64,000 nucleotides of DNA from Saccharomonospora sp. NB11. Its GTDB lineage: Bacteria; Actinomycetota; Actinomycetes; Mycobacteriales; Pseudonocardiaceae. This document shows, in pieces, positions 1 to 64,000 of the stretch (its first letter is position 1; every line of letters starts with the position of its first letter). The position numbers and the translations under genes are program-made. The DNA is taken from contig NZ_JACBJG010000006.1 of assembly GCF_015910535.1 (NCBI RefSeq), positions 1 to 64,000 on the forward strand, read 5' to 3'. The notes below the pieces were generated by a model that saw only the letters and a list, made by a program, of their open reading frames with translations, did no database searches and was not told the DNA's origin.

Positions 1-430
1 GGTCAGTGGGGTTGCTGGGGTTGGTGGGGTTGGCCGGCTCAGCGGGTTCCGCCGGGGTGGAAGGTGTCTCGGCCGACGGTGGGAGGTCGTCGACGGGCTC
101 GGCCTCGGGCAGCAGGTCGAGGCCCTCGTCGACGGGCGACTCCACCGCGTCGGTGTCCTCGGGGTCGGCCGGTGCGGCGGTGCAGTCCTCGTCGGACGGC
201 GTGCCCGTCCGGTCGTCAGCGCACAGCGCGGCGTGGTCGAGTCGGTCGGCGGGCTCACCGGCGACGGCGGAGGCCGACGTGGTCGCCAGGACGGCCGAGA
301 CGACCCACCCCCCGACGGCGAGGCCGAGCACGAGCAGCAGCCGCCGAACGACGACAAGCCGGAGCCGAGCCAGGCGACGCGGGCCGACGGCGCGCAGGCG
401 GGCGGTCGCCCGAGAGCGAGTCGCCCTCAT
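1..430 (-). CDS. Putative exported or membrane-anchored protein, truncated by window edge
   Basis: The reading frame opens with ATG at 430 and runs off the left edge without a stop, leaving 143 codons. Residues 1-30 are very Arg-rich, followed by one hydrophobic segment at about 31-50 and an Ala-Ser-Ala stretch, which looks like a Sec signal peptide or signal anchor. Two cysteines lie at about 70 and 83. The rest is acidic and Pro-rich and ends in Asn-Pro-Thr type repeats, as in a disordered extracellular linker. A weak purine-rich stretch precedes the ATG. The family cannot be named because the C-terminal part lies outside the window. Confidence 0.6.
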   Translation of the reverse strand, partial: MRATRSRATARLRAVGPRRLARLRLVVVRRLLLVLGLAVGGWVVSAVLATTSASAVAGEPADRLDHAALCADDRTGTPSDEDCTAAPADPEDTDAVESPVDEGLDLLPEAEPVDDLPPSAETPSTPAEPAEPANPTNPSNPTD

Positions 431-585
431 CGCCACCACCTGCCCTTGGCTCGTTCGTGTTTCCGCGTCGGAGTTGTCGATCATTGCGCGAGCGCGCCCC
501 GGCTACCCCGTGCGTGCCATTCTTAGCATTGCGCGCGCTCGTTTCACCCCGTCGGTATGCGATCCGCCCCGGACGGCGCAACCCA

Positions 586-1746
586 TCACAAGGTACGCAA
601 CCGCTCAATAGCCTCGTCGAGCACCTCCTCACGTTTACAGAAAGCAAATCGGAGGAGGTGTCGCCACTCGTTCGGGTGATCGGTGAAGACGCTGACTGGG
701 ACCGCTGCAACTCCGATACGCTCCGGTAGGCGCCAGGCCAGTTCCTCCGCGTCGGTGAAACCGAGCGGTCGGACGTCGGCGCACACGAAATACGTGCCCG
801 CACCGGGACGTACCGCGAAGCCCGCCTCGGCCAATCCCGCGCACAGTCGATCACGCTTGGACTCCAGGGAATCGCGTAACGCCTCCACCCACTCCAGCTC
901 GTGACGCAGTGCGTAGGCGACGGCGGGTTGCAGCGGGCCGGCCGAGGTGAAGGTGAGGAACTGTTTCGCCGCGCGCACGGCGGCGGTCAGTTCCCGGGAA
1001 GCGCAGACCCAACCGACTTTCCAGCCGGTGCAATTGAACGTCTTGCCCGCGCTGGAGATGGACACCGTGCGCGACGCCATTCCGGGAAATGCGGCCAACG
1101 GTTGGTGGGCGACGCCGTCGAAGACGAGATGCTCGTAGACCTCGTCGGTGATGGCGATCAGATCGTGCTCGACGCACAGCTCGGCGAGCCCGGAGAGCTC
1201 GTCCGTCGTGAACACCGTGCCCGTCGGATTGTGCGGTGAGTTGACCAGGATCGCTCGCGTGGCCGGTGTGACGGCCGCGCGGACGGCGTCGAGGTCGAGA
1301 GCGAACCGGTCGCCGTCCGGGACCAGCGAGACGACCTTCCGCGTCGCTCCGGACATCGCGACGGCCGCGGCGTAGGAGTCGTAGTACGGCTCGACGACGA
1401 TCACGTCGTCGCCGGGACCGGTGAGCGCGAGCAGGCTGGCCGCGATGGCCTCGGTCGCTCCGGCGGTGACCAGCACTTCGCCGTCCGGGTCGTACTCCGT
1501 GCCGTAGCGGAGGCGGTGGTGCGCGATCGCCTCCCGCAACTCGGGACGGCCCGGGCCCGGAGGGTACTGGTTCGCGCCTCCGAACAGCGCTTTCTGGGCT
1601 TCGGCCAGCATCGCCTCGGGGCCGTCGGTGTCCGGGAACCCCTGTCCGAGATTCACGGCCGAGTGTCGGGTGGCCAACGCGGTCATCTCCGCGAAGATCG
1701 TCGAGGTGAACGGCCGCAGGCGTTCGACGAGTACAGGTTCACGCAC
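586..1746 (-). CDS. PLP-dependent class I/II aminotransferase (DapC/kynurenine-aminotransferase-like)
   Basis: A fold-type I aminotransferase of about 386 residues, the usual length. It shows the substrate-end motif NLGQGFPD near residue 34, NSPHNPTG near 170, the Asp-Glu-Val-Tyr cofactor-contacting segment near 202, and the Schiff-base lysine in SSAGKTFNCTGWKVGW near residue 235. A C-terminal Arg in HLLRFAFCK would bind the substrate carboxylate. The subgroup includes N-succinyldiaminopimelate, methionine and kynurenine aminotransferases, so the substrate is not decided by sequence alone. The start is either GTG at 1746 or TTG at 1752; neither has a clear ribosome site. It is divergent from the DUF445 gene across only about 30 bp, so the promoters must overlap. 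Confidence 0.88.
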   Translation of the reverse strand: MREPVLVERLRPFTSTIFAEMTALATRHSAVNLGQGFPDTDGPEAMLAEAQKALFGGANQYPPGPGRPELREAIAHHRLRYGTEYDPDGEVLVTAGATEAIAASLLALTGPGDDVIVVEPYYDSYAAAVAMSGATRKVVSLVPDGDRFALDLDAVRAAVTPATRAILVNSPHNPTGTVFTTDELSGLAELCVEHDLIAITDEVYEHLVFDGVAHQPLAAFPGMASRTVSISSAGKTFNCTGWKVGWVCASRELTAAVRAAKQFLTFTSAGPLQPAVAYALRHELEWVEALRDSLESKRDRLCAGLAEAGFAVRPGAGTYFVCADVRPLGFTDAEELAWRLPERIGVAAVPVSVFTDHPNEWRHLLRFAFCKREEVLDEAIERLRTL

Positions 1747-1775
1747 GAGCAAGCATCCTCACGGACAATCACCCC

Positions 1776-3071
1776 ATGGAGCAACCGACGTCCACCGCCG
1801 TCCCGCTGGGTCCGCCCGGAGCACTCGATCGTGAGGAGGCCAAGCGGCGGAGCCTGCGCAGGATGAAGCTCGTGGCGCTGAGCTTCCTGCTCGGAGCCAC
1901 GGTGATCTTCCTGCTGGCGAGCTGGGCGCAGTCGGCGGGTTGGCCGAGCTGGGTGGGCTACGTCCGCGCGGCGGCGGAGGCGGGCATGGTGGGCGCGCTC
2001 GCCGACTGGTTCGCCGTGACCGCGTTGTTCCGGCATCCCCTCGGGCTGAAGATCCCGCACACGGCGATCATCCCCAACAAGAAGAGCGTGCTCGGCAACA
2101 GTCTCGGGGAGTTCGTCGGCACGAACTTCCTGGCGGAGCCGGTGGTGCGGGACAAGCTCCGCCGGGTGGAGACGTCGCGGCGGACCGGTGAGTGGCTGGC
2201 GCGTCCCGAGAACGCGGAGCGGGTCACGGCCGAGCTGGCCACCGTCGTGCGGGGCGCCGTGACGGTGTTGCGGGACGAGGACGTGCAGGCCGTCATGGAG
2301 CAGGCGGTGGTCAGGAGGGTCCTGGACAAGCAGTGGGGACCGCCGCTCGGCTCGTTGTTGCAGCAGGTCCTGGCCGACGGCGCACACCACCGACTCGTGG
2401 ACCTCGTCATCGACCGGGCCTACGAGTGGGTTCGGGACAACCACGAGACCGTGTTGCGGGTCGTGTCCGACCGGGCGCCGTCGTGGTCGCCGAGGTTCGT
2501 CGACGCGATGCTCGCCGACAAGGTGTACGGCGAGGTGCTGTCGTTCGCGTGGGCGGTGAAGACGGACGTCAACCATCCGCTGCGGCTGGCCGTGGACCGG
2601 TTCCTCGTCGAGTTCGCCGAGGACCTCCAGAAGGACCCGGAGACGATCGCGCGGGCGGAGGCCGTCAAGCAGCAGTTGGTGGAGCACCCCGAGGTGCGCA
2701 AGGTCATCGACTCGGCGTGGACGACGGCGAAGAAGATGCTGTTGAGCGCGGCGGAGGACCCGTCGAGCGAGTTGCGCAGGCGGGTGTCCACCGGGCTGGC
2801 CGCGTTGGGTGCGCGGCTGCAGTCGGACCCGGCGTTGTCGACGAAGGTGGACGGCTGGGTGGAGGACGCGGCGGCGTACGTGGTGCGGCACTATTCCACC
2901 GAGATCACGACGATCATCACCGAGACGGTCGACCGTTGGGACGCCGAGGAAACGTCGCGCAAGATCGAACTGCAGGTGGGTCGCGATCTCCAGTTCATCC
3001 GCATCAACGGCACGGTGGTCGGTGCACTGGCCGGGTTGGTGATCTACACCGTGGCGCAGTTGCTGTTCTGA
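1776..3071 (+). CDS. DUF445 family membrane-associated protein (YjiN-like)
   Basis: A 431-residue protein with the DUF445 arrangement: a short basic N-terminus, a transmembrane helix at about 33-52, the conserved segment AAAEAGMVGALADWFAVTALFRHP split around residues 62-86, a long amphipathic helical middle, and a second membrane helix at the extreme C-terminus preceded by ELQVGRDLQFIRINGT. Topology suggests a large domain held at the membrane by both ends. No enzymatic motif is visible and the biochemical role of the family is unknown to me. The ATG start follows GACAAT by 6 nt, the same geometry as the leaderless starts elsewhere in the window. Confidence 0.9.
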   Translation: MEQPTSTAVPLGPPGALDREEAKRRSLRRMKLVALSFLLGATVIFLLASWAQSAGWPSWVGYVRAAAEAGMVGALADWFAVTALFRHPLGLKIPHTAIIPNKKSVLGNSLGEFVGTNFLAEPVVRDKLRRVETSRRTGEWLARPENAERVTAELATVVRGAVTVLRDEDVQAVMEQAVVRRVLDKQWGPPLGSLLQQVLADGAHHRLVDLVIDRAYEWVRDNHETVLRVVSDRAPSWSPRFVDAMLADKVYGEVLSFAWAVKTDVNHPLRLAVDRFLVEFAEDLQKDPETIARAEAVKQQLVEHPEVRKVIDSAWTTAKKMLLSAAEDPSSELRRRVSTGLAALGARLQSDPALSTKVDGWVEDAAAYVVRHYSTEITTIITETVDRWDAEETSRKIELQVGRDLQFIRINGTVVGALAGLVIYTVAQLLF

Positions 3072-3108
3072 GTTCGACTGCCGGAGAATGCGGCGTGACC
3101 CGCCGAGT

Positions 3109-3148
3109 TATCCACAGGTTGTGGAGTTATCCACCGAGTTATCCACAG
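3109..3148 (+). promoter_or_regulatory. Cluster of three DnaA-box-like 9-mers
   Basis: TTATCCACA occurs at 3109-3117 and 3140-3148, and TTATCCACC at 3128-3136, all in the same orientation inside a 247-bp intergene. TTATCCACA is identical to the strong DnaA site of Escherichia coli; actinobacterial DnaA usually prefers TTGTCCACA. The first box is also part of the inverted repeat CCACA-GGT-TGTGG. Binding by DnaA is inference. Confidence 0.5.
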
Positions 3149-3319
3149 GATTGCTCCATGTGGGTGGTGATTTTCCCCGATTTCCACGGATTTCCGTCCG
3201 CCCGGGGGAAACGTCGCCGGTGTGAGTGTGCTGTCGCGGCACCGTTTCCGTCGGGCCGGTGTTCACGACCGCGGTGACGCGGGACACTGCTCGCACGGCT
3301 CACGAGAAGGAGGCGGCTC

Positions 3320-3700
3320 ATGGCGACCTCGGCGTCGATCAAGCTGGACTGCGTGGTGCTCGACTGTCCCGACCCGGCCGCGTTGGCTCGGTTCTACGGC
3401 GAACTGCTCGGCTGGGAGGCGGACGAACCCGAAAACGACGGCCGGTGGATCACGTTGCGCAATCCGGACGGCGGTGTGCACCTCGCGTTCCAGCGCGATC
3501 CCGAGTACCGGCCGCCCACGTGGCCGTCCCGGGAGAGGCAGCAGATGCTGCACCTGGACTTCCTGGTCACCGACGTCGAACGAGCCCAGCGCAGGGCGGT
3601 CGCGCTGGGAGCGACGTTGCTGCAGGATCCGCCTGCGAACTTCACGGTCTATGCCGACCCGGCCGGGCATCCGTTCTGTCTCTGCACGAACAGTGCGTAG
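3320..3700 (+). CDS. VOC (glyoxalase/bleomycin-resistance-like) domain protein
   Basis: A 126-residue single-domain protein with two beta-alpha-beta-beta-beta modules: the first opens KLDCVVLDCPDPAALARFY, the second HLDFLVTDVERAQRRAVALG and closes with the typical YADPAGHPFCLC. This glyoxalase-like subgroup is common in actinobacteria, often as proteins of unknown ligand. Potential metal-ligand His at the start of the second module (LHLDF) and Glu are partly retained, but catalytic function cannot be assigned. A good ribosome site (GAGAAGGAGG) lies 8 nt before the ATG. Confidence 0.88.
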   Translation: MATSASIKLDCVVLDCPDPAALARFYGELLGWEADEPENDGRWITLRNPDGGVHLAFQRDPEYRPPTWPSRERQQMLHLDFLVTDVERAQRRAVALGATLLQDPPANFTVYADPAGHPFCLCTNSA

Positions 3701-3771
3701 CGGCCCGTTCGGTCACCGTGCGTCGAACGACTCCGCCCTGAGGGTGGTCGATCCTGCGTAAGCTGGTGATC

Positions 3772-4173
3772 GTGATCTGTCCCAAGTGCCAGAACGTGAT
3801 GACGACGCTGGACAAGAACGGCGTCCACATCGAGCAGTGCAGTGGTTGTCGCGGCATCTTCCTGGATCGGGGTGAACTCGAACAGATCGTCAGCGCGGAG
3901 AACTCGTTCTACGCCTCGGCGCCGCCACCGCCCTACACGCCGCCGTCCCCGCCGCCACCTCCGCCGACCGCGCCGTACCACGGCAATGCCCCCGCGCCCG
4001 GCGGCTACTACGGCGACTCGCCGCGTCCGTATCGCGGTGCGCCCACGGCCCCTGGCCACCACGGCGGGTACTACGGCGACTCCCCGCGCCCCTACCACGG
4101 CGGTTACCACGACTCGCCGCGCCCGTACGGCCACCGCCGGCGCAAGAGCTTCCTGGAAAGCCTCTTCGACTGA
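3772..4173 (+). CDS. TFIIB-type zinc-ribbon protein with Pro/Tyr-rich repeat tail
   Basis: About 133 residues. The N-terminal 45 residues form a zf-TFIIB type ribbon with CPKC and CSGC knuckles followed by GIFLDRGELEQI, a hallmark of this family. The middle is polyproline, and the tail has three copies of a (Y/H)DSPRPY motif within Gly/Tyr/His-rich sequence before a basic end. GTG 3772 is preferred because TAAGCT lies 7 nt upstream, a leaderless-type promoter; GTG 3766 is an in-frame alternative. The next gene begins 4 bp after the stop and also carries a zinc ribbon, so the two are probably co-transcribed. Function is unknown. Confidence 0.8.
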   Translation: MICPKCQNVMTTLDKNGVHIEQCSGCRGIFLDRGELEQIVSAENSFYASAPPPPYTPPSPPPPPPTAPYHGNAPAPGGYYGDSPRPYRGAPTAPGHHGGYYGDSPRPYHGGYHDSPRPYGHRRRKSFLESLFD

Positions 4174-4177
4174 CTTC

Positions 4178-4828
4178 GTGCTCGATCTGAAGATCTGCCC
4201 CGCGTGCGGCGACAGGGCGGAGCGGCCGGTCGTCGAGGGGAAGACGCGGGTGTGTGCGCTTTGCGGGCACCGCGCCGAGTTCCGTCGGTTGCCGTTGCTC
4301 GCCCTCACCGGTCCGAGCGGGGCGGGCAAGTCCACCGTCGGGCCTGAACTCGCCCGCCGGTTGTCGGGCGAGGTCGTGGTGCTGGAACAGGACGTGCTGT
4401 GGACCGGGGCGTTGCGTGACGACGTCGACGGACACCCGGCGTTCCGCTCCACGTGGTTGCGGATGGCCGCGATGATCCATCAGAGCGGTCGTCCGGTGGT
4501 GCTGTGCGGGACCGTCGTGCCACCCGAGTTCGAGACGCTGCCGGAGCGGGTGTTCTTCTCCGACATCCACTACCTTGCGCTGGTCGCCGACTCCGCGGTG
4601 CTCGCGCGCCGCCTGCGTCGCCGCCCGGCGTGGCGGGGGTGGGACGAGTCCCGTATCGCGGAAATGCTGGAGTTCAACGAGTGGTTGCGGCGCGATGCCG
4701 CGTCGCTGGCCCCTCCCGTCGAGTTGTTCGACACCACGACCGTGCCGTTGGCCGCCGCCGTCGCTCACGCGGAGCGGTGGGTGCGCCGGGTGCTCGACGT
4801 CGACGCTGCTCGCGCTGGTGCGAGCTGA
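4178..4828 (+). CDS. Zinc-ribbon plus P-loop nucleotide kinase-like protein
   Basis: A 216-residue protein with GTG start 4 nt after the preceding stop. Residues 6-32 carry two Cys pairs (CPAC and CALC), a rubredoxin-like ribbon; the rest is a P-loop domain with Walker A GPSGAGKST near residue 45, VLEQDVLW as a likely Walker B/lid-acid region, and a VLARRLRRRPAWRGWDE segment resembling the Arg-rich lid of shikimate/gluconate-type kinases. This suggests a small-molecule kinase, but the phospho-acceptor is unknown. Fusion of a zinc ribbon to such a kinase, beside another zinc-ribbon gene, is the unusual point. Confidence 0.75.
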   Translation: MLDLKICPACGDRAERPVVEGKTRVCALCGHRAEFRRLPLLALTGPSGAGKSTVGPELARRLSGEVVVLEQDVLWTGALRDDVDGHPAFRSTWLRMAAMIHQSGRPVVLCGTVVPPEFETLPERVFFSDIHYLALVADSAVLARRLRRRPAWRGWDESRIAEMLEFNEWLRRDAASLAPPVELFDTTTVPLAAAVAHAERWVRRVLDVDAARAGAS

Positions 4829-4885
4829 GCGCTTGCAGCAGCTAGCACCCCGGCGTAGCGTCGAGGTCGGAGGTGTGGGGACGTC

Positions 4886-5326
4886 ATGACACAGGTTCGT
4901 GCCGACGAGGAACGGGACGACCACGTGGGCGGGCCGATCGACCGGGTCACCGACCTGGGCAAGGACATCGGCTCGTACATTCGGCAGCAACGCAACAACG
5001 CCAAGATCTCGCTTCGGCAGCTCGCGAAACTGGCCGGGGTGTCGAATCCCTACCTGAGCCAGATCGAGCGAGGGCTGCGTAAACCGAGCGCGGAGATCCT
5101 GCAGCAGATCGCCAAGGGGCTGCGGATCTCGGCGGAGGCGTTGTACGTGCAGGCGGGAATCCTCGACCAGCCCGTCGGAGGTCCGGTGGTCGACGCCGTC
5201 CGTGCCGACACCTCACTCACCGAGCGGCAGAAGCAGGTGCTGCTCGACGTGTACGAGTCGTTCCGGCGGGAGAACCGGACGACGACCGCAAGTGACGCGA
5301 GCGCAAGTGCCGACGACGAGGAGTGA
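4886..5326 (+). CDS. XRE-family transcriptional regulator (Rv0474-like)
   Basis: A 146-residue regulator with a Cro/CI-type helix-turn-helix at about 30-85; the recognition helix region reads LAKLAGVSNPYLSQIERG and is followed by KPSAEILQQIAKGLRISAE. The C-terminus (about 105-146) has a short helix and an acidic Ser/Asp-rich tail. It directly precedes the HbhA-like gene by 6 bp and the DUF2516 gene, the same order as Rv0474-hbhA-Rv0476 in mycobacteria, so it probably controls that operon. The ATG is preceded by GGAGGTGTGGGGACGTC. Confidence 0.87.
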   Translation: MTQVRADEERDDHVGGPIDRVTDLGKDIGSYIRQQRNNAKISLRQLAKLAGVSNPYLSQIERGLRKPSAEILQQIAKGLRISAEALYVQAGILDQPVGGPVVDAVRADTSLTERQKQVLLDVYESFRRENRTTTASDASASADDEE

Positions 5327-5332
5327 GCCACG

Positions 5333-6079
5333 ATGACGAGCACGAACACCGAGAACACCCGTGACCTGACCGCGCTGATGCACGCAGCCAGGGAGGGGGT
5401 CCGGACGTCGTTGCTGGCCGCGCTGGGTGCGGGAAGCCTGGCGAGCCAGGCGGTGGCGGACGCGGTGGCCAAGGCCAAGGAGCGGGTGAACACCAGCAGC
5501 GAGGCGGCCCGCAAGAACATCGAGGACCTGCCGTCGGAGTGGGCGCACCTGCGTGACCGGCTCGACCCGGCGGAGTTGCGCAGGCTGCTCGACGAGTCCG
5601 CCAAGGCGGCCACGACCTGGTACCAGGAACTGGTCTCCTCGGGCGAGCGGACCTGGGAACACGCGGTGGAGCCCCAGGTCAAGCGCGGCGTCGAGCAGTT
5701 CGAGGAGGCGTTGCGCACGGCGCAGGAGCGCGTCGACGAGGCGACCTCGGACGCACGGGAGCGGGTCGACCACGTCGTCGCGATGCTGACACGGCGTGCA
5801 CAGGAGGCCGAGGAAACGGTGGACGCCGTCGCCACCGGCCGGACGGACGAGGCGCCCGGTCCGGTGAAGGCCGAGGCGGAGCGTGTGGCAACGGCGCGCG
5901 GGCGGACCGCGGGGAAGGCCACCGACTCCGGCGCGCCGGAGTCCCCGACTCGGTCGCAGCGCTCGGCGAAGGCGGCCTCGGCGCGCAAGAAGGCCATGAA
6001 GCCCGACGCGGGCTCTGCGACGTCGTCGGCGAAGCCTCGCCGCACCTCTCGGGAGCCGGGGTCGACCGACAAGGCGTGA
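5333..6079 (+). CDS. hbhA: Heparin-binding haemagglutinin (HbhA)-like coiled-coil protein
   Basis: A 248-residue protein. The first 165 residues are helical with heptad pattern and align by pattern with HbhA: LLAALGAGSLASQAV near residue 25, EDLPSEWAHLRDRLDPAELRRLLDE near 60-85 (given here in two halves joined), and a long amphipathic helix after it. The C-terminal 80 residues are basic and low in complexity with Ser, Thr, Ala and Lys, but they lack the KKAAPAKKAA-type repeats that make mycobacterial HbhA bind heparin. A role in adhesion is therefore doubtful; cell-surface or polar-growth roles are possible. It is the second gene of an operon with the XRE regulator. Confidence 0.8.
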   Translation: MTSTNTENTRDLTALMHAAREGVRTSLLAALGAGSLASQAVADAVAKAKERVNTSSEAARKNIEDLPSEWAHLRDRLDPAELRRLLDESAKAATTWYQELVSSGERTWEHAVEPQVKRGVEQFEEALRTAQERVDEATSDARERVDHVVAMLTRRAQEAEETVDAVATGRTDEAPGPVKAEAERVATARGRTAGKATDSGAPESPTRSQRSAKAASARKKAMKPDAGSATSSAKPRRTSREPGSTDKA

Positions 6080-6114
6080 GCCTGCGAGCTCTCGGCCTCA
6101 CCCCCGTCCTGACG

Positions 6115-6120
6115 TAGGCT
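6115..6120 (+). promoter_or_regulatory. Leaderless -10 element TAGGCT
   Basis: TAGGCT ends 6 nt before the GTG at 6127, so transcription would begin at the start codon of the DUF2516 gene. Confidence 0.55.
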
Positions 6121-6126
6121 GGGGGA

Positions 6127-6423
6127 GTGCCGCCTCTCGCCTACTACATCGTCATGGTCATCGATTGGGCCGGGACGCTCGTCGGCCTGATCGCGTTCAT
6201 CCACGCCGTGATGCAGCGGTCGGACGCCTTCACCGCCGCCGACCGGCTGACCAAACCCGCGTGGTTGGGCATCACGGGTGGTGCGACCGTGGCCATGGGA
6301 CTGTTCCAGTTCTACGGCGCGGGCATGATCTTCTGGCTCGCCGCGCTGGTCGCCAGCCTCGTCTACGTCGTGGACGTGAGACCCAAGTTGATCGAGGTCC
6401 AGCGGGGCGGTTCGAGCTGGTGA
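6127..6423 (+). CDS. DUF2516 family membrane protein
   Basis: A 98-residue membrane protein with three hydrophobic helices, at about 2-25, 45-66 and 72-88, and the family motif TKPAWLGITGGA between helices one and two. It matches the Rv0476 position after hbhA. No catalytic residues are evident. The GTG start is leaderless by pattern, so the gene has its own promoter besides any read-through from the HbhA operon. Confidence 0.85.
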   Translation: MPPLAYYIVMVIDWAGTLVGLIAFIHAVMQRSDAFTAADRLTKPAWLGITGGATVAMGLFQFYGAGMIFWLAALVASLVYVVDVRPKLIEVQRGGSSW

Positions 6424-6439
6424 GCTCCTCCTCCGGGCA

Positions 6440-6445
6440 TAGGCT
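6440..6445 (+). promoter_or_regulatory. Leaderless -10 element TAGGCT
   Basis: TAGGCT is followed by 6 nt and then GTG 6452, the start of the YbaK-like gene. Confidence 0.55.
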
Positions 6446-6451
6446 CGCGGT

Positions 6452-6991
6452 GTGAGTAGTTGGACGATCGCCGGGACGTTGACGCCTGTCCCGGCCTCCG
6501 AGCATCCCGAACTCCTGGCCGAACCGGTGGCCGCCGCTCTTCCCTCGCTCGCCGAGCCTGTCGGTGTCGTCGAGATCGACCCCGACCTGGCCGACACGGC
6601 GGCGTTCTGTGAGACGTACTCCTCACCGCTCTCCGCGTCCGCCAACTGCGTGGTGGTGTCGGGCAAGCGGTCGGGCGAGGTGCGGTACGCGGCGGCGCTC
6701 GTGCTCGCCACGACGCGGGCGGACGTCAACGGGGTGATCAAGCGCAGGCTCGACGTCCGCAAGGCGTCGTTCGCCCCGATGGACGAGGCCGTCGAGCTGA
6801 CGGGCATGGCCTACGGCGGGATCACGCCGGTCGGGCTGCCGTCGGGCTGGCCGATCCTGATCGACGAAGCCGTGGCGTCGGCACCCGAACTTGTCGTGGG
6901 CAGCGGTATCCGGGGTAGCAAGCTGTTGGTCACCGGAGCCGCGCTGGCCGCGTTGCCTGGTGCCGAGGTCATCGACGGGCTCGCCAGGTGA
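6452..6991 (+). CDS. YbaK/aminoacyl-tRNA deacylase domain protein
   Basis: A 179-residue protein of the YbaK/ProX superfamily, which hydrolyses mischarged aminoacyl-tRNAs in trans. The expected core is present: NCVVVSGKRSGE with the conserved Lys near residue 70, KRRLDVRKASFAPMDEAVELTGMAYGGITPVGLP split over residues 95-130, and the terminal VGSGIRGSKLLVTGAAL strand pair. The N-terminal 45 residues are an added segment common in actinobacterial members. Substrate tRNA specificity cannot be read from sequence. Confidence 0.87.
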   Translation: MSSWTIAGTLTPVPASEHPELLAEPVAAALPSLAEPVGVVEIDPDLADTAAFCETYSSPLSASANCVVVSGKRSGEVRYAAALVLATTRADVNGVIKRRLDVRKASFAPMDEAVELTGMAYGGITPVGLPSGWPILIDEAVASAPELVVGSGIRGSKLLVTGAALAALPGAEVIDGLAR

Positions 6992-7021
6992 GCGAGCGAC
7001 ACCACGGGAAGGTGGGGCTCC

Positions 7022-7465
7022 ATGGGTAGCGTCACAGCCACGGCCGAACGACACCTCGACGCACCGGCGGAGACGGTGGCACGACTGCTCGCCGACTACC
7101 GGTCGGTGCGACCCCGCATCCTCACCGACGACTATCGCGACTACGAGGTCGTCGAGGGTGGCACGGGTGCGGGCACGGTCGTCCGTTATCTGCTGCAGGC
7201 GACGAAGAAGCGGGTCCGCGACGTGCGCGCCACGGTGAGCGAACCGGAGGCGGGAACGCTGGTCGAGACCGACCAGGACTCCAGCATGGTCACGACGTGG
7301 ACGGTGAGGACGGACGGCGATCGCAGCGTGGTGCGGGTCGAGACGACCTGGCAAGGCGCGGGTGGCGTCGGCGGCTTCTTCGAGAAGACGTTCGCACCGA
7401 TCGGACTGCGACGAATCTACGACGGCGTGCTCGACAAGCTCGCCGAGGAAGTACGAGGTCAGTGA
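7022..7465 (+). CDS. SRPBCC (START/polyketide cyclase-like) family protein
   Basis: A 147-residue helix-grip protein with the typical opening TATAERHLDAPAETVARLLADY, a beta-rich centre (GTVVRYLLQATKKR, TWTVRTDGDRSVVRVETTW) and a long closing helix. Such proteins bind hydrophobic ligands or act as cyclase-like enzymes; no ligand is indicated. Its stop codon overlaps the ATG of the oxidoreductase gene by one base (TGATG), implying translational coupling. The AAGGTGGGGCTCC region 5 nt upstream of the ATG serves as ribosome site. Confidence 0.85.
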   Translation: MGSVTATAERHLDAPAETVARLLADYRSVRPRILTDDYRDYEVVEGGTGAGTVVRYLLQATKKRVRDVRATVSEPEAGTLVETDQDSSMVTTWTVRTDGDRSVVRVETTWQGAGGVGGFFEKTFAPIGLRRIYDGVLDKLAEEVRGQ

Positions 7466-8463
7466 TGGCAGCGACGGAAGTACGGCTCGCGTCCCGTCCG
7501 GAGGGTGCGCCGACCCTGGACAACTTCGAGGTCGTCGATGTCGACGTCCCGAAGCCGGGCGACGTCCAGGTGCTGGTCCGCAACACGTGGATGTCCGTCG
7601 ACCCGTATATGCGGGGCCGGATGAACGCGGGCAAGTCGTACGTGGCGCCGTTCGAGGTCGGCAAGGTGATGGACGGCGGGGCGATCGGTGAGGTCGTCGA
7701 GTCGAACGCCGACGGCATCGCGGTGGGCGACACGGTGCTTCACGGGCTCGGGTGGCGTACCCACGCGGTGCTCGACCCGTCCCACCTGCGCCGGATCGAC
7801 CCCGAGGCCGCGCCGGTGCAGACCCACTTGAGCGTGCTCGGCATGCCGGGCCTCACGGCGTACGCGGGGTTGTTCGACGTGGCGCACATGCGCGAGGGCG
7901 ACACGGTGTTCGTCTCCGGCGCGGCGGGCGCCGTCGGCTCGCTCGTCGGGCAGCTCGCCAAGCTCCGCGGCGCGGGGCGGGTCGTCGGCAGCGCCGGGTC
8001 GGCCGAGAAGGTGCGTTGGCTGACGGAGGAACTCGGCTTCGACGCCGCGTTCAACTACAAGGACGGCCCGGTGGTGGAGCAGCTCAAGCAGGCCGCTCCC
8101 GACGGGGTGGACGTCTACTTCGACAACGTCGGCGGTGAGCACCTCGAGGCCGCGATCAGCGTCATCAACCTGCACGGTCGCATCGCCGTCTGCGGCATGA
8201 TCTCGCAATACAACGCCACCGAACCGACGCCGGCGCCGCGGAACCTCGCGCTGATCATCGGCAAGCGGTTCACGATGCGCGGCTTCCTCGTGGGCGACCA
8301 CGAGCACCTCCGCCCGCAGTTCGTCGAGGAGATCGCCCCGTTGGTGCGGGACGGCCGCATCGTCCACAGCGAGACGGTGGTCGACGGCATCGAGTCCGCC
8401 CCGCAGGCGTTCTTGGACCTGCTCTCGGGCGGCAACACCGGCAAGATGCTGGTCCGGCTCTGA
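7465..8463 (+). CDS. NADP-dependent medium-chain oxidoreductase (LTB4DH/CurA-like)
   Basis: A 332-residue zinc-independent medium-chain reductase. The N-terminal catalytic domain has VRNTWMSVDPYMRGRM, typical of the prostaglandin reductase/leukotriene B4 dehydrogenase and YncB/CurA group, and the cofactor domain has VSGAAGAVGSLVGQLAKL (Rossmann AxxGxxG) near residue 150 followed by GFDAAFNYKD and DVYFDNVGGEHLEA. These enzymes reduce alpha,beta-unsaturated ketones with NADPH. ATG 7465 is chosen because it overlaps the upstream stop; the frame stays open further upstream only as an artefact. The SRPBCC partner could bind the same lipophilic substrate. Confidence 0.9.
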   Translation: MAATEVRLASRPEGAPTLDNFEVVDVDVPKPGDVQVLVRNTWMSVDPYMRGRMNAGKSYVAPFEVGKVMDGGAIGEVVESNADGIAVGDTVLHGLGWRTHAVLDPSHLRRIDPEAAPVQTHLSVLGMPGLTAYAGLFDVAHMREGDTVFVSGAAGAVGSLVGQLAKLRGAGRVVGSAGSAEKVRWLTEELGFDAAFNYKDGPVVEQLKQAAPDGVDVYFDNVGGEHLEAAISVINLHGRIAVCGMISQYNATEPTPAPRNLALIIGKRFTMRGFLVGDHEHLRPQFVEEIAPLVRDGRIVHSETVVDGIESAPQAFLDLLSGGNTGKMLVRL

Positions 8464-8470
8464 CGCCGAG

Positions 8471-8513
8471 GGCGGTTACCTCAAGCCTCGGGGTGCCGGG
8501 TGAGGTAACCGCC
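8471..8513. terminator. Bidirectional hairpin between convergent genes
   Basis: GGCGGTTACCTCA (8471-8483) and TGAGGTAACCGCC (8501-8513) form a perfect 13-bp stem with a 17-nt loop. The right arm lies inside the last codons of the formyltransferase gene, so the coding end doubles as terminator sequence. Confidence 0.7.
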
Positions 8514-9431
8514 CATCGCGCGGAAGTAGTCCGTGGCGGCGTGCTCGACACCGTCGTCGGTGCGGAGTCGCTGGATCGCGAGACCGCGGTTGCGGCCGTG
8601 GCGCGCGTCGGCTCCGGCGACGATCACCACGCCGTCGCCCTCGCGGATGAAGACGCGCCCCGGCGTACCGCCGTAGGTCTTCTCGGTGACGAACGCTCGC
8701 GTGATCCGCAGCCGCTCACCGCGGTAGTACGTGAACGCGTTCGGGTACGGGTCTGACTGGGCGCGCACGAGCCGTTCGATGTCCTCGGCGGGCCAGGTCC
8801 AGTCGATGCGGCTGTCCTCAAGAGACCGCTTGTGGAAGAACGTGGCCTTCGACCGGTCCTGGGGCACCGGCTGGAGGCGTCCCGTGGAGATCAGGTCGAG
8901 CGACTCGGCGACGAGCGGTTCGATCAGGTCGACGGTCTTGTGGAAGAGGTCGGTCGCCGTGTCGGTGGGTCCGACCTCGACGGCCTTCTGCGCCACGATC
9001 GGACCGGCGTCCAACTCCTCGTCCATCAGGTGTGCGGTGACGCCGACCTCCTGCTCGCCGTTGAGCAGCGCCCAGATGATCGGAGAGAACCCGGCGTAGG
9101 CGGGCAGCAGCGAGTCGTGCACGTTGAGCGTGCCGTGCTTCGGCAGGGCGAAGATCTCCGGCGGGATCCACGTGCGCCAGTTGTTGGCGACGATGAGGTC
9201 CGGGGCGAGGTCGGCCAGGCGGGCGGTGAGCGCGTCGTCGGGGCGTTGACGGAGTTCGACGGGAATTCCGTGGTCGGCGGCGAGGTCGGCGACCGAGTCG
9301 GCCCAGATGCGCTCGTAGGCGTGATCGGACGGTGGGTGGGTCACGACCAGCACCACGTCGTGTTCGGACTCGACCAGTGCGCGTAGGGTTCGATGACCCC
9401 ACGTCTGGTACCCGAACATCGCGATCCGCAT
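8481..9431 (-). CDS. N5-hydroxyornithine-type formyltransferase (CchA-like, Fmt family)
   Basis: A 316-residue Fmt-family protein. The formyl-THF active site is intact: Asn and His in LNVHDSLLPAYAGFSP near residues 106-120 and Asp in AHLMDEELDAGPIV near residue 145. The HDSLLPAYAGFSP form is typical of siderophore formyltransferases such as CchA of coelichelin synthesis rather than of Met-tRNA formyltransferase. It is divergent from an ornithine/lysine N-monooxygenase, with an iron box in front of each gene, so it probably makes N5-formyl-N5-hydroxyornithine for a hydroxamate siderophore. GGAGGTCCG precedes the ATG. A housekeeping fmt role is unlikely in this context. Confidence 0.85.
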   Translation of the reverse strand: MRIAMFGYQTWGHRTLRALVESEHDVVLVVTHPPSDHAYERIWADSVADLAADHGIPVELRQRPDDALTARLADLAPDLIVANNWRTWIPPEIFALPKHGTLNVHDSLLPAYAGFSPIIWALLNGEQEVGVTAHLMDEELDAGPIVAQKAVEVGPTDTATDLFHKTVDLIEPLVAESLDLISTGRLQPVPQDRSKATFFHKRSLEDSRIDWTWPAEDIERLVRAQSDPYPNAFTYYRGERLRITRAFVTEKTYGGTPGRVFIREGDGVVIVAGADARHGRNRGLAIQRLRTDDGVEHAATDYFRAMGGYLTRHPEA

Positions 9432-9466
9432 CGGACCTCCACTCGTCGACAGCGAAACGCGGCCAG

Positions 9467-9485
9467 TTAAGCAAGGCTTGCCTAA
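9467..9485 (-). promoter_or_regulatory. Iron box (IdeR/DmdR-like) for formyltransferase
   Basis: TTAAGCAAGGCTTGCCTAA is a near-perfect 19-bp inverted repeat and matches the actinobacterial iron-box consensus TTAGGTTAGGCTAACCTAA at 14 of 19 positions. It lies 36 bp before the formyltransferase ATG. Confidence 0.75.
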
Positions 9486-9550
9486 GTGTGCAACCCTTCG
9501 ACGGCGTGGCGGGAATCATCCACGAATGGGCTAACTAAGGTGCGGCTAAG

Positions 9551-9569
9551 TTAGGTTAGGGTTCCCTAC
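9551..9569 (+). promoter_or_regulatory. Iron box (IdeR/DmdR-like) for monooxygenase
   Basis: TTAGGTTAGGGTTCCCTAC matches the same consensus at 15 of 19 positions and sits 29 bp before the monooxygenase ATG. A further half-site, CTAACTAAGG, lies just upstream at 9531. Confidence 0.75.
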
Positions 9570-9597
9570 GTCCAGCCTGGCGACCGAGGGGACGTGC

Positions 9598-10971
9598 ATG
9601 TCGGAGGTGCTGCGAGGAGAGCGCGAGGTCCTCGACCTGCTGGGGATCGGGTTCGGGCCCGCCAACCTCGCGCTCGCGATCGCCGTGTCCGAGCACAACG
9701 ACACCGTGGGCGAGTCCGAGCGGGTGCGCGCCTCCTTCCTGGAGCGTCAGGAGACCTTCGGCTGGCACCGGGGGATGCTCATCGACGACGCGACGATGCA
9801 GGTGTCCTTCCTCAAGGACCTGGTGACGTTGCGCAACCCCACCAGCAGCTTCAGCTTCCTGTCCTACCTGCACGAACAGGGTCGGCTCGTCGACTTCGTC
9901 AACCACAAGACCCTGTTCCCGCTGCGAGTCGAGTTCCACGACTACTTCCGCTGGGCGGCCGATCGCGTTGCCGACCTCGTGTCGTACGGCGTCGAGGTCG
10001 TGTCGGTGCGGCCGGTGGTCGAGGGCGGCGAACTCGTGCGGTTCGACGTGTCCACTCGCGACGGCACCGTGCACTCGGCACGCAACCTCGTCGTGGCGAC
10101 CGGGCTGACTCCGTCGCTGCCCTCCGGGGTCGGCGCGTCGGAGCACGTGTGGCACAGCAGCGACCTGCTGCACAACGTCGACGGGGTCGAGAACCCGTCG
10201 CGCTTCGTGGTGATCGGCGCGGGCCAGAGCGCGGCCGAGACGGCGGCCATGCTCCACGACCGCTTCGCCGAGGCCGAAGTGTGTGCGGTGTTCTCCCGTT
10301 ACGGCTACAGCCCGTCCGACGACAGTCCGTTCGCCAACCGCGTCTTCGATCCCGCCGCGGTGGACGAGTTCCACGGGGCGACCCAGGCGGTGCGCGACCA
10401 GCTCCTCGCCTACCACGCGAACACGAACTACTCCGTCGTGGACCTCGACCTCATCGAGGACCTGTACCGCAGGCACTACCGGGAGACGGTGCTCGGACGG
10501 CAGCGACTGCGCCTGTTCAACACCTCCCGGGTGGTCGAGGTGGTCGAGACGGGCGACGGCGCACGGGTGACCGTGGAGTCGCTCACCACCGGGCAGCGCA
10601 CGGTGCTCGACGCCGACGTGGCCGTGTGCGCGACCGGCTACCGGCCCAGCGACGTGACGGCGCTCTTCGGGGAGGACGCGACGATGTTCCGGCGCGACGA
10701 GGCGGGCCGACCGCTCGTCGCGCGGGACTACCGCATGCTCACCGATTCCGGCGGCGCGGCTGCCGTGTACGTCCAGGGTGGAGCCACCGAGCACAGCCAC
10801 GGCATCACGTCGTCGCTGTTGTCGAACAACGCGATCCGTTCGCAGGAGATCCTCGACTCCGTCCTGCGTCGTGCCGCCGACCGAGCCACCGACGGCGACG
10901 AGGTGCTGGGCGTCGGGGACGTGGTCGCGTTGGAGACGGCGGTCGGTGCCGGTTCCGCCGCCACGGCCTGA
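9598..10971 (+). CDS. L-ornithine/L-lysine N-monooxygenase (siderophore type)
   Basis: A 457-residue flavin-dependent N-hydroxylating monooxygenase. The FAD motif is [17 protein letters not shown] near residue 17, the NADPH motif [16 protein letters not shown] near 205, substrate-pocket region [13 protein letters not shown] near 240 and the family-typical [13 protein letters not shown] near 350. These enzymes hydroxylate the side-chain amine of ornithine or lysine as the first step to hydroxamate siderophores. Iron boxes upstream and the formyltransferase opposite point to ornithine as substrate, by inference. ATG 9598 is preceded by GAGGGGACGTGC. An MbtH gene follows after 32 bp. Confidence 0.92.
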
Positions 10972-11003
10972 CCGGCTGCGGGTCGACCGAGAGGGGAAGG
11001 ACG

Positions 11004-11198
11004 ATGACGAACCCGTTCGACGACGCCGAGGGGCGCTTCCTCGTGCTCGTCAACGACGAGGGACAACACTCGCTGTGGCCGTCGTTCGCCGAGGTGCCCG
11101 CCGGTTGGCGGGTGGTCTTCGGTGAGGCCGACAGGCAGGCCTGCCTCGACTACGTCGAGACCCACTGGACGGACCTGAGGCCCGCCAGCCTGAGGTGA
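11004..11198 (+). CDS. MbtH family protein
   Basis: A 64-residue MbtH-like protein: [20 protein letters not shown] at the start, then [18 protein letters not shown] and the closing [11 protein letters not shown], all family hallmarks. MbtH proteins bind NRPS adenylation domains and are needed for their solubility or activity, so its presence implies an NRPS partner. None is encoded in this window. The ATG is preceded by GAGGGGAAGGACG and the gene is in one transcription unit with the monooxygenase. Confidence 0.92.
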
Positions 11199-11206
11199 CC
11201 CCGGGC

Positions 11207-11290
11207 GTGTCCGCAGTTCCCGCACGCGTGTCCGCCGCTCGCGTACGCATGTCCGCCGTCGGGGTGCGTGTGTCCGCACTTCGCGTGCGT
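11207..11290 (+). repeat. 21-bp tandem repeat array A (4 units)
   Basis: Four contiguous 21-bp units, each opening with (A/G)TGTCCGC and ending around CG(C/T)ACGC, fill the gap between the convergent mbtH and hydrolase genes. A degenerate fifth unit follows. The same family recurs, inverted, at 12774-12857 and in direct orientation at 35066-35128. Confidence 0.8.
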
Positions 11291-11325
11291 GTACCGGCGC
11301 TGGACGGCGCCTCGGCGGCCGACTG

Positions 11326-12060
11326 TCACGCCACGCCGGAGACCGTGCCGTCGTCCACCTGCTCGGCCACCTCGCTCACGAGTCGGGACACGACGCGCGG
11401 CGCGGCGATCGGAACCAGGTGACCCACCCGCGGTACGACGACGAGTCGTGCGCGCTCGCAGACGTCGAGGAATCGCTGTTCGTCGACCCGGAAGTGATCA
11501 CGGCCGCCGTTGACCAGCCACACCGGCCCGCCGTAGCGCGCCACCTCCGCCAGCGGATCGAACCGGACCAGCTCGTCGAGCGCGTCGGGCATCGCCTCCG
11601 TCGCGAAGCCGCGTTCGCCGATCACCGTCGCCGCCCGCTCACCCCACAGCGCGGCGAACAGGCGGTGGTTGAGCCGATCACCGCCGTCGGGGAGTCGGCG
11701 CAGCAGCCCGCCGGCCACACGCAGCGGTCTCGTGCGTTCGGGCGTGGGCACGGCGGTGCAGCCCATCGCGACGAGCCCGGCGACCCGGTCGCCCAGCCGG
11801 GAGGCCGCCGCGATGCCGACGTACCCGCCGAGCGACAGGCCCACGACGAGGGCTCGGCCGCCGAGGTCGTCGATCTCCTGACGAACGAGATCGACGGCGC
11901 CTGCGAGGGTGAAATGCTGTCCGCGTCGATGGCCGTGTCCGGGCAGGTCGGGTGCCGAGACGGGACGCCGTTGACCGACTTCGTGGAGCTGTGGGTGCCA
12001 CATGGTGCCGCTGACGCGGATGCCGTGCAGGAAGAGCACGGGTAGGGGTGCGTGAGTCAT
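11326..12060 (-). CDS. Alpha/beta hydrolase
   Basis: A 244-residue alpha/beta-hydrolase with oxyanion segment LFLHGIRVSGTMWHPQ, nucleophile elbow VVGLSLGGYVG (Ser near 89), and terminal His in VPRVGHLVPIAAP near 220; the acid is likely the Asp in NGGRDHF. Substrate is unknown. ATG 12060 has GGAGGCGAC directly upstream; the frame remains open much further upstream across the tetR gene but that part is antisense. It is divergent from a TetR gene across a perfect palindrome, so its expression is probably repressed by that regulator. Confidence 0.87.
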   Translation of the reverse strand: MTHAPLPVLFLHGIRVSGTMWHPQLHEVGQRRPVSAPDLPGHGHRRGQHFTLAGAVDLVRQEIDDLGGRALVVGLSLGGYVGIAAASRLGDRVAGLVAMGCTAVPTPERTRPLRVAGGLLRRLPDGGDRLNHRLFAALWGERAATVIGERGFATEAMPDALDELVRFDPLAEVARYGGPVWLVNGGRDHFRVDEQRFLDVCERARLVVVPRVGHLVPIAAPRVVSRLVSEVAEQVDDGTVSGVA

Positions 12061-12073
12061 GTCGCCTCCAGTG

Positions 12074-12091
12074 CAACGCAACGTTGCGTTG
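12074..12091. promoter_or_regulatory. Perfect 18-bp palindrome, likely TetR operator
   Basis: CAACGCAACGTTGCGTTG is perfectly self-complementary and lies between the divergent hydrolase and tetR starts, 14 bp before the hydrolase ATG. Its position and symmetry fit an autoregulatory TetR operator. Confidence 0.7.
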
Positions 12092-12135
12092 TGTTCGAGG
12101 CTACTCCACATCGCTGCGGGCGATCGAGACCTGCG

Positions 12136-12141
12136 TACGCT
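12136..12141 (+). promoter_or_regulatory. Leaderless -10 element TACGCT
   Basis: TACGCT lies 6 nt before GTG 12148 of the TetR-family gene. Confidence 0.55.
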
Positions 12142-12147
12142 CGGCGC

Positions 12148-12750
12148 GTGGACGAGAGGCTCCCGGGAAGTCGACGTGCCGGTCGTGGCCCCCGGCAGGC
12201 GCAGGGCATCTACCGCGCGACCCTCGAACTGCTGACCGAGGGCGGCTACGACGGGCTCACCGTCGAGGGCGTGGCCGCCCGATCCGGGGTGAACAAGACG
12301 ACGATCTACCGTTGGTGGCCCGACAAGGACGCCCTCCTCGGCGCTGCGGTGGTGCAGTCCGACCTGCTGCGAATCTCGGTGCCCGACACCGGGAGTCTGC
12401 GCGGTGACCTGCGTGGTCTCGTGCGCGAGCTGGTGCGACTCATGACCGGGCAGGCGACGTCCGGTGTCGTCGCGGCCACGCTGGCGGCGGTCGCCGCGCG
12501 GCCGGGGCTGGAGTGGTTGGCGCGCGAGTTCGTCGCCGATCGGCTGTCCGGTGAGCGGGTCGTGTTCGAGCGTGCTCTGGTGCGAGGGGAGCTGCGGGAG
12601 GCGGTCGACCCGGCGTTGCTCGTGGACTTGCTGGCCGGTGCGGTGTGGTCGCGGGTGATGCTGCGGCAGGAGTCGATCCCCGACGACTTCGCCGAGCGGG
12701 TGGTGGACGTGGTGCTGGACGGCTGCCTGGGCGAGCCACGATCGGGGTAG
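12148..12750 (+). CDS. TetR/AcrR-family transcriptional regulator
   Basis: A 200-residue regulator. The N-terminal DNA-binding domain is complete: IYRATLELLTEGGYDGLTVE, then GVAARSGVNKTTIYRWWPDK as helix-turn-helix with the family's TIYRWW recognition motif. The C-terminal ligand-binding part is helical and resembles the TetR_C_11 type found with YRWW regulators. Inducer is unknown. It likely represses the divergent hydrolase and itself through the palindrome at 12074-12091. GTG 12148 is chosen from the leaderless -10 element and because it starts just before the conserved domain. Confidence 0.87.
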   Translation: MDERLPGSRRAGRGPRQAQGIYRATLELLTEGGYDGLTVEGVAARSGVNKTTIYRWWPDKDALLGAAVVQSDLLRISVPDTGSLRGDLRGLVRELVRLMTGQATSGVVAATLAAVAARPGLEWLAREFVADRLSGERVVFERALVRGELREAVDPALLVDLLAGAVWSRVMLRQESIPDDFAERVVDVVLDGCLGEPRSG

Positions 12751-12773
12751 TCCGTCCGGGGGTAGTGCCCGAG

Positions 12774-12857
12774 GCGTACGCAAGGTGCGGACACGTGTGC
12801 GCAACTGGCGGACACGAGGGCGCAGCTCGCGGACACGAGTGCACAACTGGCGGACAC
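12774..12857 (-). repeat. 21-bp tandem repeat array B (4 units, inverted)
   Basis: Four exact-period 21-bp units, each ending in GCGGACAC on the + strand, that is, opening with GTGTCCGC on the minus strand. The array is the same length (84 bp) as array A and in opposite orientation, so the two bracket the hydrolase and tetR genes. Confidence 0.8.
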
Positions 12858-12907
12858 GCGGGTTACGCTGCGGAGATGGTCACGTCGTGTGGACCTGGTT
12901 TCGGGGG

Positions 12908-12926
12908 TTCGGTTAGCCTCACCTTA
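12908..12926 (+). promoter_or_regulatory. Iron box over a leaderless start
   Basis: TTCGGTTAGCCTCACCTTA matches the iron-box consensus at 16 of 19 positions and its last base is the A of the permease ATG. It contains TAGCCT (12914-12919) 6 nt before that ATG, so the -10 element, the transcription start and the operator coincide. Confidence 0.75.
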
Positions 12927-14005
12927 TGTCACCGGCCGCGCCTGCCTCACCCGATTCGGCGACCGAATCGGAGGCTCGCGCCATCACTGCTCGTCGCGGG
13001 GCGCACCTGTTGCGGGCGGTCGGACTCGTCGTCGCGCTCGCCGGTCTGGTCCTCGTCTGCCTGCTGAGCGTCTGGCTGGGCTCGCGTGACATCCCGTTCA
13101 CCGACACCTGGGACGTGCTGCTGAGGCCGGACGACTTCGCCGGTTCCGACACCGCAGTGATCATCCACGACTACCGCATCCCCCGCACGCTGCTCGGGCT
13201 CATGGCCGGAATGGCGCTGGGCCTGTCCGGGGCGTTGATGCAGGCACTGACACGGAACCCGCTCGCCGAACCCGGACTGCTCGGCGTGAATACGGGCGCC
13301 TCCACGGGCATGGTGCTCGCGATCGCCTTCCTCGGTGTCACGTCCGTGACGGGGTACGTGTGGTTCGCGCTGGTGGGAGCCGCGCTCGCGTCGCTCGTCG
13401 TCTACGTGCTGGGGGCGACGGGCCGGGGTGCCGCGAGTCCCGAGCGGCTGGTGTTGGCGGGAGCGGCGATCACGGCGGTGCTGTACGCGTTCAACACGGC
13501 CGTGCTGTTGTCCGATCCCGAGTCCTACGACGAGTACCGCTTCTGGATGGTCGGGTCACTGGCCGGGCGTTACTACGACGTGCTGCTGCCGTTGTTGCCG
13601 TTCGCGGGGGTCGGTGCCGCGATCGCGCTGCTGCTGATGCGGCCTCTCAACGCGCTGGCCATGGGGGACGACCTGGGTCGGGCGCTGGGGGCGCATCCCG
13701 GGCTCACGAGGGCCGCGGGTGCCGTCGCGGTGACTCTGCTGTGCGGGGCGGCCACGGCCGCGATCGGCCCGATCGCGTTCGTGGGACTCGCCGTGCCGCA
13801 CGCGGCACGCCTGCTGGTGGGACCGGATCAGCGGTGGGTGCTGCCGTACTCGCTGGTGCTCGCGCCGTTGCTGCTGGTGGGGTCGGATGTCGTCGGCAGG
13901 GTGATCGTCCCGTCCGCCGAGGTGCAGGTCGGCATCGTGACCGCGGTGGTCGGGGTGCCCGTGTTCTGTCTGTTGTGTCGACGACGGAGGCTGTCGAGCC
14001 TGTGA
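12926..14005 (+). CDS. Fe3+-siderophore ABC transporter permease, FecCD family (first)
   Basis: A 359-residue FecCD permease with about ten membrane helices; family motifs include YRIPRTLLGLMAGMALGLSG near residue 85, LTRNPLAEPGLLGVNTGAS near 115, the cytoplasmic coupling region ALAMGDDLGRALGAHPGL near 245, and GPIAFVGLAVPHAAR near 285. It imports ferric siderophore in complex with the next permease and ATPase. Translation is coupled to the second permease through GTGA overlap. The iron box over its start implies repression by an iron-bound DtxR-family regulator. No substrate-binding protein gene is adjacent. Confidence 0.93.
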   Translation: MSPAAPASPDSATESEARAITARRGAHLLRAVGLVVALAGLVLVCLLSVWLGSRDIPFTDTWDVLLRPDDFAGSDTAVIIHDYRIPRTLLGLMAGMALGLSGALMQALTRNPLAEPGLLGVNTGASTGMVLAIAFLGVTSVTGYVWFALVGAALASLVVYVLGATGRGAASPERLVLAGAAITAVLYAFNTAVLLSDPESYDEYRFWMVGSLAGRYYDVLLPLLPFAGVGAAIALLLMRPLNALAMGDDLGRALGAHPGLTRAAGAVAVTLLCGAATAAIGPIAFVGLAVPHAARLLVGPDQRWVLPYSLVLAPLLLVGSDVVGRVIVPSAEVQVGIVTAVVGVPVFCLLCRRRRLSSL

Positions 14006-15099
14006 GCGACCAGACCACCACCGACACGCCGACCGACGCTTCGGCGGCTCGACCCGTCACCGGCCGCGTGCTGCGCACGCGCGGCGAGACCGTCGCACTG
14101 CGGTTGCCCACGCGGAGCGTGGTCGTGGGGACGGGCTTGGCGCTCGCCCTGCTCGTCACCGCCGCCATCACGTTGACCACCGGCGACTTCGAGGTGCCGC
14201 TCGGCGACGTGCTCGCGGTGCTCGTCGGGCAGGGTGACGGTGCCGCGGACTTCATCGTGGGCACCCTGCGGCTCCCTCGGTTGCTCACGGCGATCTTCGT
14301 GGGCGCGGGCCTGGCCGTGAGCGGGGCCATCCTGCAGAGTCTGCTGCGCAACCCGCTGGGCAGCCCGGACTTCGTGGGCTTCACCAACGGCGCCTCCACG
14401 GGCGCGCTCGTGATGATCGTCGTGGTCGGCGGCACGATGACCCAGGTCGCGGTCGGAGCACTGGTGGGCGGGCTCTCGACGGCGCTGCTCGTGTACGCGT
14501 TGTCGTATCGCCGGGGGGTGCAGAGCTACCGGTTCGTGCTCGTCGGGGTGGGGATCAACGCCCTGGCGTTGTCGGTGAACTCCTACCTGATCACGCGTGC
14601 CGACATCTACGACGCCGTGAGCGCGCAGGCGTGGCTGGTGGGCAGTGTGAACAGCCGCGGCTGGGAGCACGTCACGGTGTCGGGGCTGGCTCTGGCGGTG
14701 TTGCTGCCGCTGGCACTGAGCCAGGTGCGGGCGTTGTCGATGTTCGAACTCGGCGACCACACCGCCGCGGCGCTGGGGGTGGGGGTGCAGCGCAGCCGGA
14801 CGATCCTCATCGCCTCCAGCGTGCTGCTGGCCGGGTTCGCGACGGCGGCGGCGGGACCGATCTGGTTCGTCGCGCTCGCGGCACCGCAACTGGCGCGGCG
14901 GCTGGTGCGGGGCTCCGCGCCGGGGCTCGTCACGTCGGCCCTGATGGGAGCGCTGTTGTTGTCCGTCAGCGACCTGGCGACCGACCGGCTGTTCCCCGCG
15001 CAGCAACTGCCCGTCGGTACCGCGACGGGCTGCGTGGGCGGGCTCTACCTCATGTGGTTGTTGGCGTCCGAGTGGCGCGGAAAGGGCAGGTACGCGTGA
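14002..15099 (+). CDS. Fe3+-siderophore ABC transporter permease, FecCD family (second)
   Basis: A 365-residue second FecCD subunit with a longer Thr/Asp-rich N-terminus, then RLPRLLTAIFVGAGLAVSG, LLRNPLGSPDFVGFTNGAS, FELGDHTAAALGVGVQRSR and GPIWFVALAAPQLARRL in the usual order. GTG 14002 overlaps the previous stop by 4 nt (GTGA). With its partner it forms a heterodimeric channel in the plasma membrane. No sign of truncation; both permeases have family-standard length. Confidence 0.93.
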   Translation: MSDQTTTDTPTDASAARPVTGRVLRTRGETVALRLPTRSVVVGTGLALALLVTAAITLTTGDFEVPLGDVLAVLVGQGDGAADFIVGTLRLPRLLTAIFVGAGLAVSGAILQSLLRNPLGSPDFVGFTNGASTGALVMIVVVGGTMTQVAVGALVGGLSTALLVYALSYRRGVQSYRFVLVGVGINALALSVNSYLITRADIYDAVSAQAWLVGSVNSRGWEHVTVSGLALAVLLPLALSQVRALSMFELGDHTAAALGVGVQRSRTILIASSVLLAGFATAAAGPIWFVALAAPQLARRLVRGSAPGLVTSALMGALLLSVSDLATDRLFPAQQLPVGTATGCVGGLYLMWLLASEWRGKGRYA

Positions 15100-15965
15100 C
15101 CGACTCGACCGGGACGCGCAGTGGTGCGGGCAGCAGGCTGCGCGCGGAGAACCTCACCCTCGCCTACGACGACGCCGTGGTGGCGAGGAACCTGGGCATC
15201 TCGGTGCCCGACGGGTCCTTCACGGTGATCGTCGGGCCGAACGCGTGCGGGAAGTCGACGCTGCTCAAGGCGCTGGCGCGCATGCTCAAGCCCGACGTCG
15301 GTGTGGTGCACCTCGACGGGAAGGCGATCAGCGACTACCGCTCGCGCGAGGTGGCACGACGGCTCGGTCTGCTGCCGCAGAGTTCGATCGCGCCCAGCGG
15401 CATCACGGTCGGCGACCTCGTGGCGCGGGGGCGCTACCCGCATCAGCGGTTGCTGCGGCAGTGGTCGTCGCAGGACGAGGCCGTGGTGCTGGAGTCGATG
15501 CGGCGCACCGGGGTCGCCGAGCTGGCCGACCGCCTCGTCGACGAGCTGTCGGGCGGGCAGCGGCAGCGGGTGTGGCTGGCGATGGTGCTCGCGCAGCAGA
15601 CGCCGATCCTGCTGCTCGACGAACCGACGACGTTCCTCGACATCGCCCACCAGATCGAGGTCCTCGACCTCTGTGCCGACCTCAACGCCGACGGCCACAC
15701 CCTGGTGGCCGTGCTGCACGACCTCAACCAGGCCTGCCGCTACGCCACGAACCTCGTGGTGCTCGCCCCTGGTGGCCGGATCGCCGCGCAGGGCGACCCG
15801 AGCGAGATCGTCACCGCCGAGCTGATCGCCGACGTCTTCGGACTGCCGTGTCGGGTCATCGACGATCCGGAGACGGGCACACCGCTGATCGTGCCCGCTT
15901 CCCGGAGTCGGCGGAGGTCAGAAGACGACGGTCCGGTTGCCGTGCACGAGCACGCGGCTCTCTAG
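15096..15965 (+). CDS. Siderophore ABC transporter ATP-binding protein (FecE/FepC-like)
   Basis: A 289-residue ATPase with Walker A GPNACGKST near residue 46, Q-loop LPQSSIAP, signature LSGGQRQRVWLAMVLAQQ near 150, Walker B ILLLDEPTTFLD and switch His in AVLHDLNQA. It powers the two FecCD permeases. GTG 15096 overlaps the previous stop (GTGA). The last 48 bp, encoding about 15 residues beyond the conserved domain, overlap the 3' end of purU on the opposite strand, so the tail (EDDGPVAVHEHAAL) is a by-product of antisense sequence. Confidence 0.93.
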   Translation: MTDSTGTRSGAGSRLRAENLTLAYDDAVVARNLGISVPDGSFTVIVGPNACGKSTLLKALARMLKPDVGVVHLDGKAISDYRSREVARRLGLLPQSSIAPSGITVGDLVARGRYPHQRLLRQWSSQDEAVVLESMRRTGVAELADRLVDELSGGQRQRVWLAMVLAQQTPILLLDEPTTFLDIAHQIEVLDLCADLNADGHTLVAVLHDLNQACRYATNLVVLAPGGRIAAQGDPSEIVTAELIADVFGLPCRVIDDPETGTPLIVPASRSRRRSEDDGPVAVHEHAAL

Positions 15966-16781
15966 GTGCCAGCGAAGGCCGCGCGCGAGCGTGACCTTCT
16001 CGATGTCGCGGCCCTTGCGCACCATGTCGGCCACGGTGTCGCGGTGGTCGACCCGGATGACGTCCTGCTCGATGATCGGCCCCGCGTCGAGGTCCGCCGT
16101 CACGTAGTGGCAGGTCGCCCCCACGAGCTTGACGCCTCGCGCGTACGCCTGGTGGTACGGCCGGGCGCCGATGAACGACGGCAGGAAGCTGTGGTGGATG
16201 TTGATCGCCCTGCCGCTCCACGCCTCGCACAGCTCGGGCGGCAGGATGCGCATGAAGCGCGCGAGGACGATCGCGTGCGGGTCGTGTTCGTCGACGAGCT
16301 TCGCGATCTCCGCGAACGACGCGGCGTTGTCGCCCTCGAACGGCACGTGGTGGAACGGGATGCCGTGTGCCCGGGTGATGTCGGCGAGGTTCTCGTGGTT
16401 GCCGATGACGGCGCGCACGTCGGCGTCGAGTTCCCCGGAGGCGACCCGACCCAGCAGGTCGTACAGGCAGTGCCCGTCCTTGGACACCAAGATCACCACG
16501 CGACGGCGTTCACCGGTGTCGTCGACACGCCAGTCGGTCTCCGACCCGAGTGAGCGGGCCACCCCGGCGAACCGGGCCCGCAGCTCGTGGACGTCGAAGG
16601 GCACCGAGTCGGCCCGCACCGCCTGCCGGGTGAAGAACCAGCCCGTGTCCGGGTCGGTGTGGTAGGCGGCCTCGACGATCCACCCGCCGATCTCGGCGAG
16701 GAAGGACGAGATCCGGGAGACGATCCCCCTGCGGTCCGGGCAACCGAAGGTGATGACGTACTGGCGATCCTGCACGGACAC
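15918..16781 (-). CDS. purU: Formyltetrahydrofolate deformylase
   Basis: A 287-residue PurU: an N-terminal ACT domain (YVITFGCPDRRGIVSRISSF, residues 7-90) followed by a formyltransferase-fold hydrolase with INIHHSFLPSFIGARPYHQA near residue 192 and the catalytic Asp in VTADLDAGPIIEQD near 230. It hydrolyses 10-formyl-THF to THF and formate, balancing one-carbon and glycine/methionine pools. It may matter to the neighbouring siderophore formyltransferase because both use 10-formyl-THF, though adjacency may be chance. It converges on the ABC ATPase gene with 48 bp of overlap. Confidence 0.95.
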   Translation of the reverse strand: MSVQDRQYVITFGCPDRRGIVSRISSFLAEIGGWIVEAAYHTDPDTGWFFTRQAVRADSVPFDVHELRARFAGVARSLGSETDWRVDDTGERRRVVILVSKDGHCLYDLLGRVASGELDADVRAVIGNHENLADITRAHGIPFHHVPFEGDNAASFAEIAKLVDEHDPHAIVLARFMRILPPELCEAWSGRAINIHHSFLPSFIGARPYHQAYARGVKLVGATCHYVTADLDAGPIIEQDVIRVDHRDTVADMVRKGRDIEKVTLARGLRWHLESRVLVHGNRTVVF

Positions 16782-16844
16782 GGATTATCCGCTGGTCGTG
16801 CCGGGGTGCGTACGGTGGGCGGCCCGATGGTGACGTCGGAGACG

Positions 16845-17648
16845 TCACCGGGTGCCGTTGGGGCGCACCGTGTCCCACGGCACGGTGAGTTCACCGAGCC
16901 GCCAGCGGCGGGGCCTGCCGAGCACGGGCCAGCCCTGGGCAGCGAGCGCGCGCACGGCCTCGGTCCAGCGGGCGCGGGGGCCGAACGCGCCGTAGGGGGC
17001 GGCGGCGGCCCAACAGGCGTCGAGGCTCGACAGCAGGTCGTGGATCGGCTCACCCGTCACGTTGTGGTGGATGAGGGCCTTGGGAAGGCGTTCGGCCAGC
17101 GTCGAGGGCCGGTCGAGGCTCGCGGTGCGGCAGGACAGTGTGAGAGTGCGCGGTCCGTCGTGGGTCACGGTCACCCACGTGCACAGGCGGCCGATCTCGT
17201 CGCATGTGCCTTCCACGAGCACCCCGCCGGGTGCGATACCCGCGAGCATCGCGTCCCAGGACGGGGCCACGTCGGACTCCGCGTACTGCCGGAGCACGTT
17301 GAAGGCGCGGACGACCACGGGCCGGGTCCCCGCGAGTTCGAAGCCTCCCCGCCGGAAGTCGAGCCGGGGCGGGTCGGCGACGAGTTCGCCTGCGGCCACG
17401 CGGTCGGGGTCCAGTTCGAGGCCCAGCACCCGGACGTCGGCGCGCACGGCCGTCAGGCGTTGGGCGAGTTCCACGGTGGTGACGGGCGAGGCGCCGTAGC
17501 CGAGGTCGACCACCAGTGGGTCGGCCGCGTGGAGCAGGGCGTCGCGCACGAGCGGGTCCCACGTCAGCCAGCGGTCGATCCGGCGGAGCCGGTTGGGGTT
17601 GGTGGTGCCTCGGGTCGGCGTGCCGACCGGCTTCAGCGCGCGAGCCAT
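16845..17648 (-). CDS. Putative class I SAM-dependent methyltransferase
   Basis: A 267-residue protein conserved in appearance but of unclear function. Residues 42-52 read PLVVDLGYGASP, a motif I shape with Gly-Tyr-Gly in place of GxGxG, followed by VRVLGLELDPDRV (motif II acidic residue) and later GGVLVEGTCDEIGRLCTWV. These support a Rossmann methyltransferase; the substrate is unknown. Its start at 17648 lies inside the last 16 bp of the DUF2505 gene, so the two are translated from one message. The weak motif I means binding of SAM is not certain. Confidence 0.65.
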   Translation of the reverse strand: MARALKPVGTPTRGTTNPNRLRRIDRWLTWDPLVRDALLHAADPLVVDLGYGASPVTTVELAQRLTAVRADVRVLGLELDPDRVAAGELVADPPRLDFRRGGFELAGTRPVVVRAFNVLRQYAESDVAPSWDAMLAGIAPGGVLVEGTCDEIGRLCTWVTVTHDGPRTLTLSCRTASLDRPSTLAERLPKALIHHNVTGEPIHDLLSSLDACWAAAAPYGAFGPRARWTEAVRALAAQGWPVLGRPRRWRLGELTVPWDTVRPNGTR

Positions 17649-18127
17649 CGCTCCGTCGCGCGCGCCTCGCTCTCCAACAACTGCGTCACCTGGTCGACGA
17701 CGAACTTCTCGATCTTGCCGCCGACGAGGGGCACGCGCACGGACACCTCGCCGCGCGTGGTCTGGACGGCACCGCTGCCGCTGGGCACCAGTTCGACGTC
17801 GGCGGTGATCCGGCCCGGTACGTCGGACACCTCGACGGTGACGGTTCCGGTCGCGCGATCGCCCTCGCGGGTCCAGACGTGCCTGCGCCGCACGCTCAGG
17901 TCGCCCGAGCGCAGGGAACGGACGATCGAGGGCAGCTTGTCGGCCGGGATGCCCTGCACGAGCGTGTACCGGGCACCGTGTTCGGTCACCTCGTGGTCGC
18001 GGAGTTCCGACTGCTCGCCGCCGACCTGGCGCAGCCGGTCACGCAGCGCGTCCGCCTCGGTCTGGGCGGCGTAGGCGTCGGCGACGCTGTGGGAGAACGT
18101 CGCCCGGTGCTCGATACGGGTCGCCAT
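17633..18127 (-). CDS. DUF2505 family protein (Rv0481c-like)
   Basis: A 164-residue protein beginning MATRIEHRATFSHSVADAYA, with the SRPBCC-like beta-rich body and C-terminal KIEKFVVDQVTQLLESEARATERWL helix (quoted in part) typical of DUF2505. Its position opposite murB matches Rv0481c beside Rv0482. Fold resembles START-like ligand-binding proteins; no ligand is known. ATG 18127 is preferred over an open upstream extension that would run antisense into murB. It is divergent from murB across about 25 bp. Confidence 0.82.
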   Translation of the reverse strand: MATRIEHRATFSHSVADAYAAQTEADALRDRLRQVGGEQSELRDHEVTEHGARYTLVQGIPADKLPSIVRSLRSGDLSVRRRHVWTREGDRATGTVTVEVSDVPGRITADVELVPSGSGAVQTTRGEVSVRVPLVGGKIEKFVVDQVTQLLESEARATERWLAR

Positions 18128-18152
18128 GGCGGGGACAGTACCGTCTGAGGGC

Positions 18153-19208
18153 GTGAGCAGTGTCGAAGCGGTCGGCCGGAACAACCTGTCCGAGTACACC
18201 ACCCTGCGGCTCGGTGGGCCCGCGCGGCGGGTGGTCGTGGCCGAGACCACCGACGAACTCGTGGCCCAGGTGCGCAAGCTCGACGAGGAGGGCGAGCCGG
18301 TGCTGCTGGTGGGCGGCGGCTCGAACCTCGTCGTGGGTGACGCCGGGTTCGACGGCACCGTCGTGCGCATCGCCACCACCGGGTGGAGCGACGACTTCCG
18401 CACGGTCGCGGCGGGTCAGGACTGGGACGCCTACGTGGCGGCGACGGTCGCGGCCGGCCTCGGCGGCTTGGAGTGTCTGTCCGGCATCCCCGGCTGCGCG
18501 GGGGCCACGCCGATCCAGAACGTCGGCGCGTACGGGTGCGAGACCAGCCAGGTGCTGGAATCCGTCGAGGTGTACGACCGGCGGGCCGGGGAGGTCCGCA
18601 CCCTGACCGCCGACGACCTCGGGTTCGCCTACCGCACCAGCGTGCTCAAGGGCACCGACTCGGGCGTGGTGCTGTCGGTGCGGTTCCGGCTGTCGGACGA
18701 CGGGCTGTCCGCGCCCGTGCGGTATGCCGAGCTCGCGCGCACGCTGGGCGTGGAGATCGGGGACCGGGTGCCCGCAGGGCAGGCACGGGAGGCGGTGTTG
18801 TCGCTGCGGCGTGGCAAGGGCATGGTGCTCGACCCGGACGACCGTGACACGTGGAGCGCGGGCTCGTTCTTCACCAACCCGATCGTCGCCGACGCCGACG
18901 TGGCGGCCGTGCTCGACCGCATCGCCGACGTGGTGGGCCCGGAGGTCGCCGTCCCGCGGTACCCGGCCGACGGCGGGGTCAAGCTGTCGGCCGCGTGGCT
19001 CATCGAGCGTGCCGGATTCGCCAAGGGCCATACCGGACCGGGCGGTCGGGTGTCGCTGTCGACGAAGCACACCCTCGCGCTCACCAACAGGGGCGATGCC
19101 ACGACCGACGACCTGCTCGCCCTGGCCCGCGAGGTCCGCGACGGCGTGCGGGAACGGTTCGGCGTCGAGCTGCGGCCCGAGCCCCTGCTGGTGAACTGCG
19201 CGCTGTGA
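18153..19208 (+). CDS. murB: UDP-N-acetylenolpyruvoylglucosamine reductase
   Basis: A 351-residue type I MurB. FAD-binding elements LVGGGSNLVVGDAGF near residue 55 and GIPGCAGATPIQNVGAYG near 115 are intact; the catalytic Ser appears in WSAGSFFTNP near 235 and the final Glu in RFGVELRPEP. It reduces UDP-GlcNAc-enolpyruvate to UDP-MurNAc with NADPH, the second committed step of peptidoglycan precursor synthesis in the cytoplasm. GTG 18153 is chosen, with TACCGT 8 nt upstream; ATG 18126 is an in-frame alternative that would overlap the divergent DUF2505 start. Confidence 0.95.
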   Translation: MSSVEAVGRNNLSEYTTLRLGGPARRVVVAETTDELVAQVRKLDEEGEPVLLVGGGSNLVVGDAGFDGTVVRIATTGWSDDFRTVAAGQDWDAYVAATVAAGLGGLECLSGIPGCAGATPIQNVGAYGCETSQVLESVEVYDRRAGEVRTLTADDLGFAYRTSVLKGTDSGVVLSVRFRLSDDGLSAPVRYAELARTLGVEIGDRVPAGQAREAVLSLRRGKGMVLDPDDRDTWSAGSFFTNPIVADADVAAVLDRIADVVGPEVAVPRYPADGGVKLSAAWLIERAGFAKGHTGPGGRVSLSTKHTLALTNRGDATTDDLLALAREVRDGVRERFGVELRPEPLLVNCAL

Positions 19209-19217
19209 GGTCCGCGC

Positions 19218-19949
19218 TCACTCCCGGTGGACGCGGCTGCCGTTGTACTGCGCCCTCGGCTTGAGCACGATCTGGTCGAGGTTCACGTGCGAAGGGCGGG
19301 TCGCGGCGAACGCGATGACCTCGGCGACGTCCTCGGCCGTCAGCGGGGTCAGGCCCTCGTAGACCTTGTCGGCCCGCTCGCGGTCGCCGTCGAAGCGGAC
19401 GAGGGAGAACTCCGTCTCCACCATTCCCGGAACGATCTCGGTGACCCGCAACGGGTCGCCGAGGTGCTCCGACCGCAGGGTCCGGTGCAGCGCCGACTGG
19501 GCGTGCTTGGCGGAGGTGTATCCCGCCCCGCCGTCGTACACCTCGTGGCCCGCGATCGAGGTCACGGTGATGACGTGGCCGTCACCGGAGGCCAAAAGCG
19601 CGGGCAGCAGCGCCTTCGTCACCCGCATGGTGCCGAGGACGTTGGTCTCCCACATCCAGCGCCAGTGCTCCTCGTCGGCGTCCTCCACGCGTTCGAGGCC
19701 CTTCGCCCCGCCCGCGTTGTTGACCAGCACGTGGCACTGCTTCACCTGGTCCGCGAACGCGGCCACGGAGTCGGCGTCGGTGACGTCGAGCGGCAGTGCG
19801 GTGCCCGACAGCTCCTCGGCGAGCGGGCGCAACCGGTCGAGTCGGCGGGCACCGAGCACGACGTGGAAACCGGCTGCGGCGAGGGCACGTGCGGTGGCCT
19901 CGCCGATTCCGGCGCTGGCTCCTGTGATGACTGCCGTTCGCATGTTCAT
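19218..19949 (-). CDS. Short-chain dehydrogenase/reductase (YdfG-like, Rv0484c-like)
   Basis: A 243-residue classical SDR: TGASAGIGEATARALA near residue 8 for cofactor, NNAGG near 77, catalytic Ser in TVTSIAGHEVYDGGAGYTSAKHA with Tyr-x-x-x-Lys at about 149-153. A basic residue in LGARRLDRL after beta-2 favours NADP(H). Members close to YdfG oxidise 3-hydroxy acids such as serine and L-allo-threonine. It ends 9 bp from the murB stop, converging with it, in the same arrangement as Rv0484c in mycobacteria. Confidence 0.88.
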   Translation of the reverse strand: MNMRTAVITGASAGIGEATARALAAAGFHVVLGARRLDRLRPLAEELSGTALPLDVTDADSVAAFADQVKQCHVLVNNAGGAKGLERVEDADEEHWRWMWETNVLGTMRVTKALLPALLASGDGHVITVTSIAGHEVYDGGAGYTSAKHAQSALHRTLRSEHLGDPLRVTEIVPGMVETEFSLVRFDGDRERADKVYEGLTPLTAEDVAEVIAFAATRPSHVNLDQIVLKPRAQYNGSRVHRE

Positions 19950-20025
19950 GACAGCTGATGCTGCCAGGTAATGTGACTGTGCTCGGCCAGGGTGTGGGCG
20001 ACTGCGAAGGGATCTGACGGAACGG

Positions 20026-20877
20026 ATGAGGTCGGAAGTCGTCGGTGCGTCAGGGGTCCGGATCGGAGTTCGGGTCGGAGGCGATCGGCGTGGCCCCGCC
20101 GTCGTCCTCGTCCACGGTTGGGCTCAGTCGTCGCGCGTGTGGGACGCGCAGTTCGCCGACCCGGAGCTGGCGCATTTCCGGCTGCTCGCTCCGGACCTGC
20201 GAGGGCACGGCAGCTCCGAGGCGCCCCAGGACGGCTACGACGACCCGGCCGTGTGGGCGGACGACCTCGCGGCGGTGCTCGACCTCGCCGGCGGTGACGC
20301 GGTCGTGGTCGGCTGGTCCTACGGCGGCCTCGTCATCACGGACTACCTGCGCGTGCACGGCACGCGCGGGCTGGCGGGTCTGGTCTTCGTCGGCGCCATC
20401 ACCGAGATCGGCAGGAACCGCCCCGGTGGGCGGGTCGGTCCGGCCATGGCGGGTGCGCTGCCCGCCGCGTTGTCGGACGACCTCGACGTCGCGCTGCCCG
20501 CGCTCAGGGCGTTGGGTGAGGGCATGGCCGCGCGAGACGTTCCCGGGGAGGTCTCACAGGCGCTGCTCGGCACGAGCCTCGCCGTGCCGCCGCGGGTCCG
20601 CTCGGCGTTGTTCCGGCGCGACGTCGGCAGCGAGGACGTGCTCTCCGCGATCGACGTCCCGACGCTGGTGGTGCACGGCACCGAGGACGCGGTCGTGAAC
20701 GTCACCGCGGGCGAGTACACGGCCGGGAAGATTGCGGGGGCGTCGACGCGTTGGTGGTCGGGTGTGGGCCATCTTCCGTTCGTCGAGTCCGCGCGCGAGT
20801 TCGACACCACACTGCGGGGGTTCGCCGAACGGGCCTTCTCCGACATGAAGGCACCCTCGGTCGAACAGGAAAGGTGA
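20026..20877 (+). CDS. Alpha/beta hydrolase upstream of mshA
   Basis: A 283-residue alpha/beta-hydrolase with [15 protein letters not shown] (oxyanion hole) near residue 25, [15 protein letters not shown], nucleophile elbow [14 protein letters not shown] (Ser near 96), acid in [10 protein letters not shown] near 220 and His in [12 protein letters not shown] near 250. The closest general match is to haloperoxidase/epoxide-hydrolase type hydrolases, whose native substrates are rarely known. It is only 4 bp before the mshA GTG, so the two are probably co-transcribed. Confidence 0.88.
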
Positions 20878-20881
20878 ATCG

Positions 20882-22177
20882 GTGACGATCTCCCGGCACC
20901 GGGCGGCCTCGCGGCCGCGCCGGATCGCGGTGCTGTCCGTGCACACGTCGCCGCTGGAGCAACCCGGCACGAAGGACGCGGGCGGCATGAACGTCTACAT
21001 CTCCCAGACTGCGGTGGAGATGGCGCGCCGTGGCACGAGTGTCGAGGTGTTCACGCGCGCGACGTCGTCCGACCAGCCTCCGGTGGTGGAGCTCGCGCCC
21101 GGTGTGCTCGTGCGGCACATCCCGGCCGGGCCGTTCGAGCCGCTGTCACGCGGCGAGTTGCCGTCGCAGCTCTGCGCGTTCACCTCGGGGGTGTTGCGCA
21201 CCGAGGCGTTCCAGGAACCCGGCTACTACGATTTGATCCACTCGCACTACTGGCTGTCGGGCCAGGTCGGCTGGCTGGCCCGTGACCGCTGGGGCGTTCC
21301 CCTCGTCCACACGGCACACACGCTGGCGAAGGTGAAGAACGCGGCGCTGGCACATGGCGACACTCCCGAGCCGCGCACGCGCGTCATCGGTGAGGAGCAG
21401 GTGGTGGCCGAGGCCGACCGGCTCGTGGTGAACACCGAGGTCGAGGCCGAGCAGCTCGTGCGCCTCTACGACGCCGACCCGGACGCGGTGCGCACCGTCT
21501 CGCCGGGCGTCGACCTCGACCGGTTCCGGCCGGGCAGCACGCGGGCGGCACGAGCGGCGCTGGGGCTGGCCGAGGACGCGGTCGTGCTGGCGTTCGCGGG
21601 CCGCATCCAGCCGTTGAAGGCGCCCGACGTGTTGGTGAAGGCCGCGGCGGCGCTGGTGCGTCGACACCCCGACCTGCGGCGTCGGCTGGTCGTGCTCGTC
21701 GCGGGCGGGGCGTCCGGGACCGGCGTGGGACAGCCCGCGGCGCTGCGGCGGCTCGCGGCCGAGTTGGGGATCGCCGACCTCGTGCGCTTCCTCCCGCCGC
21801 AGGGCGGGCAGGACCTCGTCAACGTCTACCGCGCGGCGGACGTCGTCGCGGTGCCGAGCCACAACGAGTCGTTCGGACTCGTGGCGCTGGAGGCCCAGGC
21901 GTGCGGGACACCGGTGGTGGCCGCGCGGGTGGGCGGCCTGCCCGTGGCCGTGGAGGACGGGCACTCCGGCCTGCTGGTGCCCTCGCACGAGCCCGACGAC
22001 TGGGCCGACGCGCTCGCCCGCGTGGCGTTGCGTCCGGACACACGGGCGACGCTGGCGCGCGGTGCTGCTCGGCATGCGGCACGGTTCTCGTGGCAGCGCA
22101 CCACGGAGGCGCTGCTGGACACGTACGCGGAAGCCACGGCGGCGTTCCGCAACGCAGCATTGGAGGTGGCGGTGTGA
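20882..22177 (+). CDS. mshA: D-inositol-3-phosphate glycosyltransferase
   Basis: A 431-residue GT4 glycosyltransferase. The N-terminal [19 protein letters not shown] is diagnostic of MshA, and the C-terminal donor site has [14 protein letters not shown] and the E-x7-E motif [18 protein letters not shown]. It transfers GlcNAc from UDP-GlcNAc to inositol-3-phosphate, the first step of mycothiol synthesis, which supports an actinobacterial origin. GTG 20882 follows GAAAGGTGAATCG. The stop overlaps the GTG of the next gene (GTGTGA). Confidence 0.96.
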
Positions 22178-22713
22178 GCACCGAGCCCGAGCACGGTCGT
22201 CGGGTGGACGAGCTGATCTCCGCGACGCTGGACGCGGCAGGTCTGGACTACAACCGCCGCCGCGCGGGTGTGTACTTCGTCACCCTGCCCGGGACCAAGA
22301 AGCTCCAGACCAACTGCTGGCTCATCGCGCGGGAGCACTCACTGGCCGTCGAGGCGTTCGTGTGTCGACGGCCCGACGAGGCGCACGAGGAGTTCTACCG
22401 GTTCCTGTTGCGGCGCAACGCGAAGCTCTACGGCGTGCACTACACGCTCGATTCGGTGGGCGACGTCTACCTCGTGGGTCGGTTCGGTTTGGACACCGTC
22501 ACCGAGGCCGAACTGGACAAGGTGCTCGGCCAGGTGCTGGAGGCCGCCGACGGCGATTTCAACACGCTGCTGGAGATCGGGTTCGCGACGTCGATCCGGC
22601 GGGAGTGGGACTGGCGGGTCTCCCGCGGGGAGTCGCTGGCGAACCTCAAGGCGTTCGAGCACCTGGTGCGGCCGGAACAGGCACACACGCCGGGTTCGTT
22701 GACCTCCGACTGA
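22174..22713 (+). CDS. YbjN domain-containing protein (Rv0487-like)
   Basis: A 179-residue YbjN-fold protein related in shape to type III secretion chaperones; it contains [19 protein letters not shown], a central [16 protein letters not shown] segment and the closing [20 protein letters not shown]. Always next to mshA in many actinobacteria, including Rv0486-Rv0487, so a link to mycothiol metabolism or a conserved cell function is plausible but unproven. GTG 22174 overlaps the mshA stop by 4 nt, showing translational coupling. Confidence 0.87.
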
Positions 22714-22821
22714 CGTCGGCGTCGTCACGTCGTACGGCGGGCCGTCCCCGGAAGAGACCCCGGCGGGAACACGAGAGCCGGGCGAAACGTTGATCGACTA
22801 ACGGAGTGGTGGACACCCGCG

Positions 22822-22985
22822 GTGTCGCGGGGCGGCTCGAGGGAGGGGGGAGTCGCGAACTCGAGCCGCCCCGCTGACGTTCCCGCCGCGTGGACCCGGT
22901 GGCGAGGGGGATGCCAACGGGGCCGGCGGGTCGCAGCTCGGCAGGGGGGAGACGAGCTGCGCCTACTCCCGCGATCGGTCGGGGA
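22822..22985 (-). ncRNA. 6C RNA
   Basis: On the minus strand two stable stem-loops each present a loop with exactly six cytosines. The first is a 9-bp stem (22932-22940 with 22953-22961) closing a 12-nt loop whose C6 run is 22944-22949; the second is a perfect 15-bp stem (22827-22841 with 22860-22874) closing an 18-nt loop whose C6 run is 22845-22850. Two hairpins with six-cytosine loops define the actinobacterial 6C RNA. The second, GC-rich hairpin probably ends the transcript. The 5' end is approximate. 6C (B11 in mycobacteria) is reported to act on mRNAs through its C-rich loops; targets here are unknown. Confidence 0.88.
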
Positions 22986-23246
22986 GTGCGTGGTGACCGA
23001 CCGAGCGGGTTGTAGTCAACTTGTCAGACTCGGGTCTGTAATCACAAGACTACGCAGTACCCCAATAGGGTGAAATTCGCCCCCTTGGTTAACGCGACGC
23101 GATTTTGCTCGCGCTCTCGTGAAGTTGTTGGCAGCTTGCCCGTGGGAAGGGTGAAGATCAACAGGTCAGAACGGCACCCTGCGTAGAAACTGCAGGTCGG
23201 CGCGCGGCTTGAGAACACCCGTTCGGCGGCATGGCAGGCTGGGGAC
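22986..23246. other. Noncoding gap between 6C RNA and gpmA
   Basis: This stretch is less GC-rich than its surroundings and must hold the 6C promoter (minus strand) and upstream control sequence of gpmA. It contains an interrupted hairpin at 23020-23048 (CAGAC-TCGG-GTCTG inside CTTGT/ACAAG) and a second imperfect inverted repeat at 23062-23088 (CCAA...TTGG around GGGTG/CGCCC). No convincing gene was found. Just before gpmA, CAGGCT lies 6 nt from the ATG. Confidence 0.5.
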
Positions 23247-24005
23247 ATGGCCGAACTTGGAACCCTGGTGCTGCTGCGACACGGGCAGAGCACGTGGAAT
23301 GCGGAGAACCTCTTCACGGGCTGGGTCGACGTCCCGTTGTCCGAGCAGGGGCAGGCGGAAGCGCGGCGGGGCGGCGAACTCCTCGTCGAGGCGGGGCTGC
23401 TCCCGGACGTCGTCCACACCTCCCTGCTGCGGCGCGCGATCTCGACCGCGAACATCGCACTCGACGTCGCCGACCGTCACTGGATCGACGTGCGGCGCGA
23501 CTGGCGACTCAACGAACGCCATTACGGCGCGCTCCAGGGCAAGAACAAGAAGCAGACGCTGGAGCAGTTCGGCGAGGAACAGTTCATGTTGTGGCGGCGC
23601 TCGTACGACACCCCGCCCCCTCCGATCGAGGCCGACAGCGAGTACAGCCAGGAGGGCGACCCGCGGTACGCCGGACTGGGCGAGGCGATGCCGAAGACCG
23701 AGTGCCTCAAGGACGTGGTCGCGCGGCTGCTGCCGTACTGGGAGTCGGCGATCGTGCCCGACCTCCGTGCGGGACGCACGGTGCTCGTGGCCGCGCACGG
23801 CAACTCCCTGCGTGCGCTCGTCAAGCATCTCGACGGCATCTCCGACTCCGACATCGCCGGGCTCAACATCCCGACCGGCATCCCGCTGCGCTACGACCTG
23901 CAGGACGTCGACGGCGAGCTGAAGCCCACGAACCCCGGCGGCACCTACCTCGACCCCGAAGAGGCGAAGCGGGCCGCCGCGGCGGTCGCGAGCCAGGGCC
24001 GCTGA
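23247..24005 (+). CDS. gpmA: 2,3-bisphosphoglycerate-dependent phosphoglycerate mutase
   Basis: A 252-residue dPGM. The phosphohistidine motif is [19 protein letters not shown] near residue 8-26, the acid Glu is in [17 protein letters not shown] near 90, and the second His in [17 protein letters not shown] near 185. It interconverts 3- and 2-phosphoglycerate in glycolysis and gluconeogenesis. It precedes senX3-regX3 as in mycobacteria, but a strong hairpin after the stop argues for separate transcription. Confidence 0.96.
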
Positions 24006-24021
24006 CGCTCATGCCGAGGCC

Positions 24022-24062
24022 GGTGGCCGACAAGGCGGGAACGGTCCGCCTTGTCGGCCACC
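24022..24062 (+). terminator. Strong hairpin terminator after gpmA
   Basis: GGTGGCCGACAAGGCGG (24022-24038) pairs perfectly over 17 bp with CCGCCTTGTCGGCCACC (24046-24062) around a 7-nt loop. There is no U-tract, as usual for actinobacterial terminators. Confidence 0.8.
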
Positions 24063-24163
24063 AGGTGAACGGCCGGTGACCGTCCGGCGAACTCCCGCCC
24101 CGTGGATGTCGTGACCGTCACGCCGACCCCGCGAGTACTAGGCCCTCGGGGCCTTCTCGTGCC

Positions 24164-24169
24164 TACGAT
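24164..24169 (+). promoter_or_regulatory. Leaderless -10 element TACGAT
   Basis: TACGAT is followed by 6 nt and GTG 24176, the senX3 start. A small hairpin (AGGCC/GGCCT) lies just upstream at 24140-24155. Confidence 0.5.
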
Positions 24170-24175
24170 GCAGCC

Positions 24176-25366
24176 GTGACGGCGTCCGCTTCGTTCGCGC
24201 TGGCCATCGCCGCGCTGGTGATCGGCCTCCTCGCCGGTATCGCCGTCGGCCGGTCGAACCTGGCCCGCAGACGATCAGGGGCCCGTGGTCCGACGGCGGC
24301 CGAACTGCTCGACCGGTTCGTCCGCTCCTCCAACAACGGCGTACTCGTCCTCAACCGCTTCGGCGATCTCGTGCTGCACAACCGTCGCGCCGAGGCGCTC
24401 GGGCTCGTGCGGGCCAATCAGGCCGACGCCCGGGCCCGCAAGGCCGCGGAGCGGGTGGCTGAGACGGAGCAGCCGACCGAGATCGATCTGTCGCCGCTCG
24501 CAGCACGCGGTCGGGGACCGGCGGCCGTGCTCGGTGAGGTGCGGCCCCTCGGCGACGGGTTCACGGTGGTGGAGGCCGTCGACCACTCCGAGGCCGTGCG
24601 GTTGGAGGCGACTCGCCGTGACTTCGTGGCCAATGTCAGCCACGAGCTGAAGACCCCCGTGGGAGCCATGGCTCTGCTCGCGGAAGCGGTGCTCGACGCG
24701 GCCGACGACCCCGAGGAGGTGCGGCGGTTCAGCGAGAAGATCCTGCGCGAGTCGACCCGGCTGGGCAGGCTCGTCACCGAACTGATCGCGCTGTCCCGGC
24801 TGCAGGGCGCCGAGAAGTTGCCCGAGCTCACCGTGGTGGACGTGGACGCGGTGGTGGCGGAGGCTCTCGGCCGCACCCGGCTCGCCGCCGAGTCGGCGAA
24901 CATCGACATCACCACCGACGACGTGAGCGGCCTGCGCATGGTGGGCGACCACACGTTGCTCGTCACGGCGTTGTCCAACCTGCTCGACAACGCGGTCGCG
25001 TACTCGCCGGCGGGCAGTCCCGTGTCGATCAGTCGCGCGCTCGTCGACGGCGCCGTGGAGATCGCGGTCACCGACCGTGGCATCGGGATCGCCAAGGCGG
25101 ACCAGGAGCGGGTGTTCGAGCGCTTCTACCGCGCGGACAAGGCGCGGTCCCGCGCGACCGGCGGTACCGGCCTCGGCCTGGCCATCGTCAAGCACGTGGC
25201 CGCCAACCACGGCGGGGAGGTGCGGCTGTGGAGCAGCCCCGGCGTCGGATCGACGTTCACGTTGCGCATCCCCGCCGACGCCGCCGGGGTCCCGGCGTTG
25301 CGCGCGAGTGAGCAGATCGTGCCCGCGGCCACGCAGGAGAGCACCGAAAGAGGAGGAACGTCGTGA
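24176..25366 (+). CDS. senX3: Two-component sensor histidine kinase
   Basis: A 396-residue SenX3 orthologue: one N-terminal membrane helix (about 6-26), a PAS-like segment (SNNGVLVLNRFGDLVLHNRR, residues 52-71), the phosphorylation helix DFVANVSHELKTPVGAM with His156, and the ATPase domain with N box SNLLDNAVAYSP and G boxes ITDRGIGI-like VTDRGIGIA and GTGLGLAIVKH. SenX3 senses phosphate limitation in mycobacteria by way of the Pst/PhoU system. It overlaps regX3 by 4 nt, so kinase and regulator are produced together. Confidence 0.94.
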   Translation: MTASASFALAIAALVIGLLAGIAVGRSNLARRRSGARGPTAAELLDRFVRSSNNGVLVLNRFGDLVLHNRRAEALGLVRANQADARARKAAERVAETEQPTEIDLSPLAARGRGPAAVLGEVRPLGDGFTVVEAVDHSEAVRLEATRRDFVANVSHELKTPVGAMALLAEAVLDAADDPEEVRRFSEKILRESTRLGRLVTELIALSRLQGAEKLPELTVVDVDAVVAEALGRTRLAAESANIDITTDDVSGLRMVGDHTLLVTALSNLLDNAVAYSPAGSPVSISRALVDGAVEIAVTDRGIGIAKADQERVFERFYRADKARSRATGGTGLGLAIVKHVAANHGGEVRLWSSPGVGSTFTLRIPADAAGVPALRASEQIVPAATQESTERGGTS

Positions 25367-26052
25367 CCAGGGTCCTGATCGTGGAGGACGAGGAGTCGTT
25401 CGCCGACCCGCTGGCCTTCCTGCTGCGGAAGGAGGGATTCACGACGGCCGTCGCCTCCGACGGCAAGCAGGCCCTCGACGAGTTCGACCGCAACGGTGCC
25501 GACATCGTCCTGCTCGACCTGATGCTGCCCGGCATGAGCGGCACCGACGTGTGCAAGCAGCTCCGGCAGCGCTCCGGTGTGCCGGTGATCATGGTGACCG
25601 CGCGGGACAGCGAGATCGACAAGGTGGTGGGCCTGGAGCTGGGGGCCGACGACTACGTGACGAAGCCCTACTCGGCGCGGGAGCTCATCGCCCGCATCCG
25701 GGCGGTGCTGCGGAGGGGCGCGGACTCGGCGAACGACGGTCAGCAACCCGAGCCGGTGCTCAGCGCAGGTCCGGTGCGCATGGACGTCGAGCGACACGTC
25801 GTGACGGTCGACGGCACGGAGGTGGCGTTGCCGCTCAAGGAGTTCGACCTGCTGGAGTACCTCCTCCGCAACGTCGGCCGGGTGCTCACCCGCAGTCAGC
25901 TCATCGACCGGGTCTGGGGTGCCGACTACGTCGGGGACACGAAGACTCTGGACGTCCATGTCAAGCGTCTTCGGTCGAAAATCGAGCCTGACCCCGGTTC
26001 GCCGCGGCATCTGGTCACCGTTCGTGGGTTGGGCTATAAATTCGAGGGCTGA
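25363..26052 (+). CDS. regX3: Two-component response regulator
   Basis: A 229-residue OmpR/PhoB-type regulator. The receiver domain has the acidic pair EDE at 8-10, phospho-acceptor Asp52 in IVLLDLMLPGMSG, the switch Thr in MVTARD and Lys in VTKPYSARELIAR. The winged helix (about 135-229) includes PLKEFDLLEYLLRN and TKTLDVHVKRLRSKIE. RegX3 activates phosphate-starvation genes, and in mycobacteria represses or activates others. A 9-bp perfect hairpin follows at 26060-26089. Confidence 0.95.
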   Translation: MTRVLIVEDEESFADPLAFLLRKEGFTTAVASDGKQALDEFDRNGADIVLLDLMLPGMSGTDVCKQLRQRSGVPVIMVTARDSEIDKVVGLELGADDYVTKPYSARELIARIRAVLRRGADSANDGQQPEPVLSAGPVRMDVERHVVTVDGTEVALPLKEFDLLEYLLRNVGRVLTRSQLIDRVWGADYVGDTKTLDVHVKRLRSKIEPDPGSPRHLVTVRGLGYKFEG

Positions 26053-26059
26053 CACGGCA

Positions 26060-26089
26060 CGTTCGGCGCAGCGCGACGACCGCCGAACG
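26060..26089 (+). terminator. Hairpin after regX3
   Basis: CGTTCGGCG (26060-26068) pairs with CGCCGAACG (26081-26089) around 12 nt, 8 bp after the regX3 stop. Confidence 0.6.
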
Positions 26090-26144
26090 GTTCGGGCCGT
26101 ATGTCACAGCAGTATCACGCGCCCGGACGGTACCGTAGGGCTTT

Positions 26145-27113
26145 GTGCGCTTAGGGGTTCTCGACGTCGGGTCCAACACGGTCCATCTGTTGGTGGTGGA
26201 CGCGCATCGTGGTGCGCACCCGACGCCGATGCACTCCGAGAAGACGGTGTTGCGCTTGGTCGAGCAGATCGACGCGAGCGGTGAGCTGGACAAGAAGGCA
26301 GCGGACGAGCTGGTTCTTGCGGTCGCTGCTGCTCGCGACGAGGCCGCGCGACTGGGCTGTGAGGAGGTCATGTCGTTCGCGACGTCGGCGATCAGGGACG
26401 CGGTCAACGCCGCCGAGGTGTTGCAGCGGGTCGTCGACGAGACGGGCATCGACCTCCGAGTGTTATCAGGTGAGCAGGAAGCGGAGCTGACGTTCCTCGC
26501 GGTGCGCCGGTGGTTCGGGTGGTCGGCCGGAAGGCTGCTCGTGCTCGACATCGGCGGCGGTTCGTTGGAGATCGCTATGGGCGTCGACGAGGAGCCGGAA
26601 CTGGCCGAGTCACTGCCGCTGGGCGCTGGGCGCCTCACCCGCACCCGGTTCACGAACGACCCGCCGACCCGCGCCGAGGTGATCTCCACCATGGCCTGGC
26701 TCGACGAGCAGCTCTCGGATCTCTCCGAGCGCGTCGGGCTGGCAGGCGTGCCCGACCGGGTCGTGGCGACGTCGAAGACGTTCCGGACGTTGGCGCGGCT
26801 GACGGGCGCGGCGCCGTCGTCCGCAGGCCCGCGGGTCAGCCGTGTGCTCACCCACGCGGGTCTGCGCCAGCTCATCGCGTTCATCTCGCGGATGTCGTCG
26901 GAGGATCTGGCGCAATTGGAAGGCGTGAGCCCCAGCCGGGCCCACCAACTCGTGGCGGGGGCGCTCGTGGCGGAGAGCACGATGCGGGCGTTGTCGCTCG
27001 ATTCCGTGGAAATCTGTCCCTGGGCTCTCCGGGAGGGTGTCATCCTGCAACGGTTGGACCGCTCCGACGGCACAGAACAGACCTTGTTGACCGGCCGGAG
27101 GCGGGACGCATGA
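26145..27113 (+). CDS. Ppx/GppA family exopolyphosphatase
   Basis: A 322-residue actin-fold phosphatase. Phosphate-1 loop VLDVGSNTVHLLVVDAHRG at the start, catalytic acidic residues near EEVMSFATSAIRDAVN, and phosphate-2 loop VLDIGGGSLEIAMG near residue 130. It lacks the C-terminal HD extension of long Ppx proteins, like the short mycobacterial Ppx1 (Rv0496). It degrades inorganic polyphosphate or pppGpp, which fits its place after the phosphate-sensing SenX3-RegX3 pair. GTG 26145 starts the conserved motif directly; TACCGT is 8 nt upstream. Confidence 0.92.
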   Translation: MRLGVLDVGSNTVHLLVVDAHRGAHPTPMHSEKTVLRLVEQIDASGELDKKAADELVLAVAAARDEAARLGCEEVMSFATSAIRDAVNAAEVLQRVVDETGIDLRVLSGEQEAELTFLAVRRWFGWSAGRLLVLDIGGGSLEIAMGVDEEPELAESLPLGAGRLTRTRFTNDPPTRAEVISTMAWLDEQLSDLSERVGLAGVPDRVVATSKTFRTLARLTGAAPSSAGPRVSRVLTHAGLRQLIAFISRMSSEDLAQLEGVSPSRAHQLVAGALVAESTMRALSLDSVEICPWALREGVILQRLDRSDGTEQTLLTGRRRDA

Positions 27114-27165
27114 TGCCTGGCTTCACACTGGACGTATCGAACGGGCGACGGGCACGGTGGAAGGG

Positions 27166-28839
27166 ATGACTCGAGAGAGCGACGGCGGGCGACCGCAGAA
27201 GACGGTTGCCGAACTCCTCGCCGAGCACGGCGGGCAGGTCGGCGGCACTCCGCGTCGTCGGCGGCGTCGTGCTGCCGAGGACGACGGCCAGCCGGGCATC
27301 ACCGACACGGCGCCGCAGGCGATCATCGACCGCATCAGGGCCGAGGGACCGCCGCCACCCGGGGTGGGACGACGCAAGGCGCGGCAGGGAGCCGAGGGCG
27401 AGGACCAGACGCCGCCCGGGCACCCGCGTCAGCAGCGCACCGGGCCGCAGCAGGCTCCGTCCCGTCCGCCTCAGAATTCGGGTTCCCTCCCGACGGCCGG
27501 CAACACCGAGGCACCGGCACGTCCCCCGCTGCCGCCGCGCGGACAGGCGACGCGCTCGACGCAGCCCCCTGCCGGGCCCCCGTCCAGCCTTCCGCCGAGC
27601 AACACGCACAGCACCGGCTACGGCAAGCCGACCACCAACGGCTTCCGCCTTCCCGGGAAGCCGCAGCAGAACAGCGGCCCGAACCCGGTGCCGCCGCCTG
27701 CTGGCGCGGCGCCGTCCGGGGCCGGCACCGGAACCTCACCCACCCCGCCGCCTCCGGCCGCGCCGGGCGGACAGCCCCCGCAGTCCCCGCAGTCGCCGTC
27801 CTCCGGTCCGCAGGCCGGGCAGCAGGACGCCGCGAGCCGGATGACGGCCACCCGGCGGGTCCCCGCCGCACCGCCGCCCCCGTCCGCACAGCAGGAGGGG
27901 ACGTTGGCGGCCAGGCTCGACGGCCTCACCGAGGCCGACGAGTCCGAGCAGCCTGCCTCGCCGCCCCCCGCCCAGGGGGCACCCCAGCGTTCGAATCGGT
28001 TCCCGATGCCGCCGCGTCGTCGCAGGCCACCGCGGGGTGCGCCGGCTCCCGAGCCCGAGCCGCACACCGAGCAGCTTCCGGCCGTGTCCGCCAACGCGGC
28101 GGAGAGTGACAGCGAGAAGACCGCGCTGGCCGAGCCGATCCGGCCCGACGAGCCCCCGGCCGGGCTGAGCGGTTGGCCGGGACGGCGAGGTGCCGTCGAC
28201 GTCGACGACTCGTCGGTGGAGGAGACCCAGATCCACCCGCCCACCCCGTTGGACGACGACGAGGAGGGGCCGGACACCGGGTACTACGTCCCCGACTTCG
28301 ACGATGATGACGACGACGAGGTGGACGCCACTCGCATCGGCGGAGCCCTGGACGACGACCCGCTGGGTGAGAGCGCCTACGACGCGCGGTACGGCGTCTA
28401 CGGTGCCGACCCGTACGCCGACGACCTCTACGACGACGACCCGTACGACGACGCGGACGGCGCTCGCGACTCCGACGACCGTGCCACCGACCGCGACGGG
28501 GGCGAGGACGCCGAGGCGGACGACGACCGCCGTCGCGAGGCCCGTGAGGACGACGCCGAGCCGGCCGAGGAGGGCTCGCCCGCGAAGCAGTGGCTCGTGC
28601 TCGCCGGGCAACTCGCCCTCGGCGTCGCCGGTGGTGCCGGGGTGTGGTTGGGCTTCAACTGGCTGTGGGGCAAGTTGCCCGCCGCGGCCCTGATCGCCGC
28701 CCTCGTGGTGACGGTCGGTCTGGTGTGGATCGTCCGCAAGGTGCGTCGGGCGGAGGACACCCAGACCACGGTGCTCGCCCTCCTGGTCGGGCTGGTGGTG
28801 ACCGTGTCCCCGGCAGCCCTGCTGCTGGTTTCGCGGTAG
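27166..28839 (+). CDS. Long disordered protein with C-terminal membrane helices (Rv0497-like)
   Basis: A 557-residue protein. Residues 1-310 are rich in Pro, Gln, Gly and Arg with polyproline stretches; residues 340-460 are strongly acidic with runs of Asp; the last 85 residues contain three hydrophobic segments (about 475-495, 503-523, 535-555). The opening TVAELLAEHGG and the RRRRR patch resemble Rv0497, a conserved actinobacterial membrane protein with the same gene neighbours. The layout suggests a large cytoplasmic scaffold tethered to the membrane. ATG 27166 is preceded by GGTGGAAGGG. Function unknown. Confidence 0.8.
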   Translation: MTRESDGGRPQKTVAELLAEHGGQVGGTPRRRRRRAAEDDGQPGITDTAPQAIIDRIRAEGPPPPGVGRRKARQGAEGEDQTPPGHPRQQRTGPQQAPSRPPQNSGSLPTAGNTEAPARPPLPPRGQATRSTQPPAGPPSSLPPSNTHSTGYGKPTTNGFRLPGKPQQNSGPNPVPPPAGAAPSGAGTGTSPTPPPPAAPGGQPPQSPQSPSSGPQAGQQDAASRMTATRRVPAAPPPPSAQQEGTLAARLDGLTEADESEQPASPPPAQGAPQRSNRFPMPPRRRRPPRGAPAPEPEPHTEQLPAVSANAAESDSEKTALAEPIRPDEPPAGLSGWPGRRGAVDVDDSSVEETQIHPPTPLDDDEEGPDTGYYVPDFDDDDDDEVDATRIGGALDDDPLGESAYDARYGVYGADPYADDLYDDDPYDDADGARDSDDRATDRDGGEDAEADDDRRREAREDDAEPAEEGSPAKQWLVLAGQLALGVAGGAGVWLGFNWLWGKLPAAALIAALVVTVGLVWIVRKVRRAEDTQTTVLALLVGLVVTVSPAALLLVSR

Positions 28840-28841
28840 CG

Positions 28842-29642
28842 GTGCCCGGCTCGACTGTTCCGGTGGCGCTGTCGACGGCGTCGGTGTGGCCCCTGCGGGC
28901 GCATCGGGCGTTCGAGATCGCCGCCGACCTCGGCTTCGACGGTGTCGAGGTCATGGTGTGGGTCGACCCCGACAGCCAGAACGTCGACGCCCTACGCAAG
29001 CACAGTCTCGACACCGGCGTTCCGGTGTTGTCGGTGCACTCCCCGTCGCTGCTCATCACCCAGCGCGTGTGGTCACCGGACCCGGAGGTCCGGTTGCGTC
29101 GGTCGGTGGAGGCGGCGCTCGAACTGGAGGCGAGGACGGTGGTGGTGCACCCGCCGTTCCGCTGGCAGCGGCGTTACGGAGACCGCTTCTCCGACCTCGT
29201 GGCCGAGCTCGAACAGGAGAGCGGGGTGGTGATCGCCGTGGAGAACATGTTCAAGGTGCGGCCCCCCGGAGGTCGCCGCAACGCCCGGATCTCGGCGTTC
29301 CGGCCCTCGATCGACCCGACCGAGGTCGGCTACGCGCACTACACGCTCGACCTCTCGCACACCGCGGCCGCGGGTATGGACGCGTTGGCGCTGGCCGACC
29401 GCATGGGCGACGGGCTCGCCCACGTGCACCTGGCCGACGGCACCGGTGTGCCGAAGGACGAACACCTGGTGCCGGGGCGGGGCGGTCAGCCGTGTGGTGA
29501 GCTCCTGGAACGACTGGTGGAGCGCGACTACGAGGGCGCCGTGGTGTTGGAGATCAACACGCGGTCGGCTCGCTACCCAGCCAATCGGGTGGCCGACCTC
29601 GCCGAGGCGCTGTTGTTCACCCGACTCCATCTCGGACAGTGA
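28842..29642 (+). CDS. Sugar phosphate isomerase/epimerase family TIM-barrel protein
   Basis: A 266-residue xylose-isomerase-like TIM barrel: STASVWPLRAHRAFEIAADL at the start, GFDGVEVMVWVDP, VVVHPPFRWQRRYG near 98, IAVENMFKV near 130, YTLDLSHTAAAGMDAL near 168, LAHVHLADGTGVPKDEHLVP near 190 and AVVLEINTR near 240. His, Glu and Asp at strand ends would hold a divalent metal. Matches the Rv0498 position. The substrate is unknown. GTG 28842 begins 2 nt after the upstream stop, so it belongs to the same operon. Confidence 0.87.
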   Translation: MPGSTVPVALSTASVWPLRAHRAFEIAADLGFDGVEVMVWVDPDSQNVDALRKHSLDTGVPVLSVHSPSLLITQRVWSPDPEVRLRRSVEAALELEARTVVVHPPFRWQRRYGDRFSDLVAELEQESGVVIAVENMFKVRPPGGRRNARISAFRPSIDPTEVGYAHYTLDLSHTAAAGMDALALADRMGDGLAHVHLADGTGVPKDEHLVPGRGGQPCGELLERLVERDYEGAVVLEINTRSARYPANRVADLAEALLFTRLHLGQ

Positions 29643-29719
29643 TCGTCAACGTGCGTAGCGTCACCATCGAGGGTTCCGATGTTCCCCCGGGTAGGCATGG
29701 CGTTCACGCTCCGGACCCG

Positions 29720-29725
29720 TAGAGT
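29720..29725 (+). promoter_or_regulatory. Leaderless -10 element TAGAGT
   Basis: TAGAGT lies 7 nt before GTG 29733 of the proline dehydrogenase gene and decides that start over the open frame upstream. Confidence 0.55.
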
Positions 29726-29732
29726 TTGCTTC

Positions 29733-30659
29733 GTGGAGCCGCTGCGATCATTCATCCTCGCCGCCGCCGACAACGACCTGATTCGGCGCGTGGTCGCCAC
29801 GGCCCCGGGTACGCGGCAGATCGTCGCCCGGTTCGTGCCTGGTGAGACAGTCTCCGATGCCCTGAGAGCCGTGAAGGAACTCGCGGCCGACGGCCGTTGT
29901 GCGACGTTGGACTACCTCGGTGAGTACACCCGCGACCCGGAACTCGTCGAGCGGACGGTCGACACCTACCTGCGGCTGCTCGACGCGTTGGCCGCGGAGC
30001 GGCTGTCCGGCAGCGCCGAGGTGAGTGTGAAGCTGTCGGCGCTCACCGTGGACGGTGACGAGACGATGGCGTCGCGCAACCTGCGTCGTATCTGTGCGGC
30101 GGCGGAGGACTGTGGCACCACCGTGACCGTGGACATGGAGGACCACACCACCACCGACGGCACGTTGCGGGTGGTCGCCGAGGCCCGCCGCACCTGGCCG
30201 TGGGTCGGCGCAGTGGTCCAGTCCTATCTGACCCGCACGGAGTCGGACGTCGCCACGTTGGCACACAAGGGCTCCCGGGTGCGCCTGTGCAAGGGCGCCT
30301 ATGCCGAGCCGGCCGACGTCGTGCTGCCCGACGCCCACGCGGTCGACCTCAGCTACGTGCGCTGTGCCAATCTGCTGCTGGAGGGTGGCGCGTACGCGAT
30401 GTTCGCGACCCACGACCCGCGTCTGGTCGGGCTGTTGCGACAGCGGACGCGCTGGTACGGCAGGGAGAAGGGCAGCTACGAGTACCAGATGCTGTACGGC
30501 GTCCGGCCCGACGAGCAGCGTCGGCTGGCGGCGGAAGGGGAAACCGTGCGTGTGTACGTACCGTTCGGGGAACAGTGGTACGGCTACCTGATGCGGAGGC
30601 TGGCGGAACGCCCCGCGAACCTGGCGTTGTTCCTGCGCGCGTTGGCCAGCCGTTCGTGA
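29733..30659 (+). CDS. Proline dehydrogenase (monofunctional)
   Basis: A 308-residue PRODH-fold FAD enzyme. Characteristic segments are VSVKLSALTVDGDE near 100, TVTVDMEDHTTTDGTLRV near 130, RVRLCKGAYAEPADV near 185 with the substrate-contacting Lys, and EYQMLYGVRPDEQRRLA near 250 leading to VPFGEQWYGYLMRRL with paired Arg for the proline carboxylate. It oxidises L-proline to pyrroline-5-carboxylate in the catabolic direction. Only about 0.9 kb further is proC, which runs the opposite reaction, so the two ends of proline metabolism are neighbours here. GTG 29733 is preferred to an ATG at 29679. Confidence 0.92.
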   Translation: MEPLRSFILAAADNDLIRRVVATAPGTRQIVARFVPGETVSDALRAVKELAADGRCATLDYLGEYTRDPELVERTVDTYLRLLDALAAERLSGSAEVSVKLSALTVDGDETMASRNLRRICAAAEDCGTTVTVDMEDHTTTDGTLRVVAEARRTWPWVGAVVQSYLTRTESDVATLAHKGSRVRLCKGAYAEPADVVLPDAHAVDLSYVRCANLLLEGGAYAMFATHDPRLVGLLRQRTRWYGREKGSYEYQMLYGVRPDEQRRLAAEGETVRVYVPFGEQWYGYLMRRLAERPANLALFLRALASRS

Positions 30660-31480
30660 GCGCGGTGGATTCGGAGCCGCTGCCCTTCTCGGCGGCGTGC
30701 GAGGTGCGGTCGCTCGGGGACGGGACGTTCACGGCCGATCTCCGGCTGGAATGGTCGATCGGCAGGCATCCCCACGGCGGGTTCCTGCTCGCGCTCGCGG
30801 CGAAGGCCGCCGTCCGCGCGTTGTTCGAGGCGGGTGAACCTCCCACCGAACCGTTGGCGGTGAGCGCGGAGTTCCTCCACGCGCTGGCGTTGGGGCCCGT
30901 GCTCTTGCGCACCGACGTCCGCAAGGCGGGCAGGCGCACCACGGTGGTGGCCGTGAGCATCGAGCAGCGGGGACGAAGCTGCGTCGAGGCCCGGGTGACG
31001 GCGGGCAGGCTGCCGCTGCGGCCTTCCGTGTGGCACGACGTGCCCGCACTTCCGCCGGAACCGCCGCCGAGCGCGATCGCGCTGTCGGGTCGCACCGCCG
31101 AGGGCCTCTTCCACCTGAGCAAGGGCTGTGACGTGCGGGTCGACCCCGCCACCGCGGGGTTCTTGACCGGGCGTCACGACGACCCGCCCCGGATGCGGCT
31201 CTGGGCCCGCCCGCGGCAGGCCGACCCCGATCCGTTCTTCCTGCTGGTGGCCGGGGACCTCAACCCACCGGTGGTGTTCAATCTCGGGGCGACGGGGTGG
31301 GCGCCGACGGTGCAGCTCACCTCGCTCGTGCGGACCCGACCTCACCCGGGCTGGCTCCGGATCCAGGTCGACTGTCGGGCCGTCCACGAGGGGTGGTTCG
31401 ACTCCGACGCCGTCGTCGTCGACAGCCACGGCCGCATGGTGTGTCAGGCCCGGCAGTTGGCGTTGGCGTCGCTGCCGTGA
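30656..31480 (+). CDS. Thioesterase family protein (Rv0499-like, double hot-dog)
   Basis: A 274-residue TesB-like double hot-dog protein: LEWSIGRHPHGGFLLALAAKA near residue 30 is the typical first-domain entry, RRTTVVAVSIEQRGRSCVEA the central strand pair, and GWAPTVQLTSLVRTRPHPGW with QVDCRAVHEGWFDSDAVVVD the second domain. Such enzymes hydrolyse acyl-CoA thioesters; chain preference is unknown. GTG 30656 overlaps the proline dehydrogenase stop (GTGA), so it is co-translated with it. Confidence 0.85.
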   Translation: MSAVDSEPLPFSAACEVRSLGDGTFTADLRLEWSIGRHPHGGFLLALAAKAAVRALFEAGEPPTEPLAVSAEFLHALALGPVLLRTDVRKAGRRTTVVAVSIEQRGRSCVEARVTAGRLPLRPSVWHDVPALPPEPPPSAIALSGRTAEGLFHLSKGCDVRVDPATAGFLTGRHDDPPRMRLWARPRQADPDPFFLLVAGDLNPPVVFNLGATGWAPTVQLTSLVRTRPHPGWLRIQVDCRAVHEGWFDSDAVVVDSHGRMVCQARQLALASLP

Positions 31481-31520
31481 CACAGCCCTCTCACGGTGCG
31501 CCCCGTTCGCGGTGAGTGCA

Positions 31521-31526
31521 TAGGGT
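31521..31526 (+). promoter_or_regulatory. Leaderless -10 element TAGGGT
   Basis: TAGGGT is 7 nt from ATG 31534, the proC start. Confidence 0.6.
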
Positions 31527-31533
31527 TGGCGCC

Positions 31534-32343
31534 ATGGGAACCATCGCGGTACTGGGTGCGGGCAAGATCGGTGAAGCGTTGCTGTCGGGGCTGCTCAACG
31601 GGGGACGGTCCCCGGAGGAGCTGCTCTTCACCGAACGGCACCCCGAGCGAGCCGCCGAGCTGGAGGCCAAGTACGGCATCACCGGGGTGACCGTCGAGGA
31701 CGCGGCCAAGCGAGCCGACCTGTTGGTCGTGGCGGTGAAGCCACAGGACATCGACCCCGTCCTCGACAGCCTCGCTGCGGCGCTGGAGGCCGAGACGCTC
31801 GTGGTGTCGTTGTGCGCGGGCCTGCCCACGTCCCTGTTCGAGCGCAGGCTCCCGGCCGGGACGCCGGTGGTGCGGGTCATGCCGAACACCCCGATGCTCG
31901 TGGGTGAGGCGATGAGTGCCGTCTCCCCGGGCAGCCACGCGGGGCCGGAGCACGTGCGGACCGTCACCGAGCTGCTGAGCTGCGTGGGCAAGGTCGTGGA
32001 GGTTCCGGAGTCGCAGCAGGACGCGGTGACCGCGCTGTCCGGGTCCGGCCCGGCGTACTTCTTCTACCTGGTGGAAGCCATGATCGACGCGGGAATCCTG
32101 CTCGGGCTGCCGCGGGCCGTCGCCGAACGGTTGATCGTGCAGTCGGCCGTCGGCGCGGCGAAGATGCTCGACGAGAGCGAGAGTCACCCCGTCCTGCTCA
32201 GGGAAGCCGTGACCTCCCCCGCGGGCACGACGATCAACGCGATCCGCGAGTTGGAGAACCACGGGGTGCGGGCCGCGCTGCTGGCCGCCATCGAGGCGGC
32301 GCGTGACCGCTCGGTCGAGCTGGGTCGCGCGCACGAAGGCTGA
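31534..32343 (+). CDS. proC: Pyrroline-5-carboxylate reductase
   Basis: A 269-residue ProC: Rossmann IAVLGAGKIGEALLSGLL at the N-terminus, VVAVKPQDIDPVL near 70, RVMPNTPMLVGEAMSAV near 115, and the C-terminal dimerisation domain with ALSGSGPAYFFYLVEAMIDA and REAVTSPAGTTINAI. It makes L-proline from P5C with NAD(P)H. ATG 31534 is chosen from the leaderless promoter; an upstream GTG at 31516 is possible. Confidence 0.95.
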   Translation: MGTIAVLGAGKIGEALLSGLLNGGRSPEELLFTERHPERAAELEAKYGITGVTVEDAAKRADLLVVAVKPQDIDPVLDSLAAALEAETLVVSLCAGLPTSLFERRLPAGTPVVRVMPNTPMLVGEAMSAVSPGSHAGPEHVRTVTELLSCVGKVVEVPESQQDAVTALSGSGPAYFFYLVEAMIDAGILLGLPRAVAERLIVQSAVGAAKMLDESESHPVLLREAVTSPAGTTINAIRELENHGVRAALLAAIEAARDRSVELGRAHEG

Positions 32344-32349
32344 GTCCGC

Positions 32350-32390
32350 ACCACCCCGGTGGGTGCGAAGCGCGCACTCACCCGGGTGGT
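32350..32390 (+). terminator. Hairpin after proC
   Basis: ACCACCCCGGTGGGTG (32350-32365) pairs with CACTCACCCGGGTGGT (32375-32390), 16 positions with two mismatches, around a 9-nt loop. It starts 7 bp after the proC stop. Confidence 0.7.
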
Positions 32391-32552
32391 GACCGGCGAG
32401 GTGCCTCCGGTCGAGGTCCCCCGTTCGCCTCTGCAGACGTCGCCCACCCCCCGTCGTTCCCGCTACGCTCGAATGCGAGCACGCGCGTGTCGGTACCGCT
32501 CGGTGGGGAAGCCGAGCGGCACGGCGCGTGGCAAGGGACACGGTGAATCGCT

Positions 32553-32765
32553 ATGCCGCCGAACAATCACGAGGACGACTCAGGTGGCCACGTGCATTTC
32601 CTGACGGTGGCCGAGGTGGCCGCCCTGATGCGGGTCTCGAAAATGACCGTCTACCGGCTCGTGCACTCCGGTGAGCTGCCCGCCGTGCGGGTGGGCAAGT
32701 CGTTCCGGGTGTCCGAGAAGGACGTTCATGCCTACCTCGACAACGCCTACTTCGACGTGGGCTGA
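32553..32765 (+). CDS. Excisionase-family helix-turn-helix protein (Rv0500A-like)
   Basis: A 70-residue MerR/Xis-type DNA-binding protein: FLTVAEVAALMRVSKMTVYR (residues 15-34) then LVHSGELPAVRVGKSFRVSEKDVHAYL. This is the SinR/AlpA/BldC-like single-domain form and sits between proC and the bS22 gene as Rv0500A does. It is a probable transcription factor rather than a phage excisionase, because no integrase or attachment site is nearby. Confidence 0.88.
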   Translation: MPPNNHEDDSGGHVHFLTVAEVAALMRVSKMTVYRLVHSGELPAVRVGKSFRVSEKDVHAYLDNAYFDVG

Positions 32766-32853
32766 GCCTCGACGCGGGGAGGGCCACGCACGCTGCATGG
32801 ACGTGCCCGGGTAACCTGAGGAGCCGTTCGCGACCGACCGTTAGGAGCGTGGT

Positions 32854-32955
32854 GTGGGCTCGGTAATCAAGAAGCGCCGCAAGCGTATGTCGAAGAAGAA
32901 GCACCGCAAGCTGCTTCGCCGCACGCGTATGCAGCGTCGCAAGCAGGGTAAGTGA
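32854..32955 (+). CDS. 30S ribosomal protein bS22 (AURKAIP1/COX24 domain)
   Basis: A 33-residue, extremely basic protein, [20 protein letters not shown] at its start and ending in a QRRKQGK tail. It is nearly identical in pattern to the small mycobacterial protein found bound to the 30S subunit near the decoding centre (bS22, Rv0500B), and to the COX24/AURKAIP1 domain of mitoribosomal mS38. GTG 32854 is preceded by TTAGGAGC with suitable spacing. Very small genes of this kind are easily missed. Confidence 0.93.
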
Positions 32956-33106
32956 GGCCGAAGGCCCGCGGGTGTCGGCACGGCCGCGACGAGGGGTTCG
33001 TCCGGCGAGGCGTGCGTAGCTCGCCCCGACACCGAGGTGTCGGGGTAGCGTCCGCCCTGGTCCATGCCGACCGGGGTCGCGACCGCGCCTGTCACACGGG
33101 GGTCTG

Positions 33107-34078
33107 ATGCCGTCCCATGTCGTCCTCGTCACCGGGGTCTCCGGTGCGCTGGGTGGACGGCTGCTGTCGAGACTGGGTGCGCGTTCCGACGTCGAGCGGG
33201 TCGTCGGTGTCGACACCGCGCCGCCCGACTCGGAGGTGCTCCGCGGGCTCGGCCGAGCGGAGTTCGTTCGGGTCGACATCCGCAATCCTCTGATAGCGAA
33301 GATCATGACCTCCGCGAAGGTGGACACGGTGGTCCATGCCGGTGCCACCTGCCATCCCGCGGGCTCTGGTCGCCGTTCGGCGACCAAGGAAGCCACCGTC
33401 ATCGGCACGATGCGGCTGCTGGCCGCCTGTCAGGGCTCGCCGCACGTGCGCAAGGTGGTCGTCGCTTCGACGACCGCCGTCTACGGCGCCTCGGCTCGGT
33501 CGCAGGCCGTGTTCACCGAGGACGCCGAACTGTTCCCGGCCACCGCGACCGGCGAGTCGAAGGACGCCGTCGAGCTGGAGGGCTACGTCCGCGGTTTCGC
33601 GCGGCGGCGGCCCGACGTGGACGTCACCACGTTCCGGTTCGCCGACATCGTCGCCCCCGACCTCGACACCGTGTTGCGCCGGTATCTCTCGTTGCCGCTC
33701 GTGCCCACCGGCCTGGGTTTCGACGGGCGGCTCCAGTTCCTGCATGTCGAGGACGCACTCGCGGTGCTGGAGCGGGCCGTCGCCGAGGACCGGCCCGGCG
33801 TGTTCAACGTGGCCGGGGACGGTGTCCTGCTCCTGTCGCAGGCGATCCGACGTGCCGGACGTCTCGGCGTGGCCTTTCCCCGAGCGACGCTGGGGCCGCT
33901 CGCGACCGCGTTGCGGCTCACTCGCCGACTGCACGTATCCGCCGATCTGGTGCGACAGTTGAACTACGGACGCGTGGTGGACACGAGCAGGCTCGTCCAC
34001 GAGTTCGGATACCTGCCGAGGTGGACCACGCGGGAGGCGTTCGACGACGCCGTCGTCGGGCACCGGTCGACGGCCTGA
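33107..34078 (+). CDS. NAD-dependent epimerase/dehydratase (extended SDR, Rv0501-like)
   Basis: A 323-residue extended SDR with VVLVTGVSGALGGRLLSRLG (GxxGxxG) at the N-terminus and VVVASTTAVYGASARSQA near 120. The usual active-site YxxxK is replaced by a region reading ESKDAVELEGYVRG, so classical sugar-epimerase catalysis is doubtful. Annotated as galE2 in mycobacteria by homology only. The C-terminal domain is well formed (FLHVEDALAVLERAV). It lies 19 bp before the acyltransferase gene, so the pair is likely an operon. Confidence 0.85.
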   Translation: MPSHVVLVTGVSGALGGRLLSRLGARSDVERVVGVDTAPPDSEVLRGLGRAEFVRVDIRNPLIAKIMTSAKVDTVVHAGATCHPAGSGRRSATKEATVIGTMRLLAACQGSPHVRKVVVASTTAVYGASARSQAVFTEDAELFPATATGESKDAVELEGYVRGFARRRPDVDVTTFRFADIVAPDLDTVLRRYLSLPLVPTGLGFDGRLQFLHVEDALAVLERAVAEDRPGVFNVAGDGVLLLSQAIRRAGRLGVAFPRATLGPLATALRLTRRLHVSADLVRQLNYGRVVDTSRLVHEFGYLPRWTTREAFDDAVVGHRSTA

Positions 34079-34097
34079 CGAGAGGGGCGAGAGCAGC

Positions 34098-35060
34098 GTG
34101 ACGGCACACGGGCGGGCGAAGGTGGTGCCGCTGCAGCGCGACGGCCGAGACGACCACTCCGGCGGAGCCGACGCCGAGGGGCGGGCACCCGTCGTCCCGC
34201 TGCCCACGGCCGACACCGCCGAGGAGCCTCGGTCGTTCGACGACCTCGTCGACTTCGTGCGACGGCGACTGCGGGGTGACTTCGAGGTCGACGAGTTCGG
34301 CTTCGACCCGGAGCTGACCGAGACCGTGTTGTTCCCGCTGCTGCGCCCGCTGTACGAGCGGTGGTTCCGAGTCACCACGATCGGTGTCGACAACATCCCG
34401 GACACGGGGAGCGCGCTGCTCGTGTCGAACCACTCGGGCGTGCTCCCGCTCGACGCCGTCATGACGGCCTTCGCCGTCCACGAGGAGCATCCCGAGCGCC
34501 GCTTCCTGCGCATGCTCGGCGCCGACCTCGTGTTCGACACCCCGGTGTTGGGCTCGCTCGCCCGGCGGACGGGGCAGACGCTGGCGTGTCACCCGGACGC
34601 CGAACGCCTGCTGCGGGACGGGCAGTTGGTGGGGGTGTGGCCGGAGGGGTTCAAGGGCATCGGCAAGCCGTTCTCGGCGCGCTACAAGCTGCAGCGGTTC
34701 GGCCGGGGCGGCTTCGTGACGGCGGCGTTGCGGACGTCGGCGCCGATCGTGCCGTGCGCGATCGTGGGGGCCGAGGAGATCTATCCCAAGATCGGCGACA
34801 TCCGGCCGTTGGCACGTCTGCTGAGGCTGCCGTACTTCCCGGTGACGCCGTTCTTCCCGCTGCTCGGCCCGCTGGGGACGGTGCCGCTGCCGACGAAGTG
34901 GACCATCGAGTTCGGCGAGCCGATCCGCACCGACGGCTACGCCGCCGATGCGCATGACGACCAGATGCTCGTGCTGAGCCTCACCGACCAGGTCCGCGAG
35001 AGCATCCAGACGATGCTCTACCGCCGACTCGCCCGCCGCCGAGGAATCTTCTCGGGCTGA
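34098..35060 (+). CDS. 1-acylglycerol-3-phosphate O-acyltransferase-like protein (Rv0502-like)
   Basis: A 320-residue PlsC-family acyltransferase. The catalytic NHSGVLPLDAVMTAF (Asn-His-x4-Asp, residues about 112-126) is present, as is the phosphate-binding GVWPEGFKGIGKPF block near 178 and the terminal PTKWTIEFGEPI. A 50-residue charged N-terminal extension precedes the core. The likely role is acylation of a glycerophospholipid or glycolipid at the inner membrane leaflet. GTG 34098 follows GAGAGGGGCGAGAGCAGC. Confidence 0.88.
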   Translation: MTAHGRAKVVPLQRDGRDDHSGGADAEGRAPVVPLPTADTAEEPRSFDDLVDFVRRRLRGDFEVDEFGFDPELTETVLFPLLRPLYERWFRVTTIGVDNIPDTGSALLVSNHSGVLPLDAVMTAFAVHEEHPERRFLRMLGADLVFDTPVLGSLARRTGQTLACHPDAERLLRDGQLVGVWPEGFKGIGKPFSARYKLQRFGRGGFVTAALRTSAPIVPCAIVGAEEIYPKIGDIRPLARLLRLPYFPVTPFFPLLGPLGTVPLPTKWTIEFGEPIRTDGYAADAHDDQMLVLSLTDQVRESIQTMLYRRLARRRGIFSG

Positions 35061-35065
35061 CCCGC

Positions 35066-35128
35066 GTGTCCTCGGCCCACGCACGGATGTCCGCAGTTCA
35101 CGTACGGGTGTCAGCGGTTCCCGCACGT
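35066..35128 (+). repeat. 21-bp tandem repeat array C (3 units)
   Basis: Three exact-period 21-bp units at 35066-35086, 35087-35107 and 35108-35128, opening (A/G)TGTC and ending near CG(C/T)ACG, the same family as arrays A and B. It fills the gap between the convergent acyltransferase and HAD genes. Confidence 0.75.
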
Positions 35129-35148
35129 CCCGGCGCGGTCGGGGCTGG

Positions 35149-36150
35149 TCAGGTGCGGTTGCGGTAGGCGATACCGGCGGCGACGGCACCGGCCAGCGCG
35201 CCCGCTCCCAGCACCGAGGGAACGCCGATCTTGGCGGCCTTGCGTCCGGTGCGGAAGTCGCGGATCTCCCAGCCTCGGGCGCGAGCGACCTCGCGCAGGC
35301 CGGAGTCCGGGTTCACCGCGACGGCGGTGCCGACCACCGACAGCATCGGGACGTCGTTCTGCGAGTCGGAGTACGCCGTGCAGCGGCGCAGGTTCAGGCC
35401 TTCCCTTGCGGCGAGCGCGCGCACGGCGTGCGCCTTCGCCCTGCCGTGCAGCAGATCGCCGACGAGCCGTCCCGTGTACACGCCGTCCACGCTCTCGGCC
35501 ACGGTGCCCAGCGCGCCGGTGAGGCCTAGCCTGCGGGCGATGATCGCGGCCAGCTCCACCGGGGTTGCGGTGACCAGCCAGACCCGCTGTCCCGCGTCGA
35601 GGTGCATCTGCGCGAGCGCCCGGGTGCCCGCCCAGATGCGGTCGGCCATGAGCTCGTCGTAGATCTCCTCGCCGATGGCGACCATCTCCTCGACGGTCCG
35701 GCCCGCGACGAACGACAGTGCCTGCTCCCGGCTGGACTGCACGCCTTGGTGGCTCTCCCGGCCCCCGACCCGGAACTTGACCTGCTGCCAGGCGAACCCG
35801 GCGAGGTCGGAGGTGCTGAAGTACTTGCGTGCCGCCAGGCCCCGCGCGAAGTGGAAGATCGACGCGCCCATCATCATCGTGTTGTCGACGTCGAAGAACG
35901 CGGCGGCGGTGAGGTCCTGGGGGACGGCGGCGCGCTCCGGGGTCTCGGGTTCGCCGGCCGGCTCGGTCGGAGCGGTCGAGGTGGTGTCCATCGCGACGGC
36001 GGCTTCGGCCGACGCCTCTCCCGCCAGCGCGGCGAGCCGCTCGCGTTCCCGCCCCTTACCGCGGCTCCGCCACCGAGACACGTACACCGCCTCCATACGT
36101 TGGTCCGCCTTCGGCGCTTGGTCACAGAGTAACGAGCGGAGCACCGACAC
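35149..36150 (-). CDS. HAD-IB family phosphatase with C-terminal membrane helix (SerB1-like)
   Basis: A protein of up to 333 residues. The HAD core has motif [14 protein letters not shown] near residue 88 (two Asp), motif [15 protein letters not shown], and motif [20 protein letters not shown]. An alpha-helical cap sits between I and II, and a Gly/Ala-rich hydrophobic segment at 315-330 suggests a membrane tail. It resembles Rv0505c; the phosphoserine specificity of that name is not proven. GTG 36150 is 7 bp after the DUF5667 stop, suggesting an operon with the sigma/anti-sigma genes; ATG 36096 is an alternative start. Confidence 0.85.
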
Positions 36151-36157
36151 CGGAGAG

Positions 36158-37231
36158 CTATCCGATGGTGACCTCGGGCAATCCGGGTAGCAACGGTGGG
36201 ATGTTCACCACGGCCGGAGCCGGTGTCGAGTCGGGGAGCCTCGGTCGCTCGGCGGGTGGTGGGGGGTCGCTCGGGCGCGCCGCGACGTCGGTGGCCTGCA
36301 GCGGAGGCCGTGGTCCGGCCTGGGCCTCGGGTTCGTCGACTTCCCCTACGACGTCGGCGACGTCGGTGACGGGGAGGTCGCCCGACTCGTGGGGTGACGG
36401 CGGGGACGCCTCCGAGCTGCGAGGCGGCGGCGCGGGGAACTCGGGTGGGACGTCAGGGGCCGGGTCGTTCGGCGGGGTGCACTCGCTGGTGGCGGGCAGG
36501 ACGCCGAGGTCGTCGGTGCGGGCGGCGGTGATCTCGTAGCACCCCATGCGTTCGGCCAGCCGCGACGCCCGGCGCTCGATCCGGTCGAGCAGCGTGGTGA
36601 CGTCCGCCTCGACGGAGGTCGGCAGCGCGTGACCGGCGAGCCCGCTGGACTGCTGTTCGGCCCACGCGGCGAGCGTGGTGAGCCCGTGACCGTCGGTCCG
36701 GGTGGCGAGGGTGGTGAGTCGCGCGGCACCCGCCGTGGCGTGGCGGGTGAAGTCCTCCAATGCCACCCGGTGTCCTTCGCTGTCGCGTTCGTCCAGCTCG
36801 GCCATTTCCTCGATCTTGCGCGCGGCGTAGGAGAGCCTGCGGGTCGCGTCGTGCTCGGCGTCGAACGTCAGCCCGAGGGCGGCGGCCTCCTGCACCCGTT
36901 TCAACGGGTAGAGCGGGTGACCGGGCAGTGTGTCGCGGGCCAGGGCGAATCCCAGTCCGACCAGCGCCGCGAGCGTGGCGGCCAGGGCGGTCAGCGCGGC
37001 CACGGCACGCGGGCGGGTGCGCGAGGCCCTCGGGGCGGACCGCACGCGTCGGGCCATGCGTTCCCGCAGGTCGGGCTCGACGGCCACGGAGTCACCCAGC
37101 CGTCGCAGGGCGGCCACCACTGCGAGTTCGGCGTCGAACCCGGTCGCGTCCGGGGCGCTGGGGGAGTCGACGGCGCGGGCGAACCGCTCGTCGTCGCGTC
37201 TGCGAGTGCGGAGCCACGCAGTCCTGGTCAC
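36158..37231 (-). CDS. DUF5667 domain protein, RsbN-like anti-sigma factor candidate
   Basis: About 357 residues. An Arg-rich cytoplasmic N-terminus (1-85) with [19 protein letters not shown] is followed by one membrane helix (about 88-110) and the DUF5667 block [20 protein letters not shown] with [18 protein letters not shown]. The rest is Pro/Ser/Asp-rich. In Streptomyces the DUF5667 protein RsbN is the anti-sigma factor of BldN, encoded just downstream of it, exactly as here. GTG 37231 has GGAGGCGG 5 nt upstream; GTG 37246 is a less likely start. Anti-sigma activity is inference from context. Confidence 0.75.
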
Positions 37232-37318
37232 CGCGTCCGCCTCCACACCGGTCGTTCGTCGCTCTTTCGCCGTCGCCGGAGCAACGAGTCACGGGCAGGT
37301 GCGGTTACGGTGCGTGGC

Positions 37319-37969
37319 TCACCACACGCCGCGGGGGAGCAGTTTGGCGAGGCGTCGGACGGCGCGGTGCTGCAGCGCCTTCACGGCGCCTTCGTTGCGT
37401 TGCATGATCGAGGCCGTCTCCGACACGGAGTAGCCCTGGATGAAGCGCAGGATGATGCATTCCCGCTGGTCGTCGCCGAGGTCGGCGATACATCGCAGCA
37501 GTTCGTCGTTGGTGGTCCTGCTGATGACCTGTTGTTCGGGGCCGGGTGGTGCGTCCGAGCTCACGCCGGGTTCGGCGACGTCGTCCGTGACGACCTCAAG
37601 GCGGAAGCGGCTCGACTTGACGTGGTCGAACACGAGGTTGCGCGCGATGGTGGTGAACCAGGCACCCACGTCACGGCCCTGGTAGGAGATCGACGTGATA
37701 CGTCGCAGGGCGCGGAGGAAGGTCTCACTGGTGACGTCCTCGGCGAGGTGGCGGTCGCCGACACGGAGCAACACGTAGCGGAAGACCGCGTCGACGTGGC
37801 GGTCGTACAGCGTCGCGAAGGCGGTGGTGTCGCCGCGTTGGGCGGCGCGGACGAGTTCCCAGTTCTCGGCCACGGTCGGATCGGTGGGCTCGGATCGCGC
37901 GGAACTCCGTCTCGCTCCTGCCAGCGTCGAGGGTGCTGGACCAGCAGCAACAGCGATCGGCATGCTCAC
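37319..37969 (-). CDS. BldN/AdsA-type ECF sigma factor
   Basis: A 216-residue ECF sigma factor. Sigma-2 reads ELVRAAQRGDTTAFATLYDR with LAEDVTSETFLRALRRI, the linker has SYQGRDVGAWFTTIARNLV and KSSRFRLEVV, and sigma-4 reads GDDQRECIILRFIQGYSVSE with NEGAVKALQHRAVRRLAKLL, strikingly like Streptomyces BldN. GTG 37969 is chosen because AGGAGGT lies 7 nt upstream, an excellent ribosome site; the open frame extends to 38257 without such support. BldN is made as a proprotein with an N-terminal extension; the short N-terminus here would not need processing. It likely controls developmental genes. Confidence 0.87.
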   Translation of the reverse strand: MSMPIAVAAGPAPSTLAGARRSSARSEPTDPTVAENWELVRAAQRGDTTAFATLYDRHVDAVFRYVLLRVGDRHLAEDVTSETFLRALRRITSISYQGRDVGAWFTTIARNLVFDHVKSSRFRLEVVTDDVAEPGVSSDAPPGPEQQVISRTTNDELLRCIADLGDDQRECIILRFIQGYSVSETASIMQRNEGAVKALQHRAVRRLAKLLPRGVW

Positions 37970-38141
37970 GTGTCGCACCTCCTCCGGGCCCGTTCCCGGC
38001 CTCCGCGTGATCATCGCCACTACGTCGCCCGATGGAGCATACGTGTTGTTACCGCCAAGTAGGTAGTGGTGTTCTTGTTGCGAATCGGAGACGGCTCCGG
38101 TTCGTGTCCGGTTCGCCGGTGCGCGCTGGGACACTCTGGGG

Positions 38142-39710
38142 ATGGGAAAGGGGCAGGTTGTGACGGGTGAGAGCAGCAACGTCAGCGACCTCGTAGCGGA
38201 GGCCGCACGCACGCGGCCCGACACGCCCGCGGTGATCGACACCGCAACGGGAATCACCCGGAACTGGCGCGACGTCGAGCTCGCCGTGCGGGCGACGGCT
38301 CGGCGACTCCGCGGCGCCGGGGTCGAGCCCGGCGACCGGGTGGGAGTGCGGCTGCCGACGTCCCCGGCGTTCGTCGTGTCCTTCTACGCCGTGCTGCGGG
38401 TCGGCGCGATCGCCGTGCCGCTCAACCCGTACGACCCCGACCTGGACACGATCCTCGACCACAGCGGGACCCGCGTGGTCGTCACCGACCGCCCGGTCGA
38501 GTCGGCGGCCCAGGTGACGCGGGTCGAGCCGGTGCTGGACGCCCCGAACGCCGGGGACGCCGCGGACGAAGCGGGGAGCGTCGGCACCGACCGCGGCGGG
38601 GAGGACATCGCCGCCCTGCTGTACACGTCGGGTACGACGGGTGCGCCGCGTGGCGTGATGCTGTCCCATCGGGCGCTGCTCGCCAACGTCGCGCAACTCA
38701 GGTCTGTCACGCCACCGCCGGTAGAGCCGTCCGACCGCGTGTTCGTGGCCGTGCCCATGCACCACGTGTACGGGCTCGGATGTGGGGTGCTCACCGCGAC
38801 GGCGGCCGGGGCGACCCTGGTCACCGCGCCGCGCTTCGAGGTGCGCACCGCGTTGTCGGACTGCCTGTACCACCGTGTCACCGTGATCCTGGGCGTGCCG
38901 GGCATGTACGTCGAGCTGGCGGACAGACCCGCCGACGAGCTCGGCGAACACCTCTCGACGGTGCGACTGCTGCTGTCCGGCGCGGCACCGCTGCGGCCGA
39001 GGGTGCTGGCCGACATCCGCGAGGCCACCGGTCTGCCGGTGTACGAGGGCTACGGCATGACGGAGGCGTCCCCGGTGGTCACGTCCACGCTCGTCACCGG
39101 CTACGCCAAGCCGGGATCGGCCGGCAGGCCGCTGCCCGGGGTGGAGGTCGCCCTGGTGGACAGCGACGGCAGCGCAAGCGGTGCACCGCTCGATCCGGCG
39201 GACCCCGACGACACGTTCGACGACGCTGACGGCACCGGCCTGGTGGCCGTGCGGGGCGCCAACCTGTTCTCGGGCTACTGGCCGGACGGCGCCCACGGGC
39301 CCGACGCCGACGGCTGGTTCCGCACCGGTGACGTCGGCTACGTCGACACCGACGGCGACCTGCACCTCGTCGACCGCGCGGGCGACGTCGTGCTGGTCAA
39401 CGGCTTCAACGTGTACCCGCACGAGGTCGAGGACGTGATCCGGGAACTGCCCCAGGTCCGCGAGGTCGCGATCGTCGCGATGCTCGACGAACGCAGTGGG
39501 GAGGCGGTCCGGGCCGTGGTCGTGCCCGAGCCGGGTGCGGCGCTGTCCGAGCAGCAGGTGATCGAGCACTGCGCGGGACGGCTGGCCGGGTACAAGGTGC
39601 CCAAGGTGGTGACGTTCGCCGACGAGCTGCCCTACTCGGTGACGGGCAAGGTGAGTCGGGTCGGGCTCCGCGACGCGCACCAGGTGAGTCAGGATGGTGG
39701 ACATGCCTGA
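38142..39710 (+). CDS. Class I adenylate-forming acyl-CoA ligase
   Basis: A 522-residue AMP-binding enzyme with P-loop-like LLYTSGTTGAPRGVMLSH near 165, adenine-site YEGYGMTEASPVVTS near 305, the hinge GWFRTGDVGYVDTDGDLHLV with Asp, VNGFNVYPHEVEDVI and the catalytic Lys in YSVTGKVSRVG near the C-terminus. All motifs are intact. The substrate is probably a fatty or related carboxylic acid; an OSB-CoA role is unlikely because menE is present elsewhere. GACACT lies 6 nt before ATG 38142. The glutaredoxin-like gene overlaps its end. Confidence 0.88.
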   Translation: MGKGQVVTGESSNVSDLVAEAARTRPDTPAVIDTATGITRNWRDVELAVRATARRLRGAGVEPGDRVGVRLPTSPAFVVSFYAVLRVGAIAVPLNPYDPDLDTILDHSGTRVVVTDRPVESAAQVTRVEPVLDAPNAGDAADEAGSVGTDRGGEDIAALLYTSGTTGAPRGVMLSHRALLANVAQLRSVTPPPVEPSDRVFVAVPMHHVYGLGCGVLTATAAGATLVTAPRFEVRTALSDCLYHRVTVILGVPGMYVELADRPADELGEHLSTVRLLLSGAAPLRPRVLADIREATGLPVYEGYGMTEASPVVTSTLVTGYAKPGSAGRPLPGVEVALVDSDGSASGAPLDPADPDDTFDDADGTGLVAVRGANLFSGYWPDGAHGPDADGWFRTGDVGYVDTDGDLHLVDRAGDVVLVNGFNVYPHEVEDVIRELPQVREVAIVAMLDERSGEAVRAVVVPEPGAALSEQQVIEHCAGRLAGYKVPKVVTFADELPYSVTGKVSRVGLRDAHQVSQDGGHA

Positions 39711-39951
39711 GTCCCAACACACCGTCGTGGTGATGACGCGCGTCGGCTGCCCGGCGTGCGAGCGTGCGGAGCAGGACGTGGAACGCATCTGTGGCGAACT
39801 CGGCGTCCCGTGGTCGACGGCCGACGTGGACACCGACCCCGAGTGGCGTGCCGAGTACGGCGACCGGGTCCCGGTGATCCTCGTGGACGACGCCGAGCAC
39901 GGCTACTGGTCGGTGGACGAGCAACGACTGCGGGCCGCACTCGCGTCGTGA
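39694..39951 (+). CDS. Glutaredoxin-family thiol-disulfide protein (Rv0508-like)
   Basis: An 85-residue protein of the glutaredoxin/DUF836 type: VVVMTRVGCPACERAEQDVE with a CPAC redox pair near residue 20, then RVPVILVDDAEHGYWSVDEQ, in which the cis-Pro follows Val. It occupies the Rv0508 place before the haem genes. It could reduce glutamyl-tRNA reductase or other thiols, but no direct evidence exists. ATG 39694 overlaps the ligase stop; ATG 39703 is an alternative start. Confidence 0.85.
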   Translation: MVDMPESQHTVVVMTRVGCPACERAEQDVERICGELGVPWSTADVDTDPEWRAEYGDRVPVILVDDAEHGYWSVDEQRLRAALAS

Positions 39952-40019
39952 GCGGCGACACCCGTCGAGGGGCCGTCAGGCGGTGGGTGTGTCCTGCGTC
40001 AACGTCCCCACCAGCCGCT

Positions 40020-40037
40020 TTGTGCCTACGTTCACAA
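40020..40037. promoter_or_regulatory. Rex operator upstream of rex
   Basis: TTGTGCCTACGTTCACAA is an 18-bp imperfect inverted repeat close to the Rex site TTGTGAACNNNTTCACAA; the right half TTCACAA is perfect. It lies 105 bp before the rex GTG. Confidence 0.8.
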
Positions 40038-40142
40038 GTTGGCTACCGTAGGCCCATCGCCGCGCGGCGCCCGGCATCGAACACCAACGTGCCCGCTCGG
40101 TCAAGAGTTGATTTTTTCGCTATCTGGTGACAGGAGTCCAGC

Positions 40143-40949
40143 GTGGTGGCACAAGGCCGGCGCAATGGGTCCGCACCCGCGCCGAGGCGCGCTCCCGAGG
40201 CCGAGAACGAGGTCGACGAGGGAGCCGCGGCCGACGTCGCCGCCACGGGCTCCGGTGGTTCCGCTCACTCCGCCCGGGCGATTCCCGAGGCGGCCGTCGC
40301 CCGGCTCGCCGTCTATCTGCGGGTGCTCTCCGCGATGGCGGAGCAGGGTGCCACCACGGTGTCGAGCGAGGAGCTGTCGGCGGCGGCGGGCGTGAACTCC
40401 GCCAAGCTGCGCAAGGACTTGTCCTACATCGGGTCCTACGGCACTCGTGGCGTGGGTTACGAGGTGCAGGTCCTGGTGGGGCAGCTCGAACGCATCCTGG
40501 GCCTGACCCGTCAGCACAAGGTCGCGGTCGTGGGAATCGGTAACCTCGGTCATGCGTTGGCCAACTATGGCGGCTTCCCCGGACGCGGTTTCCCCGTCGA
40601 GGCGCTGTTCGACATCGACCCCGATCTGATCGGTGTACCGGTGGGTGGGGTCCCGGTGTCGCACCTCGACGACATCCCCACGGTGTGTGCCGAGCGAGGC
40701 ATCTCCATCGGGGTCATCGCGACGCCGCCGACCGCGGCGCAGTCGGTCTGCGACCGGCTGGTGGCCGGCGGAGTGCAGTGCATCCTGAACTTCGCCCCCG
40801 TGGTCCTGCAGGTGCCCGAACATGTCGAGGTGCGAAAGGTCGACCTGGCGGTGGAGTTGCAGATCTTGTCCTTCCACGTGGCGCGAAGGGCGGCCGACGA
40901 GGCCGGTGCCGCGGGCGCGGACGGAACGAAGGATGTGGTGGTGTCCTGA
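40143..40949 (+). CDS. rex: Redox-sensing transcriptional repressor
   Basis: A 268-residue Rex: a 45-residue low-complexity N-terminus, a winged helix ([20 protein letters not shown], then [20 protein letters not shown], and [13 protein letters not shown]), and an NAD(H) Rossmann domain opening [20 protein letters not shown]. Rex binds its operator when NADH/NAD+ is low and releases it when NADH accumulates. Here it heads the hemA-hemC-hemD genes and carries its own site upstream, so haem synthesis and rex are probably under redox control as in Streptomyces. Its stop overlaps the hemA ATG by one base. Confidence 0.96.
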
Positions 40950-42280
40950 TGAGTGTCCTGGCGATCGGCCTCTCCCATCGGACCGCCGACCTGACGACCC
41001 TGGAACGCGCTGCGGTTCCCGCCGCCGAGGTGAGCAAGGTCCTGCACGACCTCCAGCAGGCGGACGACGTGTCCGAGGTCATGCTGCTGTCGACGTGCAA
41101 CCGCATCGAGGTCTACGCCGTGGTCGAGACCTTCCACGGCGGACTCTCGGGCATCTCCGAGGTGCTGGCCCGGCAGGCGGGTCTGGAACCCGCCCAGCTC
41201 TACGACAAGTTCTACGTGCACTACGCGGGTGCGGCCGTGGAGCACGTGTTCTCGGTCGCGTCCGGTCTGGACTCGATGGTCGTCGGTGAGACGCAGATCC
41301 TCGGGCAGGTGCGGGCCGCCTACGCCGCCGCCAGGGAGGCGGGGACGGTCGGCAGCACGCTGCACGAGTTGGTGCAGACGACGTTGCGGGTCGGCAAGCG
41401 CGTGCACAGCGAGACCGGACTGGACCGGCTCGGGGCATCCGTGGTCTCGGAGGCGCTGGCCGCCGCGGGTGAACTCGCCGGCAAGCGGGCGCTGGTCGTC
41501 GGCGCGGGCTCGATGGGCGCGTTGTCGGCGTCCCAGCTACGCAAGGGTGGCGTCGCCTCGATCACCGTGGTCAACCGCACGCCCGAGCGCGCTGCCCGGC
41601 TCGCTGCCTCGATCACCGAGCAGGGGGTGCCCGCCACGTCCGCTCCGATGGCCGAGCTGGCCGAGCAGGTCGCGGCGGCCGACGTCGTGGTGGTGTGTAC
41701 CGGCGCCAAGAACCCCGTGCTCCTCGCCGAGCACGTCGCGCCGCGTGCCGACCGCCCCGTGGTGGTCTGCGACCTGGGGCTGCCCCGCGACGTCGACCCG
41801 GCCGTGGAGCAGGTGGCCGGTGTGTCGCTGGTGGACCTGGAGACGGTGCGCCAGCGCATGGCCGACGCCGGGACGGCCACCACGGACAAGCAGCTCGCCA
41901 AGGCTTCCGGCATCGTGCTCGACGAGGTGCGCGACTACCTGGCCGGACAGCGCAGCGCGGCGGTGACCCCCACCGTGACGGCGTTGCGCAAGCGGGCGGC
42001 CGAGGTGGTGGACGCCGAGCTGTTGCGGCTCGACCGGCGCCTTCCCGACCTCGACGACGCCGTCCGCGACGAACTGGGTCGCACGGTGCGCCGGGTCGTG
42101 GACAAGCTCCTGCACGCCCCGACCGTGCGCGTCAAGCAACTCGCCGCCGAGAAGGCCGACACCGACTACGCGAACGCGTTGCGGGAGCTGTTCGGCCTCG
42201 ACCCGCAGGCACCGACCGTGGTGTCGAGCCCGTCGGTGGCGTCCAAGCACGAGCAGATCGACGGTGAACGAAGTGACTGA
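40949..42280 (+). CDS. hemA: Glutamyl-tRNA reductase
   Basis: A 443-residue HemA. The nucleophilic Cys50 lies in [10 protein letters not shown], the substrate pocket in [20 protein letters not shown] near 105, and the NADPH site [15 protein letters not shown] near 185. A C-terminal helical dimerisation domain follows. It reduces Glu-tRNA(Glu) to glutamate-1-semialdehyde, the first step of the C5 pathway to haem; hemL in this window takes the next. Overlaps with rex and hemC indicate one translationally coupled operon. Confidence 0.96.
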
Positions 42281-43244
42281 CACGGCTGACACGCACGTCG
42301 GCAAGACCTCCAGGACCCTCCGCATCGGCACCCGCGGCAGCAGGCTCGCGATGTCCCAGACGGGCACGGTCGCCGCGCTGCTGGAGAAGGCGGGGTGGAC
42401 GGTCGAGCTGGTGCCGGTGTCGACCCCGGGCGACCAGTCGACCGCGCCGATCGCCGAGATCGGGGTGGGGGTCTTCACCTCCGCGCTGCGCCAGGCTCTC
42501 CTGGACGGCGAGGTCGACATCGCGGTGCACTCCTTCAAGGACCTGCCCACCGCGCCGCAGCCCGGTATCGCGCTGGCGGCCGTGTCGGAACGAGAGGACC
42601 CGCGCGACGCACTGGTGGCGCGTGACGGGCTCACTCTGGGAGAGTTGCCACCGGGTTCCACCGTCGGGACCGGATCGCCTCGGCGGATGACCCAGCTCCG
42701 GGCACTCGGCCTCGGCCTGAACGTCGTGCCGATCCGTGGCAACATCGACAGGCGACTCGGCATGGTGGAGTCGGGCGAGCTCGACGCCGTCGTGCTGGCC
42801 CGAGCCGGGTTGGCGCGCACCGATCGGCTCGGGCTGATCACCGAGACCCTCGATCCCCTGCAGATGCTGCCCGCACCGGCGCAGGGTGCGTTGGCGGTCG
42901 AGACCCGTGTCGACGACGTGGACACCGAGCACCTCGTCCACTCGGTCGTGGATCACGAGCCGACCCGGGTGGCCGTGACGGCGGAGCGGGCGTTGCTCGC
43001 GACGCTCGAAGCGGGCTGCAGTGCGCCCGTGGGGGCGTTGGCCGAGGTCGTCGAGGACGTCGACGGTGACGGCACCGTGGTGGAGCGCCTCTCGATGCGG
43101 GGTGTCGCCGCCACCGCCGTCGAGGGTGACTCGGTGCGAATCCTGCGCGCGTCGGCGGTCGCGGAGAAGAACGAGGCCGAGGAACTCGGCCGCAGGCTGG
43201 CCACCGAGTTGCTCGACCTGGGTGCCGGCGCTCTGGCGCGCTGA
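42264..43244 (+). CDS. hemC: Porphobilinogen deaminase (hydroxymethylbilane synthase)
   Basis: A 326-residue Hem[16 protein letters not shown] near residue 20, [13 protein letters not shown] with catalytic Asp near 86, [10 protein letters not shown] near 160, and Cys252 in [11 protein letters not shown], which carries the dipyrromethane cofactor. It polymerises four porphobilinogen to hydroxymethylbilane. GTG 42264 overlaps the hemA 3' end by 17 bp; GTG 42273 is an alternative. Confidence 0.96.
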
Positions 43245-43317
43245 CGGTTTTCCCGAAGAAGGAAGAACGAACGCTCGGCCGCGACGACCGCGGTCGACGA
43301 CGAGGAGAGACGACGTA

Positions 43318-44853
43318 ATGACCCGCGCACGCAAGACCACGGGGCGTGTCGCTTTCGTGGGCTCGGGCCCTGGTGACACCGGGCTGTTGACGGTTCGCGC
43401 TCAGGAGCTGCTCGCGAAGGCCGACCTCGTGGTGACCGACCCCGACGTACCGTCGGGGGTGCTGGCCTTCGCGAACGCCGACGCCGAGGTGCGCCCCGCC
43501 GTCGGTGAGCCCGGCGACGTGGCGAAGGACCTGGCCGCCGAGGCGAAGGCGGGCAGGCTGGTGCTGAGGCTGACGGCCGGTGACCCGCTGACGCAGCAGG
43601 CGATCGTCGCCGAGGTGCAGGCGGTGTCGCGGACGAGCGCGGTGTTCGACGTGATCCCGGGCGTGTCGGCGGGCACGGCGGTCCCCGCGTACGCGGGTGT
43701 CGCGCTCGGTGGAACACACGTCGAGGTCGACCTTCGGTCCGGCGAGGCCGACTGGGCGAAGCTGGCCGCGACCCCGGGCCCCATCGTGTTGCACGCGACG
43801 TCGAGCCACCTCGCGGAGGCGGCGTCGGCGCTGGTCGAGCACGGGTTGTCGGCGCAGACGCCGGTGGCCGTGACGTCCAACGGCACCATCAACACGCAGC
43901 GCACGCTCGACTCGACGCTGGCGTCGCTCGCGGCCGACGCGGGTGAGCTCGTGGGCCCGCTGGTGGTCACCATCGGCGAGGCGGTGAGCAACCGGCAGAA
44001 GCTGTCGTGGTGGGAGTCGCGTGCCCTCTACGGCTGGAAGGTCCTGGTGCCGCGCACCAAGGAGCAGGCCGGTGACATGGCCGAGCGCCTGCGCAGCCAC
44101 GGTGCGACGTCGCACGAGGTGCCCACGATCTCGGTGGAGCCGCCGCGCAGCCCGGCGCAGATGGAGCGCGCGGTGAAGGGCCTGGTCGACGGCCGTTACC
44201 AGTGGATCGTGTTCACCTCGGCCAACGCCGTGCGGGCCGTGTGGGAGAAGTTCGCCGAGTTCGGTCTCGACGCGCGGGCGTTCTCCGGTGTGAAGATCGC
44301 CTGCGTCGGCGAGTCGACCGCCGACAAGGTGCGGTCGTTCGGCATCATCCCGGAGCTGGTGCCCAAGGGCGAGCAGTCGAGCGAGGGGCTGCTGGAGGAG
44401 TTCCCGCCCTACGACGACGTGCTCGACCCGGTCAACCGCGTGCTGCTGCCGCGGGCCGACATCGCCACGGAGACGCTGTCGGCGGGTCTGCAGGAGCGTG
44501 GCTGGGAGGTCGACGACGTCACGGCCTACCGCACGGTCCGGGCCGCTCCGCCGCCCGCCGAGACCCGCGAGATGATCAAGACCGGTGGGTTCGACGCGGT
44601 GTGCTTCACCTCGTCGTCCACGGTCCGCAACCTGGTCGGCATCGCGGGCAAGCCGCACGCGCGCACGCTCGTGGCGTGCATCGGCCCGAAGACGGCTGAG
44701 ACGGCCACCGAGTTCGGGCTCCGCGTGGACGTGCGGCCCGAGCGGCCGAACGCCGTGGAGCTGGTCGACGCGCTCGCCGAGCACGCCGCGCGACTGCGTG
44801 CCGAGGGCGCGCTGCCGCCGCCGCGCAAGGCCAAGCGCACGCGCCGTTCCTGA
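43318..44853 (+). CDS. hemD: Fused CobA-like / uroporphyrinogen-III synthase
   Basis: A 511-residue fusion. Residues 1-240 are a tetrapyrrole-methylase fold ([20 protein letters not shown], later [10 protein letters not shown]); residues 245-500 are HemD-like ([67 protein letters not shown]). HemD cyclises hydroxymethylbilane to uroporphyrinogen III. The methylase domain departs from active SUMT enzymes: the usual RLKGGDPFVFGRG appears as [14 protein letters not shown]. Its methylating activity is therefore doubtful. ATG 43318 follows GAGGAGAGACGACGTA. Confidence 0.93.
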
Positions 44854-44875
44854 CGGCCGACGTCCCGAGTTCGAC

Positions 44876-44910
44876 CGAGAGCCACTCGCCTGCCCGGCGG
44901 GTGGCTCTCG
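44876..44910 (+). terminator. Hairpin after hemD
   Basis: CGAGAGCCAC (44876-44885) pairs with GTGGCTCTCG (44901-44910) around a 15-nt loop, followed by TCGTTCG. It separates hemACD from hemB, which has its own promoter. Confidence 0.75.
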
Positions 44911-44965
44911 TCGTTCGTGAGCAGGGCCGCGTCCCGAGCCACGGCCGGTCGTGCGTACCCGCGAG

Positions 44966-44971
44966 TAGGCT
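44966..44971 (+). promoter_or_regulatory. Leaderless -10 element TAGGCT
   Basis: TAGGCT lies 7 nt before GTG 44979 and fixes the hemB start over a longer open frame. Confidence 0.6.
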
Positions 44972-44978
44972 CGGGAGG

Positions 44979-45950
44979 GTGTTTCCCGAGCATCGTCCCC
45001 GTCGGTTGCGCACCACTCCCGCCATGCGACGGCTGGTGAGTGAGACCACGCTGCGCCCGCGTCAGTTGATCCTGCCCCTGTTCGTCGCCGAGGGCGCGTC
45101 GCAGCCCCGGCCCATTTCGAGCATGCCGGGCGTCGTCCAGCACACCCGTGACACGCTGCGCAAGGCCGCCGTCGAGGCCGTGGAGGCCGGAGTCGGAGGG
45201 CTCATGCTGTTCGGCGTCCCCGAGACCCGGGACGCGGAGGGCAGCGCCGCCACCGACCCGGACGGCATCCTCAATGTCGCGTTGCGCGACCTGCGGGCCG
45301 AGCTCGGCGACTCGACCGTGCTCATGGCCGACACGTGTCTGGACGAGTTCACCGACCACGGTCACTGCGGAGTGCTCGACGCCTCCGGCGTGGTGGACAA
45401 CGACGCCACGCTGGAGCGCTACGCCGACATGGCGGTCGCGCAGGCCGAGGCCGGGGCGCACCTGCTCGGCCCGAGCGGAATGATGGACGGCCAGGTCGGG
45501 GTCATCCGGCGGGCGCTGGACGACGCGGGGTACACCGACACCGGCATCCTCGCCTACTCGGCCAAGTACGCGAGCGCGTTCTACGGCCCCTTCCGCGAGG
45601 CGGTCGACTCCCAGCTCCAGGGCGACCGCAACACCTACCAGCAAGATCCCGGCAATGCGCGGGAGGCGTTGCGGGAGATCGAGCTGGACGTGGCCGAGGG
45701 CGCCGACGCTGTGATGGTGAAGCCCGCGCTCGCCTACCTCGACGTCGTGCGGGCCGCGGCGGAGGCGTCGCCGGTGCCGGTGGCCGCCTACAACATCTCC
45801 GGCGAGTACGCGATGGTCGAGGGCGCCGCCGCCAACGGCTGGATCGAGCGGGAGCGCACGATCCTGGAGGTGCTCACCTCGATCCGCAGGGCCGGTGCCG
45901 ATCTGATCCTCACGTACTGGGCGGCTGAAGCGGCTGCCTGGCTGGACTAG
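44979..45950 (+). CDS. hemB: Delta-aminolevulinic acid dehydratase
   Basis: A 323-residue HemB. The two substrate lysines are Lys196 in [18 protein letters not shown] and Lys248 in [15 protein letters not shown]. The active-site metal loop is [16 protein letters not shown] with Cys120 and Cys130, but the middle ligand is Asp122 instead of Cys, which points to Mg2+ rather than the three-Cys Zn2+ site. It condenses two 5-aminolevulinate to porphobilinogen. The start is leaderless by pattern, and the gene's stop codon TAG is part of the -10 element of the next gene. Confidence 0.96.
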
Positions 45951-45953
45951 GCT
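45948..45953 (+). promoter_or_regulatory. Leaderless -10 element TAGGCT overlapping the hemB stop
   Basis: The hemB stop codon forms the first three bases of TAGGCT, 7 nt before GTG 45961. Confidence 0.55.
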
Positions 45954-45960
45954 CGCGGCT

Positions 45961-46506
45961 GTGACTGAACCAGGCGAATCGGACGGCGCGTCGAAGCGTC
46001 GCGAGTCGGACGACGAACGCCGGGCCAAGGGGTTGCCGCCCGAGCCGGGTGGGGCCGGTCGGACGGTGACGCCGCCGACCCCGGTGACGGTGGCTTTCTG
46101 GCTGTACGTGGTGGGTGGCCTGCTGCTCGTGGCCGCGTTCGGCTTCACGCTCACGCAGCAGGAGACCGTGTCGAACGCGTTGATCGAGCTGAACACCAAC
46201 GACGGCCTCGACGAGGAACAGATCCGCACCGGGGTGACCACCCTGCTGTGGACGATGTTCGTCGCCGCCGTGGCGTTCGCGATCCTGTTCGCGCTGTTCG
46301 GGTGGAAGGCGCGGGAGGGGGCGCGGTCGGCCCGCACGATCCTCACGGTCCTCGCCGCGATCACGCTGCTCATCCAGCTTCTGCTGTTCCCGACCAGCGT
46401 TCCCATCCTCGTCGCGGCGTTCCTGACGGTGGTGGCCACGGCCCTGCTCTACCTGCCGAGCGTCACCGACTACTTCCCACGGCCGGGCGGGGGCGGATTG
46501 CGCTGA
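45961..46506 (+). CDS. Small integral membrane protein, four helices
   Basis: A 181-residue protein with a charged 40-residue N-terminus and four hydrophobic helices at about 43-65, 92-114, 122-142 and 145-163. No recognised enzymatic motif. Position after hemB matches Rv0513-type membrane proteins in mycobacteria; whether it is homologous cannot be tested here. The following gene appears coupled through a CTGA overlap. Confidence 0.75.
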   Translation: MTEPGESDGASKRRESDDERRAKGLPPEPGGAGRTVTPPTPVTVAFWLYVVGGLLLVAAFGFTLTQQETVSNALIELNTNDGLDEEQIRTGVTTLLWTMFVAAVAFAILFALFGWKAREGARSARTILTVLAAITLLIQLLLFPTSVPILVAAFLTVVATALLYLPSVTDYFPRPGGGGLR

Positions 46507-46949
46507 ACCCGGCGGAGGACGTCCGTTACCACGAGCCCGGCGCGAGTCGCTGGCCGCTGACGTGGGGGCCCGCGTTCGCGCTCGTCGGCTACCTGCTCGA
46601 ATTGCTCTCCGGAGCCCCGGCCAACGCGGTGTTGTGGGCCGGGGTGGGCGTCGGGTTGTTCCTGGCGACGGCGTTGTGGGTCCACGCTCGTCGCCGGTTT
46701 CTCAGCGTCCGCGTCACGGCCACCGAGCTGTGGCAGGGCGGTGAGCGCGTGGCCGTCGAGGACGTCGCCGCGGTGGAGGACGACGAGGCCCCGCCGGGCA
46801 CCAGGGTGCTCGGCGGCGGATTCGACGTGCCCCGCAAGTTCACCGGGGTCCCGTTGCGGCTGACCGACGACACGCTGGTGCTCGCGTGGGCCCGCGACGG
46901 CGATGCACTGAGGGACGCCCTGCGGGCGAGCCTGGCCGACCGTGCCTGA
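46503..46949 (+). CDS. Conserved membrane protein with proposed CTG start
   Basis: The conserved-looking frame reads (L)NPAEDVRYHEPGASRWPL, then two membrane helices (about 20-40 and 42-60), and a soluble end with ARRRFLSVRVTATELWQGG and GTRVLGGGFDVPRKFTGVPL. No ATG, GTG or TTG lies in frame at a sensible position; CTG 46503 overlaps the previous stop as CTGA, the same 4-nt coupling used by ATGA and GTGA elsewhere in the window. ATT 46497 is another option. The pattern somewhat recalls DUF3093 proteins. Function unknown. Confidence 0.65.
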   Translation: MNPAEDVRYHEPGASRWPLTWGPAFALVGYLLELLSGAPANAVLWAGVGVGLFLATALWVHARRRFLSVRVTATELWQGGERVAVEDVAAVEDDEAPPGTRVLGGGFDVPRKFTGVPLRLTDDTLVLAWARDGDALRDALRASLADRA

Positions 46950-46958
46950 GGCCTGCCT

Positions 46959-46987
46959 GACCGCGCACGACCCGACCGCGCACGACC
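46959..46987. repeat. Two direct copies of a 14-bp sequence
   Basis: GACCGCGCACGACC occurs at 46959-46972 and 46974-46987, period 15, in a 61-bp intergene. Confidence 0.6.
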
Positions 46988-47010
46988 GCCGACGTGAGAG
47001 ACTGCCCGCC

Positions 47011-47367
47011 GTGACCGACGCTGCCGAATCCCTCACCACGCCCGGGTTTGGTGTCCCCGTCGACCACCTGCACCAGCCGTGGCGGCTCGTGGTGGCGGCG
47101 GTCGAGCTGGTGTTCGTCGTGGCGGCAGGCTGGGCGGCTGTCTGGTGCTGGAGTTCGGCCACCGTCGACGTGAGGGTGCGGTCGGGCGACGGGGAGTTGC
47201 TGGTGTCGCACGTGTACCAGGGCGAGTGGGTCGGTCTGGCGTTCGTCGCGGCGGCGGTGGCGGGGGTGCTGCTCGTGGACGCGTCACGGCAGGTCGTGCT
47301 CGGAGTGCGGACGCGGCGGCGTCGGAGGCGACGTGCATCGCACCAGGCCCGGCCGGCCGACACCTGA
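47011..47367 (+). CDS. Small membrane protein with two helices
   Basis: A 118-residue protein with hydrophobic helices at about 28-48 and 74-94 flanking a short beta-rich extracytoplasmic loop, and an Arg-rich cytoplasmic tail. GTG 47011 is preferred because GAGACT lies 7 nt upstream, a variant of the leaderless -10 element that also precedes hemL; GTG 46942 is an alternative overlapping the previous gene. Family not recognised. Confidence 0.7.
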
Positions 47368-47395
47368 CGAAGTCGGTTTTGCGAGACTGGGAGAC

Positions 47396-48700
47396 GTGAC
47401 AGGAGCAGTCGAGCAGTCCAAGTCCTGGTTCGAGCGGGCCGCCGCCGTCACGCCGGGCGGGGTGAACTCCCCGGTGAGGGCCTTCGCGGCGGTCGGTGGT
47501 ACTCCGCGGTTCATGGTCCGTGGTGACGGTGCCTACCTGTGGGACGCCGACGGCAACCGCTACGTCGATCTCGTGTCCTCGTGGGGACCGATGATCCTCG
47601 GCCACGCGCACCCCGAGGTGGTGGAGGCCACACGCCGGGCGGCCTCGTCCGGGCTGTCGTTCGGTACGCCGACGTCGGGTGAGGTGGAGCTCGCCGAGGA
47701 GATCGCGCGCCGTGTGGAGCCCGTGGAGCGGGTGCGGCTCGTGAACTCCGGGACCGAGGCCACGATGAGCGCGATCCGGCTGGCTCGCGGCTTCACCGGG
47801 CGCAGCAAGATCATCAAGTTCGCCGGGTGCTACCACGGACACGTCGACGCGCTGCTCGCTCAGGCGGGTTCGGGCGTCGCCACGCTCGGGCTGCCGACCT
47901 CGCCGGGTGTCACGGGTGCCCAGGCGGCGGACACGCTCGTGCTCCCCTACAACGACCTCGACGCCGTCCGCGCGGCGTTCGCCGAGAACCCCGACTCCAT
48001 CGCGGCCGTGATCACCGAGGCGGCGGCGGGCAACATGGGTGCCGTTGCCCCGCTCGACGGCTTCAACGCCGGGTTGCGCGAGCTGGCGCACGAGCACGGC
48101 GCGCTGCTGATCATGGACGAGGTCATGACCGGCTTTCGCGTCTCCGCCGCCGGCTGGTACGGCCGCGAGGGCGTCGCCGGTGACCTCTACACGTTCGGCA
48201 AGGTCATGTCGGGCGGGCTGCCCGCCGCCGCGTTCGGCGGTCGCGCCGACGTCATGGAACGCCTCGCGCCGACCGGCCCCGTGTACCAGGCGGGCACGCT
48301 GTCGGGGAACCCCGTGGCGGTCGCGGCGGGCCTCACCACGCTCAAGCTCGCGGGCGAGTCCACCTACCGCGCGCTCGACCGCAACGCCGAGCGACTCGGC
48401 GACCTGCTGGGGCGGGCGTTGTCCGACGCGGGTGTCGCCCACACCGTCTCGTACGCGGGCAATTTGGTCAGCGTGTTCTTCACCGAGACGCCGGTGCGCG
48501 ACTACGAGTCGGCCGCCGCCTCGGAGACGTGGCGCTTCAAGCCGTTCTTCCACGCGCTGCTGGAGGCGGGCGTGTACCCGCCGCCGAGCGCGTTCGAGGC
48601 ATGGTTCGTCAACGCCGCCATGGACGACGCCGCGTTCGAGATCATCGAGGCGGCCCTGCCGAAGGCCGCTCAGGCCGCTGCCGCGGCGGAGCGCCCATGA
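47396..48700 (+). CDS. hemL: Glutamate-1-semialdehyde 2,1-aminomutase
   Basis: A 434-residue Hem[14 protein letters not shown] near residue 19, [20 protein letters not shown] near 115, AGCYHGHVD near 143, the Asp-Glu in [13 protein letters not shown] near 240 and the PLP Lys269 in [20 protein letters not shown]. It converts glutamate-1-semialdehyde to 5-aminolevulinate. GTG 47396 has GAGACT 7 nt upstream. The next gene overlaps as ATGA, giving the operon hemL, histidine phosphatase and TlpA-like protein, as in Rv0524-Rv0526. Confidence 0.96.
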
Positions 48701-49347
48701 GCCGCCCCATCGGTCGAGGGACCCGCACCGTCGTCCATCTGCTGCGCCACGGCGAGGTGCACAACCCCGAAGGTGTGCTGTACGGCCGGATGCCCGGGTA
48801 CCGGCTCTCCGCCCGGGGACGCGAACAGGCGCTGCTCGTGGCGGAGGCGCTGACCTCGCACGACCTCGCCCACGTCGTCGCCTCGCCGTTGGAGCGGGCG
48901 CAGGAGACGGCCGCTCCCGTCGCGGCGGCACACCGCCTCGACGTGGCCACCGACGAACGCCTCATCGAGGCCGACAACCAGTTCGAGGGCCTGAAGGTGA
49001 GCGTCGGCGACGGCGCGTTGCGTGAGCCCAGGCACTGGCCGAAGCTGCGCAACCCCTTGCTGCCGTCGTGGGGCGAGCCGTACCTGGAGATCGCCCATCG
49101 CATGCTGGGTGCCGTGCACGCCGCCAGGGCGGCGGCCGAGGGGCAGGAAGCGCTCTGCGTGTCGCACCAGCTCCCGATCTGGACGCTGCGCCGGTACCTG
49201 GAAGGCAAGCGGCTGTGGCACGACCCGCGCCGGCGGCAGTGTTCGCTCGCCTCGCTCACCAGCCTTGTGTTCGAGGACGAACAGCTGGTGGACATCGTCT
49301 ACAGCGAACCGGCGGGCAGGACCGACCCGAAGGTGACCGGAGCATGA
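48697..49347 (+). CDS. Histidine phosphatase family protein (Rv0525-like)
   Basis: A 216-residue phosphoglycerate-mutase-like phosphatase. The phosphohistidine motif is [19 protein letters not shown] near residue 12, Arg in [12 protein letters not shown] near 62, Glu in [13 protein letters not shown] and the second His in [12 protein letters not shown] near 150. Substrate unknown; it sits between hemL and cytochrome c maturation genes in many actinobacteria, so a role in haem or envelope metabolism is possible. ATGA overlaps on both sides show tight coupling. Confidence 0.88.
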
Positions 49348-49943
49348 GTTCACGCACGCGCAAGGTCGTCGCCGCGGCGTTCGCCGCGCTGGCGGTGCTC
49401 ACCGGCTGCACCACCGGCGACGACGCGGTGGTCAGCGGCGGTGGCGAATTCAGCTTCGTCGCACCCGGTGGCCAGAGCGACATCTACTACGAGGGCGAGC
49501 AGCGTCAGCAGCTGCCCGAGGTGGCGGGCGAGGACCTGTTCGAGGAGGGCAAGCGCATCGCCGCGTCGGACTACGAGGGAAAGGTCGTCGTCATCAACCT
49601 CTGGGGCCAGTGGTGCGGCCCGTGCCGCACGGAGGCGCCCGAGCTGCAGGAGCTCTACGACGACACCAAGGACGACGGTGTCGTGGTGCTGGGCATCGAC
49701 GTGCGCGACCACGACCGGTCGGCGCCGCAGGACTTCATGCGCGACCGCGGGCTCACCTACCCGTCGATCTACGATCCGTCGGGGCGGTCGCTGGTGAACC
49801 TGTCCGGCTACCCGCGCAGCTTCGTGCCGTCGACCATCGTCGTGGACCGGGAGGGCCGGGTCGCGGCGGTGTTCCTGCGGGCACTGCTCGCCGACGACCT
49901 GCGTCCGCTGATCGACCGGTTGGTGGCGGAGAAGGCGTCCTGA
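49344..49943 (+). CDS. TlpA/ResA-like thioredoxin-fold lipoprotein
   Basis: A 199-residue exported thiol-disulfide protein. Residues 1-22 form a lipoprotein signal ending in the lipobox LTGC; the mature protein has VVVINLWGQWCGPCRTEAPE with the CGPC redox pair (Cys91, Cys94) and FVPSTIVVDREGRV with the cis-Pro region. It would keep apocytochrome c cysteines reduced outside the membrane for haem ligation, with electrons from the ccdA product encoded next. Confidence 0.92.
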   Translation: MSSRTRKVVAAAFAALAVLTGCTTGDDAVVSGGGEFSFVAPGGQSDIYYEGEQRQQLPEVAGEDLFEEGKRIAASDYEGKVVVINLWGQWCGPCRTEAPELQELYDDTKDDGVVVLGIDVRDHDRSAPQDFMRDRGLTYPSIYDPSGRSLVNLSGYPRSFVPSTIVVDREGRVAAVFLRALLADDLRPLIDRLVAEKAS

Positions 49944-49950
49944 CAGGGTG

Positions 49951-49984
49951 TGCCGGACTTCGCTGACCTCGGCTGAGTCCGGCA
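49951..49984 (+). terminator. Hairpin between TlpA-like gene and ccdA
   Basis: TGCCGGACT (49951-49959) pairs with AGTCCGGCA (49976-49984) around 16 nt, 7 bp after the stop. Confidence 0.55.
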
Positions 49985-50044
49985 ATCCGGTCATCCAGCT
50001 CACTCGCCGTACCAGCCAGTGGGCTTCACGGGAACCACATTCCC

Positions 50045-50050
50045 TACGCT
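50045..50050 (+). promoter_or_regulatory. Leaderless -10 element TACGCT
   Basis: TACGCT lies 7 nt before GTG 50058 of ccdA. Confidence 0.6.
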
Positions 50051-50057
50051 GAGGCGC

Positions 50058-50831
50058 GTGAATGCGGTAACCGAGCTGGCGGCCTCCGGGCCGCTGCTGC
50101 TCGCCGCGGGACTGTCGCTGCTCGCGGGAGCGATCTCGTTCGCCTCGCCCTGCGTGGTCCCGCTCGTGCCCGGCTACCTCGCCTACCTCGCAGCACTGGT
50201 GGGCGCCGACGCGCCCGCCGTGAGCGCCGACGAGGGGCGCAAGAAGGGGCGACTCGCCGTCGTCGGTGCGGCCGCGCTGTTCGTGCTCGGGTTCACCGTG
50301 GTGTTCGCCGCGAGCGTCGGCGGCCTGGTGTGGCTGGCCGACGCCCTCTGGGTCAACGAGGACTTGTTCCAGCGCATCGGCGGTGTGGTGATCATCGCGA
50401 TGGCGTTCGTGTTCCTCGGTTTCTTCCCGGCTCTGCAGCGCGACGCCCGCATCCACCGGGTGCCGAAGATGGGTGTCTGGGGTGCTCCGGTGCTCGGGGC
50501 GGTGTTCGGGCTGGGCTGGACGCCCTGTATCGGCCCGACGCTGTCCGGCGTGCTCATGCTGGCCACGGCGAGCGGCGCCACGGGCGTGCGAGGGCTGTTT
50601 CTCGTCCTGCTGTACTGCCTGGGGCTGGGCCTGCCGTTCATCCTGCTGGCCGCGGGAGCGCGATGGGCCGTCGGCGCCGCCGACTGGCTGCGCCGCCACG
50701 GCCGCACGGTGCAGATCGTCGGTGGGGCGATGCTGCTCGTCGTCGGTGTCCTCCTCGTGACGGGCCTGTGGGCCGAGCTCACGGGCTGGATGCGGGACGC
50801 CTTCATCTCGGACGTGGTGATGCCGCTGTGA
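50058..50831 (+). CDS. ccdA: Cytochrome c biogenesis protein CcdA
   Basis: A 257-residue DsbD/CcdA membrane protein with six helices. The two redox cysteines are in AISFASPCVVPLVPGYLAYL near residue 33 and GLGWTPCIGPTLSGVL near 155. It carries reducing equivalents from cytoplasmic thioredoxin across the membrane to TlpA-like proteins. GTG 50058 is supported by a leaderless promoter. Its stop overlaps the resB start as GTGA. Confidence 0.95.
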   Translation: MNAVTELAASGPLLLAAGLSLLAGAISFASPCVVPLVPGYLAYLAALVGADAPAVSADEGRKKGRLAVVGAAALFVLGFTVVFAASVGGLVWLADALWVNEDLFQRIGGVVIIAMAFVFLGFFPALQRDARIHRVPKMGVWGAPVLGAVFGLGWTPCIGPTLSGVLMLATASGATGVRGLFLVLLYCLGLGLPFILLAAGARWAVGAADWLRRHGRTVQIVGGAMLLVVGVLLVTGLWAELTGWMRDAFISDVVMPL

Positions 50832-52459
50832 GCCAGACGACCACCGAACCACCGGAGACACCGCGTCCGGTCTACCGGCAGACGCCGCTGCGTCGGGGCT
50901 GGGCGTTCGTGCGGAACACGTGGCGTGGGCTGACGTCCATGCGCACCGCGTTGGTGCTGCTGTTCCTGCTGGCGTTGGCCGCCCTGCCGGGGGCGCTGCT
51001 GCCGCAGTGGGATCTCAACGCGCAGAAGACCGAGGAGTACATCGCCGAGCACGGTTGGTGGGGCGAGCTGCTCGACCGGCTGCAGTTCTTCGACGTCTAC
51101 TCCAGCCCGTGGTTCTCGGCCATCTACCTGCTGCTCATGGTGTCGCTCGTCGGGTGCCTCGTGCCGAGGACGGGCGACTACCTCCGCGCCATGCGCGCGG
51201 GTCCGGTGTTGACGCCGAGGAACCTGGCGCGGCTGCCGCACCACGTCAGGGCCGAGATCGAGGCCGACCCGGACACGGTGCTGGGCGAGGTGCGCCGCAG
51301 GCTGCGCGGCTGGCGGGTCGTCGAGCGGACGGAGGCCGACGGGGTCCGCACCATCAGCGCCGAGCGCGGTTACCTGCGGGAGACCGGGAACCTGCTCTTC
51401 CACTTCGGCATGCTGGGCCTGATCGCCACGTTCGCGCTCGGCGCGATGTACTCGTACGAGGGCCAGGTGATCGTCCACGCCAACGGGCACGAGTTCTGCA
51501 ACTCCGGTGTCTTCGCCTACGACTCGTTCAACCCGGGCCTGCAGGTCGACGGCACCCAGCTCTCGCCGTTCTGCGTGAAGGTCAACGCCTTCGAGGCGGA
51601 GTACACCGACGTCGGGCAGCCCGTCAGTTACGAGGCCGACATCCAGTACCAGTCCGGCGAGGACCTGACCACGGGCACGTGGCGCGACCATCACCTGGAG
51701 GTCAACGAGCCGCTGCGCACGGCGGGCGACCGCGTCTACCTGCTCGGCCACGGGTACGCGCCGACGTTCACGGTGACCTGGCCGGACGGCGAGACGCGGA
51801 CGCAGACCGTGCAGTGGCGGCCCACCGACACGACGACGATGCTCTCGCAGGGGGCGACGAAGTTCGACCCGCCCGGGATCACCGACTCGGCGGAGCGCCG
51901 GAAGAACCAGCTCGCGATCACGGGGCTGTTCGCGCCCACGGCGTTGTTGCACGGCAACATCCTGTCGTCGTCCTATCCGGAGCTCACCGATCCGGCCGTG
52001 GCGGTCGACGTCATGCGTGGGGAGCTGGGAGTCGACTCCGGACGTTCGCAGTCGATCTTCGAGATCGACCAGCGCATGGTCGACTCCGGACGACTGGAGC
52101 GGGTGGCCCGCGAGAACCTCAAGGTCGGTGAGAGCATCACGCTCGACGACGGCACCGAGATCAGCTTCGACGGTGTTCGGCGGTGGGTGTCGTTGCAGGT
52201 CTCGCACGATCCGACGCAGGGCTGGATGCTCGCCTTCGCCATCGTGATGTTCGCCGGGCTGGGCGCGTCGTTGGCGGTGAAACGCCGCCGGTTCTGGGCG
52301 CGCGTGTCTCCGGCCGCCGACTCCGGCGACGGGGATGTCCGACGCTCTGTAGTAGAGTTGGGCGGGCTCGCCCGCACCGACCAAGCCGGGTACGGCGAGG
52401 AGTTCACCGCGCTCTCGCGGGACATCCTCGACCTCACGCAGGACAGAAAGGCACGCTGA
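50828..52459 (+). CDS. resB: Cytochrome c biogenesis protein ResB (Ccs1)
   Basis: A 543-residue ResB with three N-terminal helices (about 38-55, 95-112, 187-205), a large extracytoplasmic domain (about 210-470) and a fourth helix near 470-490. Family segments include NTWRGLTSMRTALVLLFLLA, LLPQWDLNAQKTEEYI and YLRETGNLLFHFGMLGLI, the last with the conserved haem-contacting His. With CcsA it forms the system II haem lyase. Its stop overlaps the next ATG by one base (TGATG). Confidence 0.95.
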   Translation: MSQTTTEPPETPRPVYRQTPLRRGWAFVRNTWRGLTSMRTALVLLFLLALAALPGALLPQWDLNAQKTEEYIAEHGWWGELLDRLQFFDVYSSPWFSAIYLLLMVSLVGCLVPRTGDYLRAMRAGPVLTPRNLARLPHHVRAEIEADPDTVLGEVRRRLRGWRVVERTEADGVRTISAERGYLRETGNLLFHFGMLGLIATFALGAMYSYEGQVIVHANGHEFCNSGVFAYDSFNPGLQVDGTQLSPFCVKVNAFEAEYTDVGQPVSYEADIQYQSGEDLTTGTWRDHHLEVNEPLRTAGDRVYLLGHGYAPTFTVTWPDGETRTQTVQWRPTDTTTMLSQGATKFDPPGITDSAERRKNQLAITGLFAPTALLHGNILSSSYPELTDPAVAVDVMRGELGVDSGRSQSIFEIDQRMVDSGRLERVARENLKVGESITLDDGTEISFDGVRRWVSLQVSHDPTQGWMLAFAIVMFAGLGASLAVKRRRFWARVSPAADSGDGDVRRSVVELGGLARTDQAGYGEEFTALSRDILDLTQDRKAR

Positions 52460-53439
52460 TGCCGGTGAACGAGACGCTGTCTCAGTACAGCGACTGGTCG
52501 TACACCACCTCGGTCGTGGTGTACGTGCTGGCGATGATTTTCTTCCTCGTCGAACAGGCATTCGGCAAGCGCGGTGTGCAGGCCGCCGAACGCACGAGGC
52601 AGAAGGAGTTCGCCGGCGTGGGGGGCGGCTCGACGGCGACCGCGTCGACCTCGGACACTGCCACCGGGGCGCGGCAGGCCCGGACCCGCACCGAGCGCAT
52701 CGGTCGCATGGGTGTGGCCCTCACCGTCCTCGGCGTCGGTCTGCACCTCGCGGCACTGGTGCTCCGCGGGCTGGCCACCAGCCGGTTCCCGCTGGGCAAC
52801 ATGTACGAGTACATCACCGCGATCACTCTCGTCACCGTGGTCGCGTGGCTGGTGATGATGGCCCGGCACCCCATTCGTCACCTGTCGTCCTTCGTGCTGC
52901 TGCCCGTGGTCATCCTCATGTTCGTCGGCGGCACGCTGCTCTACGCCGTCGCGGCTCCGGTGCAGCCCGCGTTGCAGTCCTACTGGCTCGTGATCCACGT
53001 GACCGCCGCCGCCGTGGGCTCGGGCATCTTCCTCGTGCCGGGCGTGGCGAGCATCCTGTACCTGATCCGGTCGGCCTATGACCGGGACCCGGTGAAGTTC
53101 GGCAAGCTGGCGCCGAAGCTGCCGAGCGCCGACGTGCTCGACCGGGTCGCCTACCGGACCACCGTCTTCGCGTTCCCCGTGTTCACTTTCGGCATCCTGT
53201 GCGGTGCCGTGTGGGCCGAGGCCGCTTGGGGTCGGTTCTGGGGCTGGGACCCGAAGGAGACCGTCGCGTTCGTCGCGTGGGTCATCTACGCCGCCTACCT
53301 GCACTCGCGGGCGACCGCGGGGTGGCGAGGCACGCGCGCCGCGACGATCAACGTCGTCGGCTTCGCGGCCACCGTGTTCAACCTGTTCTTCGTCAACCTC
53401 GTGTCGACCGGACTTCACTCGTATGCCGGAGTCGGCTGA
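52459..53439 (+). CDS. ccsA: Cytochrome c biogenesis protein CcsA/CcsB (haem handling)
   Basis: A 326-residue polytopic protein. The WWD haem-binding motif WGRFWGWDPKETVAFVAW lies near residue 257; conserved His residues are present in YWLVIHVTAAAVGSG, ALVLRGLATSRFPLGNMYE marks the first haem-side loop, and AAYLHSRATAGWRG follows the WWD loop. A Ser/Thr/Ala-rich loop (about 50-80) is a lineage insertion. It exports haem and ligates it to apocytochrome c with ResB. Confidence 0.95.
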   Translation: MPVNETLSQYSDWSYTTSVVVYVLAMIFFLVEQAFGKRGVQAAERTRQKEFAGVGGGSTATASTSDTATGARQARTRTERIGRMGVALTVLGVGLHLAALVLRGLATSRFPLGNMYEYITAITLVTVVAWLVMMARHPIRHLSSFVLLPVVILMFVGGTLLYAVAAPVQPALQSYWLVIHVTAAAVGSGIFLVPGVASILYLIRSAYDRDPVKFGKLAPKLPSADVLDRVAYRTTVFAFPVFTFGILCGAVWAEAAWGRFWGWDPKETVAFVAWVIYAAYLHSRATAGWRGTRAATINVVGFAATVFNLFFVNLVSTGLHSYAGVG

Positions 53440-53528
53440 CGTACCTGTTCAGGGGCGGTTACCGTCTTCCGTGTGACGCGTGAGGGGGACGTTGGTCCAC
53501 CCAGCCAACCCATCGGAGGACTGACGCG

Positions 53529-54668
53529 GTGACCACACCCAACGAACCCGGCGTGCCGGATCATCCGCTCTATTCCGAGGCGAGCACGGACTCGACACCT
53601 CACCCGACGGCCTGGCAACAGGGACCGTCCGGTCCGTGGCAGGCGCCGATGCCGCCCGTCGTACCGAACACCCAGCACGGAGTGTCGGTGCCGGGAGGAT
53701 TGCCCGCACCGCAGTACCCGGTGACCGGTCCGCAGCCGGCGGGATTCGACGGGGCGCAGTTCGTGCGCAAGCCGAAGCGCGAGCCCAGGTCGGGGTGGCG
53801 CAGGGCCGTCTACGTGGCAACCGGGAAGCTCGTGAACCCGGGTGAGGGCCCCGCCGACCGCCACCACAGGGAGCTGGTGTCGCGGGTGAACCAGCCGCTG
53901 CGCGGCTGCTACCGGATCGCGATGCTGAGCCTGAAGGGCGGCGTGGGCAAGACCACCATGACCACCACGCTCGGCTCGACGTTCGCGTCGTTGCGCGGCG
54001 ACCGCGTGATCGCCGTGGACGCCAACCCCGACACCGGCACGCTCGCGCAGAAGATCCCGATCGAGACCACGGCGACGGTGCGTCACCTGCTGCGCGACGC
54101 CGACCGCATCGCCCGTTACAGCGACGTCCGGGCCTATACGTCGCAGGGGCCGAGCAGACTGGAGGTGCTGGCGTCGGACGCCGACCCCGCCGTCTCCGAG
54201 GCGTTCTCCGAGCACGACTACCTTCGCGTGTTGTCGGTGCTGGAGCGGTTCTACAACGTCGTGCTCACCGACTGTGGCACCGGACTGATGCACTCGGCGA
54301 TGAAGGGCGTGCTCGACTCCGCGGACGCGCTCGTGGTGGTCTCGTCCAGTTCGTTGGACGGCGCGCGCAGCGCCTCCGCCACGCTCGACTGGTTGGAGGC
54401 CCACGGCTACGGCGACCTGGTGTCCCGCTCGGTCGCGGTGATCAACTCAGTGCGGCCCCGGACGGGTTCGGTGGACATCGACCGGCTGACCGCCCACTTC
54501 GCGGCACGCGTGCGCGGGGTGGCGAGAATTCCGTTCGACCCGCACCTGGAGGAAGGCGCCGAGATCGAGCTCGACCGCCTGTCGAAGGAGACCCGGTCGG
54601 CTCTGCTCGAACTGGCCGCGACCATCGCCGACGGCTTCGACGCGCCGGGACGGCCGTTGCCGAGCTGA
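53529..54668 (+). CDS. MinD/ParA-like ATPase with Pro-rich N-terminus (Rv0530-like)
   Basis: A 379-residue protein. Residues 1-95 are Pro/Gln-rich and disordered; the ATPase part starts with RIAMLSLKGGVGKTTMTTTL (deviant Walker A, near 137), IAVDANPDTGTL, VLTDCGTGLMHSAMKGVL and VINSVRPRTG. It is of the same group as EspI-type and Rv0530 ATPases, which often pair with secretion systems, though no secretion gene is here. GGAGGA precedes GTG 53529 by 8 nt. Confidence 0.88.
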   Translation: MTTPNEPGVPDHPLYSEASTDSTPHPTAWQQGPSGPWQAPMPPVVPNTQHGVSVPGGLPAPQYPVTGPQPAGFDGAQFVRKPKREPRSGWRRAVYVATGKLVNPGEGPADRHHRELVSRVNQPLRGCYRIAMLSLKGGVGKTTMTTTLGSTFASLRGDRVIAVDANPDTGTLAQKIPIETTATVRHLLRDADRIARYSDVRAYTSQGPSRLEVLASDADPAVSEAFSEHDYLRVLSVLERFYNVVLTDCGTGLMHSAMKGVLDSADALVVVSSSSLDGARSASATLDWLEAHGYGDLVSRSVAVINSVRPRTGSVDIDRLTAHFAARVRGVARIPFDPHLEEGAEIELDRLSKETRSALLELAATIADGFDAPGRPLPS

Positions 54669-54682
54669 ACCCGCATACGGAC

Positions 54683-54713
54683 GCTCCCGGGGCTCGGAAG
54701 CGGCGCCGGGAGC
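54683..54713. terminator. Bidirectional hairpin between convergent genes
   Basis: GCTCCCGG (54683-54690) pairs with CCGGGAGC (54706-54713) around 15 nt in the gap between the MinD-like gene and the small membrane protein gene. Confidence 0.6.
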
Positions 54714-54719
54714 GCGGGA

Positions 54720-54905
54720 TCAACTGGAGGACTCGTCGTCCTTGTTCTTCTTCTGCTGCTCGGAGAGACGACGAAGGAACTCGGGATCGTCGTCGGGCGC
54801 AAGGGGTTTCTGCTGGGCGGTCACCCCGACACGTTCGGCGCCGAGCATGCGCCACAGGAGGACAGCGACAGTGGCGGCGCCGATCGCCGCGAGCAGGTAG
54901 ATCAT
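54720..54905 (-). CDS. Small single-helix membrane protein
   Basis: A 61-residue protein: MIYLLAAIGAATVAVLLWRM as one membrane helix, then a charged cytoplasmic part with DDDPEFLRRLSEQQKKNKD. ATG 54905 has AAGGGAGCGAGC just upstream, which decides it over a longer open frame. It sits in the Rv0531-like position. The function is unknown. Confidence 0.8.
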   Translation of the reverse strand: MIYLLAAIGAATVAVLLWRMLGAERVGVTAQQKPLAPDDDPEFLRRLSEQQKKNKDDESSS

Positions 54906-54984
54906 GCTCGCTCCCTTCGGTGTGTCGCGCAGATGACCCACACTACTGCACCCGAGATTAACCCTTTTGTCCATTGCGCTGTCC

Positions 54985-55034
54985 GGGGTGTCCTTCGCAA
55001 GGCAGGGGACCGGATGGCAGACGAAGGACACCCC
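54985..55034 (-). terminator. Hairpin after bldC
   Basis: GGGGTGTCCTTCG (54985-54997) pairs perfectly over 13 bp with CGAAGGACACCCC (55022-55034) around 24 nt, 8 bp beyond the bldC stop on the minus strand. Confidence 0.6.
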
Positions 55035-55042
55035 GAAGGGGG

Positions 55043-55252
55043 TCAGTTCCGGGGGCGTTCACTCGCGTCCGTGGTCAGCTCGGCCAGCAGCTGATTGACC
55101 TCGGACTCGCGGAAACGGCGATGTCCCCCAGGGGTGCGGATCGATCCGATACGACCCGCAGTCGCCCATCGCGTCACCGTCTTCGGGTCCACTCGGAACA
55201 ATGCGGCGACTTCGCCCGGCGTCAGAAGCCGGCCTCCAGTGCTCGCGGTCAC
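55043..55252 (-). CDS. bldC: Developmental transcriptional regulator BldC
   Basis: A 69-residue MerR-like DNA-binding protein: LLTPGEVAALFRVDPKTVTR (residues 9-28), then WATAGRIGSIRTPGGHRRFR and ESEVNQLL. This is almost the same as Streptomyces BldC, which binds cooperatively to direct repeats and delays sporulation. GTG 55252 opens the conserved sequence directly. A 13-bp hairpin follows the stop. Its presence with the BldN-like sigma factor points to a filamentous, differentiating organism. Confidence 0.93.
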   Translation of the reverse strand: MTASTGGRLLTPGEVAALFRVDPKTVTRWATAGRIGSIRTPGGHRRFRESEVNQLLAELTTDASERPRN

Positions 55253-55406
55253 TCTTCGCCTCCTTCACTACTCGGAGGTCACAATCGTGTCACTTCACCC
55301 TGCGAGTACTCGAACGGTTGTCCGAGGGTAAAGAGGTAGTAAGGGACAAACGGTGCTGTTCGGGCGTCGGACGGGTGGCCGAGGACACGGCGTAGCCTCG
55401 GACGAT

Positions 55407-55823
55407 GTGAGCGACCGCCGATCCGACACGCTTGTTCGTGACCTCAGCCTGTACGTGCTCGCCCGGTTCGCGCTGGTGGCGGTGATCGCGGCGATTCTCG
55501 TGGCGCTGCAGGTCCCGCTCCTCGTCGGCCTCGTCATCGGGCTCGTCGTGGGGCTTCCCCTCGGCCTGTTGCTGTTCCGATCCCTGAACGCGCGCGTGAC
55601 CGAGGGGCTCGCCGTGCGCAACGAGCACCGGGCCCGCGAACGCGCCCGGCTGCGGGCAGAGCTTCGCGGGGAGCAGTGGGAGGCCGGCTCCGACGACACC
55701 TCCGGGTCGGACACGGGCACGGAAGGCTCCGGCACCACGGAGCAGACCGAGCAGCAGGAACAGCAGGAGCCGCCGTCGCCCGAGGACGGCGCCGACGGTG
55801 AGCGCGCGGAGGGCGGTCGATGA
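55407..55823 (+). CDS. DUF4229 family membrane protein
   Basis: A 138-residue protein with two adjacent hydrophobic helices (about 12-30 and 33-52) in [20 protein letters not shown] and [20 protein letters not shown], then a basic helix and a Glu/Gln/Ser-rich acidic tail. GTG 55407 is chosen over ATG-like starts upstream because TAGCCT precedes it by 8 nt and the residues before it are not conserved in character. Its stop overlaps the next ATG (ATGA). Confidence 0.75.
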
Positions 55824-56884
55824 ACGACGCCTGGGTGCGGGAGGCCGTCCGCATCATCGAGGCCGACGCCAACCGCAGCGCCGACACCCACCTGCACGTG
55901 TTCCCGCTGCCTCCGGAGTGGGGGATCGACCTCTACCTCAAGGACGAGTCCGTGCACCCGACGGGCTCGCTGAAGCACCGACTCGCGAGGTCGTTGCTGC
56001 TCTACGGTCTGGTCAACGGGCGCATCGGGCCGGACACGGTTCTCGTGGAGGCCTCCAGCGGCTCGACAGCCGTGTCGGAGGCGTACTTCGCCCGTATGCT
56101 CGGTCTGCCGTTCGTCACGGTGGTGCCGCGCAAGACGAGCCGGGAGAAGATCGAGCTCATCGAGTTCTACGGCGGACGGTGCCATTTCGTCGACCGGCCG
56201 CCGGACATGTACACGGAGGCCGAGCGGCTCGCGGCGGAGTGCGGCGGCCACTATCTCGACCAGTTCACCTACGCCGAGCGGGCCACCGACTGGCGTGGGA
56301 ACAACAACATCGCCGAGTCGGTGTTCAACCAGCTTCGCGCGGAGCGGCATCCCGTGCCGTCGTGGATCGTGGTCGGTGCGGGTACCGGGGGTACGAGCGC
56401 GACGTTCGGGCGGTACGTCCGCTACCGCAGGTACGACACGAAGATCGCCGTGGTCGACCCGGAGAACTCCGCGTTCTACTGGGCCTGGCGGACGGGCGCG
56501 CGGGACTACCAGACGGGTCAGCCGTCGCGGATCGAAGGAATCGGGCGGCCTCGCGTCGAGCCGTCGTTCGTGCCCGAGGTGATCGACGAGATGATCCAGG
56601 TGCCGGACGCGGGGTCGCTCGCGGCGATCCGCTTCCTCCGCAGCCACACCGGTCACTGGGCGGGTGGCTCGACCGGTACCAACCTCTACGGCGCATTCAC
56701 CCTGATCTCGCGCATGCTCGCCAGGGGCGAGCGTGGCAGCGTGGTGACGTTGCTCTGTGACGGCGGCGAACGCTACGCCGGGACCTACTACGACGACGCG
56801 TGGCTGGCCGAACGGGGACTCGACGTCGAGCCCCACCTTGCGGCGTTCGAGAAGTTCCTGAACACGGGCGTCTTCCCCGGGTGA
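55820..56884 (+). CDS. PLP-dependent cysteine synthase family protein (Cds1-like)
   Basis: A 354-residue fold-type II PLP enzyme. The Schiff-base Lys is in [18 protein letters not shown] near residue 53, the Asn/Ser loop in [15 protein letters not shown] near 80, and the phosphate loop in [16 protein letters not shown] near 190. Sequence style ([10 protein letters not shown]-like start, [16 protein letters not shown]) is closest to the Cds1 cysteine desulfhydrase group rather than CysK. It probably degrades or makes cysteine-related compounds and releases sulfide. Coupled to the DUF4229 gene. Confidence 0.85.
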
Positions 56885-56899
56885 GTCGGGGCGGCCGGT

Positions 56900-57775
56900 T
56901 CAGCCCGCGAACGCGAGCGCGGCGCCCGTGAGGATCGCCCAGGCGAGCATGGCGAAACCGGTGTCGCGAAGCACCGGGATGAGCTGCAGCCCGGTGCTGC
57001 CGGACAGCACGGTGCGGACCGGGGCGATCAGCAACGCCACCGTGGCGAGCCCCACCAGGGCCACCGGATGGGCCACCCCCAGCGCGATCGTCACCAGCAG
57101 CGGCACCACCACGAGCACGGCGTAGAAGCGGCGAGTGCCGGAGTCGCCGAGCCGGACGGCCAGGGTGATCTTGCCTGCCACGCGGTCGGTCGGGATGTCC
57201 CGGAGGTTGTTGGCCACGAGCACCGCCATCGACAGGCAGCCGACGGCCACGGCACAGCCCAGCGCCTCCCAGCTCACACGCTCTGCCTGTACGTACACGG
57301 TGCCGAGCACGGCGGCGAGGCCGAAGAACACGAACACGGCGACCTCGCCGAACCCGGCGTAGCCGTAGGGGCGCGACCCGCCGGTGTAGAACCACGCGCC
57401 GGCGATGCAGGCGGCCCCGACCAGGAGCAACCACCACTGTCCGGTGACGGCGACGAGCACGAGGCCCAGCACTCCGGCCACCGCGAACGAGGTGAGTGCT
57501 GCGGCGAGGACGGCCTTCGCCGACGCGGCGCCCGAGCCGACGAGGCGCAGCGGGCCGACGCGGTCGGAGTCGGTGCCCTTGACGCCGTCGGAGTAGTCGT
57601 TGGCGAAGTTGACGCCCACGATCAGCGCGAGGGCGACGAGCAGCGCCAGCAGCGAACGCCACCACGACAGCGCGTCGAGCTGGGCCGCGACTCCCACCCC
57701 GGCCAGCACGGGTGCGACGGCGTTCGGCAGGGTGCGGGGTCGGGCGCCCTCGATCCACTCAGCGACGGTTGCCAT
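56900..57775 (-). CDS. menA: 1,4-dihydroxy-2-naphthoate polyprenyltransferase
   Basis: A 291-residue UbiA-superfamily membrane enzyme with about eight helices. The first Asp-rich motif is [17 protein letters not shown] near residue 57 and the second [20 protein letters not shown] near 187. It attaches the polyprenyl chain to DHNA to give demethylmenaquinone. ATG 57775 is the likely start, with ATG 57784 three codons upstream. menE lies just upstream on the same strand. Confidence 0.95.
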
Positions 57776-57799
57776 GCGCCTCATTCTTCGACATGGGCG

Positions 57800-58951
57800 C
57801 TAGGCGTGATCGACGTGGCCGAGCAGAAGGCGGCGCAGGGCACTGCGGTCGACCTTGCCGGGACCGATGAGCGGGAGTTCGTCCACCACCGACACCTGCT
57901 TCGGGGTGGCGGCGGCGCCGAGTTCGGCCCGGACGGTCTCCCGGAGCGCGTCGACGGCGACGTCGTCGCTGGTGGAGACCACGGCGGCGACCCGTTGGCC
58001 CCACTCCGGATCGGGCAGGCCGACGACACCGGCGGCGCGGACCGCGGGGTGCCGCAGGAGCGCGTCCTCCACCTGGCGGGCGGGCACCTTCACGCCCCCG
58101 GTGTTGATCATGTCGTCGACGCGGCCGAGCACCTGCAACCGGCCGTCGTCGCTCCAGCGGCCGACGTCGCTCGTGCGGAACCAGCCGTCGACGAACGCCT
58201 CGGCCGTCGCCTGCGCATCGAGGTGGTAGCCGTGGGCGAGCACCGGCCCGGACACCTCGATACGGTCGTCCGCACCGAGCCGGACCCGCACCCCGTCGAG
58301 CGGGACGCCGTCGTAGACGCACCCACTGGCCGTCTCGCTCATGCCGTACGAGGGCACGAGCGAGACACCCGCCGCCTCGGCCCGCCGACGCAGTGCGTCG
58401 GGGCAGGCCGCACCTCCGAGGACGATCGCGTCGAACCGCGCGACCTCCGCGCACCCCGCGTCGAGCAGCCGCGCGAGCTGGGTCGGGACCAACGCCGTGT
58501 AGTGCGGTCCGGAAGCGGACAGGACCTCGCGGGCGGCGTCGGCGAAGGCGTCGGGGCGGAACCCTCGGCTCAGGTCGACGACCCCGGGCGTGGTGCCCGC
58601 GAGGTGTGATCGCACGAGCACCTGGAGGCCGCCGATGTAGCCCGGCGGCGTGGCGAGCAACCACCGGCCCGCTCCGCCGAGTCGGGCGTGGGTGGCGTGG
58701 GCGGAGGCGAGCAGCGCTCGGGCGGACAGCAGAGTGCCCTTCGGGCGTCCGGTCGAGCCCGACGTGGTGATGATCACCGCGGTGTCGGGTTCCACCGGTT
58801 CGTCGGGACGCATCGCGGCACGCACGGACTCCGCCGCCGGATTGCGGGGGTCCAGGGGCAGCACGGCGGGACCGCCGTCGAGCGCGGCGAGCACGGCGCG
58901 GGTCAGTTCGGCCACCGACTCCGCGCTGCCGTCCGAGGCGATCACGCGCAT
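57800..58951 (-). CDS. menE: o-Succinylbenzoate-CoA ligase
   Basis: A 383-residue adenylate-forming enzyme, shorter than typical acyl-CoA ligases as usual for actinobacterial MenE. Motifs: IITTSGSTGRPKGTLLSA near 60, VPSYGMSETASGCVYDGVPL near 200, GWFRTSDVGRWSDDGRLQVL near 260, VKVPARQVEDALLRH and catalytic Lys in LIGPGKVDRSALRR. It activates OSB to OSB-CoA for MenB, which is encoded 16 bp upstream on the same strand. Confidence 0.95.
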   Translation of the reverse strand: MRVIASDGSAESVAELTRAVLAALDGGPAVLPLDPRNPAAESVRAAMRPDEPVEPDTAVIITTSGSTGRPKGTLLSARALLASAHATHARLGGAGRWLLATPPGYIGGLQVLVRSHLAGTTPGVVDLSRGFRPDAFADAAREVLSASGPHYTALVPTQLARLLDAGCAEVARFDAIVLGGAACPDALRRRAEAAGVSLVPSYGMSETASGCVYDGVPLDGVRVRLGADDRIEVSGPVLAHGYHLDAQATAEAFVDGWFRTSDVGRWSDDGRLQVLGRVDDMINTGGVKVPARQVEDALLRHPAVRAAGVVGLPDPEWGQRVAAVVSTSDDVAVDALRETVRAELGAAATPKQVSVVDELPLIGPGKVDRSALRRLLLGHVDHA

Positions 58952-58967
58952 GCTTCACGATCCCCGG

Positions 58968-59891
58968 TCAGTAGTAGTACGGGTAGTCCGACCAGTCGGG
59001 GTCGCGCTTCTCCAGGAAGGCGTCACGGCCCTCCACCGCCTCGTCCTGCTGGTAGGCCAGCCGCGTGGTCTCGCCCGCGAACACCTGCTGGCCGACGAGG
59101 CCGTCGTCGACGAGGTTGAACGCGTACTTGAGCATGCGCTGCGCGGTGGGCGACTTGCCGAGGATCTCCCAGGCCCACTCCAGCGCCTCGGCCTCCAGCC
59201 GCTCGTGGGGAACGGCCTGGTTCACCGCGCCCATCGCGTGCGCCTGCTCGGCGGTGTAGGTACGGCCGAGGAAGAAGATCTCCCGCGCGAACTTCTGCCC
59301 GACCTGGCGGGCGAGGTAGGCCGAGCCGTAGCCGCCGTCGAAGGAGCCGACGTCGGCGTCGGTCTGCTTGAACCGCGCGTGCTCGGCGGAGGCCAGCGTG
59401 AGATCGCACACGACGTGCAGGGAGTGCCCGCCACCGGCGGCCCAGCCCGGCACGACCGCGATCACGACCTTCGGCATGAACCGGATCAGCCGCTGCACCT
59501 CCAGGATGTGCAGGCGGCCCGCACGGGCGGGGTCGATCGTGTCCGACGTCTCGCCGCTGGCGTACTGATAGCCGGAGCGCCCGCGAATACGCTGGTCGCC
59601 ACCGGAACAGAACGCCCAGCCGCCGTCCTTGGGAGAGGGACCGTTGCCGGTGAGCAGGACGCATCCCACGTCCGAGCTCATCCGGGCGTGGTCGAGCGCC
59701 CGGTACAGCTCGTCCACGGTGTGCGGGCGGAAGGCGTTACGCACCTCCGGCCGGTCGAACGCGACGCGCACGACGCGTTTGCCCGATCGGCTCTTCCGCG
59801 AACGGTGGTATGTGATGTCGGTGAAGTCGAAGCCGGGGACCTCGTCCCACTCGGCGGGGTCGAACAGCTCCGAAACCTGGGTGTGGGGCAC
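58968..59891 (-). CDS. menB: 1,4-dihydroxy-2-naphthoyl-CoA synthase
   Basis: A 307-residue crotonase-family MenB: YHRSRKSRSGKRVVRVAFDR near residue 25, NAFRPHTVDELYRALDHAR, oxyanion-hole FCSGGDQRIRGRSGY near 112, WAAGGGHSLHVVCDLTLAS near 170, and the conserved C-terminal EKRDPDWSDYPYYY. It closes the naphthoate ring from OSB-CoA. GTG 59891 is chosen because TATTCT lies 7 nt upstream on the minus strand; the open frame beyond it is antisense to menD. Confidence 0.96.
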   Translation of the reverse strand: MPHTQVSELFDPAEWDEVPGFDFTDITYHRSRKSRSGKRVVRVAFDRPEVRNAFRPHTVDELYRALDHARMSSDVGCVLLTGNGPSPKDGGWAFCSGGDQRIRGRSGYQYASGETSDTIDPARAGRLHILEVQRLIRFMPKVVIAVVPGWAAGGGHSLHVVCDLTLASAEHARFKQTDADVGSFDGGYGSAYLARQVGQKFAREIFFLGRTYTAEQAHAMGAVNQAVPHERLEAEALEWAWEILGKSPTAQRMLKYAFNLVDDGLVGQQVFAGETTRLAYQQDEAVEGRDAFLEKRDPDWSDYPYYY

Positions 59892-59898
59892 GCCTGGG

Positions 59899-59904
59899 AG
59901 AATA
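59899..59904 (-). promoter_or_regulatory. Leaderless -10 element TATTCT for menB
   Basis: On the minus strand TATTCT is 7 nt from GTG 59891. The menD-side transcript starts within about 10 bp of it on the other strand. Confidence 0.55.
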
Positions 59905-59910
59905 GGCCGT

Positions 59911-60015
59911 GTGCTTCCTCTGACCGACACCCCGGCGCGGCGCCGTGAGTCGACCCACCGTGTCGCCGGGATCGCCGTCGGCGCGGTCGGCGCCGTCGAG
60001 GGGGCTGCCCGGTGA
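59911..60015 (+). CDS. Possible 34-residue leader peptide coupled to menD
   Basis: A short frame from GTG 59911 ends in TGA 60013-60015 and so overlaps the menD GTG 60012 by 4 nt (GTGA), the coupling used by real gene pairs in this window. The codons have high third-position GC. The peptide begins VLPLTDTPARRRES and ends in a Val/Gly/Ala-rich hydrophobic part. It could be a translated leader that drives menD initiation, since menD has no ribosome site of its own. Confidence 0.4.
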   Translation: MLPLTDTPARRRESTHRVAGIAVGAVGAVEGAAR

Positions 60016-61688
60016 ATCCCTCCACTGCCCAGGCCCGCGTGCTCGTGGACGAACTCGTCCGCAACACGGTGTCCCACGTGGTACTGAGCCCGGGCTCCCG
60101 TAATGCGCCCCTGTCGTTCGCGCTGCACGATGCCGCGGCGGCGGGCAGGCTCACGCTGCACGTGCGCATCGACGAGCGCAGCGCGGCGTTCCTGGCGTTG
60201 GGGATCGCGGCCCGCACCGGCAGGCCGGTCGCGGTGGTGTGCACGTCGGGAACGGCTGCTGCGAACTTCCATCCCGCGGTGCTGGAGGCCGACCGGGCCG
60301 GAGTGCCGCTGATCGTGCTGACCGCCGACCGGCCGCCCGAGTTGCGCGCCGCCGGGGCGAGCCAGGTCGTGGAGCAGCGGCACCTGTACGGCAGCGCGGT
60401 GCGGTACTTCGACGAACTCGCCGTCGCCGAGCGCAGGCCGGGCCAGAACGCGTACTGGCGCAGCCAGATCTGCCGGGCGTGGAACGCCGCGTACGGCGAG
60501 TGGCGGTGTGGACCGGTGCACCTGAACATCCCGTTCCGTGAGCCGCTCGTCCCCGACCCCGCCGACGAATCCGACTGGCCCGAGTCGCTGGACGGCAGGC
60601 CACAGGGTGCGCGGTGGACGGAGCTGCCCGACTTCGGCGCGTTGCCGTCGTTCGTGGTGCCGTCGGCGCGGCACGGTCTGGTGATCGCGTGCGACGCGGG
60701 CGTGCGGGCCGCCAGCGAGTGGGCCGAGCTGCACGGGTGGCCGGTGATCGCCGAGACGGGTGGCCTCGGCCTCGGCGGCACGACGGCGATCTCCGCGGGC
60801 GTGTGGCTGCTCGGGCTGGAGGAGTTCGTCGCCGAGCACAAGCCGGAGCAGGTGCTGTGCATCGGCAGGCCCACCGTCTTCCGGCAGGTGCAGCGGATCT
60901 TGTCCGACCCGGACGTCGAGGTGCTGTTGGTGCGGCCCGACTCCGACTGGCCCGCCCCGGCTCACAACGTCCGGCAGGTCGGGCAGTGGTTCGACGAACC
61001 GGCGAAGCCCGCCGACCCGGAGTGGTTGCTGCGGTGGCGCCGCGCCGACGCCGCCGCGAGGGATGCCGTGCGGGACAGCCTGGCGGCCGCGCCGTGGCCG
61101 AACGGGTTGAGCGTGGCGAACGAACTCGTGGCGGCGTTGCCCGGGGACTCCCTGCTCGTGGTGGGTTCCTCGAATCCGACGCGGGACGTCGCGCTCGTCG
61201 GTGGGTGCAGGCCGGACGTGCTGGTGCACCGCAACCGCGGTGTCGCCGGGATCGACGGCACGCTGTCCACGGCCCTGGGCGCGGCACTGGTGCACTCGGG
61301 ACCGGCGTACGCGTTCGTGGGTGACCTGACGTTCCTGCACGACGTCAACGGCCTGCTCACCGGCCCGGCCGAGTGCAGGCCCGACCTCACGATCGTGGTC
61401 CTCAACGACGACGGTGGCGGCATCTTCTCGCTGCTGGAGCAGGGTGAGGACCAGTACCGGGACAGCTTCGAGCGCGTCTTCGGCACCCCGCACGGCGCCG
61501 ACCTGTCGGCGCTGTGCACCGGGTACGGCGTGCCGTACACGCTGGCGGACTCGCGGGCGGCGTTGCGGGAGGCGTTGCGGCCCGAGCCCGGACTCCGGGT
61601 CGTGGAGGTGCGGGTGGACCGCTCGCGGCACCGGGAGCTGCACACGGGGCTCCGGTCGGCGGTGGCCAGAGCCGTCGGCACCCGGTAA
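60012..61688 (+). CDS. menD: SEPHCHC synthase (2-succinyl-5-enolpyruvyl-6-hydroxy-3-cyclohexene-1-carboxylate synthase)
   Basis: A 558-residue ThDP enzyme. The N-terminal Pyr domain has VVLSPGSRNAPLSFAL near 18 and HVRIDERSAAFLALGIA near 50 with the ThDP-activating Glu; the C-terminal PP domain has NRGVAGIDGTLSTALGAAL near 410 and FVGDLTFLHDVNGLL with VVLNDDGGGIFSLLEQ near 455. It is the first committed enzyme of menaquinone synthesis, joining 2-oxoglutarate to isochorismate. It is divergent from menB. Confidence 0.96.
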   Translation: MNPSTAQARVLVDELVRNTVSHVVLSPGSRNAPLSFALHDAAAAGRLTLHVRIDERSAAFLALGIAARTGRPVAVVCTSGTAAANFHPAVLEADRAGVPLIVLTADRPPELRAAGASQVVEQRHLYGSAVRYFDELAVAERRPGQNAYWRSQICRAWNAAYGEWRCGPVHLNIPFREPLVPDPADESDWPESLDGRPQGARWTELPDFGALPSFVVPSARHGLVIACDAGVRAASEWAELHGWPVIAETGGLGLGGTTAISAGVWLLGLEEFVAEHKPEQVLCIGRPTVFRQVQRILSDPDVEVLLVRPDSDWPAPAHNVRQVGQWFDEPAKPADPEWLLRWRRADAAARDAVRDSLAAAPWPNGLSVANELVAALPGDSLLVVGSSNPTRDVALVGGCRPDVLVHRNRGVAGIDGTLSTALGAALVHSGPAYAFVGDLTFLHDVNGLLTGPAECRPDLTIVVLNDDGGGIFSLLEQGEDQYRDSFERVFGTPHGADLSALCTGYGVPYTLADSRAALREALRPEPGLRVVEVRVDRSRHRELHTGLRSAVARAVGTR

Positions 61689-61690
61689 GG

Positions 61691-61715
61691 CGACACGCCA
61701 CTTTCGCCCGTGTCG
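61691..61715 (+). terminator. Weak hairpin after menD
   Basis: CGACACG (61691-61697) pairs with CGTGTCG (61709-61715) around 11 nt, directly after the menD stop. Confidence 0.4.
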
Positions 61716-61747
61716 CGGCGGTCGTCGCCGCACTACCGTTCGTGAGC

Positions 61748-63250
61748 ATGCGCAACCAATCACGTGTCTACGCCGTCGGCGTGGCGTCGAGCCTGGTGGC
61801 GGTGCTGGTCACCACCTCGGCGAGCGCCGCGCCCGGGCCGGGCGCGCCGGGTGTCGGCGACCCGTACTACCCCGGTGACGGCAACGGCGGCTACGACGTC
61901 ACGCACTACGACATCAGGCTCACCTACGAGCCCGAGACCGACTTCCTCTCCGGCACCACGACGATCCTCGCGACCACCACGAGCGAGCTGTCGAGCTTCA
62001 ACCTCGACTTCGCGTTGGACGTCGAGTCGGTGCGGGTCAACAACAGCCCCGCGCGAGTGGACCGCGACCCCGACGACCCGACCGAGGTGGTGGTCACTCC
62101 GGCCACCGAACTCGGGGAGGGCGAACCGATGACGGTGGTCGTCCGCTACGCCGACACCCCGTCCGAGGTGGAAGTCGACGGCTTCACCGCGTGGAAGCGC
62201 ACCGAGACCGGCGCGCTGGCCGTCGACCAGCCGCACATCGCCGAGTGGTGGTTCCCGTCCAACGACCACCCGACTGACAAGGCGACCTACGACGTGTCGG
62301 TGGCCGTGCCCGACGACGTGGCGGCCCTGTCCAACGGCGTGCTCACGGGTCGGAGCAAGGTCCGCGAGGGCTGGACCCGCTGGAACTGGCGCAGCACCGA
62401 GCCGCAGGCGACCTACCTGACGTTCCTCGCCGTCGGCGACTACGAGGTGCGCTCGTCCACCACGCCGAGCGGGCTGCCGATCGTCAACGCCTACGAGGCC
62501 GGGCTGGGCGAGCTGCGTCCGGCGGCGGAGGCCAGCATCGAGCGCACGCCCGAGGTCGTGGAGTTCCTGGAGCTGATCTTCGGTCCGTACCCGTTCGAAG
62601 CGCAGGGCGGGGTCGTCACCAGCGGTCTCGGCTTCGCGCTTGAGACCCAGACGCGGTCGGTCTACGACGCCGGGTTCTTCCGTCAGGGCACGAACATGTC
62701 GGTCGTGGTGCACGAGAACGCGCACCAGTGGTTCGGCGACGCGGTGTCGCTCGGCTCGTGGGCCGACATCTGGCTGAACGAGGGTTTCGCGAGCTACGCC
62801 GAGTTCCTGTGGTCGGAGTACAACGGGGAGGGCACGGCCGCCGAGCTGGCGCAGTACCTGTACGACTCGATTCCCGCCGACGACCCGTTCTGGCAGGTCC
62901 TGCCCGGCGACCCGGGCGCGGAGAACCAGTTCGACGCGGCCGTCTACGACCGGGGCGCGCTCGCGGCCCACGCGCTGCGCACGGCCGTGGGTGACGAGAC
63001 GTTCGTCGAGATCCTGCGCACGTGGCTCGACACCTACCGGGGCGGCGACGCCACGCTTGCCGACTTCGTCGCGTTGGCCGAGGAGGTGTCGGGCACGGAG
63101 CTCGACGAGCTGTTCGACACGTGGCTGTTCACGAAGGGCAAGCCGGAGATCGGCCCGAACGGCGCCGAGGTGAGGACCACCGCGGTGACCGAACCGGAGT
63201 CGTTCCGCGAGATCGCCTTCACCCACGAGCAGCTCGCGAAGCACCACTAG
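61748..63250 (+). CDS. Secreted M1-family metallopeptidase
   Basis: A 500-residue exported peptidase. Residues 1-28 form a Sec signal ending Ser-Ala-Ala; an N-terminal beta domain leads to the zinc site VVHENAHQWFGD (His322, Glu323, His326) with the third ligand Glu345 in WLNEGFASYAEF. The exopeptidase GAMEN motif of aminopeptidases appears as GFALETQ near 295, keeping the Glu. It lacks the large C-terminal helical domain of aminopeptidase N, as usual for this short actinobacterial group. TACCGT lies 8 nt before ATG 61748; GTG 61742 is another possible start. Confidence 0.9.
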   Translation: MRNQSRVYAVGVASSLVAVLVTTSASAAPGPGAPGVGDPYYPGDGNGGYDVTHYDIRLTYEPETDFLSGTTTILATTTSELSSFNLDFALDVESVRVNNSPARVDRDPDDPTEVVVTPATELGEGEPMTVVVRYADTPSEVEVDGFTAWKRTETGALAVDQPHIAEWWFPSNDHPTDKATYDVSVAVPDDVAALSNGVLTGRSKVREGWTRWNWRSTEPQATYLTFLAVGDYEVRSSTTPSGLPIVNAYEAGLGELRPAAEASIERTPEVVEFLELIFGPYPFEAQGGVVTSGLGFALETQTRSVYDAGFFRQGTNMSVVVHENAHQWFGDAVSLGSWADIWLNEGFASYAEFLWSEYNGEGTAAELAQYLYDSIPADDPFWQVLPGDPGAENQFDAAVYDRGALAAHALRTAVGDETFVEILRTWLDTYRGGDATLADFVALAEEVSGTELDELFDTWLFTKGKPEIGPNGAEVRTTAVTEPESFREIAFTHEQLAKHH

Positions 63251-63259
63251 CTCGCTCGA

Positions 63260-63265
63260 TATGCT
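63260..63265 (+). promoter_or_regulatory. Leaderless -10 element TATGCT
   Basis: TATGCT lies 6 nt before GTG 63272. Confidence 0.55.
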
Positions 63266-63271
63266 CGCCGA

Positions 63272-63790
63272 GTGAACACCGACGGCCCCGAGTCCGCCCA
63301 GGGCGCACAGCAGTCCGAGACGCGCCGCGCGCACGCTCTGCGTCTCGGTTCCTGGGGGGTGCTCGGGGCCGCGTCGGTGATCACGTTGCTCGGAGTCCTG
63401 CTCGTGCTGGGCGCCTTCCGCAACGACCAGGTGATCGCTGACAACCACGGCACGGCGACGGCCCTGGTCGAGCAGGTCATGTTCGACCGCACCCTCATCC
63501 GCTACGACACGCCCGACGGGGTGTCGCACAGCCCCGAGAACGGCGTGCTCTACCCGGACGGCCTCACGGCGGGACAGCTCATCCGCATCGAATACGACAC
63601 CACCGACCCGGAGCTGGCGAAGGTCGCGGGGCGGACGTGGTTGCTCACGCTGCTGCCCGTGTCGACGACCTTGCTGTTCACGTGGCTCGTGGCAGGACCG
63701 CTCGTGTGGTTCCTCCGCTCCCGGTTGCGCGCGCTGACGGCGACGTCACCGGCCGCGCGCTCCACGGTGTCGTCCGGCACGTCGGCGTAG
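63272..63790 (+). CDS. DUF3592-type membrane protein (Rv0556-like)
   Basis: A 172-residue protein with one helix at about 28-50, an extracytoplasmic beta-rich domain (ATALVEQVMFDRTLIRYDTP, then GLTAGQLIRIEYDTTDPELA) and a second helix at about 122-145. The DPELAKV element is typical of DUF3592. It has the place of Rv0556 between menD and menG. Function unknown; a partner in respiratory membrane processes is only a guess from context. Confidence 0.82.
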   Translation: MNTDGPESAQGAQQSETRRAHALRLGSWGVLGAASVITLLGVLLVLGAFRNDQVIADNHGTATALVEQVMFDRTLIRYDTPDGVSHSPENGVLYPDGLTAGQLIRIEYDTTDPELAKVAGRTWLLTLLPVSTTLLFTWLVAGPLVWFLRSRLRALTATSPAARSTVSSGTSA

Positions 63791-63843
63791 GCCGCACGCT
63801 CCCTCGCGCAAGCGGGCTCACGTTCCGGTCGAGGCGGCCCGAC

Positions 63844-63849
63844 TAGACT
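63844..63849 (+). promoter_or_regulatory. Leaderless -10 element TAGACT
   Basis: TAGACT lies 6 nt before ATG 63856 of menG. Confidence 0.6.
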
Positions 63850-63855
63850 CCCGAC

Positions 63856-64000
63856 ATGGCCCGAGCGAGCCTCGACAAGGACCCAGCCGACGTCGCCGCG
63901 ATGTTCGACGGCGTCGCGAAGCGATACGACCGCACGAACTCCGTGATGACGTTCGGCTTCGACCGCCGGTGGCGGGTCATCACGGGCCGGGTGCTCGACG
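63856..64000 (+). CDS. menG: Demethylmenaquinone methyltransferase, truncated by window edge
   Basis: The first 48 codons of a UbiE/MenG protein: [20 protein letters not shown] near residue 9 and [12 protein letters not shown] following are signature residues at the family N-terminus. The SAM-binding domain lies beyond the edge. The enzyme makes menaquinone from demethylmenaquinone, completing the pathway whose other late genes (menA, menE, menB, menD) are in this window. Confidence 0.9.

What the first reader, a model, noticed from the sequence alone, without database searches (positions are those of the whole stretch)
11207..35128. Family of 21-bp-period intergenic tandem repeats at gene ends
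Three arrays (11207-11290, four units; 12774-12857, four units; 35066-35128, three units) share a unit opening GTGTCCGC and closing near CGYACNC with exact 21-bp period and no spacers. All lie at gene 3' ends; two are between convergent genes. Conserved period and 5' octamer with a variable centre suggest selection or active spread. I cannot name the family. They may bind a protein cooperatively (21 bp is two helical turns), act as transcription barriers, or be a mobile short repeat.
Basis: seen in the sequence. Interest (0 to 1): 0.75.

Follow-up and report, generated by a model that had tools for sequence, protein, structure and literature searches.

The report
Facing 21-bp arrays at gene ends
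Short 21-letter DNA repeats sit right behind genes at many places in this bacterium's genome, keep those places in related species while their spelling changes, and probably mark or enforce the ends of transcription through an as yet unknown factor.

Summary
The three arrays are real and belong to a genome-wide family. The own genome holds 130 exact TGTCCGC-N14-TGTCCGC pairs (reversed control 0). Eight of 12 congeners hold 114-342; of 285 other family members sampled, four hold 32-155. Arrays start a median 4-15 nt after stop codons, more often in sense, and often form facing pairs (42 facing, 0 back-to-back in four genomes). Of 182 orthologous junctions with the nearest species, 12 carry arrays in both and 1 in one only. 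Units nevertheless change in concert: one clade switched part of the unit, and one genome carries the same element at three loci. Four congeners poor in this core carry 21-bp gene-end arrays with another core, three Amycolatopsis a third. Unit hairpins, arm-to-arm hairpins and REP/RAYT were tested and not supported. Best explanation, inferred and not shown: polar sites for a sequence-specific DNA-binding factor that bounds transcription at gene ends, homogenised by array-to-array conversion and co-evolving with its reader.

The parts
11207..11290 (+). Array 1: four 21-bp units, cores GTGTCCGC, GTGTCCGC, ATGTCCGC, GTGTCCGC; starts 8 nt after the stop of an MbtH-like gene, in sense
   Evidence: array at the same junction and in the same orientation in G001, G002, G003
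12774..12857 (-). Array 2: four 21-bp units on the minus strand, between a tetR-type gene (stop at 12750) and a FecCD transporter gene
   Evidence: minus orientation kept in G001, G002, G003
35066..35128 (+). Array 3: three degenerate 21-bp units, 5 nt after the stop of an acyltransferase gene, convergent with a HAD hydrolase gene
   Evidence: the junction carries the repeat in 8 of 8 array-bearing congeners, in G009 as one inverted repeat only, and facing arrays in G020 of another genus
11004..11198 (+). MbtH-like gene upstream of array 1
11326..12039 (-). alpha/beta hydrolase gene, convergent with the MbtH gene across array 1
12148..12750 (+). TetR-type regulator gene, ends 23 nt before array 2
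13010..14005 (+). FecCD transporter gene downstream of array 2 (the open frame starts at 12926)
34098..35060 (+). acyltransferase gene upstream of array 3
35149..36150 (-). HAD-type hydrolase gene, convergent across array 3

Best explanation
Each 21-bp unit (here GTGTCCGC-N5-SCGYACKC) is a site for a sequence-specific factor, most likely a DNA-binding protein that polymerises along the helix, because 21 bp is two turns and successive sites face the same side. Arrays of 2-10 units in sense behind a stop codon, or facing pairs around a centre, would form a polar barrier that stops or releases RNA polymerase and shields the gene end from antisense or read-through transcription; where a hairpin terminator is present the array lies behind it as a second barrier. 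Unit number changes by tandem gain and loss. Arrays are homogenised by conversion between loci, and the conserved core changes between lineages, presumably together with its reader. Shown: anatomy, position, orientation, conservation of place, concerted change, other cores in relatives. Inferred: a protein reader, DNA rather than RNA as the target, conversion as the homogenising process, and the barrier function.
For: Position: median 14, 15, 11 and 4 nt after the stop in G000, G001, G031, G007; in G000 arrays occur in 27 of 124 convergent, 24 of 444 same-strand and 2 of 116 divergent junctions. Orientation: single arrays in same-strand junctions 23 sense, 7 antisense in three genomes (p 0.005); adjacent arrays 42 facing, 0 back-to-back, 2 same-strand. 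Helical phase: 356 neighbouring core pairs at multiples of 21, 25 not; facing cores spaced 10, 31, 52 or 73 nt in 129 of 129 core pairs of G007 and 52 of 86 in G031. Core conserved while the centre is close to saturated (the detection matrix favours the core). Location conserved. Little sign of RNA structure: top co-varying unit positions are neighbours, not hairpin partners; a clade-wide change breaks two unit pairs; no arm-to-arm complementarity beyond the core. Antisense array 2 keeps its orientation in three further species, which an RNA signal of the neighbouring genes does not explain. Same period, with another core, at gene ends of relatives.
Against: No factor was identified and no expression data were available. 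Seven single antisense arrays in same-strand junctions (10 with G007) and one back-to-back pair in G151 break the simple sense rule; in G031 3 of 75 divergent junctions carry arrays. Phase between facing arrays is strict only in G007: 4 of 14 core pairs on the lattice in G000, 9 of 17 in G001. The 21-bp period could simply be inherited by unit duplication. Strong hairpins (z -2.5 or lower against base shuffles) precede the array in 12 of 23 spacers of 22-90 nt, so arrays are not the only terminator candidate there. In convergent junctions of G000 with a single array, the array is nearer the gene it follows in sense in 13 of 20 by my count from the listing, which is no clear preference. Array ends of same-strand sense junctions in G000 and array ends in G007 fold more strongly than non-array ends.
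Confidence: 0.42

Rival explanations
1. RNA-level signal: the sense array in the 3' UTR is read as RNA, as short hairpins, a Rho site or a repeated protein site, to terminate or protect the mRNA.
For: Sense bias and closeness to stops; some units can form a 7-pair hairpin; G009 has one perfect 8-bp hairpin at the array-3 junction; array 2 on its own strand folds better than shuffles (z -2.4); array ends in G007, a few in G031 and same-strand sense ends in G000 fold more strongly than non-array ends.
Against: In G000 convergent array ends fold like non-array ends; arrays 1 and 3 of the window fold no better than shuffles; no hairpin covariation in units; the clade switch breaks the unit hairpin; arms of facing pairs are not complementary beyond the core; C over G is absent in G007; an antisense array is conserved.
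Confidence: 0.2
2. Chromosome-structure element: sites for a nucleoid protein or gyrase at places where convergent transcription piles up supercoils, as reported for BIME-2.
For: Convergent and gene-end location; helical phasing; BIME-2 is described as binding gyrase (PMC2817692, passage).
Against: Sense preference and polar single arrays are not required by it; most convergent junctions in the stretches carry no array (97 of 124 in G000).
Confidence: 0.18
3. Non-adaptive gene-end satellite: arrays persist because gene ends tolerate them and because conversion and slippage keep renewing them.
For: Unit-number turnover and identical runs; copies of one element at three loci; concerted change.
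Against: Place and orientation kept in nearly all orthologous junctions compared, across species with about 86-92% median protein identity; kept phase with nearly saturated centres; scarcity in divergent junctions of G000; relatives with another core keep the period, and at the PhoH junction the place.
Confidence: 0.2

Closest known systems
REP / BIME / REPIN elements with RAYT transposase (PMC3733652 and PMC2817692, passages seen)
   Same: Many copies, intergenic, preferentially between convergent and same-strand genes and downstream of coding regions; often paired in opposite orientation.
   Different: Units here are spacer-free 21-bp direct repeats, not conserved stem-loops; no general GTAG or CGTC tag; no consistent RAYT; lineage-specific core.
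MIRU/VNTR-type intergenic tandem repeats of actinobacteria (recalled, no call)
   Same: Tandem, intergenic, unit number varies between relatives at fixed loci.
   Different: Very many loci with a shared core, gene-end polarity and facing pairs.
TTF-I / Sal box terminators of eukaryotic rDNA (recalled; search listing only)
   Same: Works-like: repeated polar protein sites behind a gene that stop the polymerase.
   Different: Eukaryotic, one locus type; binding is known there (recalled), not here.
BldC on direct repeats (recalled, no call); WhiA sites GACAC (PMC3781837, passages); ClgR sites GTTCGC-5N-GCG (PMC9775585, passage)
   Same: The WhiA motif lies inside the core (GCGGACAC); the ClgR motif resembles GTCCGC-N5-GCG; BldC is a precedent for head-to-tail binding to direct repeats.
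   Different: The WhiA and ClgR sites are described in the passages for promoters of target genes; no binding to arrays tested.

Membership tests
REP/REPIN | unit is a palindromic stem-loop | tested here: not met
   Arrays 1 and 3 fold no better than shuffles, array 2 does; no hairpin covariation among 283 distinct G000 units; clade-wide loss of two pairs
REP/REPIN | associated Y1 transposase (RAYT, PF01797) in the genome | tested here: not met
   27 genomes searched: present in 3 of 11 with 44 or more core pairs (G000, G001, G007) and in G038 (32 pairs), but also in array-poor G006, G016, G018, G023, G081
REP/REPIN | intergenic, at gene 3' ends, facing doublets | tested here: met
REP/REPIN | GTAG or CGTC tag | tested here: not met
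   GNAG before the next core is common in G007, G009, G010 only; 1 of 903 core pairs in the other five array-bearing congeners; CGTC was not counted
Intrinsic terminator | G+C-rich hairpin followed by a T run | tested here: not met
   0 sites in window 10900-13100 and 34900-35300, i.e. around all three arrays
Rho utilisation site | C much richer than G in the transcript | tested here: inconclusive
   C/G 0.38/0.32 in G000, 0.41/0.31 in G001, but 0.34/0.35 in G007
CRISPR array | repeats separated by unique spacers | tested here: not met
   contiguous 21-bp units
Known RNA family (Rfam 15) | covariance-model match | tested here: not met
   no match up to E 1 in window 10900-13100 and 34900-35300
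VNTR / minisatellite | unit number varies between relatives at the same locus | tested here: met
   e.g. 5 vs 2, 4 vs 3, 10 vs 4 units between G000 and G001
Polar protein-bound terminator | specific protein bound to the sites; orientation-dependent stop of RNA polymerase | not testable with these tools
   no binding or expression data available here

The most novel reading that the evidence does not exclude
A bacterial transcription-boundary system written as helically phased, polar repeat arrays at gene ends across one branch of Pseudonocardiaceae, in which the DNA code (GTGTCCGC, GCGAGTYG-type or GTAACTCGCGTG-type core) and an unknown reader protein have been replaced together more than once while at least some array positions stayed fixed.
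Probability: 0.3. Interest if true: 0.92.

Novelty: new variant of a known kind. Interest (0 to 1): 0.74.

Why it matters
How G+C-rich actinomycetes end and insulate transcripts is poorly understood (my own knowledge). A gene-end element present at very many loci, with a strict period and orientation and a core that differs between sister clades, would give a defined handle on that question and a natural experiment in co-evolution of a DNA code with its reader. It also shows that interspersed gene-end repeats can be stable in place and fluid in sequence without a consistent REP-type transposase.

Tried and rejected
Intra-unit RNA hairpin: not supported by covariation and broken by the clade switch. 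Long hairpin between facing arms: rejected, arms no more alike within than between loci. REP/RAYT: not supported. C-rich Rho site: not general. Recent hopping: not seen for the species pairs tested. The three-locus copies of G010 first looked like insertions; at two of the three junctions (PhoH, amylase) all eight array-bearing congeners carry arrays, so conversion of existing arrays is simpler; the third junction was not checked. Insertion at stop codons: stop-codon use at arrays is like background in G000, G001, G031; in G007 the unit itself supplies TAG in some genes. The 40-kb region of G151 with five arrays: two proteins I judged regulator-like from their sequence (IclR- and DeoR-like, recalled, not profiled), no lead followed. 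Viral contigs: 28 single three-core matches, fetched by the tool but not examined. Plasmids: no match to array 1, the only array tried. Phylum sample of 396 genomes: only the own genome, plus one match in a G+C-rich simple repeat of G321. Period-27 signal in named loci: N runs and an uncalled basic coding stretch in the five printed of 41. Print: no report of this family met in the held library; the ten searches were made, most of them narrow, and one search listed only 20 of 281 hits. A Pseudonocardiaceae genome comparison (PMC3469384, find only) does not use the word repeat.
Full report
OBSERVATION. Six 21-mers match a consensus with up to three mismatches; none of 100 shuffles reaches six. 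The own genome (4.30 Mb, 29 contigs; the window is contig 26:1-64000) holds 60 forward and 70 reverse exact TGTCCGC-N14-TGTCCGC pairs and 0 of the reversed pattern. Array 2 is on the minus strand and lies between two plus-strand genes (a tetR-type regulator and a FecCD transporter); arrays 1 and 3 lie between convergent genes.

ANATOMY. I called genes by codon composition and arrays by a 21-position weight matrix in the window plus 36 own-genome stretches (766 kb in all, chosen because they hold listed core pairs, except L063): 72 merged arrays with 304 units; 55 of 70 non-edge arrays follow in sense the stop codon of the gene on their 5' side. The unit is GTGTCCGC-N5-SCGYACKC; the first eight bases are 87-99% conserved in G000 (the matrix favours them), the middle is variable. 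Junctions with arrays in G000: convergent 27 of 124, same-strand 24 of 444, divergent 2 of 116; in G031 7 of 76, 17 of 209 and 3 of 75 (three arrays per genome lay in genes or at edges and were left out). Single arrays in same-strand junctions are 23 sense and 7 antisense over G000, G001 and G031 (p 0.005); G007 adds 4 and 3. Neighbouring arrays within 130 nt: 42 facing, 0 back-to-back, 2 same-strand over four genomes; one back-to-back pair occurs in G151. Facing cores are spaced 10 + 21k nt in 129 of 129 core pairs within 75 nt in G007, 52 of 86 in G031, 9 of 17 in G001 and 4 of 14 in G000; these count core pairs, so one element counts several times. A minority of arrays carry a centre GTGTYSGC-RNCGYRCGNN-GC (4 of 72, 5 of 24, 14 of 43 and 16 of 36 arrays of G000, G001, G031, G007). 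The matrix was trained on G000, so counts in G007 are lower bounds.

DISTRIBUTION. In the genus, 8 of 12 genomes hold 114-342 exact pairs and 4 hold 0-6. Of 285 other family members sampled, G020 (155), G031 (129), G068 (44) and G038 (32) are rich; G151 has 10, nine of them within 20 kb; G107 has 11, ten of them a 7-base simple repeat; the others have few, near the level of the reversed control. In a phylum sample of 396 genomes only the own genome and one G+C-rich simple repeat match a three-core pattern. The protein beside array 3 is identical in G008 and Saccharomonospora saliphila, so the genus is probably Saccharomonospora (inference). On a tree of that protein (52 rows) the GTGTCCGC-bearing congeners form one clade (support 100/99), sister to the S. 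saliphila group; the label needs at least 3 changes on well-supported branches, with relatives of another core counted as without.

FIXED PLACE. Orthologous neighbouring gene pairs: G000/G001 12 shared, 0 and 1 unshared, 169 without; G000/G002 3, 0 and 1, 81; G000/G003 4, 0 and 1, 81; G000/G010 1, 1 and 0, 80. All three window arrays are present, with orientation kept, in G001, G002 and G003; in G001 and G002 array 3 has in addition a facing partner. The antisense array 2 is among them. The array-3 junction carries the repeat in 8 of 8 array-bearing congeners, in G009 reduced to one perfect 8-bp inverted repeat, and facing arrays in G020 of another genus, but none in G031, G068 or G038. The PhoH-type and amylase-type junctions (names from my reading of the protein ends) carry arrays in 8 of 8.

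FLUID SEQUENCE. Identity at unit positions 8-14 is only slightly higher within than between arrays (0.51/0.42 in G000, 0.67/0.51 in G007). Yet one clade changed together: the junction type GNAG makes up 313 of 342 core pairs in G007, 96 of 156 in G009, 95 of 188 in G010, and 1 of 903 in the other five array-bearing congeners. In G010 one facing element of about 140-190 bp is nearly identical at three loci with unrelated flanks, the likeness starting and ending with the array. Two of these junctions carry arrays in every array-bearing congener, so conversion of existing arrays is simpler than insertion.

OTHER CORES. The four congeners poor in GTGTCCGC pairs carry, behind a hairpin (by eye) at the PhoH junction, about three to four 21-bp units with a CGAGTYG core. 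Their amylase junction shows no 21-bp array (0 of 4). The array-3 junction shows none where it can be read; runs of N hide part of it in G004 and G005. In 90 kb of G006, taken beside the PhoH locus, at single hits of the hairpin pattern, or arbitrarily, three junctions hold such arrays (L349 12271-12923, facing; L353 11125-11231 and L354 5355-5465). Of 53 junctions scanned, 12 passed the repeat threshold, 3 of them at lag 21 (one a G+C-rich hairpin repeat) and 9 at other lags. Thirty-seven units picked by the motif itself give YCCGCGAGTYGMCACYCC. It can be laid on the common G000 variant GTGTCC-GCGAGTTGCGCAC-GC on the same strand; homology is my inference. At the array-3 junction three Amycolatopsis (L130, L132, L136) carry facing 21-bp arrays with a GTAACTCGCGTG-type unit around a palindrome. 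Against over-reading: in that 109-locus scan lag 21 was best in 8 and lag 18 in 26 loci above the threshold; the 260-nt windows include coding sequence, and of the lag-21 loci I judge L130, L132, L136 and L289 (G020) to be arrays by eye. A 15-kb stretch of G026, an Amycolatopsis relative on the tree, showed no array above the threshold.

WHAT IT DOES. Not shown by any search. Against RNA structure: arrays 1 and 3 fold no better than shuffles, convergent array ends of G000 fold like non-array ends, no unit hairpin covariation, no arm complementarity, a clade switch that breaks the unit hairpin. For it: array 2 on its own strand folds better than shuffles (z -2.4), and array ends of G007, a few of G031 and the same-strand sense ends of G000 fold more strongly than non-array ends. 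Helical phase (356 neighbouring core pairs in phase, 25 not), polarity and a conserved antisense array favour duplex sites for a protein that bounds transcription. Twelve of 23 spacers of 22-90 nt between stop and array hold a strong hairpin (z -2.5 or lower against base shuffles), so the array would often be a second barrier. Candidate readers are leads only: WhiA (GACAC; PMC3781837, passages), ClgR (GTTCGC-5N-GCG; PMC9775585, passage), BldC (recalled).

FILING. Closest known kind: interspersed gene-end repeats of REP/BIME type, described as lying mainly between convergent and unidirectional genes (PMC3733652, passages). Location and pairing agree; stem-loop unit, tag and RAYT do not. I therefore do not file it as REP, and rate it a new variant of a known kind, with a categorically new reading left open.

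Noticed in passing
window 3108-3147: Two TTATCCACA and one TTATCCACC (DnaA-box-like, name recalled) lie within 40 bp between a DUF445 gene and a glyoxalase-like gene.
   Followed up: no
L234 about 10100-10130 (G007 contig 9): Similar TTATCCACA repeats stand directly beside a facing 21-bp array.
   Followed up: no
L146 951-1415 (Rhodococcus rhodnii): Two GTGTCCGC-type cores with lag 22 in an intergenic stretch outside the family.
   Followed up: no
L041 4582-4743 against L070: One array junction is almost letter-identical between G000 and G001 while other array junctions are diverged, as if recently exchanged.
   Followed up: no
L151 and L152 (G151 6.28-6.32 Mb): A genome with otherwise one core pair carries five arrays within 20 kb, possibly transferred DNA.
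   Followed up: partly
window 12858-12925: The stretch between array 2 and the FecCD frame holds GGTTAGCCTCACCTTATG, with close versions in G001, G002 and G003, reminiscent of an iron-regulated promoter (recalled).
   Followed up: no
L353 11667-12061 (G006): A 23-bp tandem repeat GTGTGAGAAGGCCGCTAG... in a divergent junction, a different repeat family.
   Followed up: no
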